This document shows positions 1 through 64,000 of a DNA stretch of 64,000 nt, one piece after another. The notes beneath the pieces are model-generated. The model was not told the DNA's origin. It made no database searches and was given only the letters and a program-made list of their open reading frames with translations. The position numbers were made by a program, and so were the translations under genes. The DNA is taken from assembly GCF_019669905.1 (NCBI RefSeq), contig NZ_AP019777.1:2232001-2296000 (forward strand), given 5' to 3'. Each line of letters starts with the position of its first letter. Position 1 is the stretch's first letter. The stretch is from Methylomonas koyamae (GTDB taxonomy: Bacteria; Pseudomonadota; Gammaproteobacteria; Methylococcales; Methylomonadaceae).

Positions 1-1402
1 CAAGAGCATCGACAACGTCGAAGCCGCCCGCGCCGCGGTGGAAGACTTGTACCGCACTAACGGCTACCAGACCGTCGCCGTCGATATTCCGGAACAGGAC
101 GTCAAGAACGGCGTGGTCTACTTGCAAGTGGTGGAAGGCAAGGTATCGCGCTTGCGAGTCAAGGACAGTCGTTATTTTTCGCTGGGCAAGATCAAGGCCG
201 GCGTGCCGGAATTGGCCGAAGGCAATGTGCCCAACTTCAAGGCTATGCAACAGCAATTGACGCAACTGGCCGGGCAGAGTCCGGACCGGCAGATCGTGCC
301 GGTGTTGCGCGCCGGCGAAACCCCCGGCACGCTGGAAGTGGATTTAAACGTCAAGGACGAACTGCCGTTCCACGGCAAGGTGGAATTAAACGGCCGCAAT
401 ACCTCCAGCACCTCGCGTCTGCGTTTGGTGTCGTCGCTGCGTTACGACAACCTGTGGCAGGAGATGCATAGCGCCTCGTTGATGTATCAGGTGTCGCCGG
501 AAAACACCGCGGAAGTCGACGTTTGGGCCGGTACTTACGCCATGCCGCTGTTCGACAGCGACAGCCGGCTGGCGCTGTATGCGGTCAGTTCGTCGTCGAA
601 TGCGCAGATCGCCAATGCCGGCGCCTTGTCGGTGATCGGTATCGGTAACATCTACGGCGCCCGGCTGGTCAAGCCGTTGAAGCCGGTGGCGGACTATTTC
701 CATACCGCGACGTTGGGCATGGACTACAAGGACTTTCAAGAAGATTTGAATCTGCTCAGCGCCGATTCGATCAAGACGCCGATCAGCTACCTGCCGTTTC
801 TGGCCCAATACAGCGGCAGCCTGCGCGGCGCCGAATCGTTCACCAGCTTCGATCTGGGTTTGCATGTTTCCTTCCGCGGCTTGGGCAATAACCAGAAGGA
901 ATTCGAGAACAAACGCTATCTGGCCAAAGCCAATTACATGTTTTTGACCGGCGATCTGAAGTACCAGCACGACCTGCCGCTGGGAATGGAACTGTACAGC
1001 CATGTTGCGGCCCAGGTAGCCGATACGCCGCTGATCAGTAACGAGCAATTTTCGCTGGGTGGCGACGAAAGCGTGCGCGGTTATTTCGAAACCCAGGCGC
1101 TGGCCGACGATGCCGTGTTCGGTTCGGTGGAATTGCGCTCGCCGCATCTGGGGCCGAGCGATTGGGAGTTTCTAAACAAATTCAAGTTGTTGGGTTTTCT
1201 GGATGTCGGCCGCGGCTGGATCAAGAATGCGTTGCCGGGCAACGTCCGCAGCAATTTCCTCAGCGGCGGCGGCTTCGGTTTACGGTTTCAGATGTGGCGC
1301 AAACTCAGCGGCGCGCTGGATGTCGGTATTCCGCTCACGACTCTGGCGCCGGTGCAAAGCGGCGATCCGCGCGTGCATTTTAATATTGCTACCGAGTTTT
1401 AA
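1..1402 (+). CDS. TpsB two-partner secretion outer-membrane transporter (ShlB/FhaC/HecB family), 5' end outside window
   Basis: Outer-membrane pore that would export a TpsA adhesin from the periplasm. The frame is already open at base 2 and codes in step with the second TpsB at 43342-45027, so the GTG at 38 is internal and the signal peptide and first POTRA part lie upstream of the window. The visible part holds the end of a POTRA_2 domain (motif IPEQDV, then LQVVEG) and a beta-barrel ending in a C-terminal phenylalanine (ATEF). The family motif SVRGY is present in the distal barrel. The likely partner is the TpsA that starts 780 bp downstream. Alternatively it closes another cluster to the left, because in the second set TpsB is the last gene. 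The family call is secure; the partner is inferred. Confidence 0.93.
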   Translation, partial: KSIDNVEAARAAVEDLYRTNGYQTVAVDIPEQDVKNGVVYLQVVEGKVSRLRVKDSRYFSLGKIKAGVPELAEGNVPNFKAMQQQLTQLAGQSPDRQIVPVLRAGETPGTLEVDLNVKDELPFHGKVELNGRNTSSTSRLRLVSSLRYDNLWQEMHSASLMYQVSPENTAEVDVWAGTYAMPLFDSDSRLALYAVSSSSNAQIANAGALSVIGIGNIYGARLVKPLKPVADYFHTATLGMDYKDFQEDLNLLSADSIKTPISYLPFLAQYSGSLRGAESFTSFDLGLHVSFRGLGNNQKEFENKRYLAKANYMFLTGDLKYQHDLPLGMELYSHVAAQVADTPLISNEQFSLGGDESVRGYFETQALADDAVFGSVELRSPHLGPSDWEFLNKFKLLGFLDVGRGWIKNALPGNVRSNFLSGGGFGLRFQMWRKLSGALDVGIPLTTLAPVQSGDPRVHFNIATEF

Positions 1403-1932
1403 AACAGTATTTCCCGGAGTTTTGTAATATTTCGGTAATTATTGGCGGTCTATTTTTTATATATGTTTAGCGGTTGAAGTCTGTTATGTTTTTCTAGTTT
1501 AAATATTAGATATTGTCATAATTTCGTCATAAATATTATTTAATACCTTGGTACAGTTATTAAATTGGATTGGGTATTTAAACTGTAAGGGCACAATTTT
1601 TCGAATTTCCGTGTTTTCGATCCGGCGGCTATATATGGCGCTGGTAAAGTTGAATTTAGCTTTGGTGTTGCAGGTTCCATTATTTGGAAAATAGGGTTTA
1701 GATCGGGTGTTGAATAAATCCCTGTTTTTTTTAAAGGTCCTTTAGGAGCAGGCCGTGCCTGCGACCGAAGTCGTTTGATCGCGGGCACGGCCCGCTGCTA
1801 CCGTCGTTAACTTAACGACATTGGGATAAGCCGGAACGGGGTTTTAATTTTAGAAGTTTCCTGCAGAGATTTCGAATTCTCGGATTCGTAGGATTCAACT
1901 CGGGCCGGTTCGTAATATTGAGTTGATAAAAG
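1403..1932. other. AT-rich intergenic region with one REP-like inverted repeat
   Basis: There is no convincing gene in this spacer between TpsB and TpsA. About 1430-1720 is clearly more AT-rich than its surroundings, as in promoter regions, but I cannot fix a -35/-10 pair. An imperfect palindrome lies at 1747-1799: its arms around GGCCGTGCC and GGCACGGCC pair over about 17 bp with G-U wobble. It looks like a REP-type extragenic palindrome. Confidence 0.5.
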
Positions 1933-1970
1933 TTGGTTTGGGCTGGCTATTCAGCCAAAACCAATCTTTT
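1933..1970 (+). terminator. Terminator-like hairpin upstream of the riboswitch leader
   Basis: Arm TTGGTTTGGGCTG (1933-1945) pairs with CAGCCAAAACCAA (1952-1964) with one mismatch across a 6-nt loop. TCTTTT follows. It could end transcription coming from TpsB and so insulate the riboswitch-controlled tpsA gene. The T-tract is short, so efficiency is uncertain. Confidence 0.5.
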
Positions 1971-2065
1971 GCGGAAAACGTTTTACCGGCCTGAGAAATC
2001 GGCGCTAGGCAGAACGTCGTAAACAAAGCCGAACGAACAAGTTTCAGGCAGGTTTTTTAAATTTT

Positions 2066-2140
2066 ATTGCAATTGCCAAACCCGTTGCGAAGCGGGGACG
2101 GAAAGCCACGGGTCTTGATGCCAAGACAGCCGGGTTGCCA
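2066..2140 (+). ncRNA. Cyclic di-GMP-I riboswitch (GEMM-I) in the tpsA leader
   Basis: The sequence fits the GEMM-I aptamer. Hairpin 1 (2081-2096) has a 6-bp stem closed by a GCGA (GNRA) tetraloop. It is followed by the conserved core GACGGAAAGCC (2097-2107). Hairpin 2 has the stem GTCTT/AAGAC (2112-2116, 2123-2127), and the conserved tail AGCCGGGTTGCC (2128-2139) follows. GCAA at 2069-2072 can close the outer helix with TTGC. The start codon of the giant adhesin is 43 nt further on. The tail CGGGTTGCC can pair instead with GGCAACCG (2171-2178), which overlaps the GAGG ribosome site. ATGG-TGAA-CCAT plus T5 (2149-2165) is a weak terminator alternative. The aptamer call comes from motif recognition; the switching mode is inference. 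Confidence 0.85.
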
Positions 2141-2182
2141 CCAGACCGATGGTGAACCATTTTTGATCGAGGCAACCGAGAC

Positions 2183-5100
2183 ATGGCTAAATCCGCGGCA
2201 TTTCCACGGCAGACATCCTGCGAACCGTTCCGACTGAATCCTTTGGTGGCCTGCGTCCGCTTGGCGCTGACCGGCGGTATGCTGGTCGGCGGCGCCAATC
2301 CGGCTTGGGCCGAATTGCCGATTCCGGCGGCGACCTGGGTCACCAGCGGCGCAGCGACCAGCCAAGTGATCGGCAATACCCTGCGGATCGACCAGACCAC
2401 CGACAAAGCGATTCTGAACTGGGACCAGTTCAACGTCGGCCGGGAAAACACCGTGCAATTCGTGCAGCCGAACAGCCAATCGATCGCGCTGAACCGGATC
2501 AACCAACACGATCCCAGTCGAATTTTCGGCCAGATCGTCGCCAACGGCCAAGTCTACCTATACAACAAAAACGGGTTCGTGTTCGGCAAGGATGCGGTGA
2601 TTAATACCAACACCGTGGTCGCGACCACGTTGAACATCAGCGACGAAATATTCAACCGCGGCATTACCCGGGTATTCGACGAAAACAACAGTGCGGCATT
2701 GGCGATAGAGCCGATGGCGCCGGGCGATACCTTGGACCCGAAGACCGCGAAAATTCTGATTGAGGCCGGCGCCAAAATTTCCACCGATAACAACGGCCGC
2801 ATCATCATCGTCGCGCCCGAAATCGAGAACCGCGGCACGCTGAGCGGCGGCAAGCAGGGCCAAATCATCCTGGCCGCCAGCCAGGACAAAGTCTATTTGC
2901 AAACGGCGAACAAAGACGATCCGTTCGCCGGTCTGATCGTGGAAGTGGATACCGGCGGCAAGGTCACCAACGCCACGTCCGGTAACATCAGCGTGCGCCA
3001 GGGCAACGTGACGATGGCCGGCTTCGTCGTCAATCAGCAAGGCCGGGTCAGCGCCACTACCTCGGTCAACGTCAACGGTTCGATCCGCTTGCAAGCTGCC
3101 GAAAAGAGCGGTGTGCTCGGTGCGCGTCTGGTGGCGACCCGTACCGACCGCGCGGCCGATGCCGGCGACGGACTGGGTACCAAGGCGAGCGTGACCTTCG
3201 GCGCCAACAGCAACACCGAGATTGTGGCCGACGCCGAGGGCGGCAGCGCCGCCGATGGCCAAGTGCAGCCCGATTCCTATCTGGCGGCGACGGCCAATAC
3301 TATCGTGGTCGAGGGCGGCGCCAGCGTCAAAGTCCCCGGCGGTAAAGTCAACTTGACCGCGACCGACAATCTGGCCAAACCCAATTTGGGTACCAAGGGC
3401 AGCATCCGCATCGACAGCAACGCGGTCATCGACGTTTCCGGTTATAAAAACGTCGCGGTGGCGATGGAACGCAACGTCGGCGAGGTGTCGGTACAAAGCT
3501 TCGATTTACGGGATGCGCCGTTGCAGAAGTCCGGGGTATTGAAAGGCAAAACGGTTTACGTCGATTTGCGCGGCGACACCCAAATCGTCGATACCGCCGG
3601 CGCCAAGGACCGTATCAGCCGCAGTATTCAAGAACGGCTGGCCGAGGGCGGTACGATTACGCTGACCTCCGGTGGCGACATTGCCGTCAACCAAAACGCG
3701 AAGTTCGACATATCCGGCGGCTCGGTCAGTTATGCCGGCGGTTACGTCAATACCACCAAGTTAATGAACGAGTACGGCCAGATCGTCGATATCGGCGACG
3801 CCGATCCGAACGACCATTACATAGCGGTATTAGGCGTGGTCAACCAGACCCACAAAAAATGGGGCGTTGAAAAGATCTATAACTTGTTGGGAGCCGGCTC
3901 CTTCGCCCAGTTCGAACGCGGTTACAGCGAAGGCAAAAGCGCCGGCAGTCTGAACCTGCAGACGGCGCAACTGGCCTGGAACGGCGATTTGGCGGCTGGC
4001 TCCCAAGCCGGTATCTATCAGCGCGATTTGGCGAAACTGCCCGGCGCCGGCGAATTCAATATCGATTTGGCGCTGTTTTTGTCGGCGCAGGATGTTAAGT
4101 TGCAAACGGCGCCCGGCGCGGTTCGGATCGCGGCGGATCAAGACTTCCCGCTGCAAGGCAACGGCCGGCCGGCGGATTTGCTGATTTCCACCGCCAAACT
4201 GGAACAATCCGGCGTCGGCAAGTTTTCGTTAAAAACGCTGGGTAGTGCCACGGTCGGCGCGGACGTTGCCATTGCGATGCGGCCCACCGGCAGCCTGAAT
4301 CTGGAAGCCGGCAGCGTTAACTTCGCCGGCGATTTCAAAGCGGCCGGCGGTAGCATTACTCTGGCGGCGTCCAACAACGCCAAGTTGCCCGGTTCCGGCG
4401 GATTGTTGTTGGCTGAGACAGCCGATTTGGACGTATCGGGATTATGGGTCAACGACCTGCAAAAAGGCTTCGATGCGGCTCCGACCGATGCGTTGGCGCT
4501 GGCCGGCGGTAAGGCCACACTCAGATCGCAAGGCGAGTTGACGGTCGCCGCCGGTTCCCGGATTCGGGCTGATGGCGGCGCCTGGTTGGCGCTGAACGGC
4601 GAGCTTAAGGCCGGCAAGGGCGGCGATATCACGTTGGCAGCCACGGCCAGCGGCTTGAGCTACCCGGTATTGAACGTGGCCGGCGACGTGTCCGCCTACG
4701 GCCTGGAACAGAACGGCAGTCTGACGTTGGAGAGCGGCAAGATCGTGGTCGGTACCCCGGCAGCCGGCGAGGCCGATCAAGCCTTTGTGGTCGGTGATGG
4801 CGGCTTCGACGCCTCGCGTTTCGCCGCATTCAATGCGGTCAATCTGGTCGCCAATACGGCCGCCGTCACCGTCAAATCCTCCACCGATCTGAATCTGCGC
4901 GCCAAAAATCTGGAATTGAATGCCGACTACCAAAACCGCGCTACCGGTGCCGAAATGCGCGGTTTCAGCCGCATCGTCGATTTGCCGGAACACATGCGCC
5001 AACCGATGGCGGTCAAGTTGCAAGGTTTTACCGAAGTGGCTTTGGAAACCGGCAGTGCGATCCGCGCCGATAAAGGTTCCAGCATCAGTCTGGTCAGCTC

Positions 5101-8100
5101 CGCCGGCAGCATTTACGTCGACGGCACCGTGCAAAGCGACGGCGGCAAAATCAACTTGACCGCGACCTCGGTCAACGATCAGGAATACGACGACAAGCAG
5201 GTGATCTGGTTGGGTGCGCACGCCAAATTGCTGGCGCAAGGTACCACCCGTTTGAACCCGGCCGACGTGTTCGGCCGACGCACCGGCGTGGTGTTGGACG
5301 GCGGCGAAGTCGTGTTCGATGCGTTGCGTGGGGCGGTGGTGTTGGAGAACGGCTCTTTAATCGACGTTTCCGGTACCAGCGCCGAACTGGATATCCAGCA
5401 AAAAGGCAATCCGTTGGCGAATAACTTCGCCCGGCAGCGCATTGCGTCGAATGCCGGCAAGGTTAAGGTCACCGCCGCCGAGGGCGCGGTGCTGGAAGCC
5501 GATTTCCGCGCTAACGCCGGTTCGCCGTTAGCCCACGCCGGTAAGTTGGAACTGGCGCTGGACCGTTTTCGCCGCAACCCGCCGTCTCTGCCGGAAATCC
5601 CGTTCCCCAGCAATCCGCTGGTGATTAATGTCAGCCAATCTTCCCGGCGCTCTTCGAACCAGGAGCCGGTTTACGGCGAACCCTTACCGCTGGAGCTGAA
5701 CGGGCAAATGTCGCTCAGTGTCGACCGCTTCGCCGCCGGCGGCTTCAGCGATTTGAGCCTGACCGCGGACCAGGTTGTATTCCACGGCCGTGTCGAACTG
5801 CAAGCCGGCGAGCGCATCAAAATCGACGCGGCCAAGGTCAACGCAGTCGGCATCGACGGCCAGGCCGCCGACGTCGAGTTGAATACCGTATTCCTGCAAA
5901 TCGGTTCGTCGTTGAACCGGACAGTGGCCGACACGGCCGACATCGGCAGCGGCCGTTTTAGCGGCAATGCGCAATGGATACAACTCAACGGCGCCACCCA
6001 ATGGAATGGCTTCGAACGCATTGCGCTGAACAGCCAACACGATTTACGTGCGGTCGGCATCCGCGAATCCGGCGACCAGCGCGATTTTATCGGCGGTTTG
6101 GTGACCGCCGCCGATTTGTATTTGCAGGCTAGCCAGATTTATCCGACCACCTTGAGCAATTTCACGTTCGCGGTGAAAAACAACGCCGACGGCAAAATCG
6201 TTATCACCGGCAACAATACCGACACCGATAACACGCCGCTGTCCGCAGCCGGCCAGTTGATCTTCGATGCGCCGACGATTCGCCAGGCCGGCGCGATCAA
6301 AGCGCCGATGGGCACGATAACCCTGAAAGCCGGCCGCGAATTGACGCTGGAGCAAAACAGTCTGACTTCGGTCTCGGCCCGCAACATGAAATTCGACGCT
6401 ACAAGCCAAACCTGGGTGGCCGGCGCGGATATGACGATTCCGTTCGGCGTGACCCAGGGCGGCCTGGATTGGCTGTATCCGCTGGACGACGCCGGCCGCA
6501 AGCTGGTATTCGATACTGCACCGGAAAAACGGCTGGTGTTGTCGGCGCCCGATATCGATATCAAAACCGGCAGTACGGTGGACGTAGCCGGCGGCGGCGA
6601 TTTGCTGTCCTACGAGTTCCAACCCGGAGCCGGCGGTTCCTACGATTATCTGCAAGCGGGCAGCCCGTCTTATCAGGGCGGCTTTGCGGTATTGCCCAGC
6701 CTGGGTTCCGACTTGGCACCGTTCGACCATTACGAAAGCCAGTATTTGCCTTACGCCTTCGGCAGCAAGATTTATCTGGAAGGCGGCTCCGGCTTGGCGG
6801 CCGGCGAATATGTGATTTTGCCGGCACGTTATGCGCTGTTGCCCGGCGCTTATTTGGTGACGCCGCAAGCCGGTACCCTGGACTTGCCCGCCAACCAAGC
6901 CACGATAGACGGTCGGGCTATCGTACCGGGCTATGGGGTGCAGGCCGGTACCGGCATCCGCGACGCGCGCAGCAACGGTTATTTGATCGAGACCGGCGCC
7001 GACGTGCGCATGCGCTCCAGTTACGACATTCACACCGCCAACGATTTCTATCGGCAACGGGCAATCAAGAACGAACAAGCGGTGCCGCTGCTGCCGAAAG
7101 ACGCCGGCCAGATTTCGTTGGTGGCGCAAAACCAATTGGTCATGGACGGCAAGTTTTTGGTCGAAGCGGCCAACGGCGGACGGGGAGCGAAGATGGATAT
7201 CGCCGCCAACCGGATCAGCGTGGTCGAGCAACTCAGCCTGGCGCCGGCAGCCGGCGTGCTGGAAATATTGGACAGCGACCTCAGCGCGTTGCAGGTCGAT
7301 AGCTTGTTGCTGGGCGGCGCGCGCAGCCGTAACCAAAGCAAAGCCGGCGAAACCGATATCCAGGTCACCGCCAGCGAGGTGGTGTTCGGCGAGAACGTGG
7401 ATTTGAGCGGTCCGGAAATCATGGCTACCGCGACCGGTTTGATCGACGTGCGCGCCGGCGCGGTGCTGGAGGCGGATAGAGCTGCCAACAGCGGCGACAG
7501 CGTGTTGAACATCGCCGGCGACGGCGCGATTCTGCGCGTGTCCGGCGATAAGCAAGTAGTCTTCAATCGCAGCGAGACTTCGGCCGATGCGGTCAGCGGC
7601 GAACTGCGGGTTGCGGCCGGCGCTACCCTGAAATCGGCCAAATCTATGCTGTTGGGCGCGACCCGCTCCACTCAGTTGCTAGGCGAACTGGAAATGGACG
7701 GAGGTTCGTTGAACCTGACCGCCAATACCATTAACCTCGGCGAAGTCGAGGCATTGGCCGGCGCCAACGCTCTGAACTGGTCGAACCGCAAATTGTCTGC
7801 TCTGGCCGTCGACGAGTTGGTATTGACCGCGCGCGACAGCGTCGGCATCTACGGCAATCTGCATATGGTCAACGCCGACGGCTCGGCTGCGCTCGATGAG
7901 AACGGCGCCACCCGTGCGATCCATTTCGGCAGTTTGACCTTGAACGCGGCCGGCATTGCCGGATATGGCGCTAGCGGCGACCGCGCCCAATTGTCTGCCG
8001 ATAGCCTGACGCTGCAAAACAGCGCCGGCGCGCAAAGTTTGCGCAGCGGCAGCGGCAGCGGCGGCTTGGCCTTAACCGCCGATAGCCTGAAAGTTGGCGA

Positions 8101-11100
8101 CGGCAGCTTCACAATCGACGGTTTTACCGTGGTCGGCGTCGAGGCGGCTAAAGAATTTCGAGCGGCCGGCCAAGGTACGCTGAAAGTCGCTGCCGACCTG
8201 AATCTGGCCGCCGGCGTCGTGACTGCCGACGGCGGCAGCCGGATTACGCTGGATGCGGCCGGACACGACGCCGTTTTCACCGCCCTGGATAGCGACGCTG
8301 CCGTTGCCGACGGCTTGGGCGGGGCGATTCGTGCCGTTGCCGATAGCATCGACTTTAACGCCAAAGCGGTACTGGCTTCCGGCGCGCTGGAATTGCACGC
8401 CTTGACCGGCGACGTAACCATAGGCAGCGAGGCCGATATCGATCTGGCCGGCCGTAGCGTGCGTTTCGCCGACCAAAACCAATACACCGCCGGCGGCAGT
8501 TTTAAAGCCGTGGCCGACAATCGGCGGGTTGTGGTGCAACAGGGTGCCGCGATCGATGCCGACAGCGGCGGCGGTAACGCCCAAGGCGGCGATATCGTGT
8601 TAAGGGCGCCGAACCAGGCGTTGCTGTTGCAAGGTCAAATCCACGCCAACGGCGGCAGCGCCACGATTGAAGTAGACCGCTTCGATGCCAACGCCGATTT
8701 CGGCCAGTTAATGGCCATCGTCAATAATGCCGGGATCGACCGGTCCATCTACTTCCGCGTGCACAACGCCAATATCGATCAACAGGCCGGCAACGTTATC
8801 GCCGCCCGCAAGGTCACGTTGGCCAGCGATAACGGCAGCGTGAGCCTGGCCGGGACCATCGATGCCGATGCGGCCGGCAATGGCGGCGAGATCAACATTT
8901 ACGCCGGCCACGGCATCGCGCTGAAAAGCGGCGCCGAGTTGTCGGCGGTAGGTATCGGCGACGGCGCCAAGGGCGGTAAGGTATTGCTGTCTTCGACCGA
9001 TGCCGATAGCGACGGGATCGCTATTGCGTCCGGCGCGAACATCGACGTATCCGGCAACGGTGCGGCCGGCGGCGAGGTTACACTGCGGGCCAGACGCACA
9101 GCGGACGGTATCGATATCCAGCAGGTCGGCGGCACGGTAACCGGCTATACCAAGTTTTACGCCGAAGGCGTCCAGGTGTATGGCAATTCGGCGCTGGGCG
9201 ACGACGGCGAAATCAATGCCGCCGACATCGAACAGATCAAACAGGATACCGCGGCCTATATGACGGCACAGACCATGCAAAACGTCGCCGCGCTGGCGCC
9301 GGGCTTGCAGTTGCTGGCCGGCGTCGAGATCGATTACGACGGCAATCTGGCCTTGCAAGACCGCTGGGATTTGGCCGATTGGCGCTACGGTAACCTGGCA
9401 GACGGCAACGTCTGGAACGACACGCCGGGCCGCTTGGTGATTAAAACCAGCGGCGATTTCAACGTGAACCAGTCGCTGAGCGACGGCTTCAAAACCGAGC
9501 TGTTCCGCTATCCGGCCGCGACGGGTACCGGCACTAACACCGCGCGTATCGTCGATAAATTGCAGGGCGGCGAATCTTGGTCCTACAACATCGTGGCCGG
9601 TGCGGCCGGCGGCAGCGCCGATTTCAACGCCGTTGCCGGCAGCGGTGGTTTGAATATCGCCGAAAACACCGTGATTCGCACCGGTAGCGGCGACATGTGG
9701 ATCGGTGCCGCCGGCGACATCAGTTTTGCTGCCGGTTCCGCTTCGGTCTACAACGCCGGCCGGCCGACAGAAACCACGCCGTTCGGCAACTTCAAAGACC
9801 GTTTCATCGGTACCGCGTTTTATACCGAGTATCCGGTAGACGGCGGCGACCTGACCTTGGCGGCCGGCGGTAATATCAACGGTGCGGTAACCGACAACAA
9901 CTTCAACAACTGGCTGCTGCGGATCGGCAACTGGACCGCGGACGGCAGCCATGCTCAGGAACGGCCCACGGCCTGGGGCGTGGCGCTGGGCTACATTACG
10001 ACGGGCGGCGGCAATAACGTCGCCAAGGGCAACGCCCCGTTCTTCCAGCAAAACGTCGGCTCGTTCGGCGGCGGCAACGTCAACGTCGTCGCCGGCGGTT
10101 CGATCAGCAATCTGGACGTGATGATGCCGACCACCGGTAAGCAGGTCGGAACGCCGAACAATACCGACAACACCAATCCGAACCGGTTTTATACCAACGA
10201 AGTACAAGTCAGCGGCGGCGGCACGATGCAGGTCAATGCCGGCGCCGATATCGTCGGCGGTAACTACTATCTGGGCAAAGGCAGCGGCGCTATCGCCGCC
10301 GGCGGCAAGATCGCTGCGGCCGACGCCTCCGCCAAAGGTCCTAAGCTGTTGGTCGGCGATACCCGGATCGATGTCAGTGCCCGCGCCGGTGTGGATTTGT
10401 CCGGCGTCTCCGATCCGATGATGCTGCACAGCGGCGATGTCAACTTTTTCAGTTACAGCGCGAATAGCGGCGTCAACGTCGAATCGCTGGCCGGCGACGT
10501 GGTGTTGCATGCCGACGGCAACGTATTCGGCCCGCCGGATTCCATCGTCAGCAGTGCCCAGGCCGAACTGGCCCGGATTTATCCGGCGACCTTGAATGCC
10601 GTGGCGGTAACCGGCAGCGTGCGTATCGCCGACAAGATCGTATTGTTCCCGGCACCTGCCGCTCAGCTCGGCATTTTGGCCGGCGCAAACATCACCGCGG
10701 AGCAGGGCACGCAATTGTTCATGTCCGATTTCGACGTTAGCCTGCTGCCGACCGCGGCGTTGCCGGTGAAAAAAGACGAGGACGTGATGGCCACCATCGG
10801 CGCCAATATCGCCGAATCGCACGCGACCGAGCCGGTGCATGCCGCGGATATCTCGCCGGTACGTTTGGTCACGCGCACCGGCAATATCGAAAACATCATT
10901 TTCACGCTGCCGAAGCACGTGTTACTGAGTTCCGGTAAGGACTTGTTGGACGTTTCGGTCGCTGCTCAACACGTTGCAGCCGATACCGTATCGTTGATCG
11001 AAGCGGCGCGCGATATCCGTTACAGTTCGCTGCGCAGTCCGAATACCGGCATTCTCACCCCGAACGAGAACAAAATCGAAGTGGCCGGCGGCGGCGACGT

Positions 11101-12280
11101 GCTGGTCAAGGCTGGCCGCAACATCGATTTGGGGGCTTCGTCCGGGATATCTACCACCGGCAATCTGTTCAATACCAGCCTGGCCGAGCGCGGCGCGAAC
11201 CTGCATATCCTGGCCGGCGCCAACGGCGAGCTGGATTACGCCGGCTTCATTACCAAGGTCATGCAGGACAATCCGCAATACGCGGCCGAGTTCCATAAAG
11301 CTAGCAGCGTGATTTTGACGTTCATGCGCCAGCATTTGCACGACGATACGCTGGATCGCGCCGCGGCATTGGCCGCGTTCGCCGAGTTGAGCAGCCGCGA
11401 TTTCGTCGAGATACAACCGCAATTGAACGCCGTGTTGTTACCGGTGCTGTTCGATGAAATCAAGGCGTCCGGAACGGCATCGGCCGGCACCAGCGATCTT
11501 GGTAATCAACGCGGTTTCGATGCGATTAACGCCTTGTTTGCCGGTAGCGACTGGCAGGGCGATCTGAGCATGTTCTTCAGTAAGATCCATACGCTGGACA
11601 ACGGCAACATCAATATCCTGGCGCCGGGCGGCCAAGTCAACGTCGGTTTGGCGGTGTCCTTTGCCGGCGAGAAGGACGAGTCCGAGCTGGGTATCGTGGC
11701 CTGGCGCGAAGGCGATATCAACGTCATGGTCCGCGACGATTTCTCGGTCAATACCTCGCGGGCTTTCGTATTGGACGGCGGCGATATTCTGGTGTGGTCG
11801 TCGGAAGGCAACATCGACGCCGGTCGCGGCGCCAAAACTGCGCTATCGATTCCGCCGGTCGAGCCGACCTACGATAAGAACGGCAATTTGACCAGCGAGC
11901 CGCCGGCCATCATTTCCGGTAGCGGTATCCGTACGGCGGCCAACTCGGCCGGCCGGACTCCGGGCGACGTATTCCTGTTCGCGCCGAAGGGCGTAGTCGA
12001 CGCCGGCGAAGCCGGTATCGGCGGCAAGAACGTGTTCATTGCCGCGACCGCGGTGCTCGGCGCTCAGAACATTCAGGTCAGCGGCGTCGGCACCGGCGTC
12101 CCGGTCGCGGCCAGCGGCAGCGTCGCCGCCGGTTTGACCGGAACCAGCAATCTGAACGCCGGTGTCAGCCAGATGGCGGAAAGCTCGGTCAACAACGGCG
12201 TCGGCAAGGACAACGGCAACTCGATCGCCAAGGCGATACTGGGCATGCTCAGCGTCGAGTTGTTGGGCTTCGGCGATTAG
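2183..12280 (+). CDS. Giant TpsA filamentous haemagglutinin-type adhesin with DUF3739-like C-terminus (3365 aa)
   Basis: Secreted surface adhesin of the two-partner secretion type. The start follows a GAGG ribosome site at 2169-2172. An extended signal peptide (hydrophobic run to about residue 47, PAWAEL) precedes a TPS/haemagglutination-activity domain at about 50-170, with the motifs FNVGREN and NKNGFVFGKDA. The body is a long beta-helix-like array of short repeats rich in Gly, Ala, Asp and Asn. The last ~150 residues (GSGIRTA, LFAPKGVVDAGEAGI) match the DUF3739 C-terminal style. I saw no cysteine outside the signal region, and the protein ends LLGFGD without an anchoring loop. Expression is likely governed by the c-di-GMP riboswitch in its leader, which fits a biofilm or adhesion role. 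The ligand is unknown. Confidence 0.93.
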   Translation: MAKSAAFPRQTSCEPFRLNPLVACVRLALTGGMLVGGANPAWAELPIPAATWVTSGAATSQVIGNTLRIDQTTDKAILNWDQFNVGRENTVQFVQPNSQSIALNRINQHDPSRIFGQIVANGQVYLYNKNGFVFGKDAVINTNTVVATTLNISDEIFNRGITRVFDENNSAALAIEPMAPGDTLDPKTAKILIEAGAKISTDNNGRIIIVAPEIENRGTLSGGKQGQIILAASQDKVYLQTANKDDPFAGLIVEVDTGGKVTNATSGNISVRQGNVTMAGFVVNQQGRVSATTSVNVNGSIRLQAAEKSGVLGARLVATRTDRAADAGDGLGTKASVTFGANSNTEIVADAEGGSAADGQVQPDSYLAATANTIVVEGGASVKVPGGKVNLTATDNLAKPNLGTKGSIRIDSNAVIDVSGYKNVAVAMERNVGEVSVQSFDLRDAPLQKSGVLKGKTVYVDLRGDTQIVDTAGAKDRISRSIQERLAEGGTITLTSGGDIAVNQNAKFDISGGSVSYAGGYVNTTKLMNEYGQIVDIGDADPNDHYIAVLGVVNQTHKKWGVEKIYNLLGAGSFAQFERGYSEGKSAGSLNLQTAQLAWNGDLAAGSQAGIYQRDLAKLPGAGEFNIDLALFLSAQDVKLQTAPGAVRIAADQDFPLQGNGRPADLLISTAKLEQSGVGKFSLKTLGSATVGADVAIAMRPTGSLNLEAGSVNFAGDFKAAGGSITLAASNNAKLPGSGGLLLAETADLDVSGLWVNDLQKGFDAAPTDALALAGGKATLRSQGELTVAAGSRIRADGGAWLALNGELKAGKGGDITLAATASGLSYPVLNVAGDVSAYGLEQNGSLTLESGKIVVGTPAAGEADQAFVVGDGGFDASRFAAFNAVNLVANTAAVTVKSSTDLNLRAKNLELNADYQNRATGAEMRGFSRIVDLPEHMRQPMAVKLQGFTEVALETGSAIRADKGSSISLVSSAGSIYVDGTVQSDGGKINLTATSVNDQEYDDKQVIWLGAHAKLLAQGTTRLNPADVFGRRTGVVLDGGEVVFDALRGAVVLENGSLIDVSGTSAELDIQQKGNPLANNFARQRIASNAGKVKVTAAEGAVLEADFRANAGSPLAHAGKLELALDRFRRNPPSLPEIPFPSNPLVINVSQSSRRSSNQEPVYGEPLPLELNGQMSLSVDRFAAGGFSDLSLTADQVVFHGRVELQAGERIKIDAAKVNAVGIDGQAADVELNTVFLQIGSSLNRTVADTADIGSGRFSGNAQWIQLNGATQWNGFERIALNSQHDLRAVGIRESGDQRDFIGGLVTAADLYLQASQIYPTTLSNFTFAVKNNADGKIVITGNNTDTDNTPLSAAGQLIFDAPTIRQAGAIKAPMGTITLKAGRELTLEQNSLTSVSARNMKFDATSQTWVAGADMTIPFGVTQGGLDWLYPLDDAGRKLVFDTAPEKRLVLSAPDIDIKTGSTVDVAGGGDLLSYEFQPGAGGSYDYLQAGSPSYQGGFAVLPSLGSDLAPFDHYESQYLPYAFGSKIYLEGGSGLAAGEYVILPARYALLPGAYLVTPQAGTLDLPANQATIDGRAIVPGYGVQAGTGIRDARSNGYLIETGADVRMRSSYDIHTANDFYRQRAIKNEQAVPLLPKDAGQISLVAQNQLVMDGKFLVEAANGGRGAKMDIAANRISVVEQLSLAPAAGVLEILDSDLSALQVDSLLLGGARSRNQSKAGETDIQVTASEVVFGENVDLSGPEIMATATGLIDVRAGAVLEADRAANSGDSVLNIAGDGAILRVSGDKQVVFNRSETSADAVSGELRVAAGATLKSAKSMLLGATRSTQLLGELEMDGGSLNLTANTINLGEVEALAGANALNWSNRKLSALAVDELVLTARDSVGIYGNLHMVNADGSAALDENGATRAIHFGSLTLNAAGIAGYGASGDRAQLSADSLTLQNSAGAQSLRSGSGSGGLALTADSLKVGDGSFTIDGFTVVGVEAAKEFRAAGQGTLKVAADLNLAAGVVTADGGSRITLDAAGHDAVFTALDSDAAVADGLGGAIRAVADSIDFNAKAVLASGALELHALTGDVTIGSEADIDLAGRSVRFADQNQYTAGGSFKAVADNRRVVVQQGAAIDADSGGGNAQGGDIVLRAPNQALLLQGQIHANGGSATIEVDRFDANADFGQLMAIVNNAGIDRSIYFRVHNANIDQQAGNVIAARKVTLASDNGSVSLAGTIDADAAGNGGEINIYAGHGIALKSGAELSAVGIGDGAKGGKVLLSSTDADSDGIAIASGANIDVSGNGAAGGEVTLRARRTADGIDIQQVGGTVTGYTKFYAEGVQVYGNSALGDDGEINAADIEQIKQDTAAYMTAQTMQNVAALAPGLQLLAGVEIDYDGNLALQDRWDLADWRYGNLADGNVWNDTPGRLVIKTSGDFNVNQSLSDGFKTELFRYPAATGTGTNTARIVDKLQGGESWSYNIVAGAAGGSADFNAVAGSGGLNIAENTVIRTGSGDMWIGAAGDISFAAGSASVYNAGRPTETTPFGNFKDRFIGTAFYTEYPVDGGDLTLAAGGNINGAVTDNNFNNWLLRIGNWTADGSHAQERPTAWGVALGYITTGGGNNVAKGNAPFFQQNVGSFGGGNVNVVAGGSISNLDVMMPTTGKQVGTPNNTDNTNPNRFYTNEVQVSGGGTMQVNAGADIVGGNYYLGKGSGAIAAGGKIAAADASAKGPKLLVGDTRIDVSARAGVDLSGVSDPMMLHSGDVNFFSYSANSGVNVESLAGDVVLHADGNVFGPPDSIVSSAQAELARIYPATLNAVAVTGSVRIADKIVLFPAPAAQLGILAGANITAEQGTQLFMSDFDVSLLPTAALPVKKDEDVMATIGANIAESHATEPVHAADISPVRLVTRTGNIENIIFTLPKHVLLSSGKDLLDVSVAAQHVAADTVSLIEAARDIRYSSLRSPNTGILTPNENKIEVAGGGDVLVKAGRNIDLGASSGISTTGNLFNTSLAERGANLHILAGANGELDYAGFITKVMQDNPQYAAEFHKASSVILTFMRQHLHDDTLDRAAALAAFAELSSRDFVEIQPQLNAVLLPVLFDEIKASGTASAGTSDLGNQRGFDAINALFAGSDWQGDLSMFFSKIHTLDNGNINILAPGGQVNVGLAVSFAGEKDESELGIVAWREGDINVMVRDDFSVNTSRAFVLDGGDILVWSSEGNIDAGRGAKTALSIPPVEPTYDKNGNLTSEPPAIISGSGIRTAANSAGRTPGDVFLFAPKGVVDAGEAGIGGKNVFIAATAVLGAQNIQVSGVGTGVPVAASGSVAAGLTGTSNLNAGVSQMAESSVNNGVGKDNGNSIAKAILGMLSVELLGFGD

Positions 12281-12301
12281 CCAGCCGTAGCGGGCGGCAG
12301 C

Positions 12302-12518
12302 GAATCCAACCTGGAAGGATCGCTTGCAGCTACCGTCCCTGGCGCTGGATGCCCGCGTCCTGCGGGCATGACGGCACTTGACGGGTTCCCATCGCCCTCC
12401 GTGGCAACCCGTACCGAGTTGAGCGGCTGGCAGGTATTCCCACGCCGAAGCTCTAATCGTCATTCCGGCAGGGATTGCCGGAATCCAGGTTGCAAGGATA
12501 GCTTGCAGCTACCGTCCC
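12302..12518. repeat. Pair of 38-bp direct repeats with two palindromes (REP-like) in the tpsA1-exbB1 spacer
   Basis: 12302-12339 and 12481-12518 are near-identical direct repeats (about 5 differences) that share GCTTGCAGCTACCGTCCC. Two perfect palindromes sit between them: ATGCCCGC/GCGGGCAT at 12349-12369 and ATTCCGGCA/TGCCGGAAT at 12462-12484. The 390-bp spacer holds no gene that I can support. The promoter of the downstream operon is probably in 12590-12660, but I cannot fix it. Confidence 0.6.
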
Positions 12519-12671
12519 GAGTTGACTGGCCGGTAGGCATTCAACGCCGTAACGGCGGAACAAGGGGAGTCCGGGCCGCAGTCGGTTCGGCCGGTAAATT
12601 TCACGAAAGTGTCATAAAAATGTAAAGAAAAGTCGGGATAATTCGCTAAGTACCTTGTTTTGAGAGAGAAA

Positions 12672-14459
12672 ATGAAGCGGATTGCCTTGTTAATGTTGGT
12701 CCTGTCGATGATGCCCGGATTGGCGCAAGCCTGGTGGAACGACGACTGGGGCTATCGGAAGAAAATCACGATAGACGCGGCGCAGTTGCAGCAAAGCGGC
12801 GTCAAACCGGTAGCCGAGGGTTTGGTGCCGGTGCGGCTGCATACCGGCAATTTCGGTTTTTTCGCCGATCTGGCCGAGAACGGTAAAGACCTGCGGTTTT
12901 TGGCGGCCGACGACAAGACGCCGCTGAAATATTTCATCGAGAAAATCGATACCGTCAACGAGATGGCCCTGATCTGGGTCAAACTGCCCAAAGATATTGC
13001 CTCGGCCGACGAGGCCATGTTCTGGATGTATTACGGTAATCCTAAGGCGGTCGACGCCCAGGACGGCGCCGGCATTTTCGACGTGGCCCAAGCCGTGGCT
13101 TACCACTTCGAGGCCGATGCGGCCAAAGATGCGACGGCATACGCCAATCAGCCGGCCAGCGCCACATCGACCCGGATCGAAGGCGGTGCCGTCGGCGATG
13201 CCGGCGCGTTCAACGGCAGCCAGGCGGTGAAGATCGCGGCGACGCCGGCCGTGCAAATGGCGGTGGAGTTCGGCTGGACCGTGTCGGCCTGGGTCAAAAT
13301 CGACCAAGCGCAAAGCGACGGCGTGATTTTTCAGCGCGACGGCCTGACCTTATCTGTTAGAGGCCAGACGCCGGTGTTGGAAGTTAATCGCAAGGAATTG
13401 GTCAGCCCGACCGATTTGAATCTGGCGACTTGGCAATTCCTGGCCGTTAGCGCCACCAAGGAAGGTTTCACTTTATACGTCGACGGCAAACCGATGGGTG
13501 TGTTGCCGGCCAGCGTCTCGGCGCTGCTGGGCGACAGCAGCATTGGTGCGGCAGTGGACGGTTCCCGCGGCTTCGCCGGCGCCATCGACGAGTTCGGCAT
13601 CGCCAAAGTGGCGCGCGACCAAAATTATTTGCAATTCGCCGCGCTGATGCAGGGCCAGTCTTCCGCATTGTTGAACTATGGCGAAGACAGCACGCCGGAT
13701 AGCGAAGAGGGCGGCGAATCCTATCTGATGGCGACGCTGGACAACGTCACGCTGGACGGTTGGGTCATCATCGGCATTCTGGCGGTGATGTTCATCATTA
13801 GCTTTCTGGTGATCGTCAGCAAGGCGATCATTCTGAACCGCACCCGCAGCGAAAACAAAAAGTTCGAGGAAGCCTTCAGCCAGCTCGGTTCCAAAAACCT
13901 TACCAACCTCGACCATCAGGATGAAGACGATCAAGCGGATTTCGACGAATCGCCATTGCTACTGTCGTTGACCGGTAACCATGCGGCCTTTGCCGGTTCA
14001 TCCATCTACCGTATCTACCATACCGGCGTTCAGGAAATGAACAAACGCTTGGCAAAAGGCGTCGGCGCCGATGTCCACGACCAAGCCTTGTCGGCCCAAG
14101 CCTTGAATGCGGTGAAAGCGTCGATGGACGGCGTGCTGGTACGCGAGCTACAAAAACTCAATTCGCAGATGGTGTTGTTGACCATCGCCATTTCCGGCGG
14201 CCCGTTCCTGGGTCTGCTGGGTACCGTGGTCGGGGTCATGATCACCTTCGCCGCGATAGCCGCCAGCGGCGAAGTCAACGTCAACGCCATCGCACCGGGT
14301 ATTGCCGCAGCCTTGGCTGCTACCGTCGCCGGTCTCGGCGTGGCGATTCCTGCGCTGTTTGCCTACAACTACCTGGGTAGCATGATCAAGGCAATCACCG
14401 CCGATATGCACGTCTTCGTCGACGAATTCATCGCCAAACTCGCCGAACAACATAGCTGA
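12672..14459 (+). CDS. DUF2341-LamG-ExbB fusion: proton-channel subunit with large periplasmic N-terminus (595 aa)
   Basis: Inner-membrane proton-channel protein of the MotA/TolQ/ExbB family. It carries a long exported N-terminal part. I chose the ATG at 12672 because GAGAGAG lies 5 nt upstream and the product then begins with a clean signal peptide (cut after LAQA); a TTG at 12660 is possible. DUF2341 spans about 22-110 (WWNDDWGYRK start). A LamG/concanavalin-like domain spans about 150-315. TM1 is at about 362-385, then a cytoplasmic stretch, then the MotA_ExbB core with TM2 at about 508-530 (GPFLGLLGTVVGVMITF) and TM3 at about 545-570. ExbD and TonB genes follow, so it should be the motor of a dedicated Ton system. 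The role of the lectin-like part, perhaps sensing or binding glycan, is inference. Confidence 0.92.
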   Translation: MKRIALLMLVLSMMPGLAQAWWNDDWGYRKKITIDAAQLQQSGVKPVAEGLVPVRLHTGNFGFFADLAENGKDLRFLAADDKTPLKYFIEKIDTVNEMALIWVKLPKDIASADEAMFWMYYGNPKAVDAQDGAGIFDVAQAVAYHFEADAAKDATAYANQPASATSTRIEGGAVGDAGAFNGSQAVKIAATPAVQMAVEFGWTVSAWVKIDQAQSDGVIFQRDGLTLSVRGQTPVLEVNRKELVSPTDLNLATWQFLAVSATKEGFTLYVDGKPMGVLPASVSALLGDSSIGAAVDGSRGFAGAIDEFGIAKVARDQNYLQFAALMQGQSSALLNYGEDSTPDSEEGGESYLMATLDNVTLDGWVIIGILAVMFIISFLVIVSKAIILNRTRSENKKFEEAFSQLGSKNLTNLDHQDEDDQADFDESPLLLSLTGNHAAFAGSSIYRIYHTGVQEMNKRLAKGVGADVHDQALSAQALNAVKASMDGVLVRELQKLNSQMVLLTIAISGGPFLGLLGTVVGVMITFAAIAASGEVNVNAIAPGIAAALAATVAGLGVAIPALFAYNYLGSMIKAITADMHVFVDEFIAKLAEQHS

Positions 14460-14468
14460 TACCCCATT

Positions 14469-14522
14469 GGCAAGGTACGCATTGCGTGCCTTGCCGACAT
14501 TTGCCGGTACGCAGAGCGTGCC
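14469..14522. repeat. Hairpin repeat between exbB1 and exbD1
   Basis: GGCAAGGTACGCA (14469-14481) pairs with TGCGTGCCTTGCC (14483-14495) with one G-T wobble. A second GTACGCA...GCGTGCC unit follows at once. There is no T-tract, so it is a processing or stability hairpin or a small mobile palindrome rather than a terminator. Confidence 0.55.
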
Positions 14523-14545
14523 CTACGCAATCACGAGAATACCCA

Positions 14546-14950
14546 ATGAAAGTTCAAGAAGAAAACGCCGCCTACGACGAAATCAACGTCACGCCTATGC
14601 TGGACCTGGCTTACGTGTTATTGGTGGTGTTCATCCTAATGACCACCGCCGCAGTGCAGGGCGTGCAGGTCAATTTGCCCAAGGCCAGCAACACGCCGAG
14701 TTTGTCCAAGCCGCAGACCAAGGCCATCACCGTCACTGCCGACGGCACCATTTTTCTGGATACGTTTCCGGTAACGATGGAACAACTCGAATCGACCCTG
14801 CTGCAATACAAGGCGGCGAATCCGGAATTGCCGGTGGTGGTCAAGGGCGATGCCACCGTGCAATACCAAAGCGTGGTCGACATTCTGGCCTTGCTGGGCC
14901 GATTGGAAATCACCCAGGTCGGTCTGGTGACGCAAAACCTCGTGAAATAA
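14546..14950 (+). CDS. exbD: ExbD-type biopolymer transport protein (134 aa)
   Basis: Partner of ExbB in the inner-membrane Ton motor. It has a short cytoplasmic N-terminus, one TM helix at about 16-36 (MLDLAYVLLVVFILMTT) and a periplasmic domain ending LVTQNLVK. The essential membrane aspartate is present (PMLDLAY). I placed the start at the ATG at 14546, since upstream codons in the same frame run through the hairpin repeat and have no family match. It lies 86 bp after the ExbB fusion and 9 bp before tonB, so it is one operon. A close paralogue is at 38176-38580. Confidence 0.93.
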   Translation: MKVQEENAAYDEINVTPMLDLAYVLLVVFILMTTAAVQGVQVNLPKASNTPSLSKPQTKAITVTADGTIFLDTFPVTMEQLESTLLQYKAANPELPVVVKGDATVQYQSVVDILALLGRLEITQVGLVTQNLVK

Positions 14951-14959
14951 GTTGGCGCC

Positions 14960-15622
14960 ATGTCGAAGAAGAAGCATTGGCGGGTTTACATCCCTATGGT
15001 GTTAGGCGTCTTGATCGCCGCGGTAGCGATTTTTTATATCGTCAAAGTCATCATCGACTTCGCGGGTAACAAACCGGCCAAAAACGAAAAGAAAATCCAG
15101 CCGATCACGTTGCTGAAACCGCCGCCGCCACCGCCTCCGCCACCGAAAGTGGAAAAGCCGCCCGAGCCGGAGATCAAAGAAAAAATCAAGGAACCTGAGC
15201 CGGAACCCGAGCCGGAACCTGAACCCGAGCCGGAGCAGGCGCCGCCGCGCGATCTGGGCCTGGACGCCGAGGGCGCAGCCGGTTCCGACGGTTTCGGTTT
15301 GGCGGCGCGCAAGGGCGGTACCGGCCTGTTCGGCGGCGGCAACGGCAATCCTTATGCCTGGTACGGCGGCCTGATCAAAAACGGCATTGCCAATCTGTTG
15401 GGCAACCACGAGGAACTGCGGCGCAAGGGCTATACCGCCATCGTCAAGGTCTGGTTGAAGGCCGACGGCGCCGTGGAGCGGATCGAATTGGCCAAGGGCA
15501 GCAACGATCCCGAGATCGACGAGCTGTTGAGCCGTTTGCTGAACAAGTTCGACCGGGTCGCGGAACCGCCGCCGCCCGGCATGCAGCAACCGGTCAAATT
15601 GAAGATTTCATCGAGAATTTAA
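14960..15622 (+). CDS. TonB-type energy transducer (220 aa)
   Basis: Transmits proton-motive energy from the ExbB/ExbD motor to an outer-membrane partner. Residues 9-33 form the membrane anchor. A run of nine prolines and a Glu-Pro repeat (EPEPEPEPEP) spans about 52-95, as in TonB periplasm-spanning arms. The linker GLDAEGAAGSDGFGLAARKG is nearly the same in the second copy at 39083. A TonB/TolA-like C-terminal domain (about 130-220) ends SSRI. No TonB-dependent receptor is encoded nearby. The target may therefore be the adjacent porin, the TPS pore or a receptor elsewhere; this is undetermined. Confidence 0.88.
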   Translation: MSKKKHWRVYIPMVLGVLIAAVAIFYIVKVIIDFAGNKPAKNEKKIQPITLLKPPPPPPPPPKVEKPPEPEIKEKIKEPEPEPEPEPEPEPEQAPPRDLGLDAEGAAGSDGFGLAARKGGTGLFGGGNGNPYAWYGGLIKNGIANLLGNHEELRRKGYTAIVKVWLKADGAVERIELAKGSNDPEIDELLSRLLNKFDRVAEPPPPGMQQPVKLKISSRI

Positions 15623-15643
15623 AACCATAGGTAGAACATAACA

Positions 15644-17338
15644 ATGGCGAACAAAACACGGCTGATGGCCCTGGCGCTGTCGGGGTTGATCGGCAGCGTG
15701 CAGGCCGGCGAGAAGGAAGAATTGCTGAAGCTGCGCAACACCACCACCAATTTGATCAAGCAATTGGTGAAGCAGGGCATTTTGACCGACAAGGCGGCCA
15801 ACGAGATGATCAAGCAAGCCGAAGTCGAGGCCGGCCAACAGGCTGCTGCCGCCAAAGCCGCCGGCCAGAAAGAGGCCGTGCCGGCCGATGAGGTGCGGGT
15901 GGCTTACGTGCCGGATTTCGTCAAAGACGAGATTCGCCAGCAAGTGCGTAGCGAACTACGCGAGGAAGTGGTCGGCGACGTGATGCAAAAAGCCAAGAAC
16001 GAACAATGGGGCTTACCGAATGCATTGCCGGAATGGACCCGCAAGTTCAAATTGTCCGGCGATATCCGCTTGCGTTCGCAGCACGATTACCAGGCGCCGG
16101 ACAATATCCCCAACTCCTATCTGGATTACCAGGCCATTAACGACGCCCGCGGCGTGACCAATGCCGGTCTGGATGCGTTTTACAACACTACCGAAGACCG
16201 CCAGCGTTTCCGGGAACGGCTGCGGATCGGTATCGACGCCAACGTCGCCGACAGCCTGAAAGCCGGCATCAGGCTGGCGACCGGCAACCAGCGCGATCCG
16301 GTATCGACCAACCAAAATCTGGCCAATTACGGCAACCGTTACGATTTCACGGTCGACCGCGCCTATCTGCAATACGATGCGATCGACGACAACAAATTCA
16401 AATGGCTGACGCTGAGCGGCGGCCGGATCAAAAACCCGTGGTATACCGGCGGCGGCGAGTTTACCGGCGGTAGCGAGCTGGTTTGGGATACCGATTTGTC
16501 GTTCGAGGGTTTTGCAGCGACGCTACGCCACCACTTGGGCGAAACGGACCGCTTGATGGACAACGGCGACCAGAGCCATCAGGCTTATCTGACGGTCGGG
16601 GCGTTTCCGTTGCAGGAAAGCAGTTTCAGCAGCGACAAATGGCTGCTGGGCGGCCAGGCCGGCATGGATTGGCTATTCGCCAATCAGGATAATCTGAAGT
16701 TGGGCGCAGCCTACTTCGATTACGTCAACATGCAGGCCAAGCAAAATACCACCGGTTCCGGTACCTGCGACACCAATAACCGGGCCAATACCGCCTCGCG
16801 GCCGGAATTTATGCAGGGCGGCAATACTCTGGCGACGATCTGTAAGGAAGGCACCCGGTTGGCGCCCGGCACCTTGCCGGCCATGGTCGGCTTGGCGTCC
16901 GATTTCAATATCGTCAACCTGAACGCGTCTTACGACATGGCCTTGTTCGCACCTTACCACTTGCGCTTCAGCGGCGATTACGCCAGAAACATCGGCTTCG
17001 ACAAACAGGAAGTCAGTCGCCTATACGGTTCCGCCGTCGATGCCAAGACCACAGCCTGGCAGTTCCGCGCCGATTTCGGCTGGCCCAAGGCGGAAGTGGC
17101 CGGCCATTGGAACGTGTTCGCCGCGTACAAATACGTTGGCCGCGACGCGGTGCTGGATGCGTTTACCGATTCCGACTTCCATTTGGGCGGCACCAACTTC
17201 AAAGGTTGGTTCATCGGCGGCAACTACGGCTTGATGAAAAACGTCTGGTTGACCGGACGTTGGCTGACCGCCGACATGATCAGCGGCCCGACCTGGGGCG
17301 TCGATGTGCTGCAAATGGATATCAACACCCAGTTCTAG
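15644..17338 (+). CDS. Putative porin with N-terminal coiled-coil segment (564 aa)
   Basis: Outer-membrane barrel of the putative-porin (Porin_5-like) type. It has a signal peptide (cut near VQAGE) and then about 100 charged residues likely to form a coiled coil (KLRNTTTNLIKQLVKQG; KDEIRQQVRSELREEV). A long barrel region follows, with alternating aromatic strands (LSGDIRLRSQHDY) and the C-terminal phenylalanine DINTQF. It sits 21 bp after tonB and 13 bp before the coiled-coil gene, so it belongs to the same operon. The second set holds a longer paralogue (635 aa). Substrate is unknown. The link to the Ton motor is by context only. Confidence 0.85.
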   Translation: MANKTRLMALALSGLIGSVQAGEKEELLKLRNTTTNLIKQLVKQGILTDKAANEMIKQAEVEAGQQAAAAKAAGQKEAVPADEVRVAYVPDFVKDEIRQQVRSELREEVVGDVMQKAKNEQWGLPNALPEWTRKFKLSGDIRLRSQHDYQAPDNIPNSYLDYQAINDARGVTNAGLDAFYNTTEDRQRFRERLRIGIDANVADSLKAGIRLATGNQRDPVSTNQNLANYGNRYDFTVDRAYLQYDAIDDNKFKWLTLSGGRIKNPWYTGGGEFTGGSELVWDTDLSFEGFAATLRHHLGETDRLMDNGDQSHQAYLTVGAFPLQESSFSSDKWLLGGQAGMDWLFANQDNLKLGAAYFDYVNMQAKQNTTGSGTCDTNNRANTASRPEFMQGGNTLATICKEGTRLAPGTLPAMVGLASDFNIVNLNASYDMALFAPYHLRFSGDYARNIGFDKQEVSRLYGSAVDAKTTAWQFRADFGWPKAEVAGHWNVFAAYKYVGRDAVLDAFTDSDFHLGGTNFKGWFIGGNYGLMKNVWLTGRWLTADMISGPTWGVDVLQMDINTQF

Positions 17339-17351
17339 GCGAGGAGGCGAC

Positions 17352-18011
17352 ATGAAACGGCATCACATCGGCGGACGTTTGCCGGCAACTCTGTTACTGG
17401 CGCTGGCGGTTTCGGCGGCGGTATCCGCCGCGCCGCGCGAGGCCGGCAAGGACAGCGGCGCGGTCTTGAAGCTGCAAGGCATGGTGAAAAGTCTGACCGC
17501 CGAGCGCGACGCGGCCAAGGCCGAAATCGCCAAACTGAGCGAGCAAGTCCAGCAATTGGAACAACTAAAGAAAGACCATGCTGCCGCCGTCGCCGCCAAG
17601 GAACAACTCGGCAGCGAATTGTCGGCCCAGCGCAACGTCGCCGGCGAAGTGCGCGAACGCCTGGAAAAAACCAACGTCCGGCTGCAGGAAGCTTTCGAAA
17701 AAAACCGGGAGGCCAACCAGGCCAAAGCCGATTTAGCCGCACAGTTGGCGGCGTTGAAAGGCAAGCAGCAGTCCACCGAGCAACAATTAAACGTCTGCGG
17801 CGACCATAACCTGAAACTCTACCAGGCAGGCAAGGAGTTGTTGCAACGCTACCAGAACAAGGGCGCGTTGTCCGGCTTGCTGGAGCAGGAAGCGCTGTTG
17901 CAGTTCAATAGCGTGGAAATGGAAAACATCGTCCAGGAATACGAAGACAAATTGCGTGCCGGCAAGCTGGCGGAACAATCCGCCGCCGAGACCGGCAATC
18001 CCGTCCCATAA
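17352..18011 (+). CDS. Secreted/periplasmic coiled-coil protein with one conserved cysteine (219 aa)
   Basis: Unnamed family. The ATG at 17352 follows a strong GAGGAGG site at 17341-17347. A signal peptide to about residue 27 (VSAAPRE) precedes a long alpha-helical coiled coil at about 35-150 rich in Lys, Glu, Gln, Ala and Leu. The C-terminal part has a single Cys (NVCGDHN, near 154), then LLQRYQNKG, then an acidic helix. The equivalent in the second set (42467-43345) keeps CG, N, the Y-x2-KG block and the following Glu-rich helix, although the coiled coil itself has diverged. That points to a real family tied to these clusters, perhaps a periplasmic spacer or chaperone. Function is unknown. 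Confidence 0.8.
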   Translation: MKRHHIGGRLPATLLLALAVSAAVSAAPREAGKDSGAVLKLQGMVKSLTAERDAAKAEIAKLSEQVQQLEQLKKDHAAAVAAKEQLGSELSAQRNVAGEVRERLEKTNVRLQEAFEKNREANQAKADLAAQLAALKGKQQSTEQQLNVCGDHNLKLYQAGKELLQRYQNKGALSGLLEQEALLQFNSVEMENIVQEYEDKLRAGKLAEQSAAETGNPVP

Positions 18012-18028
18012 GCCTCCGCGGCACCGGG

Positions 18029-18053
18029 GGTGCGGCGACATGTCGCACCTTTT
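18029..18053 (+). terminator. Probable terminator of the first Ton operon
   Basis: GGTGCG (18029-18034) pairs with CGCACC (18044-18049) over a 9-nt loop, followed by TTTT, 17 bp after the coiled-coil gene. The stem is short and the T-run weak. The remaining 250 bp to the TPR gene hold two ATAAGATC copies near 18190-18213 and no gene. Confidence 0.5.
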
Positions 18054-18300
18054 CGCCTGGCAAATTCCCGAACCAGCTACCAGTTTGGTCGCGCAAATAA
18101 GTTAAAATCGGGCAGGCAGCGTTTTTAAAGCAGCTAAGGAATCGCTGATCGAATGTCCGCGTCGCGTGTAACAGTGCGACCGTGTCGATATAAGATCTTG
18201 ATTTATAAGATCCCGCGCAGGATTGCCGCGGCAGGTCTACAATCGCCAGCTTCGACCGGCGCGTCCGAAACAACCACACGCAAGAATCATCGAGATACTC

Positions 18301-20685
18301 ATGACAACACATAAATTTTTAAAAAATCTGGGCATTGTTGTTTTGACGACCGGATTGGTGGCCTGTAACGGCGCCGAGGATCGGAAAGCGAAATACATGG
18401 AAGAGGGTAAGCAGTTGTTTCAAGCGGGCGATTACGAGAAAGCCCAATTGGCCTTTAAAAACGTGCTGCAAATCGATCCGAAAGACGCCGAAAGCCGCTT
18501 CCAAATGGCCGAAGCGCTGAGCAAGCAAGGCAAAATCGAAGCGGCGTTCAAGGAATACAGTTCCGTGGTGGCCGGCAACGAAAACCATGTGATGGCGCGG
18601 GTGCGGGTTGGCCAATTGCTGCTGCTGAACCGGATGGTCGACGACGCCGAGAAAATGGCCGGCGAAGCGCTGGCGAAAGAACCCAACAACGTCGAAGCCC
18701 TGGTTTTGCTGGCCGGCGTGCAATCGGCCAAGAATAATAACGACGGCGCCATCGCTTCGGTCGAGCGGGCGTTGAAACAAAGCCCCGACGACGTGCCGGC
18801 CACGCTGATGATGGCTTCGATTCAAACAAGGCTGGATAAAGCCGACCAGGCCATCGCCATGTTGAAAGAGGCGATTGCGAAAAAAGCCGATAACGTGCCG
18901 CTGCGCAGCATGTTGGCCGGCTTGTACGCCAAAACCAAAAATGCGGCCGAAGCGGAGAATACGCTGGCCGAGATCGTCAAGATCGAACCGCAACAACTGC
19001 AGCATTACCGTAGCTTGGCGCTGTTCCAAGTCAGCACCCAGCAAGTCGACAAGGCCGAAGCTACCTTGCGCGATGCCGTGGCGAAAATGCCGGACAACGA
19101 CACCGCCAAAACTTATCTGATCGATTTTCTGCTGGAAAAACGCAGTCCGGAAGTGGCGATTGCCGAATTATTGCCGATGATCGAGCAAAAGCCGGACGCC
19201 TACGAATTGAAATTTAAGTTGGCCAATATCCATCTGGCTAAAAAAGAATTCGACAAGACCGAAGCGACCTTGAAAGAAATTGTCGACCGCGACAAGCTGG
19301 GGCCCAGTGCGATCACCGCGCGCAACAAACTGGCCGCCTTGTATGCGTTGACTAAACGCGGCGACGAAGCCAAAGGCCTGATCAAGGAAGTGTTGGAGAA
19401 CAACCCGCGCGACGCCGAAGCGTTGACGATGCGCGGCCAATTCGCATTGGCGGAAAACCGGATACCGGACGCGATTGCCGATTTCCGTGCCGTGCTGGTC
19501 GACCAGCCCAACAACACCGGCGTGTTGAAAATGCTGTCGGCGGCGCATCTGCGCAATAATGAAGACGAATTGGCGCGCGAGAATATGGAAAAAGTCGTGT
19601 CGCTGGCGCCGGCCGACGAAACCGCGCAATTGGATTTGGTCGGCTTGATGCTGAAAGGCAACAAGCCGGACCAAGCTAAACAGCAATTGGAAACCTTGCT
19701 GAAAGCCAATCCGAAAAGCCTGAAAGGCCTGGAAGCCTTGTTCAAGCTGGAAGTGACGCAAAAGCATTGGGACAAGGCCCAAGCCGCAGCCAAGCAAGTC
19801 CAGGAACTGAACGACAAGGACGCCACCGGCTTTTACATGTCGGGTTTGGCCTACCAGGCGGAAAACAAACTGGCGGAAAGCGTCGACGCTTTTCAAAAGG
19901 CGCTGGAGCGTAAACCGGATGCGGTGGAGCCTTTGACCGAGATGGTGAAAAGCTATCTGGTGCTGAAGCAATCCGACAAGGCCCTGGCCAAATTGCAACA
20001 GGTGGTCAAACAACAGCCTGACCATTTCGTGGCCTACAACCTGATCGGCGGCGCTTACCTGAACGAGCAGAAGTTCGCCGAGGCCAAAACCGCTTACCAA
20101 AAGGCGCAGTCGATCAAACCCGACTGGTACAGCCCGTACCGCAACCTGGCGCTGATCGAACTGGCGCAAAAGAACAAAGCCGGAGCGATCGATATCTATA
20201 AAAAAGGTATCGAGAAAACCGGCGGCGCAATGGAATTGGTCGACGATTTGGCCCGGTTGTACCATCGCGAAGGCCAGAACCAGGAAGTGCTGGCCCTGTA
20301 CGAAACGTCGTACAAGCAGCATCCGGATTCGGCGGTGGCGATCAACAATCTGGCCAGCTATTTGTCCGATTTTGCGGCGACGCCGGAAAATCTGGAACGG
20401 GCGGCGAAATTGGCCGAACCGCTGCTGAAAACCAACAACCCGAACATGCTGGATACCGTGGCCTGGATTGCTTACAAACAGGGCAATTTCGACAAGGCCA
20501 AGGAAATCATGGCTAAATCCATCGAGCGCGACGCGCAATCGCCGATCGCCAATTACCACATGGGTATGATCTATTACAAAATGAACGACCCGGTCAAAGC
20601 CCGCGAGCATCTGCAAAAAGCGGTGGACAAGAAAGTCGAGTTCGACGGCTTGGCCGAAGCCAAGGAAGTGCTCGGCAAGTTATAA
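18301..20685 (+). CDS. TPR-repeat lipoprotein (794 aa), PrsT-like in style
   Basis: I placed the start at the ATG at 18301, because the product then opens with a lipoprotein signal peptide and lipobox (LVAC, Cys22). Upstream codons in frame have no such logic. The rest is nearly all tetratricopeptide repeats from about 30 to 790 (for example KQLFQAGDYEKAQLAFKNVL), so it is a scaffold for protein contacts, anchored to a membrane. Size and build resemble PrsT, the TPR lipoprotein of PEP-CTERM/exosortase loci. No exosortase gene is in view, so PrsT is only a possibility. It has its own spacer and a strong terminator, so it is probably a single-gene unit. Confidence 0.85.
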   Translation: MTTHKFLKNLGIVVLTTGLVACNGAEDRKAKYMEEGKQLFQAGDYEKAQLAFKNVLQIDPKDAESRFQMAEALSKQGKIEAAFKEYSSVVAGNENHVMARVRVGQLLLLNRMVDDAEKMAGEALAKEPNNVEALVLLAGVQSAKNNNDGAIASVERALKQSPDDVPATLMMASIQTRLDKADQAIAMLKEAIAKKADNVPLRSMLAGLYAKTKNAAEAENTLAEIVKIEPQQLQHYRSLALFQVSTQQVDKAEATLRDAVAKMPDNDTAKTYLIDFLLEKRSPEVAIAELLPMIEQKPDAYELKFKLANIHLAKKEFDKTEATLKEIVDRDKLGPSAITARNKLAALYALTKRGDEAKGLIKEVLENNPRDAEALTMRGQFALAENRIPDAIADFRAVLVDQPNNTGVLKMLSAAHLRNNEDELARENMEKVVSLAPADETAQLDLVGLMLKGNKPDQAKQQLETLLKANPKSLKGLEALFKLEVTQKHWDKAQAAAKQVQELNDKDATGFYMSGLAYQAENKLAESVDAFQKALERKPDAVEPLTEMVKSYLVLKQSDKALAKLQQVVKQQPDHFVAYNLIGGAYLNEQKFAEAKTAYQKAQSIKPDWYSPYRNLALIELAQKNKAGAIDIYKKGIEKTGGAMELVDDLARLYHREGQNQEVLALYETSYKQHPDSAVAINNLASYLSDFAATPENLERAAKLAEPLLKTNNPNMLDTVAWIAYKQGNFDKAKEIMAKSIERDAQSPIANYHMGMIYYKMNDPVKAREHLQKAVDKKVEFDGLAEAKEVLGKL

Positions 20686-20710
20686 GCCAATCCGCTTGCC
20701 GCACCCCGAA

Positions 20711-20742
20711 AACGCCGTCCCGCAAGGGCCGGCGTTTTTTTT
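20711..20742 (+). terminator. Rho-independent terminator after the TPR gene
   Basis: AACGCCG (20711-20717) pairs with CGGCGTT (20730-20736), and an eight-T run overlaps and follows the 3' arm. It lies 25 bp after the stop codon. The remaining 190 bp to the facing terminator hold nothing I can support. Confidence 0.88.
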
Positions 20743-20932
20743 GGCCGCTGAATAATGGCTGTTACAGCAGGCTAGGGAACCAGCGCCAAGTAATACTGTG
20801 CGGCGAGTTGTCAGGCGAGGTGCCGCGTCAAGATAGCGCAAAACCTGCTGACGGCGTGTTGCGGCACTGGTTGAGTCGAAACAGATAAGTTGGCAGCGCT
20901 GCCAAGGCTTAGCCCAAATGGGCCGGGGGGAA

Positions 20933-20960
20933 ACAAAAGATTCCCGCAACTGCGGGAATC
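20933..20960 (-). terminator. Rho-independent terminator of the rhodanese gene
   Basis: Read on the minus strand, GATTCCCGCA pairs with TGCGGGAATC over a 2-nt loop, followed by TTTTG. It lies 30 bp past the stop of the minus-strand rhodanese gene. Confidence 0.85.
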
Positions 20961-20990
20961 GGTATGCGTATCAAAAAACGCCCGGCCGGT

Positions 20991-21791
20991 TTAATCGTCG
21001 GTGTCGCGTTTGGATTTGTGACCCGGTTTGGCTTTAACCGGGTATAGCGACAACAACGGCCGGTACAGCTTGTTTTTTTGCAGCTTGGTTTCGGTCGGTA
21101 AGCCTTGATAGAACGCCCAACCGTCGCGGTCGTCGCCGTTGACCACGCCGTCGTTATTCAAATCCAGCGCAACCAACGGTTGGGTCGGCGTCGCGCCGGT
21201 GTAAGCGTATTTCGGTTGGCCGTTATAACCTTCCCAGATGTTTCGAACATTGGTGTAGTTGCCGTATTTGGCCAATGCGTTCGCCGCTTGCACGCTGCGG
21301 TGGCCGGTCGCGCAGAGGATGTACAGCGGTTGGTCCTTGTCCGGGAAAAGCGATTCGACATAGTCGACGAAGTTTTGAATCGGCAATGTGCCGTCCTTGG
21401 CGGACTGGTCGAGCAGGAAGCCCACCTCCGGATCGACCGAAATATCGTAGCCGATGTAATCGGTTTGATCGTTGGCTTCGCTTGGGCTGCCGGTCACGTG
21501 CGGAAACGGAATGCTGTAAGCGCCCACCGGGTGGCCGGCGACGTATTCCTCGATCCGGCGCACGTCCAGTATTACCGGTTTTTTGCGGCCGTGCTCGTCG
21601 TCGTCATGGTCCCCGGCTTCTTGCTCGTTCCGACGGTCCTGGCTGACATCCAGCCAGGCGCGGGCCGAACTGATCTCCGAATGGTAAAGCACCGGGTAGC
21701 CGTAACGGTTGCCGGTATTTTCCGCGGCTGCCGCAGCCGCGTAGCAGGTGCCGAGTGCCGATAAGATGGCGATGGTTAAGCTGTGTTTCAT
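20991..21791 (-). CDS. Exported rhodanese-like protein with an EF-hand/dockerin-like loop (266 aa)
   Basis: The signal peptide ends near residue 22 (AAAAAAEN). A rhodanese domain spans about 72-195: PVILDVRRIEEY opens it and LCATGHRS carries the catalytic cysteine (Cys160), so it may be an active sulfurtransferase. A long insert lies between these parts. The C-terminal part has a calcium-loop-like DLNNDGVVNGDD (210-221), as in dockerin or EF-hand repeats, and the tail is basic. AAGGA lies 9 nt before the ATG. A sigma-54 promoter is 60 bp upstream, and the gene is divergent from a PEP-CTERM gene. Being exported and co-regulated suggests a cell-surface role. The substrate is unknown. Confidence 0.88.
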   Translation of the reverse strand: MKHSLTIAILSALGTCYAAAAAAENTGNRYGYPVLYHSEISSARAWLDVSQDRRNEQEAGDHDDDEHGRKKPVILDVRRIEEYVAGHPVGAYSIPFPHVTGSPSEANDQTDYIGYDISVDPEVGFLLDQSAKDGTLPIQNFVDYVESLFPDKDQPLYILCATGHRSVQAANALAKYGNYTNVRNIWEGYNGQPKYAYTGATPTQPLVALDLNNDGVVNGDDRDGWAFYQGLPTETKLQKNKLYRPLLSLYPVKAKPGHKSKRDTDD

Positions 21792-21851
21792 GATGGATTT
21801 TCCTTTTCGTTGAAATTTTAGCGTTGGGTGTTGTTGAGTCCCGCCACTGAA

Positions 21852-21871
21852 TTTGCAATACCAGTGCCAAG
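21852..21871 (-). promoter_or_regulatory. Sigma-54 promoter of the rhodanese gene
   Basis: The minus strand reads TTGGCACTGGTATTGCA, an almost perfect RpoN -24/-12 site (GG, 10 nt, GC). The start would fall near 21843, about 50 nt before the ATG at 21791. Confidence 0.78.
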
Positions 21872-22256
21872 CTCGGCGTCGATATTCGGAATAGGCAGAA
21901 AAATTGCTTGGCTATAAAGGTATAGCCTGCACGAATGCCGGGTTTAATCCGACCCCGGCGGGAAAAATGCGCTTTGTCAATCGGTACCGGGCTTGGTCGA
22001 TTGCTGGTTTCGCAGCAGATCGGCAACATTTGCTGTTGAGCCTTCAGCAGGTGCGGGGCAGGCTCGATGCGGCAGCGAATGTTGCCGTTATCCGGTCCGA
22101 CCTCAAAATCTGGCGTTTGTTTGAAAGCGTAAGGCCATTGTACTTAGGTACAGGTGTTTGGTTTTATTACTGAATTGTTTCAAACCTGCCGGCCGGCGAT
22201 TTTGGCCTTGCCGCCTAAATTCCCTATTAATCCCGCATATTTTTTATTTGCCGGAT

Positions 22257-22306
22257 TGCTGATTTATCAGCAGCCGATCAGCAGCGCTTGCTGAAATATC
22301 AGCAGC
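22257..22306. promoter_or_regulatory. Palindromic enhancer-like boxes for a sigma-54 activator
   Basis: TGCTGATTTATCAGCA and TGCTGAAATATCAGCA flank a half-site GATCAGCAGC. The boxes lie about 50-100 bp upstream of the sigma-54 promoter of the PEP-CTERM gene and between two divergent sigma-54 promoters. A related box stands before exbB2 (36078-36116). By comparison with PEP-CTERM loci elsewhere the activator may be PrsR-like; that gene is not in the window. The rest of 21872-22256 shows no gene. Confidence 0.65.
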
Positions 22307-22357
22307 TTTCCATCTTCGCTTTTTCCGAAAACTGTTAAGTATCACGCATTTACCGTG

Positions 22358-22374
22358 TTGGCACGCTTACTGCT
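22358..22374 (+). promoter_or_regulatory. Sigma-54 promoter of the PEP-CTERM gene
   Basis: TTGGCACGCTTACTGCT has the RpoN spacing GG-N10-GC. The 15-base core TTGGCACGCTTACTGC recurs exactly before exbB2. The predicted start is near 22385, about 90 nt before the ATG. Confidence 0.85.
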
Positions 22375-22473
22375 GGATCAGGTTGGCGAGAAATCGCGCT
22401 TTCTAAATCTTCAGCTGTACGGTTTTTGCCAATGACTGGCGGGCCTGTTTCTAATCTGACTTGAGGTAATCAC

Positions 22474-23409
22474 ATGAAGACAACGTACAAACTTGCGGCG
22501 GCGATATCGTTCGCGCTGTTTGCCGGTAACGCGGCGGCGGCGATCGACACCGGCTTCGGTTTTGCAACCGGCGACGCCAAACCAGGTTCCTTGGTGTTCA
22601 GCGCGGTGGACGATGCCACCAAACAAACCTTTATTTTGAACCTGGGCTTGGCGACCACGAGCGGCGTCAGCGGCCTGAATTATGCCGACTTTGCCGGCAA
22701 CAAGCCGGGGGCGGCCGGTTTTTCCACGGTGCTGAGCGATGCGTTGACGGCTAACGGCGGCAAGCTGGTTTGGAATCTGAGCAGCTACAGCCAATTCGGC
22801 AGCTTCATCAGCAATGTGGCCAATTTGCGCTGGTCGGTATTGGCCGGTTACGAGAAGGACAACGTCAATGTCAGCAACTATGACAAGTACGGTGTAGAGC
22901 CAGGCTTCGATGGCTTTTACTCGGATGCTTACAACACGCAATGGGGTGCTTTGGTTACCGCCCCGGGTGTCGGCTCGTTGGACCCGAACAAGATTGCCGC
23001 GCTGGAGAGCAATCCAAGTAGTTCAGGCACGACCGGCGCTTATCTGGCAGCAGTAAACGCCAAGATCGCCGCAGAAGGCGAAAATGCCGACGTAGCTTCT
23101 CTCGATCCTATCAACGGAGTTGCATTCTACGACACCAAAATTACCGGCTGGAGTGGTGATGCTGCGCCTGGTGTGCCGACTAAAACCGGTGCCGGCGAGT
23201 ATGACTTCATCTGGGCCACCAATCCGTTCGCCGACGGTAAAAACCAGTTCACCTCGTTGGGTAAATTCGTGCTGGGTACGGACAACACTTTGACCTTCAG
23301 TGCGCAAGTTGCCGCGGTCCCGGTGCCGGGCGCAGTCTGGCTGTTCGGTTCGGCGCTGGCCGGCCTGTTGGGCGTAACTCGCCGTAAAGCCGGCGGATTG
23401 GCGGTTTAA
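22474..23409 (+). CDS. PEP-CTERM (VPxPA type) sorted exoprotein (311 aa)
   Basis: Secreted protein with a signal peptide (cut near NAAAAID) and a C-terminal sorting signal. The signal comprises VPVPGAVWLFGSALAGLLG followed by a basic TRRK cluster, the VPLPA variant of PEP-CTERM. Exosortase would cleave it. The middle 260 residues are Gly/Ala/Asn/Thr-rich and I do not recognise a domain. The start has TGAGGT about 9 nt upstream. It is the first gene of a pair with the PstS-like protein, under a sigma-54 promoter. A structural role in the exopolysaccharide matrix is typical for the class but not shown. Confidence 0.88.
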   Translation: MKTTYKLAAAISFALFAGNAAAAIDTGFGFATGDAKPGSLVFSAVDDATKQTFILNLGLATTSGVSGLNYADFAGNKPGAAGFSTVLSDALTANGGKLVWNLSSYSQFGSFISNVANLRWSVLAGYEKDNVNVSNYDKYGVEPGFDGFYSDAYNTQWGALVTAPGVGSLDPNKIAALESNPSSSGTTGAYLAAVNAKIAAEGENADVASLDPINGVAFYDTKITGWSGDAAPGVPTKTGAGEYDFIWATNPFADGKNQFTSLGKFVLGTDNTLTFSAQVAAVPVPGAVWLFGSALAGLLGVTRRKAGGLAV

Positions 23410-23416
23410 GCGTTTG

Positions 23417-23440
23417 GGCGGCAAGCCCGGTCTTGCCGCC
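23417..23440 (+). repeat. Intercistronic hairpin
   Basis: GGCGGCAAG (23417-23425) and CTTGCCGCC (23432-23440) form a perfect 9-bp stem with a 6-nt loop and no T-tract. It lies just after the PEP-CTERM stop and probably sets a differential level for the downstream gene. Confidence 0.6.
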
Positions 23441-23473
23441 TGACAAGGACATCAAATTTTTGAGGATTAAGTA

Positions 23474-25186
23474 ATGACACAAGCACACACCATTAAAACG
23501 CTAGCCGCGGCTGTTTCGTTATTGGCAGTAGCGCAAAGCGCAAATGCGCTGACGCCGTGGGATAACGGTCCGGCCGAAGTCAAAATTTTTACTTCCGGCG
23601 GCGCCGCGCAAGACCGCGCCATCGAAGAAGCCATCAAATTCGGTTTGGCGGCGCCGGGCACTTTGGACGTGTTCCAGGACTTGCAAGGCACTAACAAAGG
23701 CCGCCGCTTCCAGGGCTTTTATTTTACCGGTGCCGCCAGCCTGCCGGCCGGATTGGCCGGTAAACGGATTTACGTCGAAAAACGTTCGTTGGGCGCGGCC
23801 GGTTACGGTGTAGTGCCGCTGGCCGGTAATATCGGTTTGGACCATCTGGATATTTTTCTGCCCAACAAAGGCGACGGCACCTTCGGCTCCAGTCAGTTGG
23901 GCGCCTGGCAGGCCGACGGCGCCAAATTCTGGAAAGCCGAAATCACCAATACCGGCGGCAGCTCCGGCCAATCCGCCTGGAACAACTATCTGGTGCAAAA
24001 CACATTGTCCGACGGCGGCTTTACCGGCGTCGATGCGCCGGCCTTGTTGGCGCCCGGTACCGACAATTATCCGGAAGTGGTCAAGGAGCCTAGCACCAAT
24101 GCCAATGCCGCCGGCTGGAACACCAGCCTGACGCCGGCGGCGTTGACCGCCAACAATATTGCCCGGGTACCGACCGGCGGTCTGGTCTACGGCATCGGCG
24201 TACCGCTGGACTTTTATAAGGTGTTGCAAGTCGCGCAATACAAGAGTGGTCAATTGCCGGCCGATACCCTGGCCAATATCGGTAAATACGACGACGAAAG
24301 CTACATCCCGTCTTTGAGCCGAGATTTTCTGGCCAGCCTGTTGGCCGGCAGTATCAAAAACTGGAGCGACGTCAAAATCGTCGACCGTAGCGTGGCCGGC
24401 CAACCGGTATTGCCACTGACCGACGCCTCCATCGTCGGTACGGCCGGCGTTGCATTGCCGCCTTCGACCAAGGTCGCGATCGGCCGGCGTAACCCGGGCG
24501 CGGCGATTGGTGCGGTGCCTTATGCCAAAATCCTGGGTTATCCCTATGTCGCGGGAGCCGTTAAACCTAAGGCTGCGACCGCTAATATCGCAGCAATCGA
24601 TAACGGTGCGACCGCGCCGATCGCAAAAAATCCGGGCGGCGCCAACGCCACCGATGCCTTGCTGGTCGATTGGCAGAACGGCACCAACACCAGCGGTTTC
24701 AATCCGGCTTTGAAAAAATTCTGGGGTTTTGCCGTTCACGGCGGCGACCGCAACGCCAACGTCAGCCAGCCTTGGCGCTACGTCAAAATCGACGGCGCGG
24801 CACCGACCATCGCCAACGTGGCTAACGGCAGTTACCCGTTGTGGGCGGAAGGCGAAGTCTTGATTCGGCCGGCCAGCGCGATCGGTGCCGATAAAGTCGC
24901 CGCGCTGGAAGCCTTTGCCAGCGCCTTGGCTAACGTCTCGGTATTGAAAACCGTCAACACCAATGCAGTGCTGCCGTTCGGTCAATCCGGCGTATTCGCC
25001 ACTACCAAAACCGATAGCACCGCGTCGGTATCGGTGCCGTTCGATCCGGAAAACCCGGTCGTACCACTGTCTCATTTGGTGGATGGTGGCTTTACCAGCC
25101 TGGGTGTGGCGCCGGTGGCTTTCAACAACGGCGTTGCCAACCCGGATTTCGGCGGCACCACCAATACCGTCATCGAGCTGAAGTAA
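23474..25186 (+). CDS. Secreted periplasmic-binding-protein-like (PstS-like) protein (570 aa)
   Basis: The signal peptide is cleaved near NALTPWD. Two parts recall type 2 periplasmic binding proteins of the phosphate (PstS) group. One is an early VKIFTSGGAAQDRAIEEAI strand-helix. The other is DFLASLLAGSIKNWSDVKI, like the PstS block that ends in NWSDV. It is much longer than PstS (about 350 aa), with Gly/Asn-rich insertions, and no transporter genes accompany it. It follows the PEP-CTERM gene by 64 bp and is likely co-transcribed. It may bind a ligand in the extracellular matrix rather than feed a transporter. Function is unknown; the fold is inferred from motifs. Confidence 0.7.
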   Translation: MTQAHTIKTLAAAVSLLAVAQSANALTPWDNGPAEVKIFTSGGAAQDRAIEEAIKFGLAAPGTLDVFQDLQGTNKGRRFQGFYFTGAASLPAGLAGKRIYVEKRSLGAAGYGVVPLAGNIGLDHLDIFLPNKGDGTFGSSQLGAWQADGAKFWKAEITNTGGSSGQSAWNNYLVQNTLSDGGFTGVDAPALLAPGTDNYPEVVKEPSTNANAAGWNTSLTPAALTANNIARVPTGGLVYGIGVPLDFYKVLQVAQYKSGQLPADTLANIGKYDDESYIPSLSRDFLASLLAGSIKNWSDVKIVDRSVAGQPVLPLTDASIVGTAGVALPPSTKVAIGRRNPGAAIGAVPYAKILGYPYVAGAVKPKAATANIAAIDNGATAPIAKNPGGANATDALLVDWQNGTNTSGFNPALKKFWGFAVHGGDRNANVSQPWRYVKIDGAAPTIANVANGSYPLWAEGEVLIRPASAIGADKVAALEAFASALANVSVLKTVNTNAVLPFGQSGVFATTKTDSTASVSVPFDPENPVVPLSHLVDGGFTSLGVAPVAFNNGVANPDFGGTTNTVIELK

Positions 25187-25583
25187 GCGGCAAGCTTAAC
25201 TTATGGAGCAGTAACGGCCAGGGACGGCCGACCAGCCAAGGACGATTAGGGCGAGCAGGAGCCGCCCGAAACGGATTTTTTCAGGAACGGCCGCAAGGAA
25301 ACCGGGAGGGCCGACAGGATAGGGACAGCTTATTGGGCTGCGTCGGCTTCGGCTTTTATAAGCTGGTGGCGGCGCGGCTTAATTTTTGCCGGCCACCGCC
25401 GGTTGTTCCGCCGCCGGTATCGGCTCGTGCCAGGCGGACGGCGCAAGGCCAGGGAGTCCGCACAAATCGCTTATTCGCCGGAGCGCATTGCTCCGTTACC
25501 GGATAAACGATTTTTGTGGTTTCCCGAGTTCGAATGCGGTCCGGATTTACCGGGCCGCCAGCCATTTCAGAATCCGATTAGTT
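25187..25583 (+). other. Structured leader region of tpsA2, no gene
   Basis: This 397-bp stretch holds several stems: GCGGAC/GTCCGC at about 25434-25461 and CGGAGC/GCTCCG at about 25480-25496. It may be a long leader. I compared it with the c-di-GMP riboswitch of the first adhesin and found no matching core. An open frame upstream of 25584 exists, but its product has no signal peptide logic. Confidence 0.4.
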
Positions 25584-28500
25584 ATGAAACATCAGCCCTT
25601 GTTGAGTTCCGACCTTCCCCTCAGCCAACCTAAACCCTTAGCCGCGGCGATACGCAGCCTGATCGCCGGCGGTTTGGTGTTCGGAGCCGGAGCGGCGCCG
25701 GCCGTAGCCGACTCGCCGCTACCGGTGGCGGTCAATCCCGCGGCTTTGGCGACCAGCGGCCAAGCCACCGCATCGGTGGTCGGCAATGCGATGACGATCA
25801 ACCAGGTCACCAACAAAGCGACTCTGGACTGGCAAAGCTTCAATATCGATAAAGGCTATAGCGTCGAATTCAAACAACCCAGTTCCACCTCGATTGCGCT
25901 GAACAACATCCACCAACAGGACGCCAGTAAAATTTTCGGCTCGCTGACCGCGAACGGCCAGGTCTACCTGATTAACCAAAACGGATTTTTGTTCGGCAAG
26001 GATGCCCAAGTCAACGTCAATGCGTTGGTGGCTAGCACCTTGAACATCAGTCAGGCCGATTTCGAAAACGGCATCACCAAGGTATTCGATTTAAACAAGA
26101 ACACCAATAACTTCGCCAACAGCGCGGCGGCTTTGAAGGGCAACGGCGAATTGTTTTTGAAGAACGCCAACGGCGAGTATGTCAAAGATGCGGCCGGCAA
26201 TAAGGTCAAAATCGAGATTTTCGTGCAACAGGGCGCCAGCATCAAAACCCATGGCGAAGGCGGCCGGGTGATACTGGCCGCACCCAGCATCACCAATGCC
26301 GGTACCATCGAAACGCCGGACGGCCAGACCGTGCTCGCTGCTGCGACCGATAAGGTTTACCTGCAGGAAGCCAGCGACGATCCGAACGTGCGCGGCCTGC
26401 TGGTGGAAGTCGGTACCGGCGGCGACGTCAACAACGTCGGCAAAATCATCGCCGAACGCGGCAATGCCAGCCTGATCGGTTTTGCCGTCAACCAAAAAGG
26501 TATTGCCTCGGCCACCACGTCGGTAAAATTGAACGGCTCGGTACGGCTGTTGGCGCGGGAAGGTATCCAAACCCCAAGTTCGGTCGGCGGCAAATTGCTG
26601 GGCAAATCGACCAAGCGCAACAGTGTATTGCCCGGCCAGGAACAGCTAGGCACCAGCGCTACCGTCGATCTGGCGGAAAACAGCCGGACCAGCGTCGATC
26701 TCGACGCCGACAAAACCCTGACCGCGATCGACGCCCAAGAACAGACGCCGTCTTACGTCCAGGTCAGCGCCCACAAAGTCTATCTGCGCAACGGTTCGCT
26801 GATCGAGGCCAAATCCGGCAACGTCGAGCTACAGGCGCTGGATAACTTGTCGAATCCGGCCGAAAAGGGCAGCGCCAGAATTTTTCTGGATAGCGGCGCC
26901 AAGATCGACGTATCCGGCGTCAAGAACGTGGTGCAGTCGGCCGAAAGCAATGTGGTCGAAGTGGAGTTGCGCAAAAACGAATTGCGCGATGCGCCGCTGC
27001 AACGCGACGGCGTGTTGTACGGCAAAAAAGTCAAAGTCGACATCCGCGACGCGAATCTGGTTTACGATGCGGACGGCAAATTGGTCAGCGCTGCAATTCC
27101 GGTGGCCGATATCAAAGGCGCGGTCGATCGGGTGGCGAAAAACATAGACCAGCGCAGCACCGCCGGCGGCAGCATCGACTTGAAATCCAGCGGCGATGTG
27201 GTTACCAAAGTCGGCAGCAGCTTGGACGTATCCGGCGGCTCGATAGCCTACCAAGGCGGCAATATCGTCACCACTAATCTGGCAGCCGGCAATCGGATAT
27301 TCAATATCGCCGATGCCGACCCGGACTTGGCCTACGACAATCTGTTCAATTACCAGCACTACAGTCCAGGCTACGTCGAAGGCAAAGCCGGCGGCGATTT
27401 ACAGATTAGCGCGTACGAAGCCTTACTGGAAGGCAATCTGCAAGGCAGCACCGTCACCGGCGCCTTGCAGCGCCATCCCGAACAATGGGCGGCCGGCGCC
27501 AGTTTGCTGATCGATTTGATCAACGGCAACGATTTCAGCAGACAGAACGTGACCTTCGACAGCCGGGCCGTGGTGCAGTCGTTGGGGCCGACCGACCCGA
27601 TTCCGCGCCGCAGCAGCGGCAATCCGGCGCCGGTGGCGTTGAATATCAATCCCGATACCTTGCGCAACGCCGGCTTTCGTAATTTGACCGTGCGCGCCAA
27701 CGGCGACCTGCTGCTGGCCGACGGCAACCGCCTCGATCTGCCGGCTGGCGCCAAACTGGATCTGACCGCGCGTAATTTCGAGCTGCGTGGCAGCATCGTC
27801 GCGCCGTCCGGCAGCGTCAATTTGCAGCCGGTGGTGATGGGCCAGGTCATGCAACCGTCGTCGATTACTTTGGCTGCCGGCGCTTTGATCGATGTCAGCG
27901 GTTTGTGGATTAACGACGCCTTGGATATGCAACAAGGCCGGGGGTTAAGCCCGATTGCCATCGATGCCGGCAGCGTCAGTTTACGCAGCGAGCAGCGCGA
28001 CTTGGTCTTGGAGGCCGGCAGCCGCATCGTCGCCGACGGCGGCGCCTGGCGCAAGGCCAATAGCCATGTCCAAGCCGGCCAAGCCGGCAGCATCGATTTG
28101 CGGGCGCAAACCCATTTGGCCGGCGTGACGCCGGCCAGTCTGGTCCTGAACGGTTCGTTGCAAGCCTGGGGTTTGGCGCAGGGCGGTAAACTGCACCTGG
28201 AAAGCAACGAAGTCGTGATCGGTTCCGCCAGCGACCTGCCGCCACGCGCCGGCACGGCAAAACCTCTGCTGCTGGCGTCGGGCTTTTTTCAGCAGGGCGG
28301 CTTTGCCGATTTCGACATCGTGGCCAACCGCTACGGTCTGAAACTGGCCGATCACGTGCAGATCGATTTGCAGCCGCGCAATCGGCAACTGCTGGCCTCG
28401 TCCGGGGCCGCTGCGTCGGGCAGCAAGTTGGTCGATGTCAGCCGCGAATTCAGTCTGCCCGAATACTTACGCCAGCCGGTCAGTCTTAACCTGTCCTACG

Positions 28501-31500
28501 CCGAAATCGCCGAGCACAGCCCCGGCGAACATCTGAGCATCGGCTCCGGCGCCGCGATTCGCACCGGCATCGGCGGTTCGGTGACCTTAAACTCCTCGAC
28601 CTCGATTTTCCTGAACGGCACGATAGATACGCCGGCCGGCCGGATTGCGCTGAATATCGTCAATCCGCCGTTAATCACCGGCTTCAACGACGCGCAAGGT
28701 ATCTGGTTGGGTAGCGAAAGCCGCTTGAGCGCCAGCGGCGCTTATCTGCACCAACCCAGCGCCGCCGGCCTGCTGGCCGGCCAAGTGCTGGCCGGCGGCA
28801 GCGTCGCGTTGGCTGCCAACCGCGGCTATATCGTCGGCAAAGCCGGCTCGCAGATCGATGTCTCCGGTAGCGCGGCGTTGCTGAATATTGCGCAACTGCG
28901 CAACGGCCGCCTGACTTACGCCAGGCAGTCTATTGCCTCGGCCGGCGGTAGCATTGAGTTGATTGCCGGCGAGGGTATTCTGGCCGACACCGCGCTACAT
29001 GCCGCCAGCGGCGGCGCGAGTGCGGCCGGCGGCAGCCTGGCGGTCACGCTGGACCGCGGTTTGCGCGGCAAGCCGGAAATTCCGATTGCCGGCAGCCTAT
29101 TCCCGGACGACAGAAAGCCGAACCAGCCCTATCGGATTGAAATCTCCGCGGCCGACACCGCCAACGTTCCGGCCGGTTTGGCGACCGGCAGCGCTATCGA
29201 TCCGGCGCTATACGGCGGCAGAGCCTTATTGAACAGCCGGCTGATCAACGCCGCCGGCTTCGATTCGTTGGCGTTCGAAACCGACACTACGCGAGTCGGC
29301 GGCCAATTGAATAGCGGCATCCTGTTCAAGGGTAACGTCGAATTGCACAGCGGCCGCCAAATCGTATTCGATACCCCCAGCCTGCAAAGCGACGGCGGCT
29401 CGGTGCAACTCACTAGCGCCTACCTGGCGCTGGGTTCGTCGCAAAGCCGGGTTGGCGACAGTCTGGCACCTGCCGCCAGCGGCGGCAGCGGCCAATTTAG
29501 CGCCAATGCCAACGCGGTCGAATTGGTCGGCGGCTTGGCCTTTAACGGCTTCGATACGATACGCGTCAACAGCAGCGGCGATATGCGCCTGCGCGGTTTG
29601 CTCGGCTCAACTCAAAAAGATTATGTCGGCCGCTTGAACGTGGCAGGCGATTTGATCTTGCAGGCCAATCAACTGTATCCGGGCACGCTGACCGATTACC
29701 TGATCGACGCCGGCAGCCGTTCCGTCACGTTCTTGAATAGTGCGGGCCAGCATACGCCGGTGTATTCGGCCGGCGGCAGCCTGACCGTCAATGCCGCCAA
29801 TATTTACCAGCGCGGCACGCTGAAAGCGCCGTTCGGCAGTTTGAACTTGAATGCGGCCAATACCCTGCAGTTGGCAGCCGGCAGCGTGACATCGGTGTCC
29901 GCGGACGGCTTGCTGGTGCCTTTCGGCCGCGGTTCCGGCGGCACCGATTGGCTGTATCCGCTGGATGCCGGCCAAACCGCCAATATCGTGGTTACGGCGC
30001 CGCCGGAGAAAAGTCTGCACTTGAACGGCCAAGATGTCGACTTGCAACAGGGGGCGCTGATCGACCTGTCCGGCGGCGGCGATCTCTATGCCTACGAATT
30101 CATCCCCGGCCCGGGCGGCAGCAGCGACGCTTTGGCGGCCGGCAACGGCAGCTTTGCGGTACTGCCCGGTTTCAATTCCAGCTTGACGCCTTACGATCCG
30201 TTGGAATCGCCCGGCGCCGGCTTGCGCAACGGCGATAGCGTTTATCTGGCGGCCGGCAGCGGTCTGGCCGAGGGCTGGTATACCTTGTTGCCGGCGCGTT
30301 ATGCCTTGTTGCCCGGCGCCTATCTGGTAACACCGGTGGCCGGCAGCCAGGATGCAGTGATCAATACCACCAATAACGCCGGCAGTCCGGTCGTGGTCGG
30401 CCGCTACGGCGTTGCCGGCACCGCGATTGCCGACCAGCGCAGTAGCAGCTTTGTGGTCGAACCCGGCGCGATTGCCCGCACCCGCTCGCAATACATAGAC
30501 TATTACGCTAACAGCTTCTTTGCCGACAAAGCCGAGGCGGCCGGCGAAGCGGCGCCGCAATTGCCGCGCGATGCCGGCAGTCTTGTATTGTCGGCGCAGC
30601 GCAGCCTGAAATTGGCGGCGGATTTGGCGGCGCAACCGGCTTTGCGCGGTGCCGGCGGCCAAGTCGATATCACCGGCAACCGTCTGGCCGTGGTCGGCAA
30701 CAGTGCCGATCTGGCCGGACTGGAGACCGGAACGGTGGGCTTGGTGGCCGCCGATTTGAACAAATTCAACGCGCCCAGCCTGTTGTTGGGCGGCCAGCGC
30801 AGCAAGGAGGCCAAAGGCCAGCGCTTGACCGTCTCCACCAATAAACTGACAGTCGCCGGCAATGCGGTGTTGCAGGGCCAGGAAATCTTGTTGGCCGCCA
30901 CCGATTTGGTTCAGGTTGCCGCCGGCGCGCAATTGATCGGTGCCGGCTCGGCCGGGCTGTCCGGCGGCAACTTGTTGGTCTCCAACGCGGCAGGCGGCAG
31001 CGACGGCGCTCTGCTGCGGGTCGCGGCCGGCGGCCAGGCCGAAGTCGGCCGCGATCAAACCGTCAGCGGCAACCGCGGCGAGTTGGTCGTGGCTGCCGGC
31101 GCATTGATTAAAACGGCCGGTTCGGCGCTGCTGGATGCGACCAAAAACACCGTGTTCGACGGCAGCATCGATATGGCGGGCGCCGCGTTGGCGTTGAACG
31201 CCGGCCGCATCAGCATCGGCGCGGCACCGGCCAATACGCCCGGCCTGGTGTTGGCAAACACGGACTTCGACTTGAAAGAGTTGCGGCTGAACAGCCGCGG
31301 CGATTTCGATATCTACGGCGGCGTCAATTTGAATGTCGACAACTTGCTGATTTCGGCGGCGGCGATCAACGGCTTTGCCAATCAGGGCGCGGCGGCGAAT
31401 ATCAATGCCGATTCGATAGCTCTATTCAACCAGGGCGCCGCCAGCAACCGTAGCGGAACCGGTAGCGGCACCTTGAATTTGAACGCGGACGACATCCGTC

Positions 31501-34500
31501 TTGGCGCCGGCAGTTACGGCATCAGCGGCTTCGGCAACGTCAATTTCAAAGCCAACGCCGGCATCGGCGGCATCGGCCGCATCGTCGATCCGGCAACCGG
31601 TAACAGCCGGTTTGCCGATCCCGGTAAATTGAAGGTGGCGGCCAATCTGACGCTGGACGCGGCCTATATCGGCGGCGATAACGGCGCGACGACCAGTATC
31701 GACGCCGCCGGTTACCGGGTCGATCTGCTGGCCGGCAGTGCGTTGCCTGCCGATTTGGCGCCGGGTTTGGGCGTGCAATGGTCCATCGCCGGCAACAGTA
31801 TCCAAGGTAGCGGCCGGTTTTTGCTACCGTCCGGTAGCTTGAGCCTGCAAGCGCTGAACGGTCCGGTCAGTCTGGAAAGCGGTAGCGTCGTCGATTTGTC
31901 CGGCCGGGCTCTGGCCTTCGCCGATACCGTTAAATACTCCGCCGGCGGCAATTTGGTTCTGCAGGCCGGCAACGGCGACGTAGTGCTGAAATCCGGCACC
32001 CAAATCAATCTAGGCGGCGGCCAACGGACACTGAACGGCGCGACTTACCAGGCCGCCGACGCCGGCCAAATGCGGGTCAGCGCGGTTCAAGGCAAATTCG
32101 ACTGGCAAGGCGCTATCGACGGCAAAGCCGCTCTGCACACCGATGCTAATTTCAAGCAGGCCAGCTTGGCGTTGGATGTTAAAGATCTGGGCGATATTTC
32201 CACGTTGAGCGCAAAACTGGCTCAAGCCGGTTTCGCCGAACAGGTATCTTTGAAACAACGCCACGGTGATATCGCGCTGGATGCCGGCACTACGTTGAGC
32301 GCTCGCCAATTAGTATTAGAGGCCGATCAGGGCGCGGTGACGATTGCGGGTACCTTAAATGCTTCGAATGCCAAGGCCGGCAGCATCGACGTTTACGGCC
32401 GCAACGGCATTAGTTTGGCCGCAACCGGCCGCATCCTGGCCCAGGCCACCGCTAACGGCCAGAACGGCGGCCAGGTCACGCTGGACACGCTGCACCGCGA
32501 CGATAGCGGCAGCGATTTACTGGATTTGGCCGCGGCCGCGGGAATCATAGACGTATCGGGCGCTGCCGGCGGCAGCGGCGGTGCGCTGCATTTGCGTACC
32601 GGCCGCAACGGCAATCAAGTCAACATTTCGGCGATCAATGCCACGATTACCGGTGCCGATCCGCAGCGCAGCGCGGTCGAAGCGGTAAGGGTTTATACCG
32701 GCGTATCGACCGTTACCAGCGATCTTATCGCGACCTGGCGCGACCAAACCGCCCAGTTCATGCAAAACCGGCCGGCTCTGAGCGGGCTGTCGGCAAGCGC
32801 CCTGGAAATATTGCCCGGTATCGAAGTCCGCAGCAGCGGCAATCTGACCTTGGCCGATAATTGGGATTTCATGTCCGGCCAGTGGGCGGACAACGGGATC
32901 GATTGGCAGTCGGATTGGCGTTACGGCGACGGCCAATTGCCCGGCTTCCTGACCTTGCGCGCCGCCGGCCAGTTGAACGTCAACGCCTCGTTGAGCGACG
33001 CTTTTGCCAATACCTCGCTGCCCGGCCAGGAACAACAGGATCTGGAAGCGGCCTTGGGCAGTAAACTGCTAACCAAGGACTTGTTGCAACCCGGTTTATC
33101 CTGGAGTTACAAGCTGATTGCCGGCCAGGACGTGAATCTGGCGGCCACCCACGGCGACGAGCAGGTCAAAGTCAGAACCGGGACCGGATCGATAGACATC
33201 GACGCCGGCGGCAGTATCCGCTTCGTGCCGAAAAGCGGCAATAACCAGGCCGCCGCCGCGGTGTACACGATGGGCACCAGCGCACTGTACAGCCGTAGCC
33301 AGTTGTTAAACGGCGAGATTCCGGGCATCCCGGCGCAAAATGCCGGCGAGAGCGTGCAAAATTACTTGGCCCGGTTGAGCCAGGAGCAACTGAATCGGGT
33401 GCTGCGTTACGGCTTGCTGGATCAGGACAGCATCGTGCAGGGCATTGCCCTGTATGCCGAGTTTCCGACTCAAGGCGGCAACATCGGTTTGCGCGCCGGC
33501 GGCGATATCAGCGGCATCCAAACCGGACAAAGTATCGGCGATTGGCTGGTGCGCGACGGCCAATGGCAGGCCGGTAGCGATACTAACCAGGCCACGGCCT
33601 GGGGTATCAATATCAGCGGCAACCGCGATTTCGAGCAATTGGAATCCGATGCCGATGGCAATATGCTGTTTGCCGGCGCCAACCGCTATTTCAACCAGAA
33701 CGTCGGCGCCCTGGGCGGCGGTAACGTCGATGTCTTCGCCGGCGGCAATATCAGCAATTTGTCGGTAATGATTCCGACCACCGGCAAACCGCTCGGTACG
33801 ATAGACGCAAACGGCCGCTGGTTGCAGACCGGCACCTACATCAACGGCGGTGGCGACCTTAGCGTGGTTGCCGGAAACGATATCGTCGCCGGCGAGTTTT
33901 ACACCGGGCGCGGCAGCGCCGAACTGATCGCCGGCGGCAGTATCGCCAAAGGCGCGGTGCCGGGATCGGCGCAAAAAGTCGGCGTGATGCTGGATGTCGG
34001 CGATGCCGAGTTTCAGATCAGGGCGCGGCGCGATATCGAATTGGCCGCCGCGTTGAGCCCGACCGCGCTGAAACAAAAAATTCCGAGTTTTCCCGGCGAC
34101 GGCGTCGATAGCCGGTTTTTCAGCTATACCGCCAACAGTGCCGTCAACCTGACCTCGACCGCCGGCAATCTGGTATTCGAAAACGACTACGATACGGTCA
34201 AAGCCGTGAAGAAACTGGCGTCGAACGACGGCAGCGGATTCGAGTATTTCGTTTATCCGGCCACGTTGCGCGCCGCGGCATTGAGCGGCGATATCAGGAT
34301 CAACGGCTCGATGACGCTGTATCCGGATGCTGCCGGCGATCTGGAATTGCTGGCCAACGGCAATATCGGCTCGGATACGCCGGTGGCCTTGGCGAAGAAG
34401 ATCAGCGTCAACATGTCCGATACCGATCCGGCTTTGCTGCCCGGCATTGCCAATCCGGCGCGCAATCTGGACGGCGATTACGTGTCCGGTAACATTCAGG

Positions 34501-35957
34501 CTCAGCAATTATTGGATGCCAATTCGCCGAAGCCGGCGACGATACATGCCGTGGTTCCGGTGCATTTGCACGACCAAACTCGGCCGTTGATCGTGGCTAA
34601 AACCGGCAGCATCGGCTTTGCCGCCGGGCTGGAAGCGACGTTCCATATGCCGCAGGCCGCCAGTTTCATCGCCGGCCGCGATATCAACAACCTGTCGGTC
34701 AACGGCCAGAATTTATCGAGCAGCGACGCTACGTTGATCATGGCCGGCGGCAACATTAATTTCGATACCGTCACCGACAGCGACGGCAACGTGGTGTTTA
34801 CCCGCAACAATCCGCAATTCTTCCGCCTGGGCGGCCCCGGCCATTTGCAAGTGGTCGCCGGCGGCGACGTGGTATTGGGCAGTTCCGGCGGGATTCAGAC
34901 CGTCGGCAATTTGTTGAATTCGGGATTAGGCAACGTCGGCGCCAGCATCGATTTGTTGGCCGGCACCGCCGGCGGTATCGACCTGGCCGGATTTATCGAT
35001 AAATACCGCTCGGCCTATCCCACATGGTTAAACGGTCTGGAAAGCCAGGCATTATCGGAGCAGCAGCGTTATCTCGGTAACGTGCTGGCGGTATTGTTTG
35101 CCGAAATCGACCAATCGGCCAAAGCCGCGGCCGCGGCAGGGGAGGGCCAACGCGCCGCACAGTATAAGCGCGGTTTCGATGCGATTCAGGCCTTGTTTCC
35201 GAATGCCGAATACAGCGGCGATGTCAGTCTGGTGTTCAGCGCCGTGAAAACCCTGGCCGGCGGTAGCATCAACATCGCGGTGCCGGGCGGCAAGCTCGAC
35301 GTCGGCCTGACCGGCAAAAAAGCCGCCGACGAATTGGGTATCGTCGTGCAGCAGGTCGGCAATCTGAACATATTCACCCGCGACAACGTTAACGTGAACC
35401 AATCTCGCGTGTTCACCCTGGGCGGCGGCAATATCGTGGCCTGGTCTTCCAAAGGCGACATCGACGCCGGCAAGGGCGCGAAGTCGGCCTTGTCGGCGCC
35501 TAAGCCGATCACTACGGTCGATGCCAACGGCAATATCGTCACCGTGTTCCCGCCGATTATTTCCGGTAGCGGCATTCAGGCCATCGGCGGCGGCAACGTC
35601 ACACTGGCGGCGCCGCAAGGCGTGGTCGATGCCGGCGAGGCTGGCATCAGCGGCGGCGACATTACCATCGCCGCCACCGCGGTGATCGGCGCTTCCAACA
35701 TTCAGGCCAGCGGCACTTCGACCGGCGTACCGACTGCAGTAGCGGCCCCGGTGGTGCCGACCGGGGCCGATAGCGCCGCCACCGGCGCCGCCAAGTCGGC
35801 AGGCGATGCGCCCGCCGCCGGCAATAAGGATGCCGACGGCAAAAATGGCGGTGGCGATACAAAAGCCCCGATTGCCGTGCTCAGCACCGATATCGTCGGC
35901 TACGGCCAGTGCAGCGTCGGCGATATCCGCGACGGCAAGGCCGGTTGCGGCGGTTGA
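25584..35957 (+). CDS. Giant TpsA adhesin 2 with C-terminal cysteine pair (3457 aa)
   Basis: Paralogue of the adhesin at 2183-12280 and similar along its length. I chose the ATG at 25584 because it opens a basic, then hydrophobic signal peptide (AGGLVFGAGAAPAVA). The ribosome site is weak. The TPS domain (about 45-170) carries SFNIDKGYS and NQNGFLFGKDA. A long beta-helix-like repeat body follows, and then the DUF3739-type end (GVVDAGEAGISGGD). Unlike copy 1 it has a C-terminal extension with two cysteines in the last 17 residues (GYGQC...AGCGG). I noticed no other Cys in the mature chain. In Haemophilus HMW1 such a terminal disulfide loop tethers the adhesin to its TpsB. The likely exporter is TpsB2, last gene of this set. 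Confidence 0.92.
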   Translation: MKHQPLLSSDLPLSQPKPLAAAIRSLIAGGLVFGAGAAPAVADSPLPVAVNPAALATSGQATASVVGNAMTINQVTNKATLDWQSFNIDKGYSVEFKQPSSTSIALNNIHQQDASKIFGSLTANGQVYLINQNGFLFGKDAQVNVNALVASTLNISQADFENGITKVFDLNKNTNNFANSAAALKGNGELFLKNANGEYVKDAAGNKVKIEIFVQQGASIKTHGEGGRVILAAPSITNAGTIETPDGQTVLAAATDKVYLQEASDDPNVRGLLVEVGTGGDVNNVGKIIAERGNASLIGFAVNQKGIASATTSVKLNGSVRLLAREGIQTPSSVGGKLLGKSTKRNSVLPGQEQLGTSATVDLAENSRTSVDLDADKTLTAIDAQEQTPSYVQVSAHKVYLRNGSLIEAKSGNVELQALDNLSNPAEKGSARIFLDSGAKIDVSGVKNVVQSAESNVVEVELRKNELRDAPLQRDGVLYGKKVKVDIRDANLVYDADGKLVSAAIPVADIKGAVDRVAKNIDQRSTAGGSIDLKSSGDVVTKVGSSLDVSGGSIAYQGGNIVTTNLAAGNRIFNIADADPDLAYDNLFNYQHYSPGYVEGKAGGDLQISAYEALLEGNLQGSTVTGALQRHPEQWAAGASLLIDLINGNDFSRQNVTFDSRAVVQSLGPTDPIPRRSSGNPAPVALNINPDTLRNAGFRNLTVRANGDLLLADGNRLDLPAGAKLDLTARNFELRGSIVAPSGSVNLQPVVMGQVMQPSSITLAAGALIDVSGLWINDALDMQQGRGLSPIAIDAGSVSLRSEQRDLVLEAGSRIVADGGAWRKANSHVQAGQAGSIDLRAQTHLAGVTPASLVLNGSLQAWGLAQGGKLHLESNEVVIGSASDLPPRAGTAKPLLLASGFFQQGGFADFDIVANRYGLKLADHVQIDLQPRNRQLLASSGAAASGSKLVDVSREFSLPEYLRQPVSLNLSYAEIAEHSPGEHLSIGSGAAIRTGIGGSVTLNSSTSIFLNGTIDTPAGRIALNIVNPPLITGFNDAQGIWLGSESRLSASGAYLHQPSAAGLLAGQVLAGGSVALAANRGYIVGKAGSQIDVSGSAALLNIAQLRNGRLTYARQSIASAGGSIELIAGEGILADTALHAASGGASAAGGSLAVTLDRGLRGKPEIPIAGSLFPDDRKPNQPYRIEISAADTANVPAGLATGSAIDPALYGGRALLNSRLINAAGFDSLAFETDTTRVGGQLNSGILFKGNVELHSGRQIVFDTPSLQSDGGSVQLTSAYLALGSSQSRVGDSLAPAASGGSGQFSANANAVELVGGLAFNGFDTIRVNSSGDMRLRGLLGSTQKDYVGRLNVAGDLILQANQLYPGTLTDYLIDAGSRSVTFLNSAGQHTPVYSAGGSLTVNAANIYQRGTLKAPFGSLNLNAANTLQLAAGSVTSVSADGLLVPFGRGSGGTDWLYPLDAGQTANIVVTAPPEKSLHLNGQDVDLQQGALIDLSGGGDLYAYEFIPGPGGSSDALAAGNGSFAVLPGFNSSLTPYDPLESPGAGLRNGDSVYLAAGSGLAEGWYTLLPARYALLPGAYLVTPVAGSQDAVINTTNNAGSPVVVGRYGVAGTAIADQRSSSFVVEPGAIARTRSQYIDYYANSFFADKAEAAGEAAPQLPRDAGSLVLSAQRSLKLAADLAAQPALRGAGGQVDITGNRLAVVGNSADLAGLETGTVGLVAADLNKFNAPSLLLGGQRSKEAKGQRLTVSTNKLTVAGNAVLQGQEILLAATDLVQVAAGAQLIGAGSAGLSGGNLLVSNAAGGSDGALLRVAAGGQAEVGRDQTVSGNRGELVVAAGALIKTAGSALLDATKNTVFDGSIDMAGAALALNAGRISIGAAPANTPGLVLANTDFDLKELRLNSRGDFDIYGGVNLNVDNLLISAAAINGFANQGAAANINADSIALFNQGAASNRSGTGSGTLNLNADDIRLGAGSYGISGFGNVNFKANAGIGGIGRIVDPATGNSRFADPGKLKVAANLTLDAAYIGGDNGATTSIDAAGYRVDLLAGSALPADLAPGLGVQWSIAGNSIQGSGRFLLPSGSLSLQALNGPVSLESGSVVDLSGRALAFADTVKYSAGGNLVLQAGNGDVVLKSGTQINLGGGQRTLNGATYQAADAGQMRVSAVQGKFDWQGAIDGKAALHTDANFKQASLALDVKDLGDISTLSAKLAQAGFAEQVSLKQRHGDIALDAGTTLSARQLVLEADQGAVTIAGTLNASNAKAGSIDVYGRNGISLAATGRILAQATANGQNGGQVTLDTLHRDDSGSDLLDLAAAAGIIDVSGAAGGSGGALHLRTGRNGNQVNISAINATITGADPQRSAVEAVRVYTGVSTVTSDLIATWRDQTAQFMQNRPALSGLSASALEILPGIEVRSSGNLTLADNWDFMSGQWADNGIDWQSDWRYGDGQLPGFLTLRAAGQLNVNASLSDAFANTSLPGQEQQDLEAALGSKLLTKDLLQPGLSWSYKLIAGQDVNLAATHGDEQVKVRTGTGSIDIDAGGSIRFVPKSGNNQAAAAVYTMGTSALYSRSQLLNGEIPGIPAQNAGESVQNYLARLSQEQLNRVLRYGLLDQDSIVQGIALYAEFPTQGGNIGLRAGGDISGIQTGQSIGDWLVRDGQWQAGSDTNQATAWGINISGNRDFEQLESDADGNMLFAGANRYFNQNVGALGGGNVDVFAGGNISNLSVMIPTTGKPLGTIDANGRWLQTGTYINGGGDLSVVAGNDIVAGEFYTGRGSAELIAGGSIAKGAVPGSAQKVGVMLDVGDAEFQIRARRDIELAAALSPTALKQKIPSFPGDGVDSRFFSYTANSAVNLTSTAGNLVFENDYDTVKAVKKLASNDGSGFEYFVYPATLRAAALSGDIRINGSMTLYPDAAGDLELLANGNIGSDTPVALAKKISVNMSDTDPALLPGIANPARNLDGDYVSGNIQAQQLLDANSPKPATIHAVVPVHLHDQTRPLIVAKTGSIGFAAGLEATFHMPQAASFIAGRDINNLSVNGQNLSSSDATLIMAGGNINFDTVTDSDGNVVFTRNNPQFFRLGGPGHLQVVAGGDVVLGSSGGIQTVGNLLNSGLGNVGASIDLLAGTAGGIDLAGFIDKYRSAYPTWLNGLESQALSEQQRYLGNVLAVLFAEIDQSAKAAAAAGEGQRAAQYKRGFDAIQALFPNAEYSGDVSLVFSAVKTLAGGSINIAVPGGKLDVGLTGKKAADELGIVVQQVGNLNIFTRDNVNVNQSRVFTLGGGNIVAWSSKGDIDAGKGAKSALSAPKPITTVDANGNIVTVFPPIISGSGIQAIGGGNVTLAAPQGVVDAGEAGISGGDITIAATAVIGASNIQASGTSTGVPTAVAAPVVPTGADSAATGAAKSAGDAPAAGNKDADGKNGGGDTKAPIAVLSTDIVGYGQCSVGDIRDGKAGCGG

Positions 35958-35980
35958 CCACATTAGTCCTCGCGCAGCGG

Positions 35981-36010
35981 AATCCCGGCTCAGGCCGGGA
36001 TTTTTTTTTT
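35981..36010 (+). terminator. Strong rho-independent terminator after tpsA2
   Basis: AATCCCGG (35981-35988) pairs with CCGGGATT (35995-36002) over a 6-nt loop, followed by T10 including the arm end. It lies 24 bp after the stop and separates tpsA2 from the exbB2 operon. Confidence 0.9.
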
Positions 36011-36077
36011 GCGCAATACGGCGGCCTGTTGGCTGGAAAACAAAGATTGTTGCCGAATCAGCATTGCTAAAGCTGCT

Positions 36078-36116
36078 GCTGAAATATCAACACACGATCA
36101 GCAACAAATGCTGATT
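36078..36116. promoter_or_regulatory. Enhancer-like boxes upstream of exbB2
   Basis: TGCTGAAATATCAACA (36078-36093) is nearly the box before the PEP-CTERM gene. ATCAGCA-ACAAA-TGCTGAT (36098-36116) is a second palindrome of the same half-site. They lie 60-100 bp before a sigma-54 promoter, a normal enhancer distance. Confidence 0.6.
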
Positions 36117-36173
36117 AAGCAGCAGCCAATAAACAGTTTGCTTGCTAAGTGCTTGATTTCATCAGGATACGGA

Positions 36174-36190
36174 TTGGCACGCTTACTGCA
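36174..36190 (+). promoter_or_regulatory. Sigma-54 promoter of the exbB2 operon
   Basis: TTGGCACGCTTACTGCA has the GG-N10-GC spacing. Its 16-base core is identical to that of the PEP-CTERM promoter at 22358. The predicted start is near 36201, about 100 nt before the ATG. Confidence 0.85.
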
Positions 36191-36303
36191 AAACATAAGA
36201 CAGGTATTTTTAATCAGGCGTCCTAATGCCGTTTGCAGCAAGCCACTGCGCTTGCCGCTCCGTGGTTGTCGGTGGCGCCGTTACATTTTGATAGCAGAAT
36301 TCA

Positions 36304-38160
36304 ATGTTTAAAAAGTCTTTACTGTTCGGTTTTGCCGGTCTGTGTTTTCCATTGCTCGCCCAAGCCTGGTGGAATGCCGACTGGAGTTCGCGGCGGCAGG
36401 TGGCGGTGGATGCCTCGGCGACCGGGGCGGACGTGCAGGAGACCTTGGCTGACGTGCCGGTGTTGGTGCGGCTGCACGCCGGCAACTTCGGCTACTTTGC
36501 CGAACTGGCCGACAACGGCCGCGACTTTCGGGCAATGAAAGACGAGCAGACCCCGCTGGCCTACCAGGTCGAGCAAGTCGATGCGCTGAGCGAGATCGGT
36601 TTGCTCTGGGTCAAGCTGCCACAAGTGCGCGGCGGGGTGGCTACCGACGACTTCTGGCTCTACTACGGCAACGCCAACGCCGCCGACGGTTCCGATCCGA
36701 AGAGTTTGTACGACGTGGCCCAAGGCCTGGTCTACCACTTCAATGCGTCCGAGACGTTGCCGCAAGACGCCACCGCTTACGCTTCCCATGCCAGCGACTC
36801 CAAAGCCAGCATTCAAGCCGCCGGCTGGATCGGTGCCGCCGCCCAATTCAGCGGCGCCGGACCGATTACCGTCAACCCGGCGCCGCAACTGGCGCTGGAT
36901 CCCAGCAAAGGCTGGACCTTCGCCACCTGGCTGAAGATCGACCAGGCCAACCCGGCCGCCACCCTGCTCAGCGCCCAAGCCCCCGGCCTGGACCTGCGCC
37001 TGACCCTGCAAGGCAACGCCCTGACCGCCGTCGCCGGCAGCGCCAGCACCCCGGCCGCATCTCTGACCCTGGGCAAATGGCAACATGTGGCCCTGGTATT
37101 GCGCCCGGAAAACTTGGCCGCCTACACCGGCGCCAAAGCCGCCGAAAACCCCAACAGCTACGCCCCGCCGCAAATCGTCGAACTCTACCTGGACGGCGTC
37201 CCGGTCGGCAGCGTTAAAACCCAAGTCGCCGCCGGCCAACCCGCCATCCGCCTGGGCGACAACTACCAAGGCTGGCTCGACGAAGTCCAAATCGCCGCCA
37301 CCGCCCGCAGCGCCGACTGGCTCAAATTCGCCTACCGCAGCCAAAGCCCGGATTTTGCCGTACTCAGCTTCGGCCAGGACGAGTCCAACGGCAGCGGCGA
37401 CGCCGGCCACTTCATGGTCATTGTGCAAAACGTCACCGTCGACGGCTGGGTCGTCATCGGTCTGACCCTGATCATGCTGATCGTGGCCGTCATCGTCATG
37501 GTCAGCAAAACCTTAGTCATCAACCGCATCGGCAAAGACAACCGCGCCTTCCTGGCGCAATACCGCCAGCTCGACCCGAACACGCTCGGCGCGCTGGATC
37601 AGGCCGAAACCGCCGAAGAACACGAACTGGCCGACTCCGATTGGCTGACCGCCCTGGTCGGCAAACACGACCACTTCCAAAGTTCGGTGCTCTACCACCT
37701 GTACCACACCGCGATCCAGGAACTGAACAAACTGCAAGGCGGTGCCGACCAAGTGGTGACCCGCGAAGCCTGGGATTACCTGCGGGTCAAACTGGATAGC
37801 CAGATCGTCCACGAAGGCCAACGCCTGAACAAACACATGGTACTGCTGACCATCGCCATCGCCGGCGGCCCGTTCCTGGGCCTGCTCGGCACCGTAGTCG
37901 GCGTCATGATTACCTTTGCCGCCATCGCCGCCAGCGGCGACGTCAACATCAACTCCATCGCCCCCGGCATCGCCGCCGCCTTACTGGCCACCGTCGCCGG
38001 CCTGGCCGTCGCCATCCCGGCGCTGTTTGCCTACAACTACCTGCTAACCCAGATCAAAGACATCAGCGCCGGCATGCGCGTGTTCAGCGACGAATTTCTG
38101 GCCTTGTTATCGATGCGCGCCGCCCGCCAGGCCGCCGCCCATCAAACCAACGCCCGCTAA
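36304..38160 (+). CDS. DUF2341-LamG-ExbB fusion 2 (618 aa)
   Basis: Paralogue of the protein at 12672-14459 with the same order of parts. It has a signal peptide (cut after LLAQA), DUF2341 at about 22-110 (WWNADWSSRRQV) and a LamG-like domain at about 150-345. TM1 is at about 380-402 (GWVVIGLTLIMLIVAVIVMV). The MotA_ExbB core has TM2 at about 519-541 and TM3 at about 555-580 (IAAALLATVAGLAVAIPALF). It would drive ExbD2/TonB2. The sigma-54 promoter ties it to the PEP-CTERM regulon, which the first copy lacks. From about 36900 the codon choice becomes strongly C-ending (GCC, CTG, ACC), unlike tpsA2 just upstream. The ribosome site is weak. Confidence 0.92.
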   Translation: MFKKSLLFGFAGLCFPLLAQAWWNADWSSRRQVAVDASATGADVQETLADVPVLVRLHAGNFGYFAELADNGRDFRAMKDEQTPLAYQVEQVDALSEIGLLWVKLPQVRGGVATDDFWLYYGNANAADGSDPKSLYDVAQGLVYHFNASETLPQDATAYASHASDSKASIQAAGWIGAAAQFSGAGPITVNPAPQLALDPSKGWTFATWLKIDQANPAATLLSAQAPGLDLRLTLQGNALTAVAGSASTPAASLTLGKWQHVALVLRPENLAAYTGAKAAENPNSYAPPQIVELYLDGVPVGSVKTQVAAGQPAIRLGDNYQGWLDEVQIAATARSADWLKFAYRSQSPDFAVLSFGQDESNGSGDAGHFMVIVQNVTVDGWVVIGLTLIMLIVAVIVMVSKTLVINRIGKDNRAFLAQYRQLDPNTLGALDQAETAEEHELADSDWLTALVGKHDHFQSSVLYHLYHTAIQELNKLQGGADQVVTREAWDYLRVKLDSQIVHEGQRLNKHMVLLTIAIAGGPFLGLLGTVVGVMITFAAIAASGDVNINSIAPGIAAALLATVAGLAVAIPALFAYNYLLTQIKDISAGMRVFSDEFLALLSMRAARQAAAHQTNAR

Positions 38161-38175
38161 GCCCGGAGACGCAAC

Positions 38176-38580
38176 ATGAAAGTCGAAGAAGAAGGCAAAG
38201 TCTACGACGACATCAACATCACGCCGATGCTGGACGTGGCCTACGTGCTGTTGCTGATTTTCATCATCATGACCACCGCCACCGTGCAGGGCATTACCGT
38301 CAACCTGCCCAAGGCCAGCAGCACGCCCAGCCTGTCCAAACCCAAGACCAAGGCGATCTCGATCACGCCGGACGGCAGCGTTTACCTGGATACCTATCCG
38401 GTGTCCTTGCAAGAACTGGAAACCCGCTTGGCGCAATACAAGGCGGCGACGCCGGACCTGCCGGTGGTGGTCAAGGCCGACGCCAGCGTGCAGTACCAGA
38501 AGGTGATCGAGGTCTTGGACATTGTGACTCGGTTGCAGATTAGTCAGTTGGGGTTGGTGACGCAGAAGTTGGTGAAGTAA
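38176..38580 (+). CDS. exbD: ExbD-type biopolymer transport protein 2 (134 aa)
   Basis: Same length as the first copy and very similar, with the membrane aspartate in PMLDVAYVLLLIF and the end LVTQKLVK. A GGAG site lies 8 nt before the ATG and the gene is 15 bp after exbB2. It is the stator partner of the Ton motor. The 502-bp gap to tonB2 is filled with repeats, whereas copy 1 has a 9-bp gap there. Confidence 0.93.
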   Translation: MKVEEEGKVYDDINITPMLDVAYVLLLIFIIMTTATVQGITVNLPKASSTPSLSKPKTKAISITPDGSVYLDTYPVSLQELETRLAQYKAATPDLPVVVKADASVQYQKVIEVLDIVTRLQISQLGLVTQKLVK

Positions 38581-38585
38581 AGGAT

Positions 38586-38852
38586 GTGTCGCTGGCGCGA
38601 CGGGTTTTATTTTAAGTCGGGTCTCGGCCCGACAGCCGAGATACTTTCTTTTGCATCGCCAAAAGAAAGTATCCAAAGAAAAGGCGACCCGGCATTCCGC
38701 CTTGATCCTGCGCTTCTCGCTTTTGGCGAGGGTTTTCGGAAGGGGCTTCCTGCCCCTCCGAAAACGCGCGGCCTCCCTGCCGCGCCCCTGCGGGCCGATC
38801 TCGCCAAAAGCTGCGATGCTCGGGGCGGAATAACGGGAGCAACCCCGTCCCG
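38586..38852 (+). repeat. Long extragenic repeat, copy R1 (direct)
   Basis: It starts GTGTCGCTGGCGCGACGG and contains the palindrome ACTTTCTTTT...AAAAGAAAGT, then CGGAAGGGGCTTCCTGCCCC, and ends near GGAGCAACC. Copy R2 (39794-40057) repeats the same blocks in the same order and R3 (40190-40450) inverts them. Open frames inside are fortuitous. Confidence 0.85.
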
Positions 38853-38901
38853 CGCGTAAAACGACCAGGTGGATTGCCGATGCCGCTATTGCCTTGGACG
38901 T

Positions 38902-39002
38902 AGGGTGGGCACGGTTTATGTGCCCACGCGGAATGGCGCGATGCGTGCTGTGGACACCAATAGCGCCCACGCGGAATCAAACCGGCGCGGAATCAAACCG
39001 GG
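38902..39002. repeat. Small palindrome and 16-bp tandem repeat before tonB2
   Basis: GTGGGCAC...GTGCCCAC forms a palindrome near 38904-38926. GCGGAATCAAACCGG occurs twice with a 16-bp period (38971-39001). Together with R1 these fill the exbD2-tonB2 spacer, which has no gene of its own. Confidence 0.6.
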
Positions 39003-39082
39003 GAAAACCAGGCCGGGTATCGGCCGGATGGATTGGAGAACACGGCGCACTGGGCGTTGTGGCGACGACTGATTGAAACGAG

Positions 39083-39757
39083 ATGACAAACAAATACGCC
39101 TGGCTGCGGCGCTTGCCGGTGGTGTTGGGGATAGGGTTGAGCCTGTTGATTGCGCTGGGCGTGTGGTGGTTGGCGGACAAGTTCGAGAAGCCGCCGCAGA
39201 CCAAAAAGCAAGTGCAGCAGATCACGATGATCCAGCCGCCGCCTCCGCCACCCCCACCGCCGGAGCAAGCGCCGCCTCCGCCGGAAGAGATCAAAGAAGA
39301 AAAGATCGAGCAGCCCGAGCCGGAACCCGAGCCCGAACCTTCGCCGGAGCCGGACGAAGCGCCGCCGGCCGAAGACCTGGGCGTGGATGCCGACGGCACC
39401 GCCGGCAGCGACGGCTTTGGCCTGCAAGCCCGCAAGGGCGGCCGCTCGATCCTGGGCGGTGGCGGCGGCAACGCCATCCTCTGGTACGGCGGCCAGATCC
39501 AGCGCCAGGTCGAGACCGGCCTGCAAAACCTGCTGACCGACACCCCGGCCGCGCAAGCCGGCTACAGCGTGATCCTGGAAATCTGGGTCGGCCCGGACGG
39601 CCGCATCAGCCGCAGTGAATTGGCCGGCGGCAGCGGTAAGGCCGACATCGACCAAGCCCTGCGTGCGGCCTTGCCGCGGCTGCGGGCCAGCGTCGGCCGG
39701 CCGCCGCCGGAGAGCATGCCGCAGCCGATTCGGATACGGTTGAGTTCGAGGGTTTAA
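39083..39757 (+). CDS. TonB-type energy transducer 2 (224 aa)
   Basis: The anchor helix is at about 13-30 (VVLGIGLSLLIALGVWWL). A proline run and Glu-Pro repeats span about 50-95. The conserved linker DLGVDADGTAGSDGFGL leads to ARKGG, and a TonB/TolA-like C-terminal domain ends SSRV. It differs from copy 1 mostly in the arm length and the C-terminal surface, so the two may contact different outer-membrane partners. Repeats R1 and R2 lie on either side of the gene. No receptor gene is near. Confidence 0.88.
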   Translation: MTNKYAWLRRLPVVLGIGLSLLIALGVWWLADKFEKPPQTKKQVQQITMIQPPPPPPPPPEQAPPPPEEIKEEKIEQPEPEPEPEPSPEPDEAPPAEDLGVDADGTAGSDGFGLQARKGGRSILGGGGGNAILWYGGQIQRQVETGLQNLLTDTPAAQAGYSVILEIWVGPDGRISRSELAGGSGKADIDQALRAALPRLRASVGRPPPESMPQPIRIRLSSRV

Positions 39758-39793
39758 GCAATAGTGCTTCAGCTCTTGGTAGGGCATGGCGTT

Positions 39794-40057
39794 GTGTCGC
39801 TGGCGCGACGGCTGATTTTAATGTCGGTTCCCGCACCGACAAGCGGGTTTCTTTCTTTTGCTCGGCCAAAAGAAAGAAACCAAAGAAAAGGCCGCCCCGC
39901 TGCCGCTTGAATCCTGCGCGCCGTCGGGTTTGGCAAGGGTTTTCGGAAGGGGCTTCCTGCCCCTCCGAAAACGCGCGGCCTCCCTGCCGCGCCCCTGACG
40001 GGCTGATCTTGCCAAACCCGCCGGTGCTCGGCGCGGCAAAGGGGAGCAACCGGCGAA
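39794..40057 (+). repeat. Long extragenic repeat, copy R2 (direct)
   Basis: Same block order as R1: GTGTCGCTGGCGCGACGG, a palindrome TTTCTTTCTTTT...AAAAGAAAGAAA, the block TTTTCGGAAGGGGCTTCCTG, and GGTGCTCGGCGCGGCAAA near the end. It sits between tonB2 and porin 2. Confidence 0.85.
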
Positions 40058-40189
40058 CCGGTATTCAATCGTTGTGGCGGTAGCGAAGCCTTTAAAAACC
40101 CCGCGTCCGATTGCGCTGGGGGCAATCGGACCGATCCAGACAGAAGATTTACCCGTGTTGTTCGGTGAGTCTGCCGGTAGTGGGAGGGT

Positions 40190-40450
40190 TTTATCTCCCG
40201 TTTGCCGCGCCGAGCACCGCCGCTTTTATCGAGAATTGCCCGAAGGGGTGCGGCAGGGATGCCGCACGGCGGCGGAGGGGCTGGGAAGCCCCTTCTGCCG
40301 GCCCTCGATAAAAGCGGTGGAGCGCAGGGAATAAGCGGCATCCGGGTGGCCTTTCTTTTGGTGGCTTTTCTTTGGCCAAACAAAGAAAAGCCACTCGGCT
40401 GTCGGGCCGAGACCCGACATTAAAAAAGCTTCGCGCTAGCGAAACCTTAA
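40190..40450 (-). repeat. Long extragenic repeat, copy R3 (inverted)
   Basis: Read on the minus strand it shows the R1/R2 order: GTCGGGTCTCGGCCCGACAG, a perfect 14-bp palindrome (40361-40374 with 40381-40394), a GGGGCTTCC block, and GGTGCTCGGCGCGGCAAA at the far end. R2 and R3 are inverted to each other and could pair in the transcript. Short IRs with GTCCGATTGC/GCAATCGGAC (40109-40136) stand between them. The remaining bases to the porin start hold no gene. Confidence 0.8.
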
Positions 40451-40547
40451 AAACACAGGCGTCCGATGACGCCGACGCGAATCGGACTTACATGAGCTAC
40501 TTCGGCTAGCGAACTATTGAAAACCAAGCAATAACCGAAAAACCAAA

Positions 40548-42455
40548 ATGAATACCGTAAGCAAATCCCTGGCCCTGGTTTTGACCGGCAGCCTGACCGC
40601 CAGCGCCGGCGCGGCGCAAGCCGCCACTCCGGCCCCGGCCGACGCCGTGATTCCGGTCAAGAAATCCACCCTGGTCAACCTGGTCGACCTGCTGGTGCAG
40701 CGCGGCGTGATTAACCAAGATGAAGGCCAAGGCCTGGTGCAGGCCGCCGAACAGGAAGCGGTCGCCGCGCAGGCCAAAGCCGAATCGGCCAATGCCGCGC
40801 GCGCTGCTAATCCGGCCGGCAATAGCGGAACCTCGGCTACGGCCACCCCGGACGCCGCCCAAACCGCGGCCGACTGGGCCGGCGAGCCGGCCAATGTTGC
40901 GGGTAAAACCGGCAAAACCAAACACGTCGCTTACGTGCCCGAGTTCGTCAAAAAAGAAATCCGCGACCAGGTCCGCGCCGAACTGAAGGCCGAGGTGTTG
41001 CAGGACGTGAAGCGCGACGCCAAAGACGAAGGCTGGGGCATTCCCGGCGCGTTGCCGGAGTGGGTGGCGGCGATCCATCCCAGCTTCGATATCCGTATCC
41101 GTTTCGCCGACGAGTTCTACGGTAAAGAAAACGCCGGCGGGGTCGAGAACGTCGGCCTCGATGCGGCCGGCAACTTCGTCGGCCCCTACAACTGGCTGGC
41201 CATCAACCGTGCCGCCACCGGCAACCAGGCCGGCTTGACCACCCAGGTCTCGCTGAACCCGAACGAGGCCATCATTAACAACCAAAAAGACCGGCTGCGG
41301 CTACGCGAACGCTTCCGTCTCGGCTTCGAAGCCAACCTGGCCGACGGTTTGAAAGCCGGGGTGCGCTTTGCCACCAGCAACATCAACAACCCCGTCTCGA
41401 ACGACCAGACCCTGGGCAACACCGGCCAGTCCTACCAGTTCGCCATCGACCGCGCCTATCTGCAATACGATTTCCTGGACGAACGTAAGACCAACTGGTT
41501 TAGCTTGTATGCCGGCCGCATCATCAATCCGTTCCTGTCCACCGACGTGGTGTTCGACCCGGATTTGAGTTTCGAAGGCGTGGCCGGCAGCTTCCGCTTG
41601 CCGTTCAATCGCGGCAGCAACAAACTGGCCGGCTACAAAACGCCGAACCCGACCGCCCGCTTCGGCATCAACCAGGGCCAGCAGACCCCGGACAGCCTGT
41701 TCGTCACGCTGGGCGTATTCCCGTTGCAGGACATCGACGTCTCGGTCAACGACAAATGGTTGTATGCCGGCCAGGTCGGCGCCGACTGGCTGGTGTGGCA
41801 GGACTCGCGGTTGAATCTGGCCGCGTCGTATTACGAATTCCACAACGTCCAGGCCCGGCGCAATCCGGTCGGCAGCCATGCCTACGACTGGACCGCACCG
41901 CAGTTCGTGCAGAAGGGCAACTCGATGGTGGCGATCAGCGACGCCAACACCTTGCTGCCCAACTGCACCGACACGGTGGGCTGCTTGTTCGGCCTGGCCT
42001 CCGAATTCAAGGTGTTCAATGCCACGGCCATGTTCGATTACGCCGGCTTCGGCGACACCCACGTGCTGTTCACCGCCGATTATGCCCAAAACCTGGGCTT
42101 CAACCGGCAGAAAATCCTCAGCCAGTTCGGCACCGCCTTCGCCAGCACCGACCTGCAACCGCGCACCAAGGCCTACCAGGTGCGGGTCGACGTCGGCGTG
42201 CCGGAACTGCGGCGCTGGGCCGACTGGAACGTCAACCTGGCTTATCGCTACGTGCAGCGCGACGCGGTGCTGGACGCCTTCACCGACTCGATCTTCCACC
42301 AGGGCGGTACCGATGCCAAGGGCTGGGTGATGGGCCTGCAATACGGCCTGGCCAAAAGCACCTGGCTCAACCTGCGCTGGTTCAGCACCGACGCCATCGA
42401 CGGTCCCCGCTACAGCATCGACACCGTCAACGTCGATTTGAATGCGCGGTTCTAG
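40548..42455 (+). CDS. Putative porin 2 with N-terminal helical segment (635 aa)
   Basis: Outer-membrane barrel paralogous to 15644-17338 and about 70 residues longer. The signal peptide ends near AGAAQA. An N-terminal helical part (LVNLVDLLVQRGVINQDEGQ; KKEIRDQVRAELKAEV) precedes the barrel. The barrel shares RLRERFRLGFEANLADGLKA and AIDRAYLQYDF with copy 1 and ends in phenylalanine (LNARF). Most of the extra length is Ala/Thr/Pro-rich linker and two loops. It lies after the repeat-filled spacer and 11 bp before the coiled-coil gene. Confidence 0.86.
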   Translation: MNTVSKSLALVLTGSLTASAGAAQAATPAPADAVIPVKKSTLVNLVDLLVQRGVINQDEGQGLVQAAEQEAVAAQAKAESANAARAANPAGNSGTSATATPDAAQTAADWAGEPANVAGKTGKTKHVAYVPEFVKKEIRDQVRAELKAEVLQDVKRDAKDEGWGIPGALPEWVAAIHPSFDIRIRFADEFYGKENAGGVENVGLDAAGNFVGPYNWLAINRAATGNQAGLTTQVSLNPNEAIINNQKDRLRLRERFRLGFEANLADGLKAGVRFATSNINNPVSNDQTLGNTGQSYQFAIDRAYLQYDFLDERKTNWFSLYAGRIINPFLSTDVVFDPDLSFEGVAGSFRLPFNRGSNKLAGYKTPNPTARFGINQGQQTPDSLFVTLGVFPLQDIDVSVNDKWLYAGQVGADWLVWQDSRLNLAASYYEFHNVQARRNPVGSHAYDWTAPQFVQKGNSMVAISDANTLLPNCTDTVGCLFGLASEFKVFNATAMFDYAGFGDTHVLFTADYAQNLGFNRQKILSQFGTAFASTDLQPRTKAYQVRVDVGVPELRRWADWNVNLAYRYVQRDAVLDAFTDSIFHQGGTDAKGWVMGLQYGLAKSTWLNLRWFSTDAIDGPRYSIDTVNVDLNARF

Positions 42456-42466
42456 GAGGGCAGGCG

Positions 42467-43345
42467 ATGGCTAAGCAACAACCCTGGCGCTGGATTTATG
42501 TCCCGCCGTTATGCCTGCTACTGCTGTTGGCCGGCATTGAAACCAGTGACGCCGAACCCAAAGCCGCCGTCCCCGGCGGCGACGCGATCAAAAAGGCCCA
42601 AGGCCTGATCCGCCAGCTCAGCCAGGAAAAGCAAGCGCTGGAAGCCGAGAAAGCGGCCTGGCTCAACGAAAAGGCCGGTCTGGAAGCCAAGCTGAAAAGC
42701 CTGGAAGCCGCCGTGGCGCAACTGGCGCCGCTGCAAGGCGAAGTCGCGCGCTATAAAAACGGCTTGGAAGCGGTCAAAACCAGCCTGGAAAGCCAGCTCA
42801 GCCAGCAGCGCCAGCGCGAACAGGCCCTGGTGCAAAAACACAACGATGTGGTGGCCAAAGCCCGCGCCATTCGCGACGACAACCAATTGTTGGTGCAGGC
42901 GGTGCAGGAACGGGAGCAGTGGATCGGCCAATGCGGCCAACTGAACCAACAGTTGCGCGAGCTGAACCAAAAAGTGGTCGAGCAATACGAACAGAAAGGC
43001 CTGTGGCAGCAACTGGCGGAACTGGAACCGCTCACCGGCATCGCCAAGGTCGACAGCCAAAACCGGGCCGAGGCATACCGTTATCAGCTCAAGCAGTTGA
43101 AAGTGACGCCGTTCGAGGCCGGTGCGGCGTTAGCGGCCGGCCAGGCCGCGGCCGAGCCGGCGCAGGAAGCGTCAGAGCCCATCGACACCGCCACCCGCGC
43201 CGAGCCTGGCGCCGATAGCGCCGGCGGGCAGCCGGCAGAAGCGGCCAGCGCAACCGCAGCGTCCTCAGCCGCAGTGCCGCTGGGTGACAGCGAATCCGCA
43301 GTGGCATCGCCACAAACGCCTGTCAATCGGGGGGCTGGGCAATGA
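42467..43345 (+). CDS. Secreted coiled-coil protein 2 with one conserved cysteine (292 aa)
   Basis: The ATG at 42467 follows AGGAGGG and overlaps nothing; upstream codons in frame lie inside the porin. The signal peptide ends near TSDAEP, and a coiled coil at about 40-150 precedes the conserved QCGQLN (the only Cys of the mature chain) and VVEQYEQKGLWQQL. An Ala/Glu/Pro-rich tail of about 75 residues, absent in the first copy, ends the protein. The stop overlaps the start of tpsB2 (ATGA), so translation is coupled. This suggests the coiled-coil protein works with the TPS pore. The family is unnamed to my knowledge. Confidence 0.82.
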   Translation: MAKQQPWRWIYVPPLCLLLLLAGIETSDAEPKAAVPGGDAIKKAQGLIRQLSQEKQALEAEKAAWLNEKAGLEAKLKSLEAAVAQLAPLQGEVARYKNGLEAVKTSLESQLSQQRQREQALVQKHNDVVAKARAIRDDNQLLVQAVQEREQWIGQCGQLNQQLRELNQKVVEQYEQKGLWQQLAELEPLTGIAKVDSQNRAEAYRYQLKQLKVTPFEAGAALAAGQAAAEPAQEASEPIDTATRAEPGADSAGGQPAEAASATAASSAAVPLGDSESAVASPQTPVNRGAGQ

Positions 43346-45027
43346 AACGCTGCCAACCGTTAACGCCGGCCTGGCTGGCCGCCTGCTGTCTGCTCGCTAG
43401 CGCAGCCGATGCCGCGCCGCCGCCGGCGCCAACGCCGCCCGGCGAGGCCGCCCGCGGCGACAGCGCGGCCGCAGCCGGTACCGGAAAGGACGCCGCCGAC
43501 ACCGCCACGCAATGGGCCGGCGAAGCGCAGCCGCGCTTCGACGTGCTGGACTTTCAGATCGACGGCAACAGCCTGCTCGACGACGAAACTCTGGAACAGG
43601 CGGTGTATCCCTATCTGGGGCCGGAGAAAACCGTGGCCGATGTGGAACAGGCCCGGGCCGCGCTGGAGCAGGCCTACCGCGCCGCCGGTTACCCGACCGT
43701 GGTGGTGTCGATCCCGGAACAGGACGTCAACGAGGCCAGCGTCAGGCTGCAAGTGGTGGAGGGCAGTATCGAGACCTTGCACATCAGCGGTTCGCGCTAT
43801 TTCGACTTGGGCAAGATCCGCGCCGGGGTGCCAGCCCTGGCCGAGGGCCGGGCGCCGCATATGCCGCAGGTGCAGGAACAGATCAACGCGCTGGCCAAGC
43901 AATCCGGCGACCGCTCGATCACGCCGGTGTTCCGCGCCGGCTCGACCCCGGGCAAGATGGAAGTGGAACTGAAGGTCAAGGACGAACTGCCGCTGCACGG
44001 CAGTCTGGAGCTGAACAGCCGCAACTCGGAACATACCAGCTACACCCGGCTGCAAGGCAGCTTGCGCTACGACAACCTGTGGCAGAAGTTCCACAGTGCT
44101 TCGGTGCAATACCAGGTCTCGCCGCAAAACGCCGAAGAAGTCGAAGTCTGGTCCGGCACCTACGTGCTGCCGACCGGCTGGGCCGACACCCGGCTGGCGC
44201 TGTACGGCATCGGCATCAGCTCCAGCACCCAGCTCGGCGTCAACGTCGGCGGCCTGTCGGTGGTCGGCGCCGGTTCCATCTACGGCGCCCGCCTGGTGAA
44301 ACCGCTGGACGGCGCCAGCGACGGCGTGCTGCACAGCCTCAACTTCGGCGTGGATTACAAGAGCTTCGACCAGCAGATCGCCCAGTTCGCCGGCAGCGGC
44401 AGCCCGATCAGCTACGCCGCCTTCGTCGCCGGTTACGACGGCGTCCGCCGCGGCGACGGTTATGCCAGCAGCCTGAACCTGAGCGGCCACTTCAGCTTCC
44501 GCGGCCTGGGCAACGACGCCGAGCAGTTCGAAAGCAAACGCGCCGGCGCCACGCCCAATTTCCTCTACCTGACCGCCGAGCTGAAACACCAACAGCAACT
44601 GCCGGGAGACTTTCGGCTGCAAGCCCGCGCCGGCGGCCAGGCCAGCATGGCGAAACTGATCAGCAACGAACAGTTCTCGGCCGGCGGCCCGCTCAGCGTC
44701 AGGGGCTACCACCAGACCCAGGTGCTGGGCGACCACGGCGTCAACCTGTCGCTGGAGCTGTACAGCCCGCACCTGCTGCCGAATGAGATCGACACCGCGC
44801 AAAACCTGCGCCTGCTCGGCTTCATCGACTGGGCCCACCTGTGGACCGATGCGCCGATTGCACCGACCCCGGCCAGCGAAACCCTGGCCGCGGCCGGCAT
44901 CGGCCTCAGGCTGCAACTGCTGAAACGCCTGAGCGGCGAACTGGACTGGGCCTACCCGTTCCATTCCCACGGCACCGTCGACATCGGACAACAACGCCTC
45001 GATTTTAGGATGGCTTATGAGTTTTGA
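43342..45027 (+). CDS. TpsB two-partner secretion transporter 2 (561 aa)
   Basis: Complete outer-membrane pore for a TpsA. The signal peptide is cut near ADAAPPP. A low-complexity Ala/Asp linker leads to the POTRA domains (about 65-225; FDVLDFQIDGNSLLDDE, then SIPEQDV). A 16-strand-type barrel follows, with SVRGYHQTQVLGDHG and the C-terminal phenylalanine (MAYEF). It is clearly homologous to the partial gene at the window start. Last gene of the set, coupled to the coiled-coil gene by a 4-bp overlap. It most likely exports TpsA2, although seven genes and 7.4 kb separate their facing ends; such separation is unusual for TPS pairs. Confidence 0.93.
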   Translation: MKRCQPLTPAWLAACCLLASAADAAPPPAPTPPGEAARGDSAAAAGTGKDAADTATQWAGEAQPRFDVLDFQIDGNSLLDDETLEQAVYPYLGPEKTVADVEQARAALEQAYRAAGYPTVVVSIPEQDVNEASVRLQVVEGSIETLHISGSRYFDLGKIRAGVPALAEGRAPHMPQVQEQINALAKQSGDRSITPVFRAGSTPGKMEVELKVKDELPLHGSLELNSRNSEHTSYTRLQGSLRYDNLWQKFHSASVQYQVSPQNAEEVEVWSGTYVLPTGWADTRLALYGIGISSSTQLGVNVGGLSVVGAGSIYGARLVKPLDGASDGVLHSLNFGVDYKSFDQQIAQFAGSGSPISYAAFVAGYDGVRRGDGYASSLNLSGHFSFRGLGNDAEQFESKRAGATPNFLYLTAELKHQQQLPGDFRLQARAGGQASMAKLISNEQFSAGGPLSVRGYHQTQVLGDHGVNLSLELYSPHLLPNEIDTAQNLRLLGFIDWAHLWTDAPIAPTPASETLAAAGIGLRLQLLKRLSGELDWAYPFHSHGTVDIGQQRLDFRMAYEF

Positions 45028-45258
45028 TCCTGAGATTGAGCGTACGGAAAAGCAACAGCCAAGCAACAGCAACTGTTGCTATTCCAACTTTTGGCAGCGG
45101 GTCTTTGTTCCGATTCGGTCAGTTTGCTGCTTGATCCGAGCCACCAGGTTGGCTCGCGAGCATCGAATAAGCAGTAACTTGCGCCGAATTGGCCTGGCGA
45201 GTACGAGTCGGGCCGCTCGGCAAGCCTACTAGCCAAGCGGTAAGCTCCGTTTGAGCAT

Positions 45259-45283
45259 AAATCGATACGGATATCGATTTTTT
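45259..45283 (+). terminator. Rho-independent terminator after tpsB2
   Basis: AAATCGATA (45259-45267) and TATCGATTT (45272-45280) form a perfect 9-bp stem with loop CGGA, followed by T3 beyond the arm. It closes the second TPS-Ton set. The remaining 230 bp between tpsB2 and this site, and 100 bp after it, show no gene. Confidence 0.8.
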
Positions 45284-45386
45284 GGAATGGAATCTGCTAT
45301 TCAGATCACGGTATTGCTTGGGCTTACCGAAGAACCCGGCCGGCGAGCGGCATTTAGTGGCAACTTAGACGTTTATATGAACAGTT

Positions 45387-46508
45387 ATGGATACAGTGCT
45401 TAACCGCGATTTCGACAATCCGGCGGAGGATGCCGCCGCGCCGTTATTGGCATTCGACGAATCGCAATCCAGAAAGCTGGCGTTATCGACCCGCGCCACG
45501 GCAATGGTGTTCGAAGACCCGGTGTCCAGGCGTTTGTTGGAACAAATCGAGCGGATTGCGCCGAGCGACGCCACAGTACTGGTGATCGGCGAGACCGGCA
45601 CCGGCAAGGAGTTGGTAGCTCGCCATATTCATGCGTTGAGCAAACGCAGCAAGTATATGTTCGGTGCGCTAAATTGCGCGGCCTTGAGCGAGAATTTGAT
45701 CGAAAGCGAATTGTTCGGCCATGAAAAAGGCGCGTTTACCGGCGCCTTGACGTCGAAAGAAGGCTGGTTCGAAACCGCCGATAAAGGTAGCTTGTTTCTG
45801 GACGAAATCGGCGATTTGCCGCTGGGTTTGCAAGCCAAATTGCTCCGGGTGTTGCAGGAACGCGAGGTGGTCAAAGTCGGTTCGCGCCAACCGAAACCGG
45901 TCGATGTGCGCATCATCGCCGCGACCAATATCAACCTGGAAGAGGCGGTGGCGGCCCAGCATTTTCGGGCCGATTTGTATTACCGCTTCAATGTCGCGAC
46001 CATCCATTTGATGCCGTTGCGCGAACGCCCCGGCGATATTCTGCCTTTGGCGCGGCATTTTCTGAAAATCTACGGCGAGCGCCTCGGCCACGATGAAGTG
46101 AAATTATCGCCCGGCGCCGAATTGGCTTTAGTGAATTACGATTGGCCGGGCAATATCCGCGAGCTGGAAAATGCAATTCACCGCACCTTGCTGGTCTGTC
46201 CCGGTAACCGGCTTGGGCCGGAGGACTTCAAACTGTCCGGCGTGCGTGCGCCGGAGCATGTGCCGGCGGTATCGGTCGATTCGCTGGAAACCGCGTTGGA
46301 ACGGCTGTGCGAGCAGGCACCGCCGAAATTGTTCGAGATAATCGAAGAAACCGTGATTCGCATCGCCTTCGGCTATTGCGAAAAGAACCAGGTACAGACT
46401 GCGAAATTGCTGGACATCAGCCGCAATGTATTGCGCCATAAGCTCGAGCTTTACGGCATGTTGCAGCAGGTCGGTAAACGCGGTTCGGTGCTGCATTTAG
46501 AGCGCTAA
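45387..46508 (+). CDS. Sigma-54-dependent activator without receiver domain, SfnR-like (373 aa)
   Basis: Enhancer-binding AAA+ protein that opens RNA polymerase-sigma-54 complexes. It has a short N-terminus (about 40 aa) with no receiver, PAS or GAF domain. The AAA+ core holds Walker A GETGTGKE (about 68-75), the sigma-54 contact loop GAFTGA (about 115-120), Walker B LFLDEIGD (about 136-143) and NIRELENAIHRTLLVC. The C-terminal Fis-type HTH is at about 335-360 (QTAKLLDISRNVLRHKLEL). The build and wording match SfnR, which switches on organosulfur use under sulfate limitation in Pseudomonas, and sulfate genes follow. It could instead act on other sigma-54 promoters nearby. I found no sigma-54 site in the sulfur genes of this window. 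Confidence 0.85.
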   Translation: MDTVLNRDFDNPAEDAAAPLLAFDESQSRKLALSTRATAMVFEDPVSRRLLEQIERIAPSDATVLVIGETGTGKELVARHIHALSKRSKYMFGALNCAALSENLIESELFGHEKGAFTGALTSKEGWFETADKGSLFLDEIGDLPLGLQAKLLRVLQEREVVKVGSRQPKPVDVRIIAATNINLEEAVAAQHFRADLYYRFNVATIHLMPLRERPGDILPLARHFLKIYGERLGHDEVKLSPGAELALVNYDWPGNIRELENAIHRTLLVCPGNRLGPEDFKLSGVRAPEHVPAVSVDSLETALERLCEQAPPKLFEIIEETVIRIAFGYCEKNQVQTAKLLDISRNVLRHKLELYGMLQQVGKRGSVLHLER

Positions 46509-46748
46509 CGCGGTTTTTTTCGATCGGCGGGCGGGCTCGAACCGGCCGCTCGCTATATTGCCCTGTCGGCGCCGAATCTTCCCCATTCTCTATCGACGGT
46601 CCTCGCCTTGTTTGGCGAATAACTGACGGTCGCTTATCGGTTTTTTAGATGAATAAATCGATATTTACCGTTTCAAATGGTCATTTGTTTTTCGTACCAT
46701 GCTGCGCAACGGACCGAATACAACTAGTTGAAATTTATAGGAGGCCAA

Positions 46749-46934
46749 ATGGATATCCAGTTCGAAACCGAACCCGCCAAGTCGGCGCAGCAGCAGGAAT
46801 TGGTAGAGCAGATCGTGTCGATTTTGCAAGGGCTGCGTTTCGGTTCGGTGGAAATCGTGGTTCACGACGGACGAATTGTGCAAATCGAAAAACACGAAAA
46901 ATTCAGAGTCAAAACCGCGGCAAACGCCCATTGA
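46749..46934 (+). CDS. YezD-like small protein (DUF2292, 61 aa)
   Basis: The ATG at 46749 follows AGGAGG by 5 nt, which fixes this start over one 21 bp upstream. The core GLRFGSVEIVVHDGRIVQIE is the DUF2292 signature. KHEKFR follows. Members are often next to sulfur-assimilation genes and rise on sulfur starvation; the biochemical role is unknown. The 240 bp before it (46509-46740) must hold the promoter, which I could not fix. Confidence 0.78.
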   Translation: MDIQFETEPAKSAQQQELVEQIVSILQGLRFGSVEIVVHDGRIVQIEKHEKFRVKTAANAH

Positions 46935-47053
46935 GTTCTACCGCACCAGCGGCGATTAATCTTTAACGATAAACCGATAACCGACCGGATCGCCGGACGT
47001 TACCGATCCAGGAACCCTGTTTCCTTAACCGATACCACAACCACGGGTTAAAC

Positions 47054-48562
47054 ATGAAACGAAAACAAATCAGCGCGCTATCGGCGACCGGTGCGATCGG
47101 CTTATTGTTAAGCTTGCCGGGAGCCGTCAGCGCAGAGGACTACTACCAAAAAACCAAAGGCTACCGGGTCGAGCCGGAGCCCGATCCTCCGAGCTATGTC
47201 CGTAACTTGAGCAAGACGCAATTCGAGCAATTCCGCGATGTGGATTGGCTGGATGTCGGTCTGGATTTTCGGAGTCGCTACGAATACCGGGAAAACGATT
47301 ACCGGCCTACCGGTTCCAAATTTAAAAACGATCCGGACAACATTTGGTTGCTGAGAACCCGGGCCTATATCGGGGTTCACGACATTTTGGACCCGTTCCG
47401 CTTCGTGGTCGAGGCGCAGGACTCGCGCAGTTATAACAGCCTGTACGCCAAGACCGGTCAGGATGTGAACGAGTTCGACCTGATTCAAGGCTACGGCGAG
47501 TTATATTTCGATAACGCCTTGGGCCACAATCGGCCGTTGAGCATTCGTGCCGGCCGGCAAAGCCTGGAATTGCTGGATCGGCGTTTGATCGGTAACAACC
47601 AGTTTCGTAATACCACCAACAACTTCGAGGGTTACCGGGTCCGTTTCGGTAAGAAGCAGAATAATTGGGACCTGGATACGTTCGCATTGCAACCGGTAGA
47701 CCGGATCATGAACGAATTCGACCAACCCGACGAAGACACCTGGATTTACGGTGCGGTATTGAGTATTAAGCAGTGGTCTGAGTTCATCACGATTCAGCCG
47801 TATTTCTTGGGACGTAAAGTGGACGGCGATCCGAAAAATCTGATTGTCGCCAACCGCAAGGCGGATATGGATATCTATGCGCCAGGTTTGCGGGTGTATG
47901 GCGTGATCCCGGATACCGCTTTTGATTACGACACCGATATCAACAAACAATTCGGCCGCTTCGGCAAGTTGGATGCGACCAAGCCGAGCGGCGAAGTTTT
48001 GCAGCAGCACGACGCGATCGCTTACTCGCTGGAATTGGGTTACACCTTTGACCACGACTGGAAGCCAAGGGCGAGCGCCTATTACGGATACGGTTCCGGC
48101 GACAAGCGCAGCGGCGATAGCTCCAACCAGCGCTTCGATGCGTTTTACGGTTTTAACCAGCCATGGTCGCGTAACGATTATTTTTCCTGGGACAACATTC
48201 ACGCGCCGAAGGCACGGCTCGAATTCAGCCCGTACAAAGGCGTGCAGATCGACACCGGTTACAACGCCTACTGGATGGCCAGCGACGGCGGCGGTTGGAA
48301 CCGGGCCGGCCTAACCGGTGTGAACGGCAAGACCTTCTTGGGGCACGAATTCGATATTCGTTTGCGGCATAAGCTCAATGCCTATGTCGATTGGAGTTTG
48401 AGCTACGCGCGTTTTACTCCGGGCGATTACACCACGTCGCAGAATGGGGTGAAGCAGTCGGCGACAGCAACCGGTACACCGTTTACCAACGAGCCGAGCA
48501 ACTTCTTCTATTTCGAAGTTTCGTTGAACGCCTTCGGCGACGGCAAACCCAAATACCATTAA
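47054..48562 (+). CDS. Alginate-export-type outer-membrane porin (502 aa)
   Basis: The signal peptide is cleaved near AVSAEDY. A mature barrel has alternating aromatic residues and the family block SIRAGRQSLELLDRRLIGN typical of the alginate_export domain. Such porins in methanotrophs and other gammaproteobacteria often stand by sulfate uptake genes, so the cargo may be a sulfur compound rather than alginate. The last residues are KPKYH, without the usual C-terminal phenylalanine. It lies between yezD and sbp and may be sulfur-regulated with them. The ribosome site is weak. Confidence 0.8.
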   Translation: MKRKQISALSATGAIGLLLSLPGAVSAEDYYQKTKGYRVEPEPDPPSYVRNLSKTQFEQFRDVDWLDVGLDFRSRYEYRENDYRPTGSKFKNDPDNIWLLRTRAYIGVHDILDPFRFVVEAQDSRSYNSLYAKTGQDVNEFDLIQGYGELYFDNALGHNRPLSIRAGRQSLELLDRRLIGNNQFRNTTNNFEGYRVRFGKKQNNWDLDTFALQPVDRIMNEFDQPDEDTWIYGAVLSIKQWSEFITIQPYFLGRKVDGDPKNLIVANRKADMDIYAPGLRVYGVIPDTAFDYDTDINKQFGRFGKLDATKPSGEVLQQHDAIAYSLELGYTFDHDWKPRASAYYGYGSGDKRSGDSSNQRFDAFYGFNQPWSRNDYFSWDNIHAPKARLEFSPYKGVQIDTGYNAYWMASDGGGWNRAGLTGVNGKTFLGHEFDIRLRHKLNAYVDWSLSYARFTPGDYTTSQNGVKQSATATGTPFTNEPSNFFYFEVSLNAFGDGKPKYH

Positions 48563-48761
48563 ACCTTAACTGCCCGGCAGCGGCGCCTGGCAAATCGGCC
48601 AAGCGAGGCGGAGTTACGTTTTTATATATCCAATTAATAGATAAATATCTCGAAAACTATCATTTTAAATCAGATAAAAGGCCGCGTAACATATCGCCAA
48701 AGCTGTTAAAGCCGGGACGTTTCGGCGGCCGAGCACCGAATAAATCTCTTGAGGAGCCATT

Positions 48762-49766
48762 ATGAAGCTGAGTTACACCGTTAAATCTGCACTGATCGCG
48801 CTAGGCCTGTTGGCCAACGCTACTGCGTCGGCAGACCGAACCATCCTGAACGTGTCGTACGATCCGACCCGCGAGTTTTACCAAGATTTCAACAAGGAAT
48901 TCATCAAATACTGGAAAGAAAAAACCGGCGAGGACGTTAACGTCCAGCAATCGCACGGCGGTGGCGGTAAACAAACCCGTGCCGTGATCGACGGCCTGGA
49001 AGCCGACGTGGTGACCTTGGCGCTGTCCTACGACATCGACCAAATCGCCGAAAAAGCCAATTTGTTGCCGAAAGACTGGCAAAAGCGCCTGCCGGATAAC
49101 AGTCTGCCTTATACCTCCACCATCGTGTTCCTGGTGCGTAAAGGCAATCCGAAAGGCATCAAGGACTGGGGCGATCTGACCAAGGAAGGTTTGCAAGTGA
49201 TTACCCCGAACCCGAAAACCTCAGGCGGCGCCCGTTATAACTATCTGGCAGCCTGGGCCTACGGCGAGAAGAAATTCGGCAGCAAGGACGCCGCCAAGGA
49301 TTTCGTCAAAAAGTTGTTTAAAAACGTGCCGGTACTGGATTCCGGCGCCCGCGGCTCGACCACCACCTTTATTCAACGCGGTATCGGCGACGTGCTGATT
49401 ACCTGGGAAAACGAAGGCTTCCTGGCCTTGAAAGAATTCGGTGCCAGCGAGTACGAAATCGTGGTCCCACCGACCAGCATCAAAGCGGAAACGCCGGTGA
49501 CGGTGGTCGACAAAGTGGTCAAGAAAAACGGCACCCAAGATTTGGCCGAAGCCTATTTGAACTACCTGTACACCTCGGTCGGGCAAAAACTGGTGGCCAA
49601 GCATTTCTATCGGCCGTCGCATCCCGAGTATGCCGATGCCGAAGACCTGAAACGCTTCCCGAAACTGGAGTTGTTCACGGTTAACGAACGCTTCGGCAGT
49701 TGGGCGCAAGTGCAGAAAGAGCATTTCGACGACGGCGCCAACTTCGACCAGATCTACACGCCTTAA
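48762..49766 (+). CDS. sbp: Sulfate-binding protein of the sulfate ABC transporter (334 aa)
   Basis: Periplasmic receptor that delivers sulfate or thiosulfate to CysTWA. The signal peptide is cut near ATASADR. Signature blocks are [33 protein letters not shown] and the sulfate-site block [16 protein letters not shown], followed by [29 protein letters not shown] site lies 8 nt before the ATG. Length is normal for Sbp. The AT-rich 48600-48700 stretch upstream probably holds its promoter. Confidence 0.95.
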
Positions 49767-49776
49767 AGCGCGGGGC

Positions 49777-49829
49777 GGGGCGTCGGAATGGCGGATGCCC
49801 CGCCGCGTTGCCGGCTTAGAGCCGGCTCG
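49777..49829 (+). repeat. Two intercistronic hairpins after sbp
   Basis: GCGGGGC...GCCCCGC (about 49780-49803) and GCCGGC-TTAGA-GCCGGC (about 49811-49826) follow the sbp stop without T-tracts. They probably protect the sbp message and lower read-through into the permease genes. Confidence 0.55.
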
Positions 49830-49891
49830 CGAAAAACGGATGAGAGATATCACACCGCTGTTTTTTCTAACTAAAGCCTGATACCGAACTT

Positions 49892-50719
49892 ATGCCACAA
49901 AGCCACATCATGCCCGGATTTCGTCCTGCTCTGGGATTCACCTTGCTCTACCTGACGCTGATCGTATTGATCCCGCTCAGCGCATTGTTGCTGAAATCGC
50001 TGAATCTTAGTCTGGAGCAGTTTTGGGGGATTTTGACCAACAAAAGGGTCATCGCCTCGTTTCAAGTCAGTTTCGTCGCGGCATTGATCGCTGCCGCCGT
50101 GGCCGCCGCCTTGGGCTTTGTGATTGCCTGGACCTTGGTGCGCTATCCGTTTCCCGGCAAAAAAATCTTCGATGCACTGATCGATTTGCCGTTTGCGTTG
50201 CCGACCGCGGTGGCGGGTATCGTGTTGGCGACGATCTACGAACCCAAAGGCTGGGTCGGTAAATGGGTGATCGAGGCTACCGGCGTGCAGATTGCGTTTA
50301 AGCCGTTGGGTATCGTGTTCGCGTTGATATTCATCGGCCTGCCGTTCGTGGTGCGTACCGTCGAGCCGGTATTGCAGGAATTCGATCTGGCGATGGAAGA
50401 AGCCGCCGCCAGCTTGGGCGCCAGCCGCTGGCAAGCCTTCGTCAAAGTTATTTTCCCGAACATTTTGCCGGCGACGATTACCGGTTTTGCTCTTGCTTTT
50501 GCCCGCGGCGTCGGCGAATACGGCTCGGTGATCTTCATAGCCGGCAACATGCCTTATATCTCGGAAGTGGTGCCGTTGCTGATCATCACCAAACTCGAAC
50601 AATACGATTACGCCGGTGCCACGGCGATAGGCCTGACCATGCTGGTGATTTCGTTCCTGTTGTTGCTGTTAATCAATAGCCTGCAATGGTGGGTTCGCCG
50701 CCGCAGCGGCCAACTTTAA
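49892..50719 (+). CDS. cysT: Sulfate ABC transporter permease CysT (275 aa)
   Basis: Inner-membrane permease with about six helices, the first at about 12-34 (LGFTLLYLTLIVLIPLSALL). The EAA loop that docks the ATPase is seen as EEAAASLGASRWQAFVKVIFP (about 168-188). The cytosolic end is WWVRRRSGQL. It pairs with CysW, 10 bp downstream, and lies 125 bp after sbp. Normal length for CysT/CysU. Confidence 0.95.
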   Translation: MPQSHIMPGFRPALGFTLLYLTLIVLIPLSALLLKSLNLSLEQFWGILTNKRVIASFQVSFVAALIAAAVAAALGFVIAWTLVRYPFPGKKIFDALIDLPFALPTAVAGIVLATIYEPKGWVGKWVIEATGVQIAFKPLGIVFALIFIGLPFVVRTVEPVLQEFDLAMEEAAASLGASRWQAFVKVIFPNILPATITGFALAFARGVGEYGSVIFIAGNMPYISEVVPLLIITKLEQYDYAGATAIGLTMLVISFLLLLLINSLQWWVRRRSGQL

Positions 50720-50729
50720 GGAGATAAGG

Positions 50730-51602
50730 ATGAGCGCGATTTCCACATCGATAGGACAGCCGGCGCAGGCTTTGGCACTAAAAGATGCCGACTGGGTAAG
50801 GTTGGTCTTGATTGGCGTCAGTCTGGTGACCATCGGCCTGTTTTTGGTGTTGCCGCTGGCGACGGTATTAATCAATGCCTTCAGTAAAGGCTGGACGGCA
50901 TACAGCACCAGTTTGCATCACCCGGACGCGTTGGCGGCGATGCGTCTGACGTTGCTGACCGCGGCCATCACTGTGCCGTTGACCACCGTGTTCGGCGTAT
51001 CGGCGGCCTGGGCCATTGCCCGTTTCGAATTTCGCGGCAAGAGCCTGCTGGTTACGTTGATCGATCTGCCGTTTTCGGTATCGCCGGTGATCGCCGGGTT
51101 GATCTACGTGCTGATCTTCGGCTCGCAAGGCTGGTTGGGGCCGCTGTTGGCCGAACACAACATCAAGATCATCTTCGCCGTGCCCGGCATCGTCTTGGCG
51201 ACCTTGTTCGTCACCTTTCCATTCGTGGCCCGCGAGCTGATCCCGCTGATGCAGGAAATCGGTCACGAGGAAGAAGAGGCCGCCTTGTCGCTGGGCGCCA
51301 GCGGTTGGCAGACCTTTTTCAAGATCACCTTGCCCAACATCAAATGGGGCTTGTTGTACGGCGTGCTGCTCTGTAACGCCAGAGCGATGGGCGAGTTCGG
51401 CGCGGTGTCGGTGGTGTCGGGCCATATTCGCGGCCTGACCAACACGCTGCCGTTGCACGTCGAGGTTAGTTATAACGAATACGACTTCGTCGGCGCCTTT
51501 GCCGGCGCCTCGATCCTGGCCGGTTTGGCGATTGTGACCTTGATCTTCAAAACCCTGCTGGAATGGAAACAAAACGAAGAGCGGAAAAAGGCGAAGGAAT
51601 AA
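50730..51602 (+). CDS. cysW: Sulfate ABC transporter permease CysW (290 aa)
   Basis: Second permease half. The EAA loop reads EEEEAALSLGASGWQTFFKI. The block CNARAMGEFGAVSVVSGHIR is typical of CysW. AAGGAG stands about 9 nt before the ATG. It has a basic C-terminus (KQNEERKKAKE). Confidence 0.95.
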   Translation: MSAISTSIGQPAQALALKDADWVRLVLIGVSLVTIGLFLVLPLATVLINAFSKGWTAYSTSLHHPDALAAMRLTLLTAAITVPLTTVFGVSAAWAIARFEFRGKSLLVTLIDLPFSVSPVIAGLIYVLIFGSQGWLGPLLAEHNIKIIFAVPGIVLATLFVTFPFVARELIPLMQEIGHEEEEAALSLGASGWQTFFKITLPNIKWGLLYGVLLCNARAMGEFGAVSVVSGHIRGLTNTLPLHVEVSYNEYDFVGAFAGASILAGLAIVTLIFKTLLEWKQNEERKKAKE

Positions 51603-51615
51603 ATACCGCATAGAT

Positions 51616-51635
51616 CGGGTTGCATGCGCAACCCG
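51616..51635 (+). repeat. Intercistronic hairpin between cysW and cysA
   Basis: CGGGTTGC-ATGC-GCAACCCG is a perfect 8-bp stem. No T-tract follows, so it is not an intrinsic terminator. Confidence 0.5.
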
Positions 51636-51685
51636 GCGCGTCGGCTTTCAAACCCTTAGCCAATTCAGACTCATAGAGGCACAAA

Positions 51686-52729
51686 ATGAGCATCACCTTA
51701 CAAAACATCAGCAAACAATTCGGCGATTTCAAAGCGCTGGACAACATCAATCTGGACATTCCGGAAGGCGAGTTGGTCGCGCTGTTGGGACCGTCCGGCT
51801 GCGGCAAGACCACACTGCTGCGCATCATCGCCGGCCTGGAACAGGCCGACCAGGGCGAGGTTTACTTAAAAGGCGACAACGTCACCCAGCAACCGGTCAA
51901 AAACCGGCAGATCGGTTTCGTGTTCCAGCATTACGCCTTGTTCCGGCACATGACGGTGTTCGACAACATCGCCTTCGGTTTGCGGGTCAAGTCGCACAAG
52001 GACCGGCCCAGCGAAGCCATCATCCGCAAGAAAGTTCACGACCTGTTGAATTTGGTGCAACTGGATTGGCTGCACGACCGCTTCCCCGACCAACTGTCCG
52101 GCGGCCAGCGTCAGCGCATAGCATTGGCCCGGGCATTGGCGGTCGAGCCGTCGGTATTGTTGTTGGACGAACCGTTCGGCGCGTTGGATGCCAGTGTGCG
52201 CAAGGATTTACGGCTGTGGTTGCGGCATTTGCACCACGAACTGAACGTGACCAGCATCTTCGTCACCCACGATCAGGAAGAGGCGATGGAAGTATCGAGC
52301 CAGATTGTGGTGTTGAACCACGGCAGGATCGAGCAGAAGGGCACGCCGAGCGAGATTTACGACCATCCGGCCAGCGACTTTGTGTCGCGCTTTATCGGTC
52401 AGACCAACGTGTTCAAACTCGACGATGAAGAGCATTTCTGGCTCAAGCAAAGCGGCGTGATCGTCGACGACTCTAAAGGCATTGTCGCCCACGTCCGGCC
52501 GCACAATATCGGCATCGAAAAACCGGCCGATCAAGCCAAGGCGCCGGTTTATCTGAAAGATTGGCAGCATTTGGGCGGCACCATTCGGCTGGAGTTGAAC
52601 CGCGACGGTGCCAACGGTTCCGGCGCAACCATTTACGCCGAAATGCCGAACGAACAGTTCCGCGAGCTGGCCTTGCAGAAGGGCGACCGCGTGGCGCTGA
52701 GGATAAAGCATGCGCACTGGTTCAATTGA
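51686..52729 (+). CDS. cysA: Sulfate ABC transporter ATPase CysA (347 aa)
   Basis: Cytoplasmic ATPase of the importer. Walker [10 protein letters not shown] (about 35-43), the Q-loop FVFQHYALF, the ABC signature [15 protein letters not shown] (about 137-151), Walker [12 protein letters not shown], and the switch [11 protein letters not shown] are all present. A C-terminal regulatory beta domain spans about 240-347 with [12 protein letters not shown]. Standard length. Confidence 0.95.
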
Positions 52730-52763
52730 TGGCTAGCCGGCGCAAACACAGGAGTGTCAAACC

Positions 52764-53666
52764 ATGAATTTCAGCCAATTGGAACTGCTGCGCCTGTTGC
52801 CGGAGACCCAATTCAACCTGTCCAAGGCGGCCGATAAGGTCAATATCGTCCAATCCGCCGCCAGCCGCCATATCCAGTTGCTGGAGGAGGAATTGGGCTC
52901 GCCGCTGCTGGAGCGGCACGGCAAGAAAATCCTCGGTTTTACGCCGTTGGGCGAACGGGTGATGCAGGAAATCGAGGGTATCGATCTGGCCAAGCGCAAC
53001 ATCCAAACCATCGCCGACGATTACCAAGCCAACCGCAACGGTGCGCTGCACATCGCCACCACGCACACCCAAGCTAAATATTTGCTGCCGGAACCGATCC
53101 GCAAATTTCGCGAGCAATTTCCCGGCGTGACGATTTACATGGTGCAGTCGTCGCCTGGCGAAATCATCGATTTGCTGTACCGGCACGAAGCCGACATCGC
53201 GATTTGTACCGAAAAAATGGAAGACAGCGAGAAACTGGCGATCAAGCCGTGCTACGAATGGAACCACGTCGCGATCGTGCCACAGGGCCATGCGTTGGCA
53301 GCCGCCAAGGTGACGCTGGAGAAACTGGCTTCGTATCCGCTATTGACCTATTCGCCCGGCTATACCGGCCGCTCGAATATTGAAAAAGCCTTCGCCAAGC
53401 AGGGGTTGGAACTGGATATCACGCTGTCGGCAGCCGACTCGGACGTAATCAAAACCTACGTCAGGCTGGGTTTGGGGGTAGGCATCATTTCCGGCGCGTC
53501 CTATGAGCCGGGCAACGACAGCGATCTGGTCTGCATCGATCTGGCGCATTTGATTCCACGCTCGATGACCAAATTGGCGTATCTTAAGCAACTGTATCTG
53601 CCCACTTATTTACGTTGCTTTATCGATGAATTGTTAAATGCCGGCGTCGGCCGGCCAGCGGCTTGA
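52764..53666 (+). CDS. cysB: CysB-type LysR transcriptional regulator (300 aa)
   Basis: Regulator of cysteine/sulfate genes that responds to acetylserine. A winged-helix domain at about 1-60 (FNLSKAADKVNIVQSAASRHIQLLEEELG) precedes the effector domain. TTHTQAKYLLPEPIRKFREQFP and HVAIVPQGHALA are CysB/Cbl blocks. It is about 20 residues shorter than E. coli CysB at the C-terminus. Its place between cysA and cysK supports the role. Cbl-like function cannot be excluded. Confidence 0.92.
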   Translation: MNFSQLELLRLLPETQFNLSKAADKVNIVQSAASRHIQLLEEELGSPLLERHGKKILGFTPLGERVMQEIEGIDLAKRNIQTIADDYQANRNGALHIATTHTQAKYLLPEPIRKFREQFPGVTIYMVQSSPGEIIDLLYRHEADIAICTEKMEDSEKLAIKPCYEWNHVAIVPQGHALAAAKVTLEKLASYPLLTYSPGYTGRSNIEKAFAKQGLELDITLSAADSDVIKTYVRLGLGVGIISGASYEPGNDSDLVCIDLAHLIPRSMTKLAYLKQLYLPTYLRCFIDELLNAGVGRPAA

Positions 53667-53745
53667 GAAAGCGTGACGGACAATGAGAGGGGATTTTTTC
53701 AACGCGTTACAGGCATTCGCGCCGCTCCGGCGCAAGGATAGGAAC

Positions 53746-54723
53746 ATGGCATATTGGTACCCCGACAATTCGCAATCGATCGGCAACACGCCGCTGGTCA
53801 GACTTAACCGCATCACCGAAGGCGCGCCGGTGACCCTGTTGGCCAAAATCGAAGGCCGCAATCCCGGTTATTCGGTGAAATGCCGGATCGGCGCGGCGAT
53901 GATCAACGACGCCCAACAGCGCGGCTTATTGGGGCCGGGCAAGGAAATCATCGAACCGACCAGCGGCAATACCGGCATCGCCTTGGCCTTTGTCGCCGCA
54001 GCCCGCGGCATTCCGCTGACGCTGACCATGCCGGAGACGATGAGCATCGAACGCCGCAAACTGCTGGTGGCCTACGGCGCCAAACTGGTATTGACCGAAG
54101 GCGCCAAAGGCATGAAAGGCGCAATTGCCAAAGCCGAGGAAATCGTCGCCTCCGATCCGGAACGCTACGTGCTGCTGCAACAGTTCAAGAACCCGGCCAA
54201 TCCGGCAGTACATGAACAAACCACCGGTCCGGAAATCTGGCGCGACAGCGACGGCGCCATCGATATATTCGTATCCGGCGTCGGCACTGGCGGTACCATT
54301 ACTGGCGTCTCGCGCTACATCAAACTGACCCAGGGCAAGCCTATCGTATCGATTGCGGTCGAGCCGGAAGCCAGCCCGATCCTGACCCAGTTCCGCAGCG
54401 GCCAGGAACTGCAACCGGCGCCGCATAAAATCCAGGGCATCGGTGCCGGCTTTGTACCGGACATTCTGGATTTGTCGCTGGTCGACGACATCGAGCGGGT
54501 CAGCAACGACGAAGCGATCGATTTTGCCCGGCGTTTGGCGCGGGAAGAGGGGATATTGGCCGGTATTTCCTGCGGTGCTGCAGTCGCTGCGGCGGTGCGG
54601 GTGGCGAAGCGGGAAGAGAACGTCGGCAAGACCATCGTCGTGATTCTGCCGGATTCCGGCGAACGCTATTTGAGTTCGGCGTTGTTCGAAGGCTTGTTCG
54701 ATGCCCAGGGAGTGGCGGTATGA
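53746..54723 (+). CDS. cysK: Cysteine synthase A (O-acetylserine sulfhydrylase, 325 aa)
   Basis: PLP enzyme making cysteine from O-acetylserine and sulfide. I chose the ATG at 53746, preceded by AAGGA with 7-nt spacing, since a longer start at 53683 adds 21 residues with no family match. The PLP lysine is in [14 protein letters not shown]. The substrate loop is [18 protein letters not shown], and [14 protein letters not shown] binds phosphate. The end [15 protein letters not shown] is CysK-type rather than CysM. Its stop overlaps the start of epsC (ATGA), so the two subunits of the cysteine synthase complex are translationally coupled. Confidence 0.94.
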
Positions 54724-55649
54724 GTCTGAGCGATACCGCTGGCGGCTGGGGTATCGACGCGCTGGTCGCCGAGTTGCGCGACCTGCGCGTGAAATCGCTG
54801 GAACACCGCCAGCGCCGCGAACATCCGCCGAAGTTGCCGTCGCGACGCATACTCGGGCCTATCGTCGATAATTTGGGCGCGGTGCTGTTTCCGAACCGTC
54901 TGGGCCAGGAGGATTTGAACGACGAAGGCATCGATTATTTCGTCGGTCAGACCCTGGACAGCCTGTTGCGCCAATTACATCGGCAAGTGGCATTGGAACT
55001 GCGTTTCGTGGCCGAACAAAATGGCACTTCTACCGAAGTCAAACACCAAGCCGCCGAAATTACCCGCGAGTTTGCCAAACAGTTGCCGAAGATCCGGCTG
55101 CTGATCGACAGCGATATTCAGGCCGCGTTCGAAGGCGATCCGGCCGCGCGCAGTTCGGACGAGGTATTGGTGTGTTATCCGGGTATTACCGCCGCGATCC
55201 ACCACCGGGTCGCGCACGAGTTGTACCGTTTGGGGGCGCCGCTGGTGGCGCGGGTGATTGCCGAGCTGGCGCATTCCGCGACCGGCATCGATATTCATCC
55301 CGGCGCCCAAATCGCCGACAGTTTTTTTATCGACCACGGCACCGGCGTCGTCATCGGCGAGACCGCCGTGATCGGCAGCCGGGTGCGGGTCTACCAGGCC
55401 GTGACGCTGGGCGCGAAACGCTTCGAGAAAGACGACAACGGCATGCTGGTCAAAGGCAATGCCCGGCATCCTATTGTCGAGGACGATGTGGTGATTTATG
55501 CCGGCGCGACGATATTGGGTCGGATCACGATAGGCAAGGGCTCGATCATTGGCGGTAACGTCTGGTTGACCCACAGCGTGCCGCCGGGCAGCCATGTCAG
55601 CCAAGGCCAAAACCGCACCGAAGTGTTCGCCACCGGCGGCGGTGTTTGA
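54720..55649 (+). CDS. epsC: Serine O-acetyltransferase EpsC (309 aa)
   Basis: Makes O-acetylserine for CysK. The N-terminal helical domain (about 1-190) is longer than in the short CysE forms. The left-handed beta-helix follows, with hexapeptide repeats ([40 protein letters not shown]). The catalytic histidine motif FIDHGTG is present, and the C-terminus is VFATGGGV without the usual CysK-binding terminal Ile, so the complex with CysK may be weak or absent. It is coupled to cysK by a 4-bp overlap. Confidence 0.92.
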
Positions 55650-55853
55650 GGTTTTTTACAAAAAAAACGGTTTAACCGAAAACTTTTTTACCGAACGCCG
55701 TTTCAAGGCGCTGCCAATAAAATTTTACGAAAAAACAACCGGATAAAATGAATTGGCTGCGTATAACGCGTTTTCTTAATTTCGCTAAACGTTATTTTTA
55801 GATAAGCATATTCAGTAACTCGATAACGGCCACTGGTTCAGAGCCGGCGCGGC
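55650..55853. other. Spacer after epsC, no gene
   Basis: A small CGGTT/AACCG hairpin at 55668-55678 followed, after four A and a C, by T6 may be a weak terminator of the cys genes. The rest is AT-rich and holds nothing I can support. Confidence 0.35.
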
Positions 55854-55883
55854 TTGACAGCCTTTCGCACAAGCCAGTATCTT
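55854..55883 (+). promoter_or_regulatory. Sigma-70-type promoter of the encapsulin operon
   Basis: A perfect -35 TTGACA (55854-55859) stands 18 bp from a -10-like TATCTT (55878-55883). The predicted start is near 55890, which gives a leader of about 185 nt before the encapsulin ATG. Confidence 0.6.
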
Positions 55884-55914
55884 GATATTAATCATCCGCT
55901 GACCGGACCACCGG

Positions 55915-55969
55915 AAGCCAATGAATCTCTACCGTTTTATTCGCGGCCGAGGTTCATTGGCTTTTTTTT
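55915..55969 (+). terminator. Leader terminator/attenuator upstream of the encapsulin gene
   Basis: AAGCCAATGAA (55915-55925) and TTCATTGGCTT (55953-55963) form a perfect 11-bp stem with a 27-nt loop, and T8 (55962-55969) follows. It lies downstream of the TTGACA promoter and 105 bp upstream of the ATG, so it probably acts as an attenuator in the leader. It could instead be the distant terminator of the cys operon. Confidence 0.75.
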
Positions 55970-56074
55970 GGCCTGCAGAAAAGTAAGGGGCAAAGGCTGG
56001 TTTCCGCTGCGGCTGAAGCAAAAACAATCGCCACGGCGATTTTCAATTATCACCACACCACTTAGGGAGTTGTT

Positions 56075-56992
56075 ATGTCGGACATTCATGAAGCCCATAC
56101 CGCATTAGGCGACGTCGCCGCGCGTACCTTATCGAACGCGACCAAAACCGTGCCGATGATGGGCACTATTACGCCGCGCTGGCTGGTGCACCTGTTGCCG
56201 TGGGTGCCGGTCGAAGCGGGTATTTATCGGGTCAACAAAGTCAAAAGCGAAACCAGCATCGCCGTCGATTGCTCCAGCCTGGACGAAAAAGTGCTGCCGC
56301 AAACCTTCGTCGATTACGAAGAGTGGGGCCGCGAGTACCGCCTGAATGCGGTCAACACCGTGCTGGACGTGCATACCCGCGTCGCCGATTTGTACAGCAG
56401 CCCGCACAACCAAATCCATGAGCAATTGCGGTTGACCATCGAAACGGTGAAAGAGCGCCAGGAAAGCGAACTGATCAACAACGCCGAATATGGTCTGTTG
56501 AATAACGTCGTCGAGTCGCAAAAAGTCAAAACCCGCAAAGGCTCGCCGACCCCGGACGACCTGGACGAACTGATTGCCAGGGTGTGGAAAGAGCCGGGCT
56601 TCTTCCTAGCCCATCCGCGGGCGATTGCCGCCTTCGGCCGCGAAGCCACCCGCCGCGGCACCCCGCCGCCGACCGTGTCGCTGTTTGGCTCGCAGTTCAT
56701 CACCTGGCGCGGTCTGCCGTTGATTCCGACCGACAAACTGAAAATCGTCAACGGCAAGACCAATATCCTGCTGCTGCGCACCGGCGAAAGCCGCCAGGGC
56801 GTGGTCGGTTTGTACCAACCGAATCTGACCGACGAATTGAGCATGGGCTTGTCGGTGCGTTTCATGGGCATCAACCACAAAGCCATTGCCTCGTATCTGG
56901 TGTCGCTGTATTGCTCGCTGGCGATCTTGACCGACGACGCCATCGGCGTGCTCGAAAACGTCGAAGTGGACAACTACTATGACTACGCCTAA
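56075..56992 (+). CDS. Family 2A encapsulin shell protein (SrpI-type, 305 aa)
   Basis: HK97-fold protein that self-assembles into an icosahedral nanocompartment. An AGGGAG site lies 6 nt before the ATG. Diagnostic blocks of the family 2A shell are LPWVPVEAGIYRVNKVK, INNAEYGLLNNVVESQ, GSPTPDDLDELIARVWKEPG and GLYQPNLTDELSMGLSVRFM. Length fits family 2A, which lacks the cyclic-nucleotide-binding insert of family 2B. The next gene, overlapping by 14 bp, is the cysteine desulfurase cargo. Known relatives store or handle sulfur and rise on sulfur starvation, in keeping with the sulfate genes upstream. Confidence 0.93.
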   Translation: MSDIHEAHTALGDVAARTLSNATKTVPMMGTITPRWLVHLLPWVPVEAGIYRVNKVKSETSIAVDCSSLDEKVLPQTFVDYEEWGREYRLNAVNTVLDVHTRVADLYSSPHNQIHEQLRLTIETVKERQESELINNAEYGLLNNVVESQKVKTRKGSPTPDDLDELIARVWKEPGFFLAHPRAIAAFGREATRRGTPPPTVSLFGSQFITWRGLPLIPTDKLKIVNGKTNILLLRTGESRQGVVGLYQPNLTDELSMGLSVRFMGINHKAIASYLVSLYCSLAILTDDAIGVLENVEVDNYYDYA

Positions 56993-58778
56993 TCCGGATT
57001 TGGCCGCACTGGCGCAACACGCGCTGAGCGGCGGCCCGGTGCCGGCCGGTTTGCCCGACACCGCCGAACTTACCCGCCTGGCAAACCTGTACTACAGCGC
57101 ACCGCCGACCGGCGACGGGGCAGCGGTGGACAATGTGTCTGTTTCTGCAGCGGCGGCACCCTCGTTTCATTCGGTGCCGGCCGGTTTCAACCGCCGACCC
57201 GGCATCGACGACGGTTTCGTGCCCACGGCACCGAGTGCCGCAGCGTTTGGCGACTACAGCGATGCCATCGACAACGTGCCGCAGTCGGCAGCCACGCTGG
57301 CACCGGCCGCTAACGTCGCATCCGGTTTCGAGCGGCTGCCGGGTATCGACAAAAATGCGCTGTCGGGTTTGGTGTCGCGCAGCTTTGGTTTGCCCGGCGA
57401 AGCGGAACTGAAGCAAGCCTTGGCCGCCAAGCCAGGCCACCTGGTTGGTTCCAAACCGCCGGCCGCCGGGTCGTCGTTTTACTTTTTAAACGATGTCTCA
57501 GCCTTGGCTCGGGCGGCGCAAACACCAAGTCTGGGTTCGGCGCATCCGGCCTTTGACGTGCACGCGGTACGCAAGGATTTTCCAATCCTGGCCGAACGCG
57601 TCAACGGCTATCCGCTGGCCTGGCTCGATAACGCCGCCACCACGCAAAAACCGCAATGCGTGATCGATCGGATCTCCGAGTTTTATCAACACGAAAACTC
57701 CAATATCCATCGCGCCGCCCACGAACTGGCAGCGCGAGCCACCGACGCTTACGAAGGCGCACGCGATACCGTGGCCCGCTTCATCAATGCCTCGTCGGCT
57801 GATGACATCGTATTCGTGCGCGGCTCGACCGAAGCGATCAATCTGGTCGCGCAAAGTTGGGGTCGGCAATTTATAGGGGAGGGCGACGAAATCGTCATCA
57901 GTTGGCTGGAACACCACGCCAACATCGTGCCCTGGCAGCAGTTGTGCCAGGAAACTGGCGCGGTGCTGCGGGTGATTCCGGTCGACGACGACGGCCAGGT
58001 GATCTTGGCCGAGTACCAAAAGCTGCTGAACGGCAGAACCAAGTTGGTGTCGTTTACCCAGGTCTCCAATGCCTTGGGCACCATCACGCCGGCGGCGGAG
58101 ATGATCGAACTGGCGCACCGCGCCGGCGCTAAGGTGTTATTGGACGGCGCCCAATCGGTGTCGCATTTGCGGGTCGATGTGCAAAGCCTGGATTGCGACT
58201 GGTTGGTGTTCTCCGGCCATAAAATCTTCGGCCCGACCGGAATTGGCGTGTTGTACGGCAAGCCGGAATTGCTGGCAATCACCCAGCCCTGGCAGGGCGG
58301 CGGCAACATGATCGAAGATGTTACGTTCGAGAAAACCGTCTACCAACCGGCCCCGGCCAAATTCGAAGCCGGCACCGGCAACATCGCCGATGCGGTGGGG
58401 CTGGGCGCCGCTTTGGATTACCTGAACCGGATCGGCATCGAGAACGTCGCCCGTTACGAACACGAGTTGCTGGAATACGGCATGCATGTCCTGCGGGCGA
58501 TTCCGGGGGTGCGTCTGATCGGTACCGCGCCGGACAAAACCAGCGTGTTATCGTTCGTGCTGGCCGGCCATAGTACCCAGGATGTGGGCAAAGCCTTGAA
58601 CGACGCCGGCATTGCGGTCCGTTCCGGCCACCATTGCGCGCAGCCCATCCTGCGCCGGTTTGGCCTGGAAGCCACGGTCCGGCCGTCGCTGGCGTTTTAC
58701 AATACTTACGACGAAATCGACCGCTTGGCGGCCGTGGTCAAACGCTTGCAATGTTCAAAAACGCATTTCAGCGCTTAA
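56979..58778 (+). CDS. Encapsulated cysteine desulfurase with N-terminal cargo extension (599 aa)
   Basis: SufS-type enzyme releasing sulfur from cysteine as persulfide. The first ~190 residues are Ala/Pro-rich and probably disordered, the cargo-loading region known for family 2A encapsulins. They hold TRLANLYYSAPP (32-43), two copies of an IDNV...GFxRxPGID unit (49-77 and 96-124) and YFL (168-170). The class V aminotransferase core starts near DVHAVRKDFPIL (about 193). It has the PLP lysine in SGHKIFGPTG (about 415) and the active cysteine in RSGHHCAQP (about 553). The start overlaps the shell gene, so the two are translationally coupled. Normal SufS is about 410 aa; the difference is the extension. 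Confidence 0.94.
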   Translation: MTTPNPDLAALAQHALSGGPVPAGLPDTAELTRLANLYYSAPPTGDGAAVDNVSVSAAAAPSFHSVPAGFNRRPGIDDGFVPTAPSAAAFGDYSDAIDNVPQSAATLAPAANVASGFERLPGIDKNALSGLVSRSFGLPGEAELKQALAAKPGHLVGSKPPAAGSSFYFLNDVSALARAAQTPSLGSAHPAFDVHAVRKDFPILAERVNGYPLAWLDNAATTQKPQCVIDRISEFYQHENSNIHRAAHELAARATDAYEGARDTVARFINASSADDIVFVRGSTEAINLVAQSWGRQFIGEGDEIVISWLEHHANIVPWQQLCQETGAVLRVIPVDDDGQVILAEYQKLLNGRTKLVSFTQVSNALGTITPAAEMIELAHRAGAKVLLDGAQSVSHLRVDVQSLDCDWLVFSGHKIFGPTGIGVLYGKPELLAITQPWQGGGNMIEDVTFEKTVYQPAPAKFEAGTGNIADAVGLGAALDYLNRIGIENVARYEHELLEYGMHVLRAIPGVRLIGTAPDKTSVLSFVLAGHSTQDVGKALNDAGIAVRSGHHCAQPILRRFGLEATVRPSLAFYNTYDEIDRLAAVVKRLQCSKTHFSA

Positions 58779-58850
58779 CCGAGCACGGGGCCGGGGAATT
58801 GCCCCGGTTCCGCAAGCTTTGGACAATTTCTCGTGCTTCGAACCAATTTT

Positions 58851-59340
58851 GATGTGTCAACACTTTTCCGGACACACAGCTAAGCAGCTTTGCGCTGGCT
58901 TTGAATTTGCGCTTGGTTTTACAGACTAGTGCTTAATTGCGTTAATTGGTGATAACTAAAATCGTTTAATAATCAAAATGTTATAATTTTTTTCATATCG
59001 CTTATTTATGCAATTAAGCACTAACTCTGCCTCGCGCATCAGTCAGCCGATACGGCGACGACTGACGGTTCGGTTCTGAGCGGACAAGGCGGGCTTGAGG
59101 CGGCGCGTACCGTAGGGCGACCGGCTTTTGACAAATGTGCTTTGGATCGTCTCCGATAGGGCGGCATCGTCTTTTTCGCCTGCCGTAGGGCCGCGCTTCA
59201 GCCATTGGTAATCGGTACTTCGGGATACGCTCATCAACTGGCACAAGACATCCACCGTGTATTCCTCTACATACTGTTTGATCCAGGCGTACTTCTCGAC
59301 AACGGCTCCTGCGTTGTCCCTCTTACAAAGTTGAAGCCGC
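58851..59340 (-). pseudogene. Decayed IS3-family transposase (orfB remnant)
   Basis: Minus-strand frame from about 59335 reads KKRLQLCKRDNAGAVVEKYA, then WIKQYVEEYTVDVLCQLMSV, then YQWLKRGPTAGEKDDAALSE, the N-terminal HTH_21 part of IS3 OrfB. A TGA at 59043-59045 interrupts it after RRRIG; beyond the stop the same frame goes on as LMREAEL, and after removal of the 95-bp insertion (58927-59023 minus one TA) as VCKTKRKFKAS. The DDE catalytic core is deleted, since this runs straight into the terminal sequence TGTCCGGAAAAGTGTTGACA (58851-58875 region). The orfA end is lost toward nasT. A dead element. Confidence 0.85.
58927..59023. mobile_element. MITE (93 bp, TA target duplication) nested in the IS3 remnant
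   Basis: AT-rich element bounded by perfect 12-bp inverted repeats GTGCTTAATTGC (58929-58940) and GCAATTAAGCAC (59010-59021). Each is flanked by TA. Deleting the element with one TA restores the IS3 frame (EAEL-VCKTKRKFKA), which proves insertion at a TA, as for IS630/mariner-type elements. It has no coding capacity. Confidence 0.85.
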
Positions 59341-59471
59341 TTTTTCGCCTTGGAATATCAAAAACAGACTTGTTTAGAGTTTCAATAAATATCCCTCCGC
59401 AAAGCCGGGGGATTTCTCATTTTTGGTTAAGGACTGTTCAATTTTTCGGCGTCATCTCGGTGCCTTTTAGG

Positions 59472-60053
59472 CTATTTGCTGAACAGCTCCGCCATCGAGA
59501 TTACGTTTTTCGCCATTTCTCCGATCGGCATGTTGCGGTCCATCGCCAGTTTGCGCAGCGCGTGGTAGGCCTGGTCTTCGGTATAGCCTTGCGATTTGAT
59601 CAGGATCGCTTTGGCTCTATCCAGTAATTTGCGGTCTTCGAGTTGGATTTTGGTTTTTTTCAGTTCTTCTTTCAAGGCGTGTTGCTCCTTGAAGCGGGCG
59701 ATGGCGATGTCGACGATGGCTTTGATGCGTTTCGGCTCCAGGCCGTCGACGATGTAGGCGCTGACTCCGGCTTTGATGACTTTATTGATGGTGTCGGTCT
59801 GCTGGTCTTCGGCGAACATCACCACCGGCAGCGAAAAACTTTGGTTGATTTCGACGATGGTTTGCAACACCGCATCGGTCGGCGTGTACAGGTTCAATAC
59901 GACCACATCGGGATGCAACGTTTGCACGATTTGCAGCATGTTCAGCTCTTTCAGCCTGAGCGTGACCACTTCGCAGCCATGTTGGCGTAAGGCTGCTTCG
60001 AGCAGGCGCTCGCTATCGAATTCATCGACTACCAAAACGTTCAATCCGGCCAT
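59472..60053 (-). CDS. nasT: NasT-type ANTAR antitermination regulator (193 aa)
   Basis: RNA-binding antiterminator of nitrate/nitrite assimilation genes. I chose the ATG at 60053, two bases after the stop of the transporter; a TTG 6 bp upstream is possible. A receiver-like domain spans about 4-120 and the ANTAR domain about 130-185 (LLDRAKAILIKSQGYTEDQA, then KLAMDRNMPIGEMA). The usual phospho-acceptor aspartate is replaced by Asn54 (VVVLNLYTP), consistent with control by a partner (NasS) rather than by phosphorylation. No nasS is in the window. The nirB leader across the transporter is its likely target. A hairpin at 59391-59416 may terminate it. Confidence 0.9.
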   Translation of the reverse strand: MAGLNVLVVDEFDSERLLEAALRQHGCEVVTLRLKELNMLQIVQTLHPDVVVLNLYTPTDAVLQTIVEINQSFSLPVVMFAEDQQTDTINKVIKAGVSAYIVDGLEPKRIKAIVDIAIARFKEQHALKEELKKTKIQLEDRKLLDRAKAILIKSQGYTEDQAYHALRKLAMDRNMPIGEMAKNVISMAELFSK

Positions 60054-60055
60054 GT

Positions 60056-61534
60056 TCAATCCAATGCGATTTTCAGCAGCGAGCCGTCAGGCATGATTTC
60101 GGTAATGTAGTTTTTCGGTTCTTCCAGGTAATAGATCAGGCCCAGCAGTAACAAACAGCAGGCGCTCAAAATCAGGAAGAAGGCAGTTGCCGAGACGAAA
60201 GTCAGCAATATCAAAAACACGATGGCGCCGGCATTGCCGTAAGCGCCGACGATGCCGGCCACTTCGCCGGTAATGGCGCGTTTCACCAGCGGCACGAAGG
60301 CGAAAATGGCGCCTTCGGCGGCTTGCATGAAAATCGAACAGACCAAAGTGACGACCACCGTCAACGCAATCGACCATTGCGGCGATATCAAGGCCATCAG
60401 CAAATAGCCGCCGGCCAGACCGGCCGAAAACAGCACCAACGACAGTTTGCGGCCCATCTTGTCGCTAAGCCAGCCGCCGGCAGGGCGGGCAATCACATTG
60501 GTCACGACGAAACTGGAAGCCAGCAGGCCGGCATCCAGCATGCCCAAACCTTGGGTTTGGTTGAAGGTTTTGTAAAAAAATATCGGCAGCATCGACAGCA
60601 CCGCCAGTTTGGAACCGAAGGTCACCAAATAGGCGATGGCCAAAATGAACACTTGTTTGTAGCGGTAATGGTGAATGCTGGCGATGGGCTGGCTGAGGCG
60701 GTCGGCATTGCTGTTGACCAGTTGGTAACAGTGGATCAGAAATAACAACCAGACCACGCTGTGCACTATCGCAGTACAACCGGAACTGAGGATCATGGTT
60801 TCCGCGGTCGACAATTTCCAGGCCAATAGCGACATTGTCGCGTACAGCGGGGCCAGGCTCAGCATGTACAAGAACAGGTCGCGAATGCTGGTAACTTCCA
60901 TCGCCGCCGGCCGCCGGGTCTTCAGGGCGGCGATTTCCGGAGGAAAGTTCTCGACACTAAAGTAATAAACCACCGAATAGACCAGTGCGATGCCACCGGT
61001 CAAGGCGATGGCGGAGCGCCAGCCGTGTTCGGCGCCGAAATAAAAGGCCAGGCCGGGCAGGAATATCGCGGCGAAGGCCGAACCGAAATTGCCCCAGCCG
61101 GCGTAGATGCCCTCGGCGGTGCCGACCTGGCTGGCCGGAAACCAGTCGCCAATGATCCGCACGCCGACGACAAAGCCGGCGCCAATGAAGCCCAGCAAGA
61201 AGCGCGACCAGGCCAATTCGGCGAAATTTTCGGCGCTGGCGAACATGAAGCAAGGAATGCTGCACACCGCCAGCAATACGCTATAGCTGATCTTGGCGCC
61301 GAAGCGGTCCACCAGCATGCCGGTTATGACCCGGGCCGGTATGGTCAAGGCCACGTTAAGTAATAACAGTATGTCGACCTCCGTTTCGCTGATGCCCAGA
61401 TCCTGCTGGATCAATACCAATAAGGATGCATGGTTGAACCAGATGACGAAACTGATGAAAAAAGCGATCCAGCTCATATGCAGTACTTTGGCTTTGCCTT
61501 GCATGTTGAGCAACTTGAACGGGGTAAATGACAT
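60056..61534 (-). CDS. NarK/NasA-type nitrate/nitrite MFS transporter (492 aa)
   Basis: Twelve-helix inner-membrane carrier. I chose the ATG at 61534 (MSFTPFKLL); upstream codons lack family similarity. The first helix region holds HMSWIAFFISFVIWFNHASL. The nitrate signature blocks are GAGFVVGVRIIGDWFPASQV then GTAEGIYAGWGNFGSAFAAI in helix 5 and ANVIARPAGGWLSDKMGRK-like VTNVIARPAGGWLSDKMGRK at helix 8. The C-terminal half includes GNAGAIVFLILLTF, the second nitrate signature. It lies upstream of nasT in one unit and divergent from nirB. Import of nitrate or nitrite for assimilation is likely; the choice between NarK and NasA is by name only. Confidence 0.92.
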   Translation of the reverse strand: MSFTPFKLLNMQGKAKVLHMSWIAFFISFVIWFNHASLLVLIQQDLGISETEVDILLLLNVALTIPARVITGMLVDRFGAKISYSVLLAVCSIPCFMFASAENFAELAWSRFLLGFIGAGFVVGVRIIGDWFPASQVGTAEGIYAGWGNFGSAFAAIFLPGLAFYFGAEHGWRSAIALTGGIALVYSVVYYFSVENFPPEIAALKTRRPAAMEVTSIRDLFLYMLSLAPLYATMSLLAWKLSTAETMILSSGCTAIVHSVVWLLFLIHCYQLVNSNADRLSQPIASIHHYRYKQVFILAIAYLVTFGSKLAVLSMLPIFFYKTFNQTQGLGMLDAGLLASSFVVTNVIARPAGGWLSDKMGRKLSLVLFSAGLAGGYLLMALISPQWSIALTVVVTLVCSIFMQAAEGAIFAFVPLVKRAITGEVAGIVGAYGNAGAIVFLILLTFVSATAFFLILSACCLLLLGLIYYLEEPKNYITEIMPDGSLLKIALD

Positions 61535-61624
61535 GCGGATTCCGGAGTTATCGATTCGGCATTTGCCAAGCAGCTTGTATGCCATCGTGATTCGTTCGGC
61601 TGGCAAGGGTTATGGCGGCATTGA

Positions 61625-61641
61625 TGCATCAATCTGGTGCA
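61625..61641. promoter_or_regulatory. NtrC-like binding site upstream of nirB
   Basis: TGCATCAATCTGGTGCA matches the NtrC consensus TGCACC-N5-GGTGCA with one difference. It lies about 95 bp upstream of the nirB sigma-54-like promoter and between two divergent nitrate genes. Confidence 0.7.
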
Positions 61642-61733
61642 AAATGCCGCGGAATTTGCGTTATTTGAGTGCGCTAAGCTGCCAGGCTCTCCGCACCAGC
61701 TACGCTAACGCCGATTTTTCAATGTCTTAAGAA

Positions 61734-61750
61734 TTGGCATGTATTTTGTT
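61734..61750 (+). promoter_or_regulatory. Sigma-54-like promoter of nirB
   Basis: TTGGCATGTATTTTGTT has GG-N10-G spacing; the -12 element is GT in place of GC. The predicted start is near 61760, just before the first leader hairpin. Confidence 0.6.
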
Positions 61751-61762
61751 TAGAAAATATCA

Positions 61763-61854
61763 AGTCTTGTCTGTAGACTTACCCCGGTGTTGAATTGGAC
61801 AAAGGCGTCCTGCTTGAATGAGCGTGCTCATTCGATCAGGGCGCCTTTTTTTTT
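61763..61854 (+). promoter_or_regulatory. nirB leader with terminator hairpin, candidate NasT target
   Basis: Hairpin 1 is AAGTCT/AGACTT with a 7-nt loop (61763-61781). Hairpin 2 has a long stem AAAGGCGTCCTG (61801-61812) with CAGGGCGCCTTT (61838-61849). It contains an inner hairpin GAATGAGC/GCTCATTC, and T9 ends at 61854. This order, small hairpin then terminator before nirB, is that of ANTAR-controlled leaders. The loops do not plainly fit the A1/G4 hexaloop rule, so NasT binding is inference. Confidence 0.6.
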
Positions 61855-61960
61855 GCCGAAAAACCGGGCGGCCGGACAAACTTGGAACCATTTGCCTTCG
61901 CCGACCCATCGCGGGCCGGGTTGGCGTTTGCGGAATAATCTGAATCGACAGAGGCCTGAG

Positions 61961-64000
61961 ATGAGTAACAAACAAACCCTGGTTGTGATTGGCAACGGCA
62001 TGGTTGGCCAGCATTTTTTGAGCAGTTTGGCGGGCAGTGCGGCAATGGCGGACTATCGGGTGGTCACGTTTTGCGAAGAGCCGCGCCCTGCTTACGACCG
62101 CGTGCATTTATCGGAATATTTCGCCGGCAAAAGCGCCGAAGATTTGTCTCTGGTCGAGGCCGGCTTTTTCGCCGAGCACGGCATCGAAATCCATCTGGGA
62201 GACAAAGCGGTGGCGATCGACCGCGTCGCCAAGCAGGTTACGTCGGCTAAAGGCCTGACGATTGCTTACGACAAACTGGTATTGGCGACCGGTTCCTATC
62301 CGTTCGTGCCGCCGGTGCCGGGCCACGAACGCCCGCAGTGCCTGGTATACCGCACCATAGAAGATCTGGAAGCGATACAAGCGGCGGCGGCGCAATCCAA
62401 GGTCGGTGCGGTGGTCGGCGGCGGCTTGTTGGGATTGGAAGCTGCCAAGGCCTTGAAAGACTTGGGCTTGGAAACGCATGTGATCGAATTTGCGCCGCGC
62501 TTGATGGCGGTACAGTTGGACGAAGGCGGCGGCGCGATGCTGAAACACAAAATCGAAGCGCTGGGCGTCAACGTTCATTTGAACAAGAACACCACGTTGA
62601 TCGACGACGGCGTTCAGTGCCGGCACAAAATGAATTTCGCCGACGGCCAGGTATTGGAAACCGACATCGTGTTGTTTTCGGCCGGCATTCGGCCGCGCGA
62701 CGAAATGGCCCGCCAATCCGGTTTGGAAGTTGGCCCGCGCGGCGGCATCGTCATCGATAACCAGTGCCGTACTTCCGACCCGGACATTTACGCGATCGGC
62801 GAATGCGCATTGTGGAACGGTCAAATTTTCGGTCTGGTTGCACCGGGCTATACCATGGCCAGAACCGTCGCCGCGGCTCTGAACGGCGACGCGGCCAGTT
62901 TTACCGGCGCCGATATGAGCACCAAACTCAAGCTGATGGGCGTCGATGTCGCCAGCATCGGCGATGCCCACGCCAGAACGCCGGGGGCGCTGGTCTACAC
63001 CTACCAGAACGGTTCGGCCGAAGTCTATAAACGTTTGGTGGTCAGCCAAGATAAAAAGCATCTGCTCGGTGCGGTATTGGTCGGCGATGCCGCCGGCTAC
63101 GGCACTTTGTTGCAGTATTGCCTGAATGGTATCGAGTTGCCGGAAAATCCGGATTCGTTGATTTTGCCGCAACGCTCCGACCAATCGGTGGGGCTGGGGC
63201 CGGACGCACTGCCGGCGTCGGCGCAAATTTGCTCCTGCCACGATGTCAGCAAAGGCCAGGTCTGCGGTGCGATCGAAGCCGGTTGCCTGACGCTGGGCGA
63301 TTTAAAAGCGCAGACCAAGGCCGCCACCGGCTGCGGCGGTTGTTCGGCGCTGTTGAAGTCGGTGTTGGACTGCGAATTGGGCAAGATGGGCGTTGCGGTC
63401 AGTACCGACCTGTGCGAGCACTTTGCCTACACCCGCCAGGATTTGTATAACCTGGTCATGGTCGGCCAAATCAAAACGTTCGACGAATTGCTGGACAAAC
63501 ACGGCAAGGGCTTGGGTTGCGATGTCTGTAAGCAGGCGGTCGGCTCGATTCTGGCGTCTTACTGGAACGACTATATTCTGGAAAAACCGCATATCGGTCT
63601 GCAAGATACCAACGACACTTTCCTGGCCAATATGCAGAAAGACGGCACTTATTCGGTGGTGCCGCGGATCGCCGGCGGCGAAATCACGCCGGATATGTTG
63701 ATCGTGCTGGGACAGGTCGGCAAAAAATACAATCTGTATACCAAGATCACCGGCGGCCAACGCGTCGACTTTTTCGGTGCCCGCCTGGAGCAGTTGCCGG
63801 CAATCTGGAAAGAACTGACCGACGCCGGCTTCGAATCCGGCCACGCTTACGGTAAATCGCTGCGCACCGTCAAATCCTGCGTCGGCAGCACCTGGTGCCG
63901 CTTCGGCGTCGACGACAGCGTCGGTCTGGCGATAGAACTGGAAAACCGCTACAAAGGGTTGCGGGCGCCGCACAAAATCAAATTCGCCGTATCCGGTTGT
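61961..64000 (+). CDS. nirB: NADH-dependent nitrite reductase large subunit NirB, 3' end outside window
   Basis: Reduces nitrite to ammonium in the cytoplasm. The ATG at 61961 follows AGAGG. The frame is open for 680 codons to the window end. FAD/NADH-binding pyridine disulfide domain: VVIGNGMVGQHF (about 8-19), LATGSYPFVPPVPG, VVGGGLLGLEAAKAL (about 150-164) and YAIGECALWNG. A BFD-like [2Fe-2S] domain has CSCHDVSKGQVCG and TGCGGC (about 427-467), and a second one CDVCKQAVGSI. The siroheme/[4Fe-4S] domain begins with TVKSCVGSTWCRFGVDDSVG and is cut at VSGC. A nirD gene probably follows outside the window. Confidence 0.95.
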   Translation, partial: MSNKQTLVVIGNGMVGQHFLSSLAGSAAMADYRVVTFCEEPRPAYDRVHLSEYFAGKSAEDLSLVEAGFFAEHGIEIHLGDKAVAIDRVAKQVTSAKGLTIAYDKLVLATGSYPFVPPVPGHERPQCLVYRTIEDLEAIQAAAAQSKVGAVVGGGLLGLEAAKALKDLGLETHVIEFAPRLMAVQLDEGGGAMLKHKIEALGVNVHLNKNTTLIDDGVQCRHKMNFADGQVLETDIVLFSAGIRPRDEMARQSGLEVGPRGGIVIDNQCRTSDPDIYAIGECALWNGQIFGLVAPGYTMARTVAAALNGDAASFTGADMSTKLKLMGVDVASIGDAHARTPGALVYTYQNGSAEVYKRLVVSQDKKHLLGAVLVGDAAGYGTLLQYCLNGIELPENPDSLILPQRSDQSVGLGPDALPASAQICSCHDVSKGQVCGAIEAGCLTLGDLKAQTKAATGCGGCSALLKSVLDCELGKMGVAVSTDLCEHFAYTRQDLYNLVMVGQIKTFDELLDKHGKGLGCDVCKQAVGSILASYWNDYILEKPHIGLQDTNDTFLANMQKDGTYSVVPRIAGGEITPDMLIVLGQVGKKYNLYTKITGGQRVDFFGARLEQLPAIWKELTDAGFESGHAYGKSLRTVKSCVGSTWCRFGVDDSVGLAIELENRYKGLRAPHKIKFAVSGC

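Follow-up and report, generated by a model that had tools for sequence, protein, structure and literature searches.

The stretch of DNA analysed here, the window, comprises 64,000 nucleotides of the Methylomonas koyamae genome and harbours two gene sets on its forward strand, in each of which a two-partner secretion (TPS) system adjoins a dedicated Ton motor. Set 1 begins with a TpsB gene (2..1402; ShlB PF03865, POTRA_2) whose 5′ end is cut by the window; the whole gene encodes 553 aa (L004, 9741-11402). A candidate c-di-GMP-I-GGC riboswitch aptamer (RF03167; 2066..2143; Rfam 65.9 bits with a gathering score of 59, E 2.4e-13) ends 39 bp 5′ of the start codon of the giant TpsA1 (2183..12280, 3365 aa), the last residues of which form the motif MLSVELLGFGD (12245..12277), disordered in the structure model. 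This is followed by a DUF2341-LamG-ExbB fusion (12660..14459, likely ATG at 12672), ExbD (14546..14950; PF02472), TonB (14960..15622; PF13103 TonB_2, TIGR01352), a Porin_5 porin with N-terminal helices (15644..17338; PF16930, 638.5 bits; model pTM 0.71) and a Cys-containing coiled-coil protein with a profile conserved in relatives (17352..18011, start approximate). The accessory gene downstream encodes a PrsT-type TPR lipoprotein (18223..20685; TIGR02917, 333.9 bits, cut-off 312.2) that is present in part of the Methylococcales loci.

Two genes lie 5′ of set 2, encoding a PEP-CTERM-like (22474..23409; weak PEP_CTERM_THxN match, E 2.8e-4, under cut-off) and a PstS-like secreted protein (23474..25186; weak TIGR02136 match, E 0.0049, under cut-off). 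The set itself consists of TpsA2 (25584..35957, about 3457 aa from a probable ATG in an ORF that opens at 25386), with the tail motif LSTDIVGYGQ (35880..35909) followed by a Cys pair, the DUF2341-LamG-ExbB fusion (36304..38160), ExbD (38176..38580; PF02472), TonB (39083..39757; PF13103), a Porin_5 porin (40548..42455; PF16930, 566 bits), the Cys-containing coiled-coil protein (42467..43345; profile match, start approximate) and TpsB (43342..45027; ShlB, POTRA_2, Omp85). Directly after it lies a sigma-54 activator (45387..46508; PF00158), a candidate regulator also found in loci L060 and L067.

Both TpsAs combine a TPS domain (PF05860) with DUF3739 (PF12545), both fusions combine DUF2341, Laminin_G_3 and MotA_ExbB, and the order ExbD, TonB_2, Porin_5 after the fusion is identical. 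The presence of a TpsA with a TPS domain and a TpsB with POTRA and a ShlB-type barrel identifies two-partner (type Vb) secretion, and the ExbB transmembrane domain, ExbD and TonB C-domain identify a Ton system, all by Pfam. The sequences TPMLDLAYVLL in 79 aligned ExbDs and GPFLGLLGTV...ATVAGL in 81 fusions are conserved, and we take the ExbD transmembrane aspartate and the fusion motif to be equivalent to the E. coli residues. The original prediction of two paralogous TPS-adhesin and Ton-motor sets is borne out: all named parts are present, most of them by Pfam, the exception being the coiled-coil genes, which match no Pfam family. Its 'eight-part' logic lists seven parts, all of them real, and a TpsB does belong to each set, that of set 1 lying outside the interval 2183..45027 in which it had been placed. 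The absence of a TonB-dependent receptor is confirmed, with 37 plug-domain matches genome-wide and zero at 2232001-2296000. Best local alignments between sets 1 and 2 yield identities of 36% (TpsA), 41% (fusion), 66% (ExbD), 40% (TonB), 41% (porin) and 48% (TpsB), and BLASTP gives no alignment between the two coiled-coil proteins. A third set, located elsewhere in the genome (G000:C1, ~4.682-4.706 Mb), shares 99.97% identity with set 2 across the 6133 bp from TonB to TpsB; the host genome contains three TPS, three DUF3739, three DUF2341 and three Porin_5 matches and no more. Paralogues of the PEP-CTERM-like and PstS-like gene pair adjoin each of the three sets.

The combination of TPS genes and dedicated Ton genes is one conserved unit, far beyond chance. 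In 80 related loci, counting only those with enough sequence past the fusion, the fusion is followed by ExbD in 72/72, TonB in 64/64, the porin in 60/60 and the coiled-coil protein in 54/54, and a TPS or DUF3739 match is present in 60 of the 67 loci with room for a TpsA. A draw of 249 genomes from the phylum contains a TPS domain in 98, DUF3739 in ten and DUF2341 in nine; all nine fall among the ten with DUF3739 (hypergeometric 1.1e-15 if genomes are independent), and Porin_5 is strong in the same ten. The tenth DUF3739 genome (G230) has ExbB, ExbD, TonB and porin on a contig whose sequence opens within ExbB. The neighbourhood survey of the fusions that had been called for therefore rules out co-occurrence by chance. 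TpsB adjoins the motor genes in several loci; no percentage is given, since the one-sequence profile found 11 and the five-sequence version 24, still undercounting. The unit also occurs on plasmids, in 11 records from Klebsiella, Cupriavidus, Methylosinus, Burkholderia, Variovorax, Aquabacterium and Methylomagnum. These share the core of the window sets (ExbD 11/11, TonB 10/11, porin 10/11, coiled-coil protein 11/11) but differ in having VreI matches in 7/11 and two tail motifs in 6/11 records; two of the plasmid loci (L089, L091) adjoin type II secretion genes.

The system had been proposed as undescribed, a claim that is not supported in that form, as the same gene set is found in the PUMA3-regulated pdt locus of Pseudomonas aeruginosa (PMC2729926, in the excerpted text), namely pdtA-pdtB-exbB2-exbD2-tonB4-PA0696-PA0697. 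This phosphate-regulated locus encompasses vreAIR, pdtA (PA0690), pdtB (PA0692), the porin gene PA0696, YbjN (PA0698) and a PPIase (PA0699), and its Ton part was termed uncharacterized in 2020. All seven parts of PUMA3/pdt-type gene content are present in the window, with the shared order ExbB, ExbD, TonB, porin, small secreted protein. A P. aeruginosa protein with DUF2341, LamG and MotA_ExbB, presumably the product of exbB2, shares 37% identity with the fusion of set 1. Clustering of TPS, ExbBD and PA0696 homologues in other species was noted by Llamas et al. in 2009, and insertion mutants in tonB (PA0695), PA0696, tpsA or tpsB, with VreI induced, retained wild-type virulence in zebrafish, as far as the excerpt of that work goes (PMC2729926), a result that lends no support from function to the reading put forward below. 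Unlike PUMA3/pdt, the window sets have no adjoining VreI/VreR, YbjN or PPIase matches and a single tail motif, and they feature a candidate riboswitch before set 1 and PEP-CTERM-like and PstS-like neighbours. Because VreI and VreR have no match in the window or in L004, L005 and L006, the window sets are a relative of PUMA3 rather than a PUMA3 system. The job of the dedicated Ton motor of DUF3739-type TPS systems is named nowhere in the literature searched.

A new feature that may bear on this job is a conserved motif at the TpsA C-terminus. Here, a disordered linker is followed by a strand-like motif, typically LSVEVLGFGE. Within the last 90 aa, a strict pattern matches 63/71 DUF3739 TpsAs and 0/920 other ORFs of at least 300 aa from the same loci, and a loose one 69/71 and 30/920, both patterns being derived from the very sequences in which they were counted; one truncated frame (L033) and one misassigned ORF (L094|3|986) are counted among the 71, and a short match (L071) was skipped. 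The motif is found in 113/120 close homologues, mostly from Methylococcales, the seven misses being one-residue variants, and in 120/120 of a mostly P. aeruginosa set with six distinct tails, whose DUF3739 TpsAs share it with those of the window. In the structure alignments (A3 and A4; 56 and 53 sequences, freed of near-duplicates and all plasmid rows) the two motif glycines are invariant in 53/53 TpsAs, behind linkers of 42 to 62 aa. Conservation in the phylum draw is looser: the full G-[FY]-G is kept in 6/11 tails (deviating in G127, G210, G219 and both of G146) and V-x-[VI]-L-[GS] in 10/11. The model of the TpsA C-terminus has a pLDDT below 50 at residues 375-430; its fold is left unnamed because the fold search returned nothing at E ≤ 0.001. 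Two 60-residue tails had no NCBIfam match at E up to 10. A matrix of 15 Ton boxes, picked by eye from 30 host receptors, failed to distinguish the tail from the rest of the protein (median rank 9% of TpsA positions; top 1% in 0/120); the measure is weak because the matrix mixes alignment registers, but its outcome counts against a Ton box in the tail. The tested Ton box of Bt1763, DEVVVTG, is also flexible (excerpt of PMC7782687).

A subset of TpsAs has a Cys pair behind the motif. Among 66 TpsAs of at least 900 aa, 18 contain exactly two Cys in the last 45 aa and none exactly one, while 53 have bodies without Cys, a 56-fold enrichment in the tail. The pair is present in the TpsAs of sets 2 and 3 and absent in set 1, in 48/66 TpsAs overall and in 116/119 close homologues. 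To our knowledge, HMW1, HxuA and CdrA are anchored without a dedicated adjoining ExbB/ExbD/TonB. All three keep their C-terminus in the periplasm, with a disulfide loop in HMW1 and HxuA, according to the excerpted parts of PMC5422565; the tails of sets 2 and 3, unlike that of set 1, have a Cys pair as well. The TpsA C-terminus probably stays in the periplasm.

The riboswitch before TpsA1, a sequence match, is likewise new. A family survey with this one Rfam family (32 listed TPS positions, each in an open reading frame of at least 3300 aa; 44 listed riboswitch rows) places such matches before a giant TpsA in at least 8 of 32 cases, with a second copy 4.4-5.5 kb upstream in 8/8. Such c-di-GMP riboswitches in methanotrophs suggest an attached lifestyle. 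In loci with Vre genes, called by VreI/VreR only because the VreA profile also matches TonB C-domains, both genes match (L086, L090, L092-L097), and a new second tail motif mostly accompanies them: it occurs in 7/8 cases with VreI/VreR versus 1/61 others (L033 and L094|3|986 left out), a link that is imperfect beyond the first locus set (G146, G094, G248). All six distinct mostly-P. aeruginosa tails carry it as VQVLGAG or VQVVGAG; a pattern requiring T just behind matched 1/120, and a better one was used for the Vre comparison. Phosphate control of the window sets draws no support from the sequence, the single Pho-box-like site (1513-1530, 3 mismatches) comparing with 2.05 expected by chance.

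The reading that best accommodates these observations, which we put forward tentatively, is that of a tail-anchored two-partner adhesin worked by its own Ton motor. TpsB would export TpsA with the N-terminus first, and the extreme C-terminus, i.e. linker and motif plus the Cys pair in sets 2 and 3, would be retained in the periplasm. There, the TonB of the cluster might pair with the tail motif strand to strand and so grip it, in the way that the Ton box of a receptor is gripped, a docking step that is conceivable but somewhat less than an even bet. With the tail both periplasmic and gripped by TonB, the proton-motive force applied by ExbB-ExbD would act on the adhesin itself, whether to hold it, tension it, finish its export or release it; we favour none of these options, each being unlikely on its own. 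The DUF2341-LamG part of the fusion is N-terminal and, judging from its signal peptide, presumably periplasmic, and the porin and coiled-coil protein would supply a framework in the outer membrane and periplasm. Set 1 of this organism may be produced under c-di-GMP control through riboswitches. Two known systems resemble parts of this proposal: in the excerpt of PMC5422565, HxuABC heme-hemopexin uptake has a TPS protein working with Ton energy, but there the Ton complex serves a receptor, HxuC, and the window has no TonB-dependent receptor; in that of PMC6434023, Myxococcus Oar/PopC needs a Ton complex for outward protein transport, but through a TonB-dependent transporter rather than a TPS.

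The TonB partner had been predicted to be the porin, TpsB or an unlinked protein; the porin remains a candidate, and the TpsA tail joins the list as a further one. In the main rival reading, which we consider unlikely, TpsA captures a substrate and the motor drives its uptake through Porin_5 or gates it, much as in HxuABC with the porin replacing the receptor. Porin_5 is indeed as constant as the motor (60/60), and its conserved V-R-V-x-Y-V-P-x-F-V-K (residues 84-97) ends an unstructured N-terminal linker, a placement equal to that of the TpsA tail for a TonB client. PstS-like neighbours, the phosphate regulation of the P. aeruginosa locus and the appearance of OprO and OprP among the structural matches of the barrel (ranks 18 and 39) also fit. 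However, the barrel resembles general trimeric porins, with the attachment porin OmpM1 as top match, and has no plug domain by Pfam; the Methylomagnum plasmid locus L087 retains fusion, ExbD, TonB and coiled-coil protein without an adjoining porin; regulation by c-di-GMP suggests adhesion, the one Pho-box-like site of the window does not exceed chance expectation, and the TpsA tail motif is left unexplained. Searches of solved structures with the Porin_5 sequence and profile (E up to 1 each) gave no match, and the porin N-terminus had only chance-level NCBIfam matches at E up to 10. Still less probable is that the motor powers export by acting on TpsB, whose pore it would open or cycle in place of an FhaC plug helix. 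TpsB does adjoin the motor in several loci, and in L067, L082 and L091 very few residues separate signal peptide and POTRA, with little room for a plug helix of the FhaC type as excerpted sources describe it; yet 20 TpsB N-terminal regions contain no conserved peptide, many loci have no TpsB found beside the motor (by a profile that undercounts), and type V export is regarded as independent of an energy source (PMC5422565, excerpt).

Alternatively, the tail could be a retention or sensing signal for TpsB, VreA or a protease, while the motor serves the envelope in a Tol-like way and the adhesin simply needs it nearby, a reading to which we give little weight. TolQ models give the ExbB part its highest score (126.6 bits, under the cut-off of 221), and TolQ structures match it too; in tol-pal, a coiled-coil and TPR protein follow, as a coiled-coil and then a TPR protein do in set 1, and the company of the second motif and VreI/VreR fits sensing. 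If the motor had a general envelope role, DUF2341 would not be expected to occur only where a DUF3739 TpsA does, as it does in the phylum draw, and the imperfect second-motif link weakens the sensing variant. We regard it as highly improbable that the adhesin travels along or through the cell surface under the drive of the motor, in the manner of SprB and GldLM in gliding: an ExbB-family motor, a giant adhesin and a periplasmic frame make the same kind of parts list, but nothing indicates movement, no gliding or type 9 gene appeared among the window proteins that were annotated, and TonB2 resembles GltJ only weakly (E 1.2e-4, 21.3 bits, cut-off 450), in its Pro/Glu-rich part.

The tail-anchored reading can be taken further, to a more specific version that we consider rather doubtful: the DUF3739 TpsA would possess a C-terminal Ton box, remain threaded through TpsB and be pulled by TonB in place of a receptor, with a private ExbB-ExbD motor working it from within, and in Vre loci a second box would let VreA, with its signalling and TonB-like domains, read the state of the adhesin. 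TPS is usually described as energy-free export; its DUF3739 branch, PdtA-like proteins included, is tied to a proton-driven Ton motor. The tail motif provides a concrete target for this motor and a candidate for the signal of the VreA regulator; if the specific version is true, the missing signal to which the sigma-VreI system responds would be the state of the adhesin.

Pfam matches bear out the original prediction of two TPS-plus-Ton gene sets in the window, and its statement that a TonB-dependent receptor is missing also stands, none being present there. Set 1 (TpsA1 at 2183-12280) runs TpsB, riboswitch, TpsA, fusion (a DUF2341-LamG-ExbB protein), ExbD, TonB, porin, Cys-containing coiled-coil protein and PrsT; set 2 (TpsA2 at 25386-35957) runs PEP-CTERM-like, PstS-like, TpsA, fusion, ExbD, TonB, porin, coiled-coil, TpsB and sigma-54 activator. 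Of its named relatives, the set-1 fusion most resembles one from Methylomonas koyamae SM2 (97% identical). A third set lies elsewhere in the 5.1 Mb host genome (G000:C1 about 4682115-4705717; L005 10116-18969 and L006 472-13718), the window itself being G000:C1:2232001-2296000. The TpsA gene of set 3 points the opposite way; from TonB to TpsB, sets 3 and 2 are 99.97% identical over 6133 bp, which indicates recent duplication or gene conversion. Genome-wide, TPS, DUF3739, DUF2341 and Porin_5 have three matches each, every one within these sets. The PEP-CTERM-like and PstS-like gene pair stands beside all three (window 22474-25186; L004 6858-9314; L006 472-2974), preceding set 1 as well, and one or both members also occur in four of the fetched loci (L008, L056, L071 and L090). 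A repeat of ~260 bp, 83% identical, flanks tonB of set 2 (window 38585-38844 and 39793-40051) and recurs in set 3 (L005 15092-15350 and 16374-16629). Further along the window, a sulfur-looking block occupies 48762-58778 and 61787-64000: a substrate-binding protein, two permeases, an ABC ATPase, LysR, a PALP enzyme and a hexapeptide protein; these are followed by an SrpI-like encapsulin of family 2A together with a class V aminotransferase, and by a nitrite/sulfite reductase-like gene.

Set 1 may be under c-di-GMP control, judging from its riboswitch sequences. A c-di-GMP-I-GGC aptamer (window 2066-2143, 65.9 bits) ends 39 bp before TpsA1, and a c-di-GMP-I aptamer (L004 6751-6832, 54.6 bits) precedes the p311-like gene that opens the set with its p311-like/PstS-like/TpsB block. 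No c-di-GMP aptamer reaches the gathering score before set 2 in the window or before set 3 in L006. Across 61 genomes of the family, a GGC aptamer precedes the TPS domain by 184-225 bp in at least eight of 32 giant TpsAs, each of the eight also showing another one 4.4-5.5 kb upstream.

The association of TPS and Ton genes is conserved far beyond this genome. A neighbourhood survey covered the best 80 of 104 confirmed relatives of the set-1 fusion, spanning Methylococcales, other gamma-, beta- and alphaproteobacteria and Verrucomicrobia; locus ORFs were scored against profiles built up from the proteins of the window, and only loci with room were counted. Downstream of the fusion, ExbD was found in 72/72, TonB in 64/64, Porin_5 in 60/60 and the coiled-coil protein in 54/54, and a TPS or DUF3739 match occurred in 60 of the 67 loci whose upstream sequence reached 3 kb or more. 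Plasmids gave 17 matching records; in 11 of these the match spans 80% of the query or more, and they carry ExbD (11/11), TonB (10/11), porin (10/11), coiled-coil (11/11) and TpsA (10/11). An independent draw of 249 genomes from the phylum contained TPS in 98, DUF3739 in 10, DUF2341 in nine and Porin_5 in 10 strongly and three weakly. All nine DUF2341 genomes fall among the 10 with DUF3739 (hypergeometric 1.1e-15 on the assumption, not true here, that genomes are independent), so within this draw the fusion is confined to the DUF3739 branch of TPS; the 10 strong Porin_5 genomes are likewise the DUF3739 ones. The tenth DUF3739 genome, G230, has ExbB-ExbD-TonB-porin on a short contig beginning inside ExbB, and in the draft genomes G127 and G219 TpsA and motor lie on separate contigs. 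The predicted co-occurrence of fusion and TPS genes is thus upheld by both surveys. On a Methylomagnum plasmid (L087) the fusion-ExbD-TonB-coiled-coil run has no adjoining porin, and alkaline phosphatase/PhoX genes and a radical-SAM RiPP cluster separate the motor genes from TpsA; two Klebsiella plasmids (L092 and L088) carry PUMA3-type core genes, with the TpsB match of L088 split over two reading frames.

The system had been put forward as a candidate undescribed one, a view that does not hold, as Pseudomonas aeruginosa carries the same gene set. There, pdtA, pdtB, exbB2, exbD2, tonB4, the putative porin PA0696 and PA0697 are followed by YbjN and PPIase genes, most forming one transcription unit controlled by PhoB and sigma-VreI (PMC7035377, PMC4971064), and clustering of TPS, ExbBD and PA0696 homologues in several species was reported in 2009 (PMC2729926). 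The annotated Klebsiella plasmid pKqq_SB98_1 has the P. aeruginosa-type gene order. One P. aeruginosa protein, 37% identical to the set-1 fusion, combines DUF2341, LamG and ExbB domains and is inferred to be the exbB2 product. The window system thus belongs to a known, functionally unexplained kind of locus, as a c-di-GMP-linked variant that lacks Vre genes. In zebrafish, insertion mutants of tpsA, tpsB, tonB and PA0696 retained wild-type virulence when VreI was induced (PMC2729926), and a 2025 paper on MotAB relatives describes DUF2341 as an unknown domain added to such A subunits (PMC12505986). Searches of the open-licence literature (DUF2341/ExbB, TPS/Ton, PdtA, tonB4/PA0696, methanotroph TPS) found no study on the function of a motor linked to DUF3739 TPS, and no paper on DUF3739.

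In the fetched loci almost every TpsA has the same kind of ending: DUF3739, a low-complexity linker and a short motif, typically LSVEVLGFGE, often the final residues. The strict motif occurs in the last 90 residues of 63/71 DUF3739 TpsAs vs 0/920 other ORFs of at least 300 aa from the same loci, and a loose form in 69/71 vs 30/920, a descriptive comparison because the pattern was derived from these same sequences. It recurs in 113 of 120 further, mostly close homologues, the remainder being GIG, GWG, GHG or GMG variants, and in 120/120 of a second set (mostly P. aeruginosa, with six distinct tails only). Among 11 tails from the phylum draw, read by eye, V-x-[VI]-L-[GS] is retained in 10; G-[FY]-G is retained in six, with G127, G210, G219 and both tails of G146 deviating. 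Two motif glycines are invariant in 53/53 aligned TpsAs; the linker spans 42 to 62 residues and is richer in A, S, T, Q, E, K, D, N, G and P than the body (81% vs 66%, 120 homologues). In the AlphaFold model the TpsA C-terminal part forms an ordered domain rich in strands, into which a helical part is inserted (mean pLDDT 82.8, pTM 0.81), while residues 375-430, tail motif included, fall below pLDDT 50. A conserved short strand ending a floppy linker looks like a docking peptide.

A second, VQVLGAG-like tail motif occurs in 7/8 TpsAs from VreI-match loci vs 1/61 elsewhere (Fisher 6e-8; lineages not independent). The VreI link is weakened by G094 and G248, where a degenerate second motif lies beside VreI/VreR, and by G146, which has a VreR match and no second motif. 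VreA is described as a signalling domain joined to a TonB-like domain (PMC2729926), and could therefore, as a conjecture, read this second motif.

Cysteines point to where the tail may reside. Type V passengers are described as cysteine-poor (PMC5422565), and 53/66 TpsA bodies have none; behind the motif, the last 45 residues contain exactly two cysteines in 18/66 TpsAs and exactly one in 0/66, a tail rate 56x that of the body (lineages not independent). The pair is present in sets 2 and 3, absent from set 1 and found in only 3/119 close TpsA1 homologues. Set-2-type tails bear a longer signature, roughly G-[FY]-G-x-C-[ST]-x(3)-[IV]-x(2)-G-K-x-G-C, at window 35880-35954 and in L006, L058, L060, L067 and L087. 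According to the same source, a disulfide loop at the periplasmic C-terminus keeps HMW1 attached to the cell, HxuA is expected to be retained likewise, and the periplasmic tail of CdrA is cut by LapG under c-di-GMP control (PMC5422565). Because of these precedents and the pair behind the motif, a periplasmic tail seems more likely than not.

The motor is constant, its genes adjoin TpsA, the window contains no receptor, and the motif is similar to a tested Ton box, DEVVVTG of Bt1763; TonB might for these reasons dock on the TpsA tail. The Bt1763 box also sits on a flexible segment (PMC7782687), and TonB-dependent protein secretion has precedent (PMC6434023). A matrix built from 15 host Ton boxes, however, gave the tail a median rank at 9% of positions, with 0/120 in the top 1%. 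TonB could instead act on the porin, whose own unstructured linker likewise ends in a conserved segment (V86, Y88, P90 and V93 nearly invariant; residues 74-90 modelled below pLDDT 50). Given the negative matrix and the comparable porin segment, docking on the tail is a tentative reading, at rather less than even chances, and the porin as client is considered unlikely. In the porin model (mean pLDDT 79, pTM 0.71) about 18 predicted strands form a barrel, preceded by N-terminal helices. Its best structural match is OmpM1, an attachment porin from the Veillonella outer membrane (TM-score 0.74 scaled to the target length and 0.45 to the query length, 14% identity), a modelled likeness that would suit a load-bearing frame, but OmpF-like porins, OprO and OprP also match. 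For the fusion's ExbB half, the closest models and structures are those of TolQ, below the curated cut-off, and the TpsBs of L067, L082 and L091 have very few residues from signal peptide to POTRA, leaving little space for an FhaC-type plug helix. With docking on the TpsA tail as the tentative reading, the tail motif makes the target of the motor a directly testable question.
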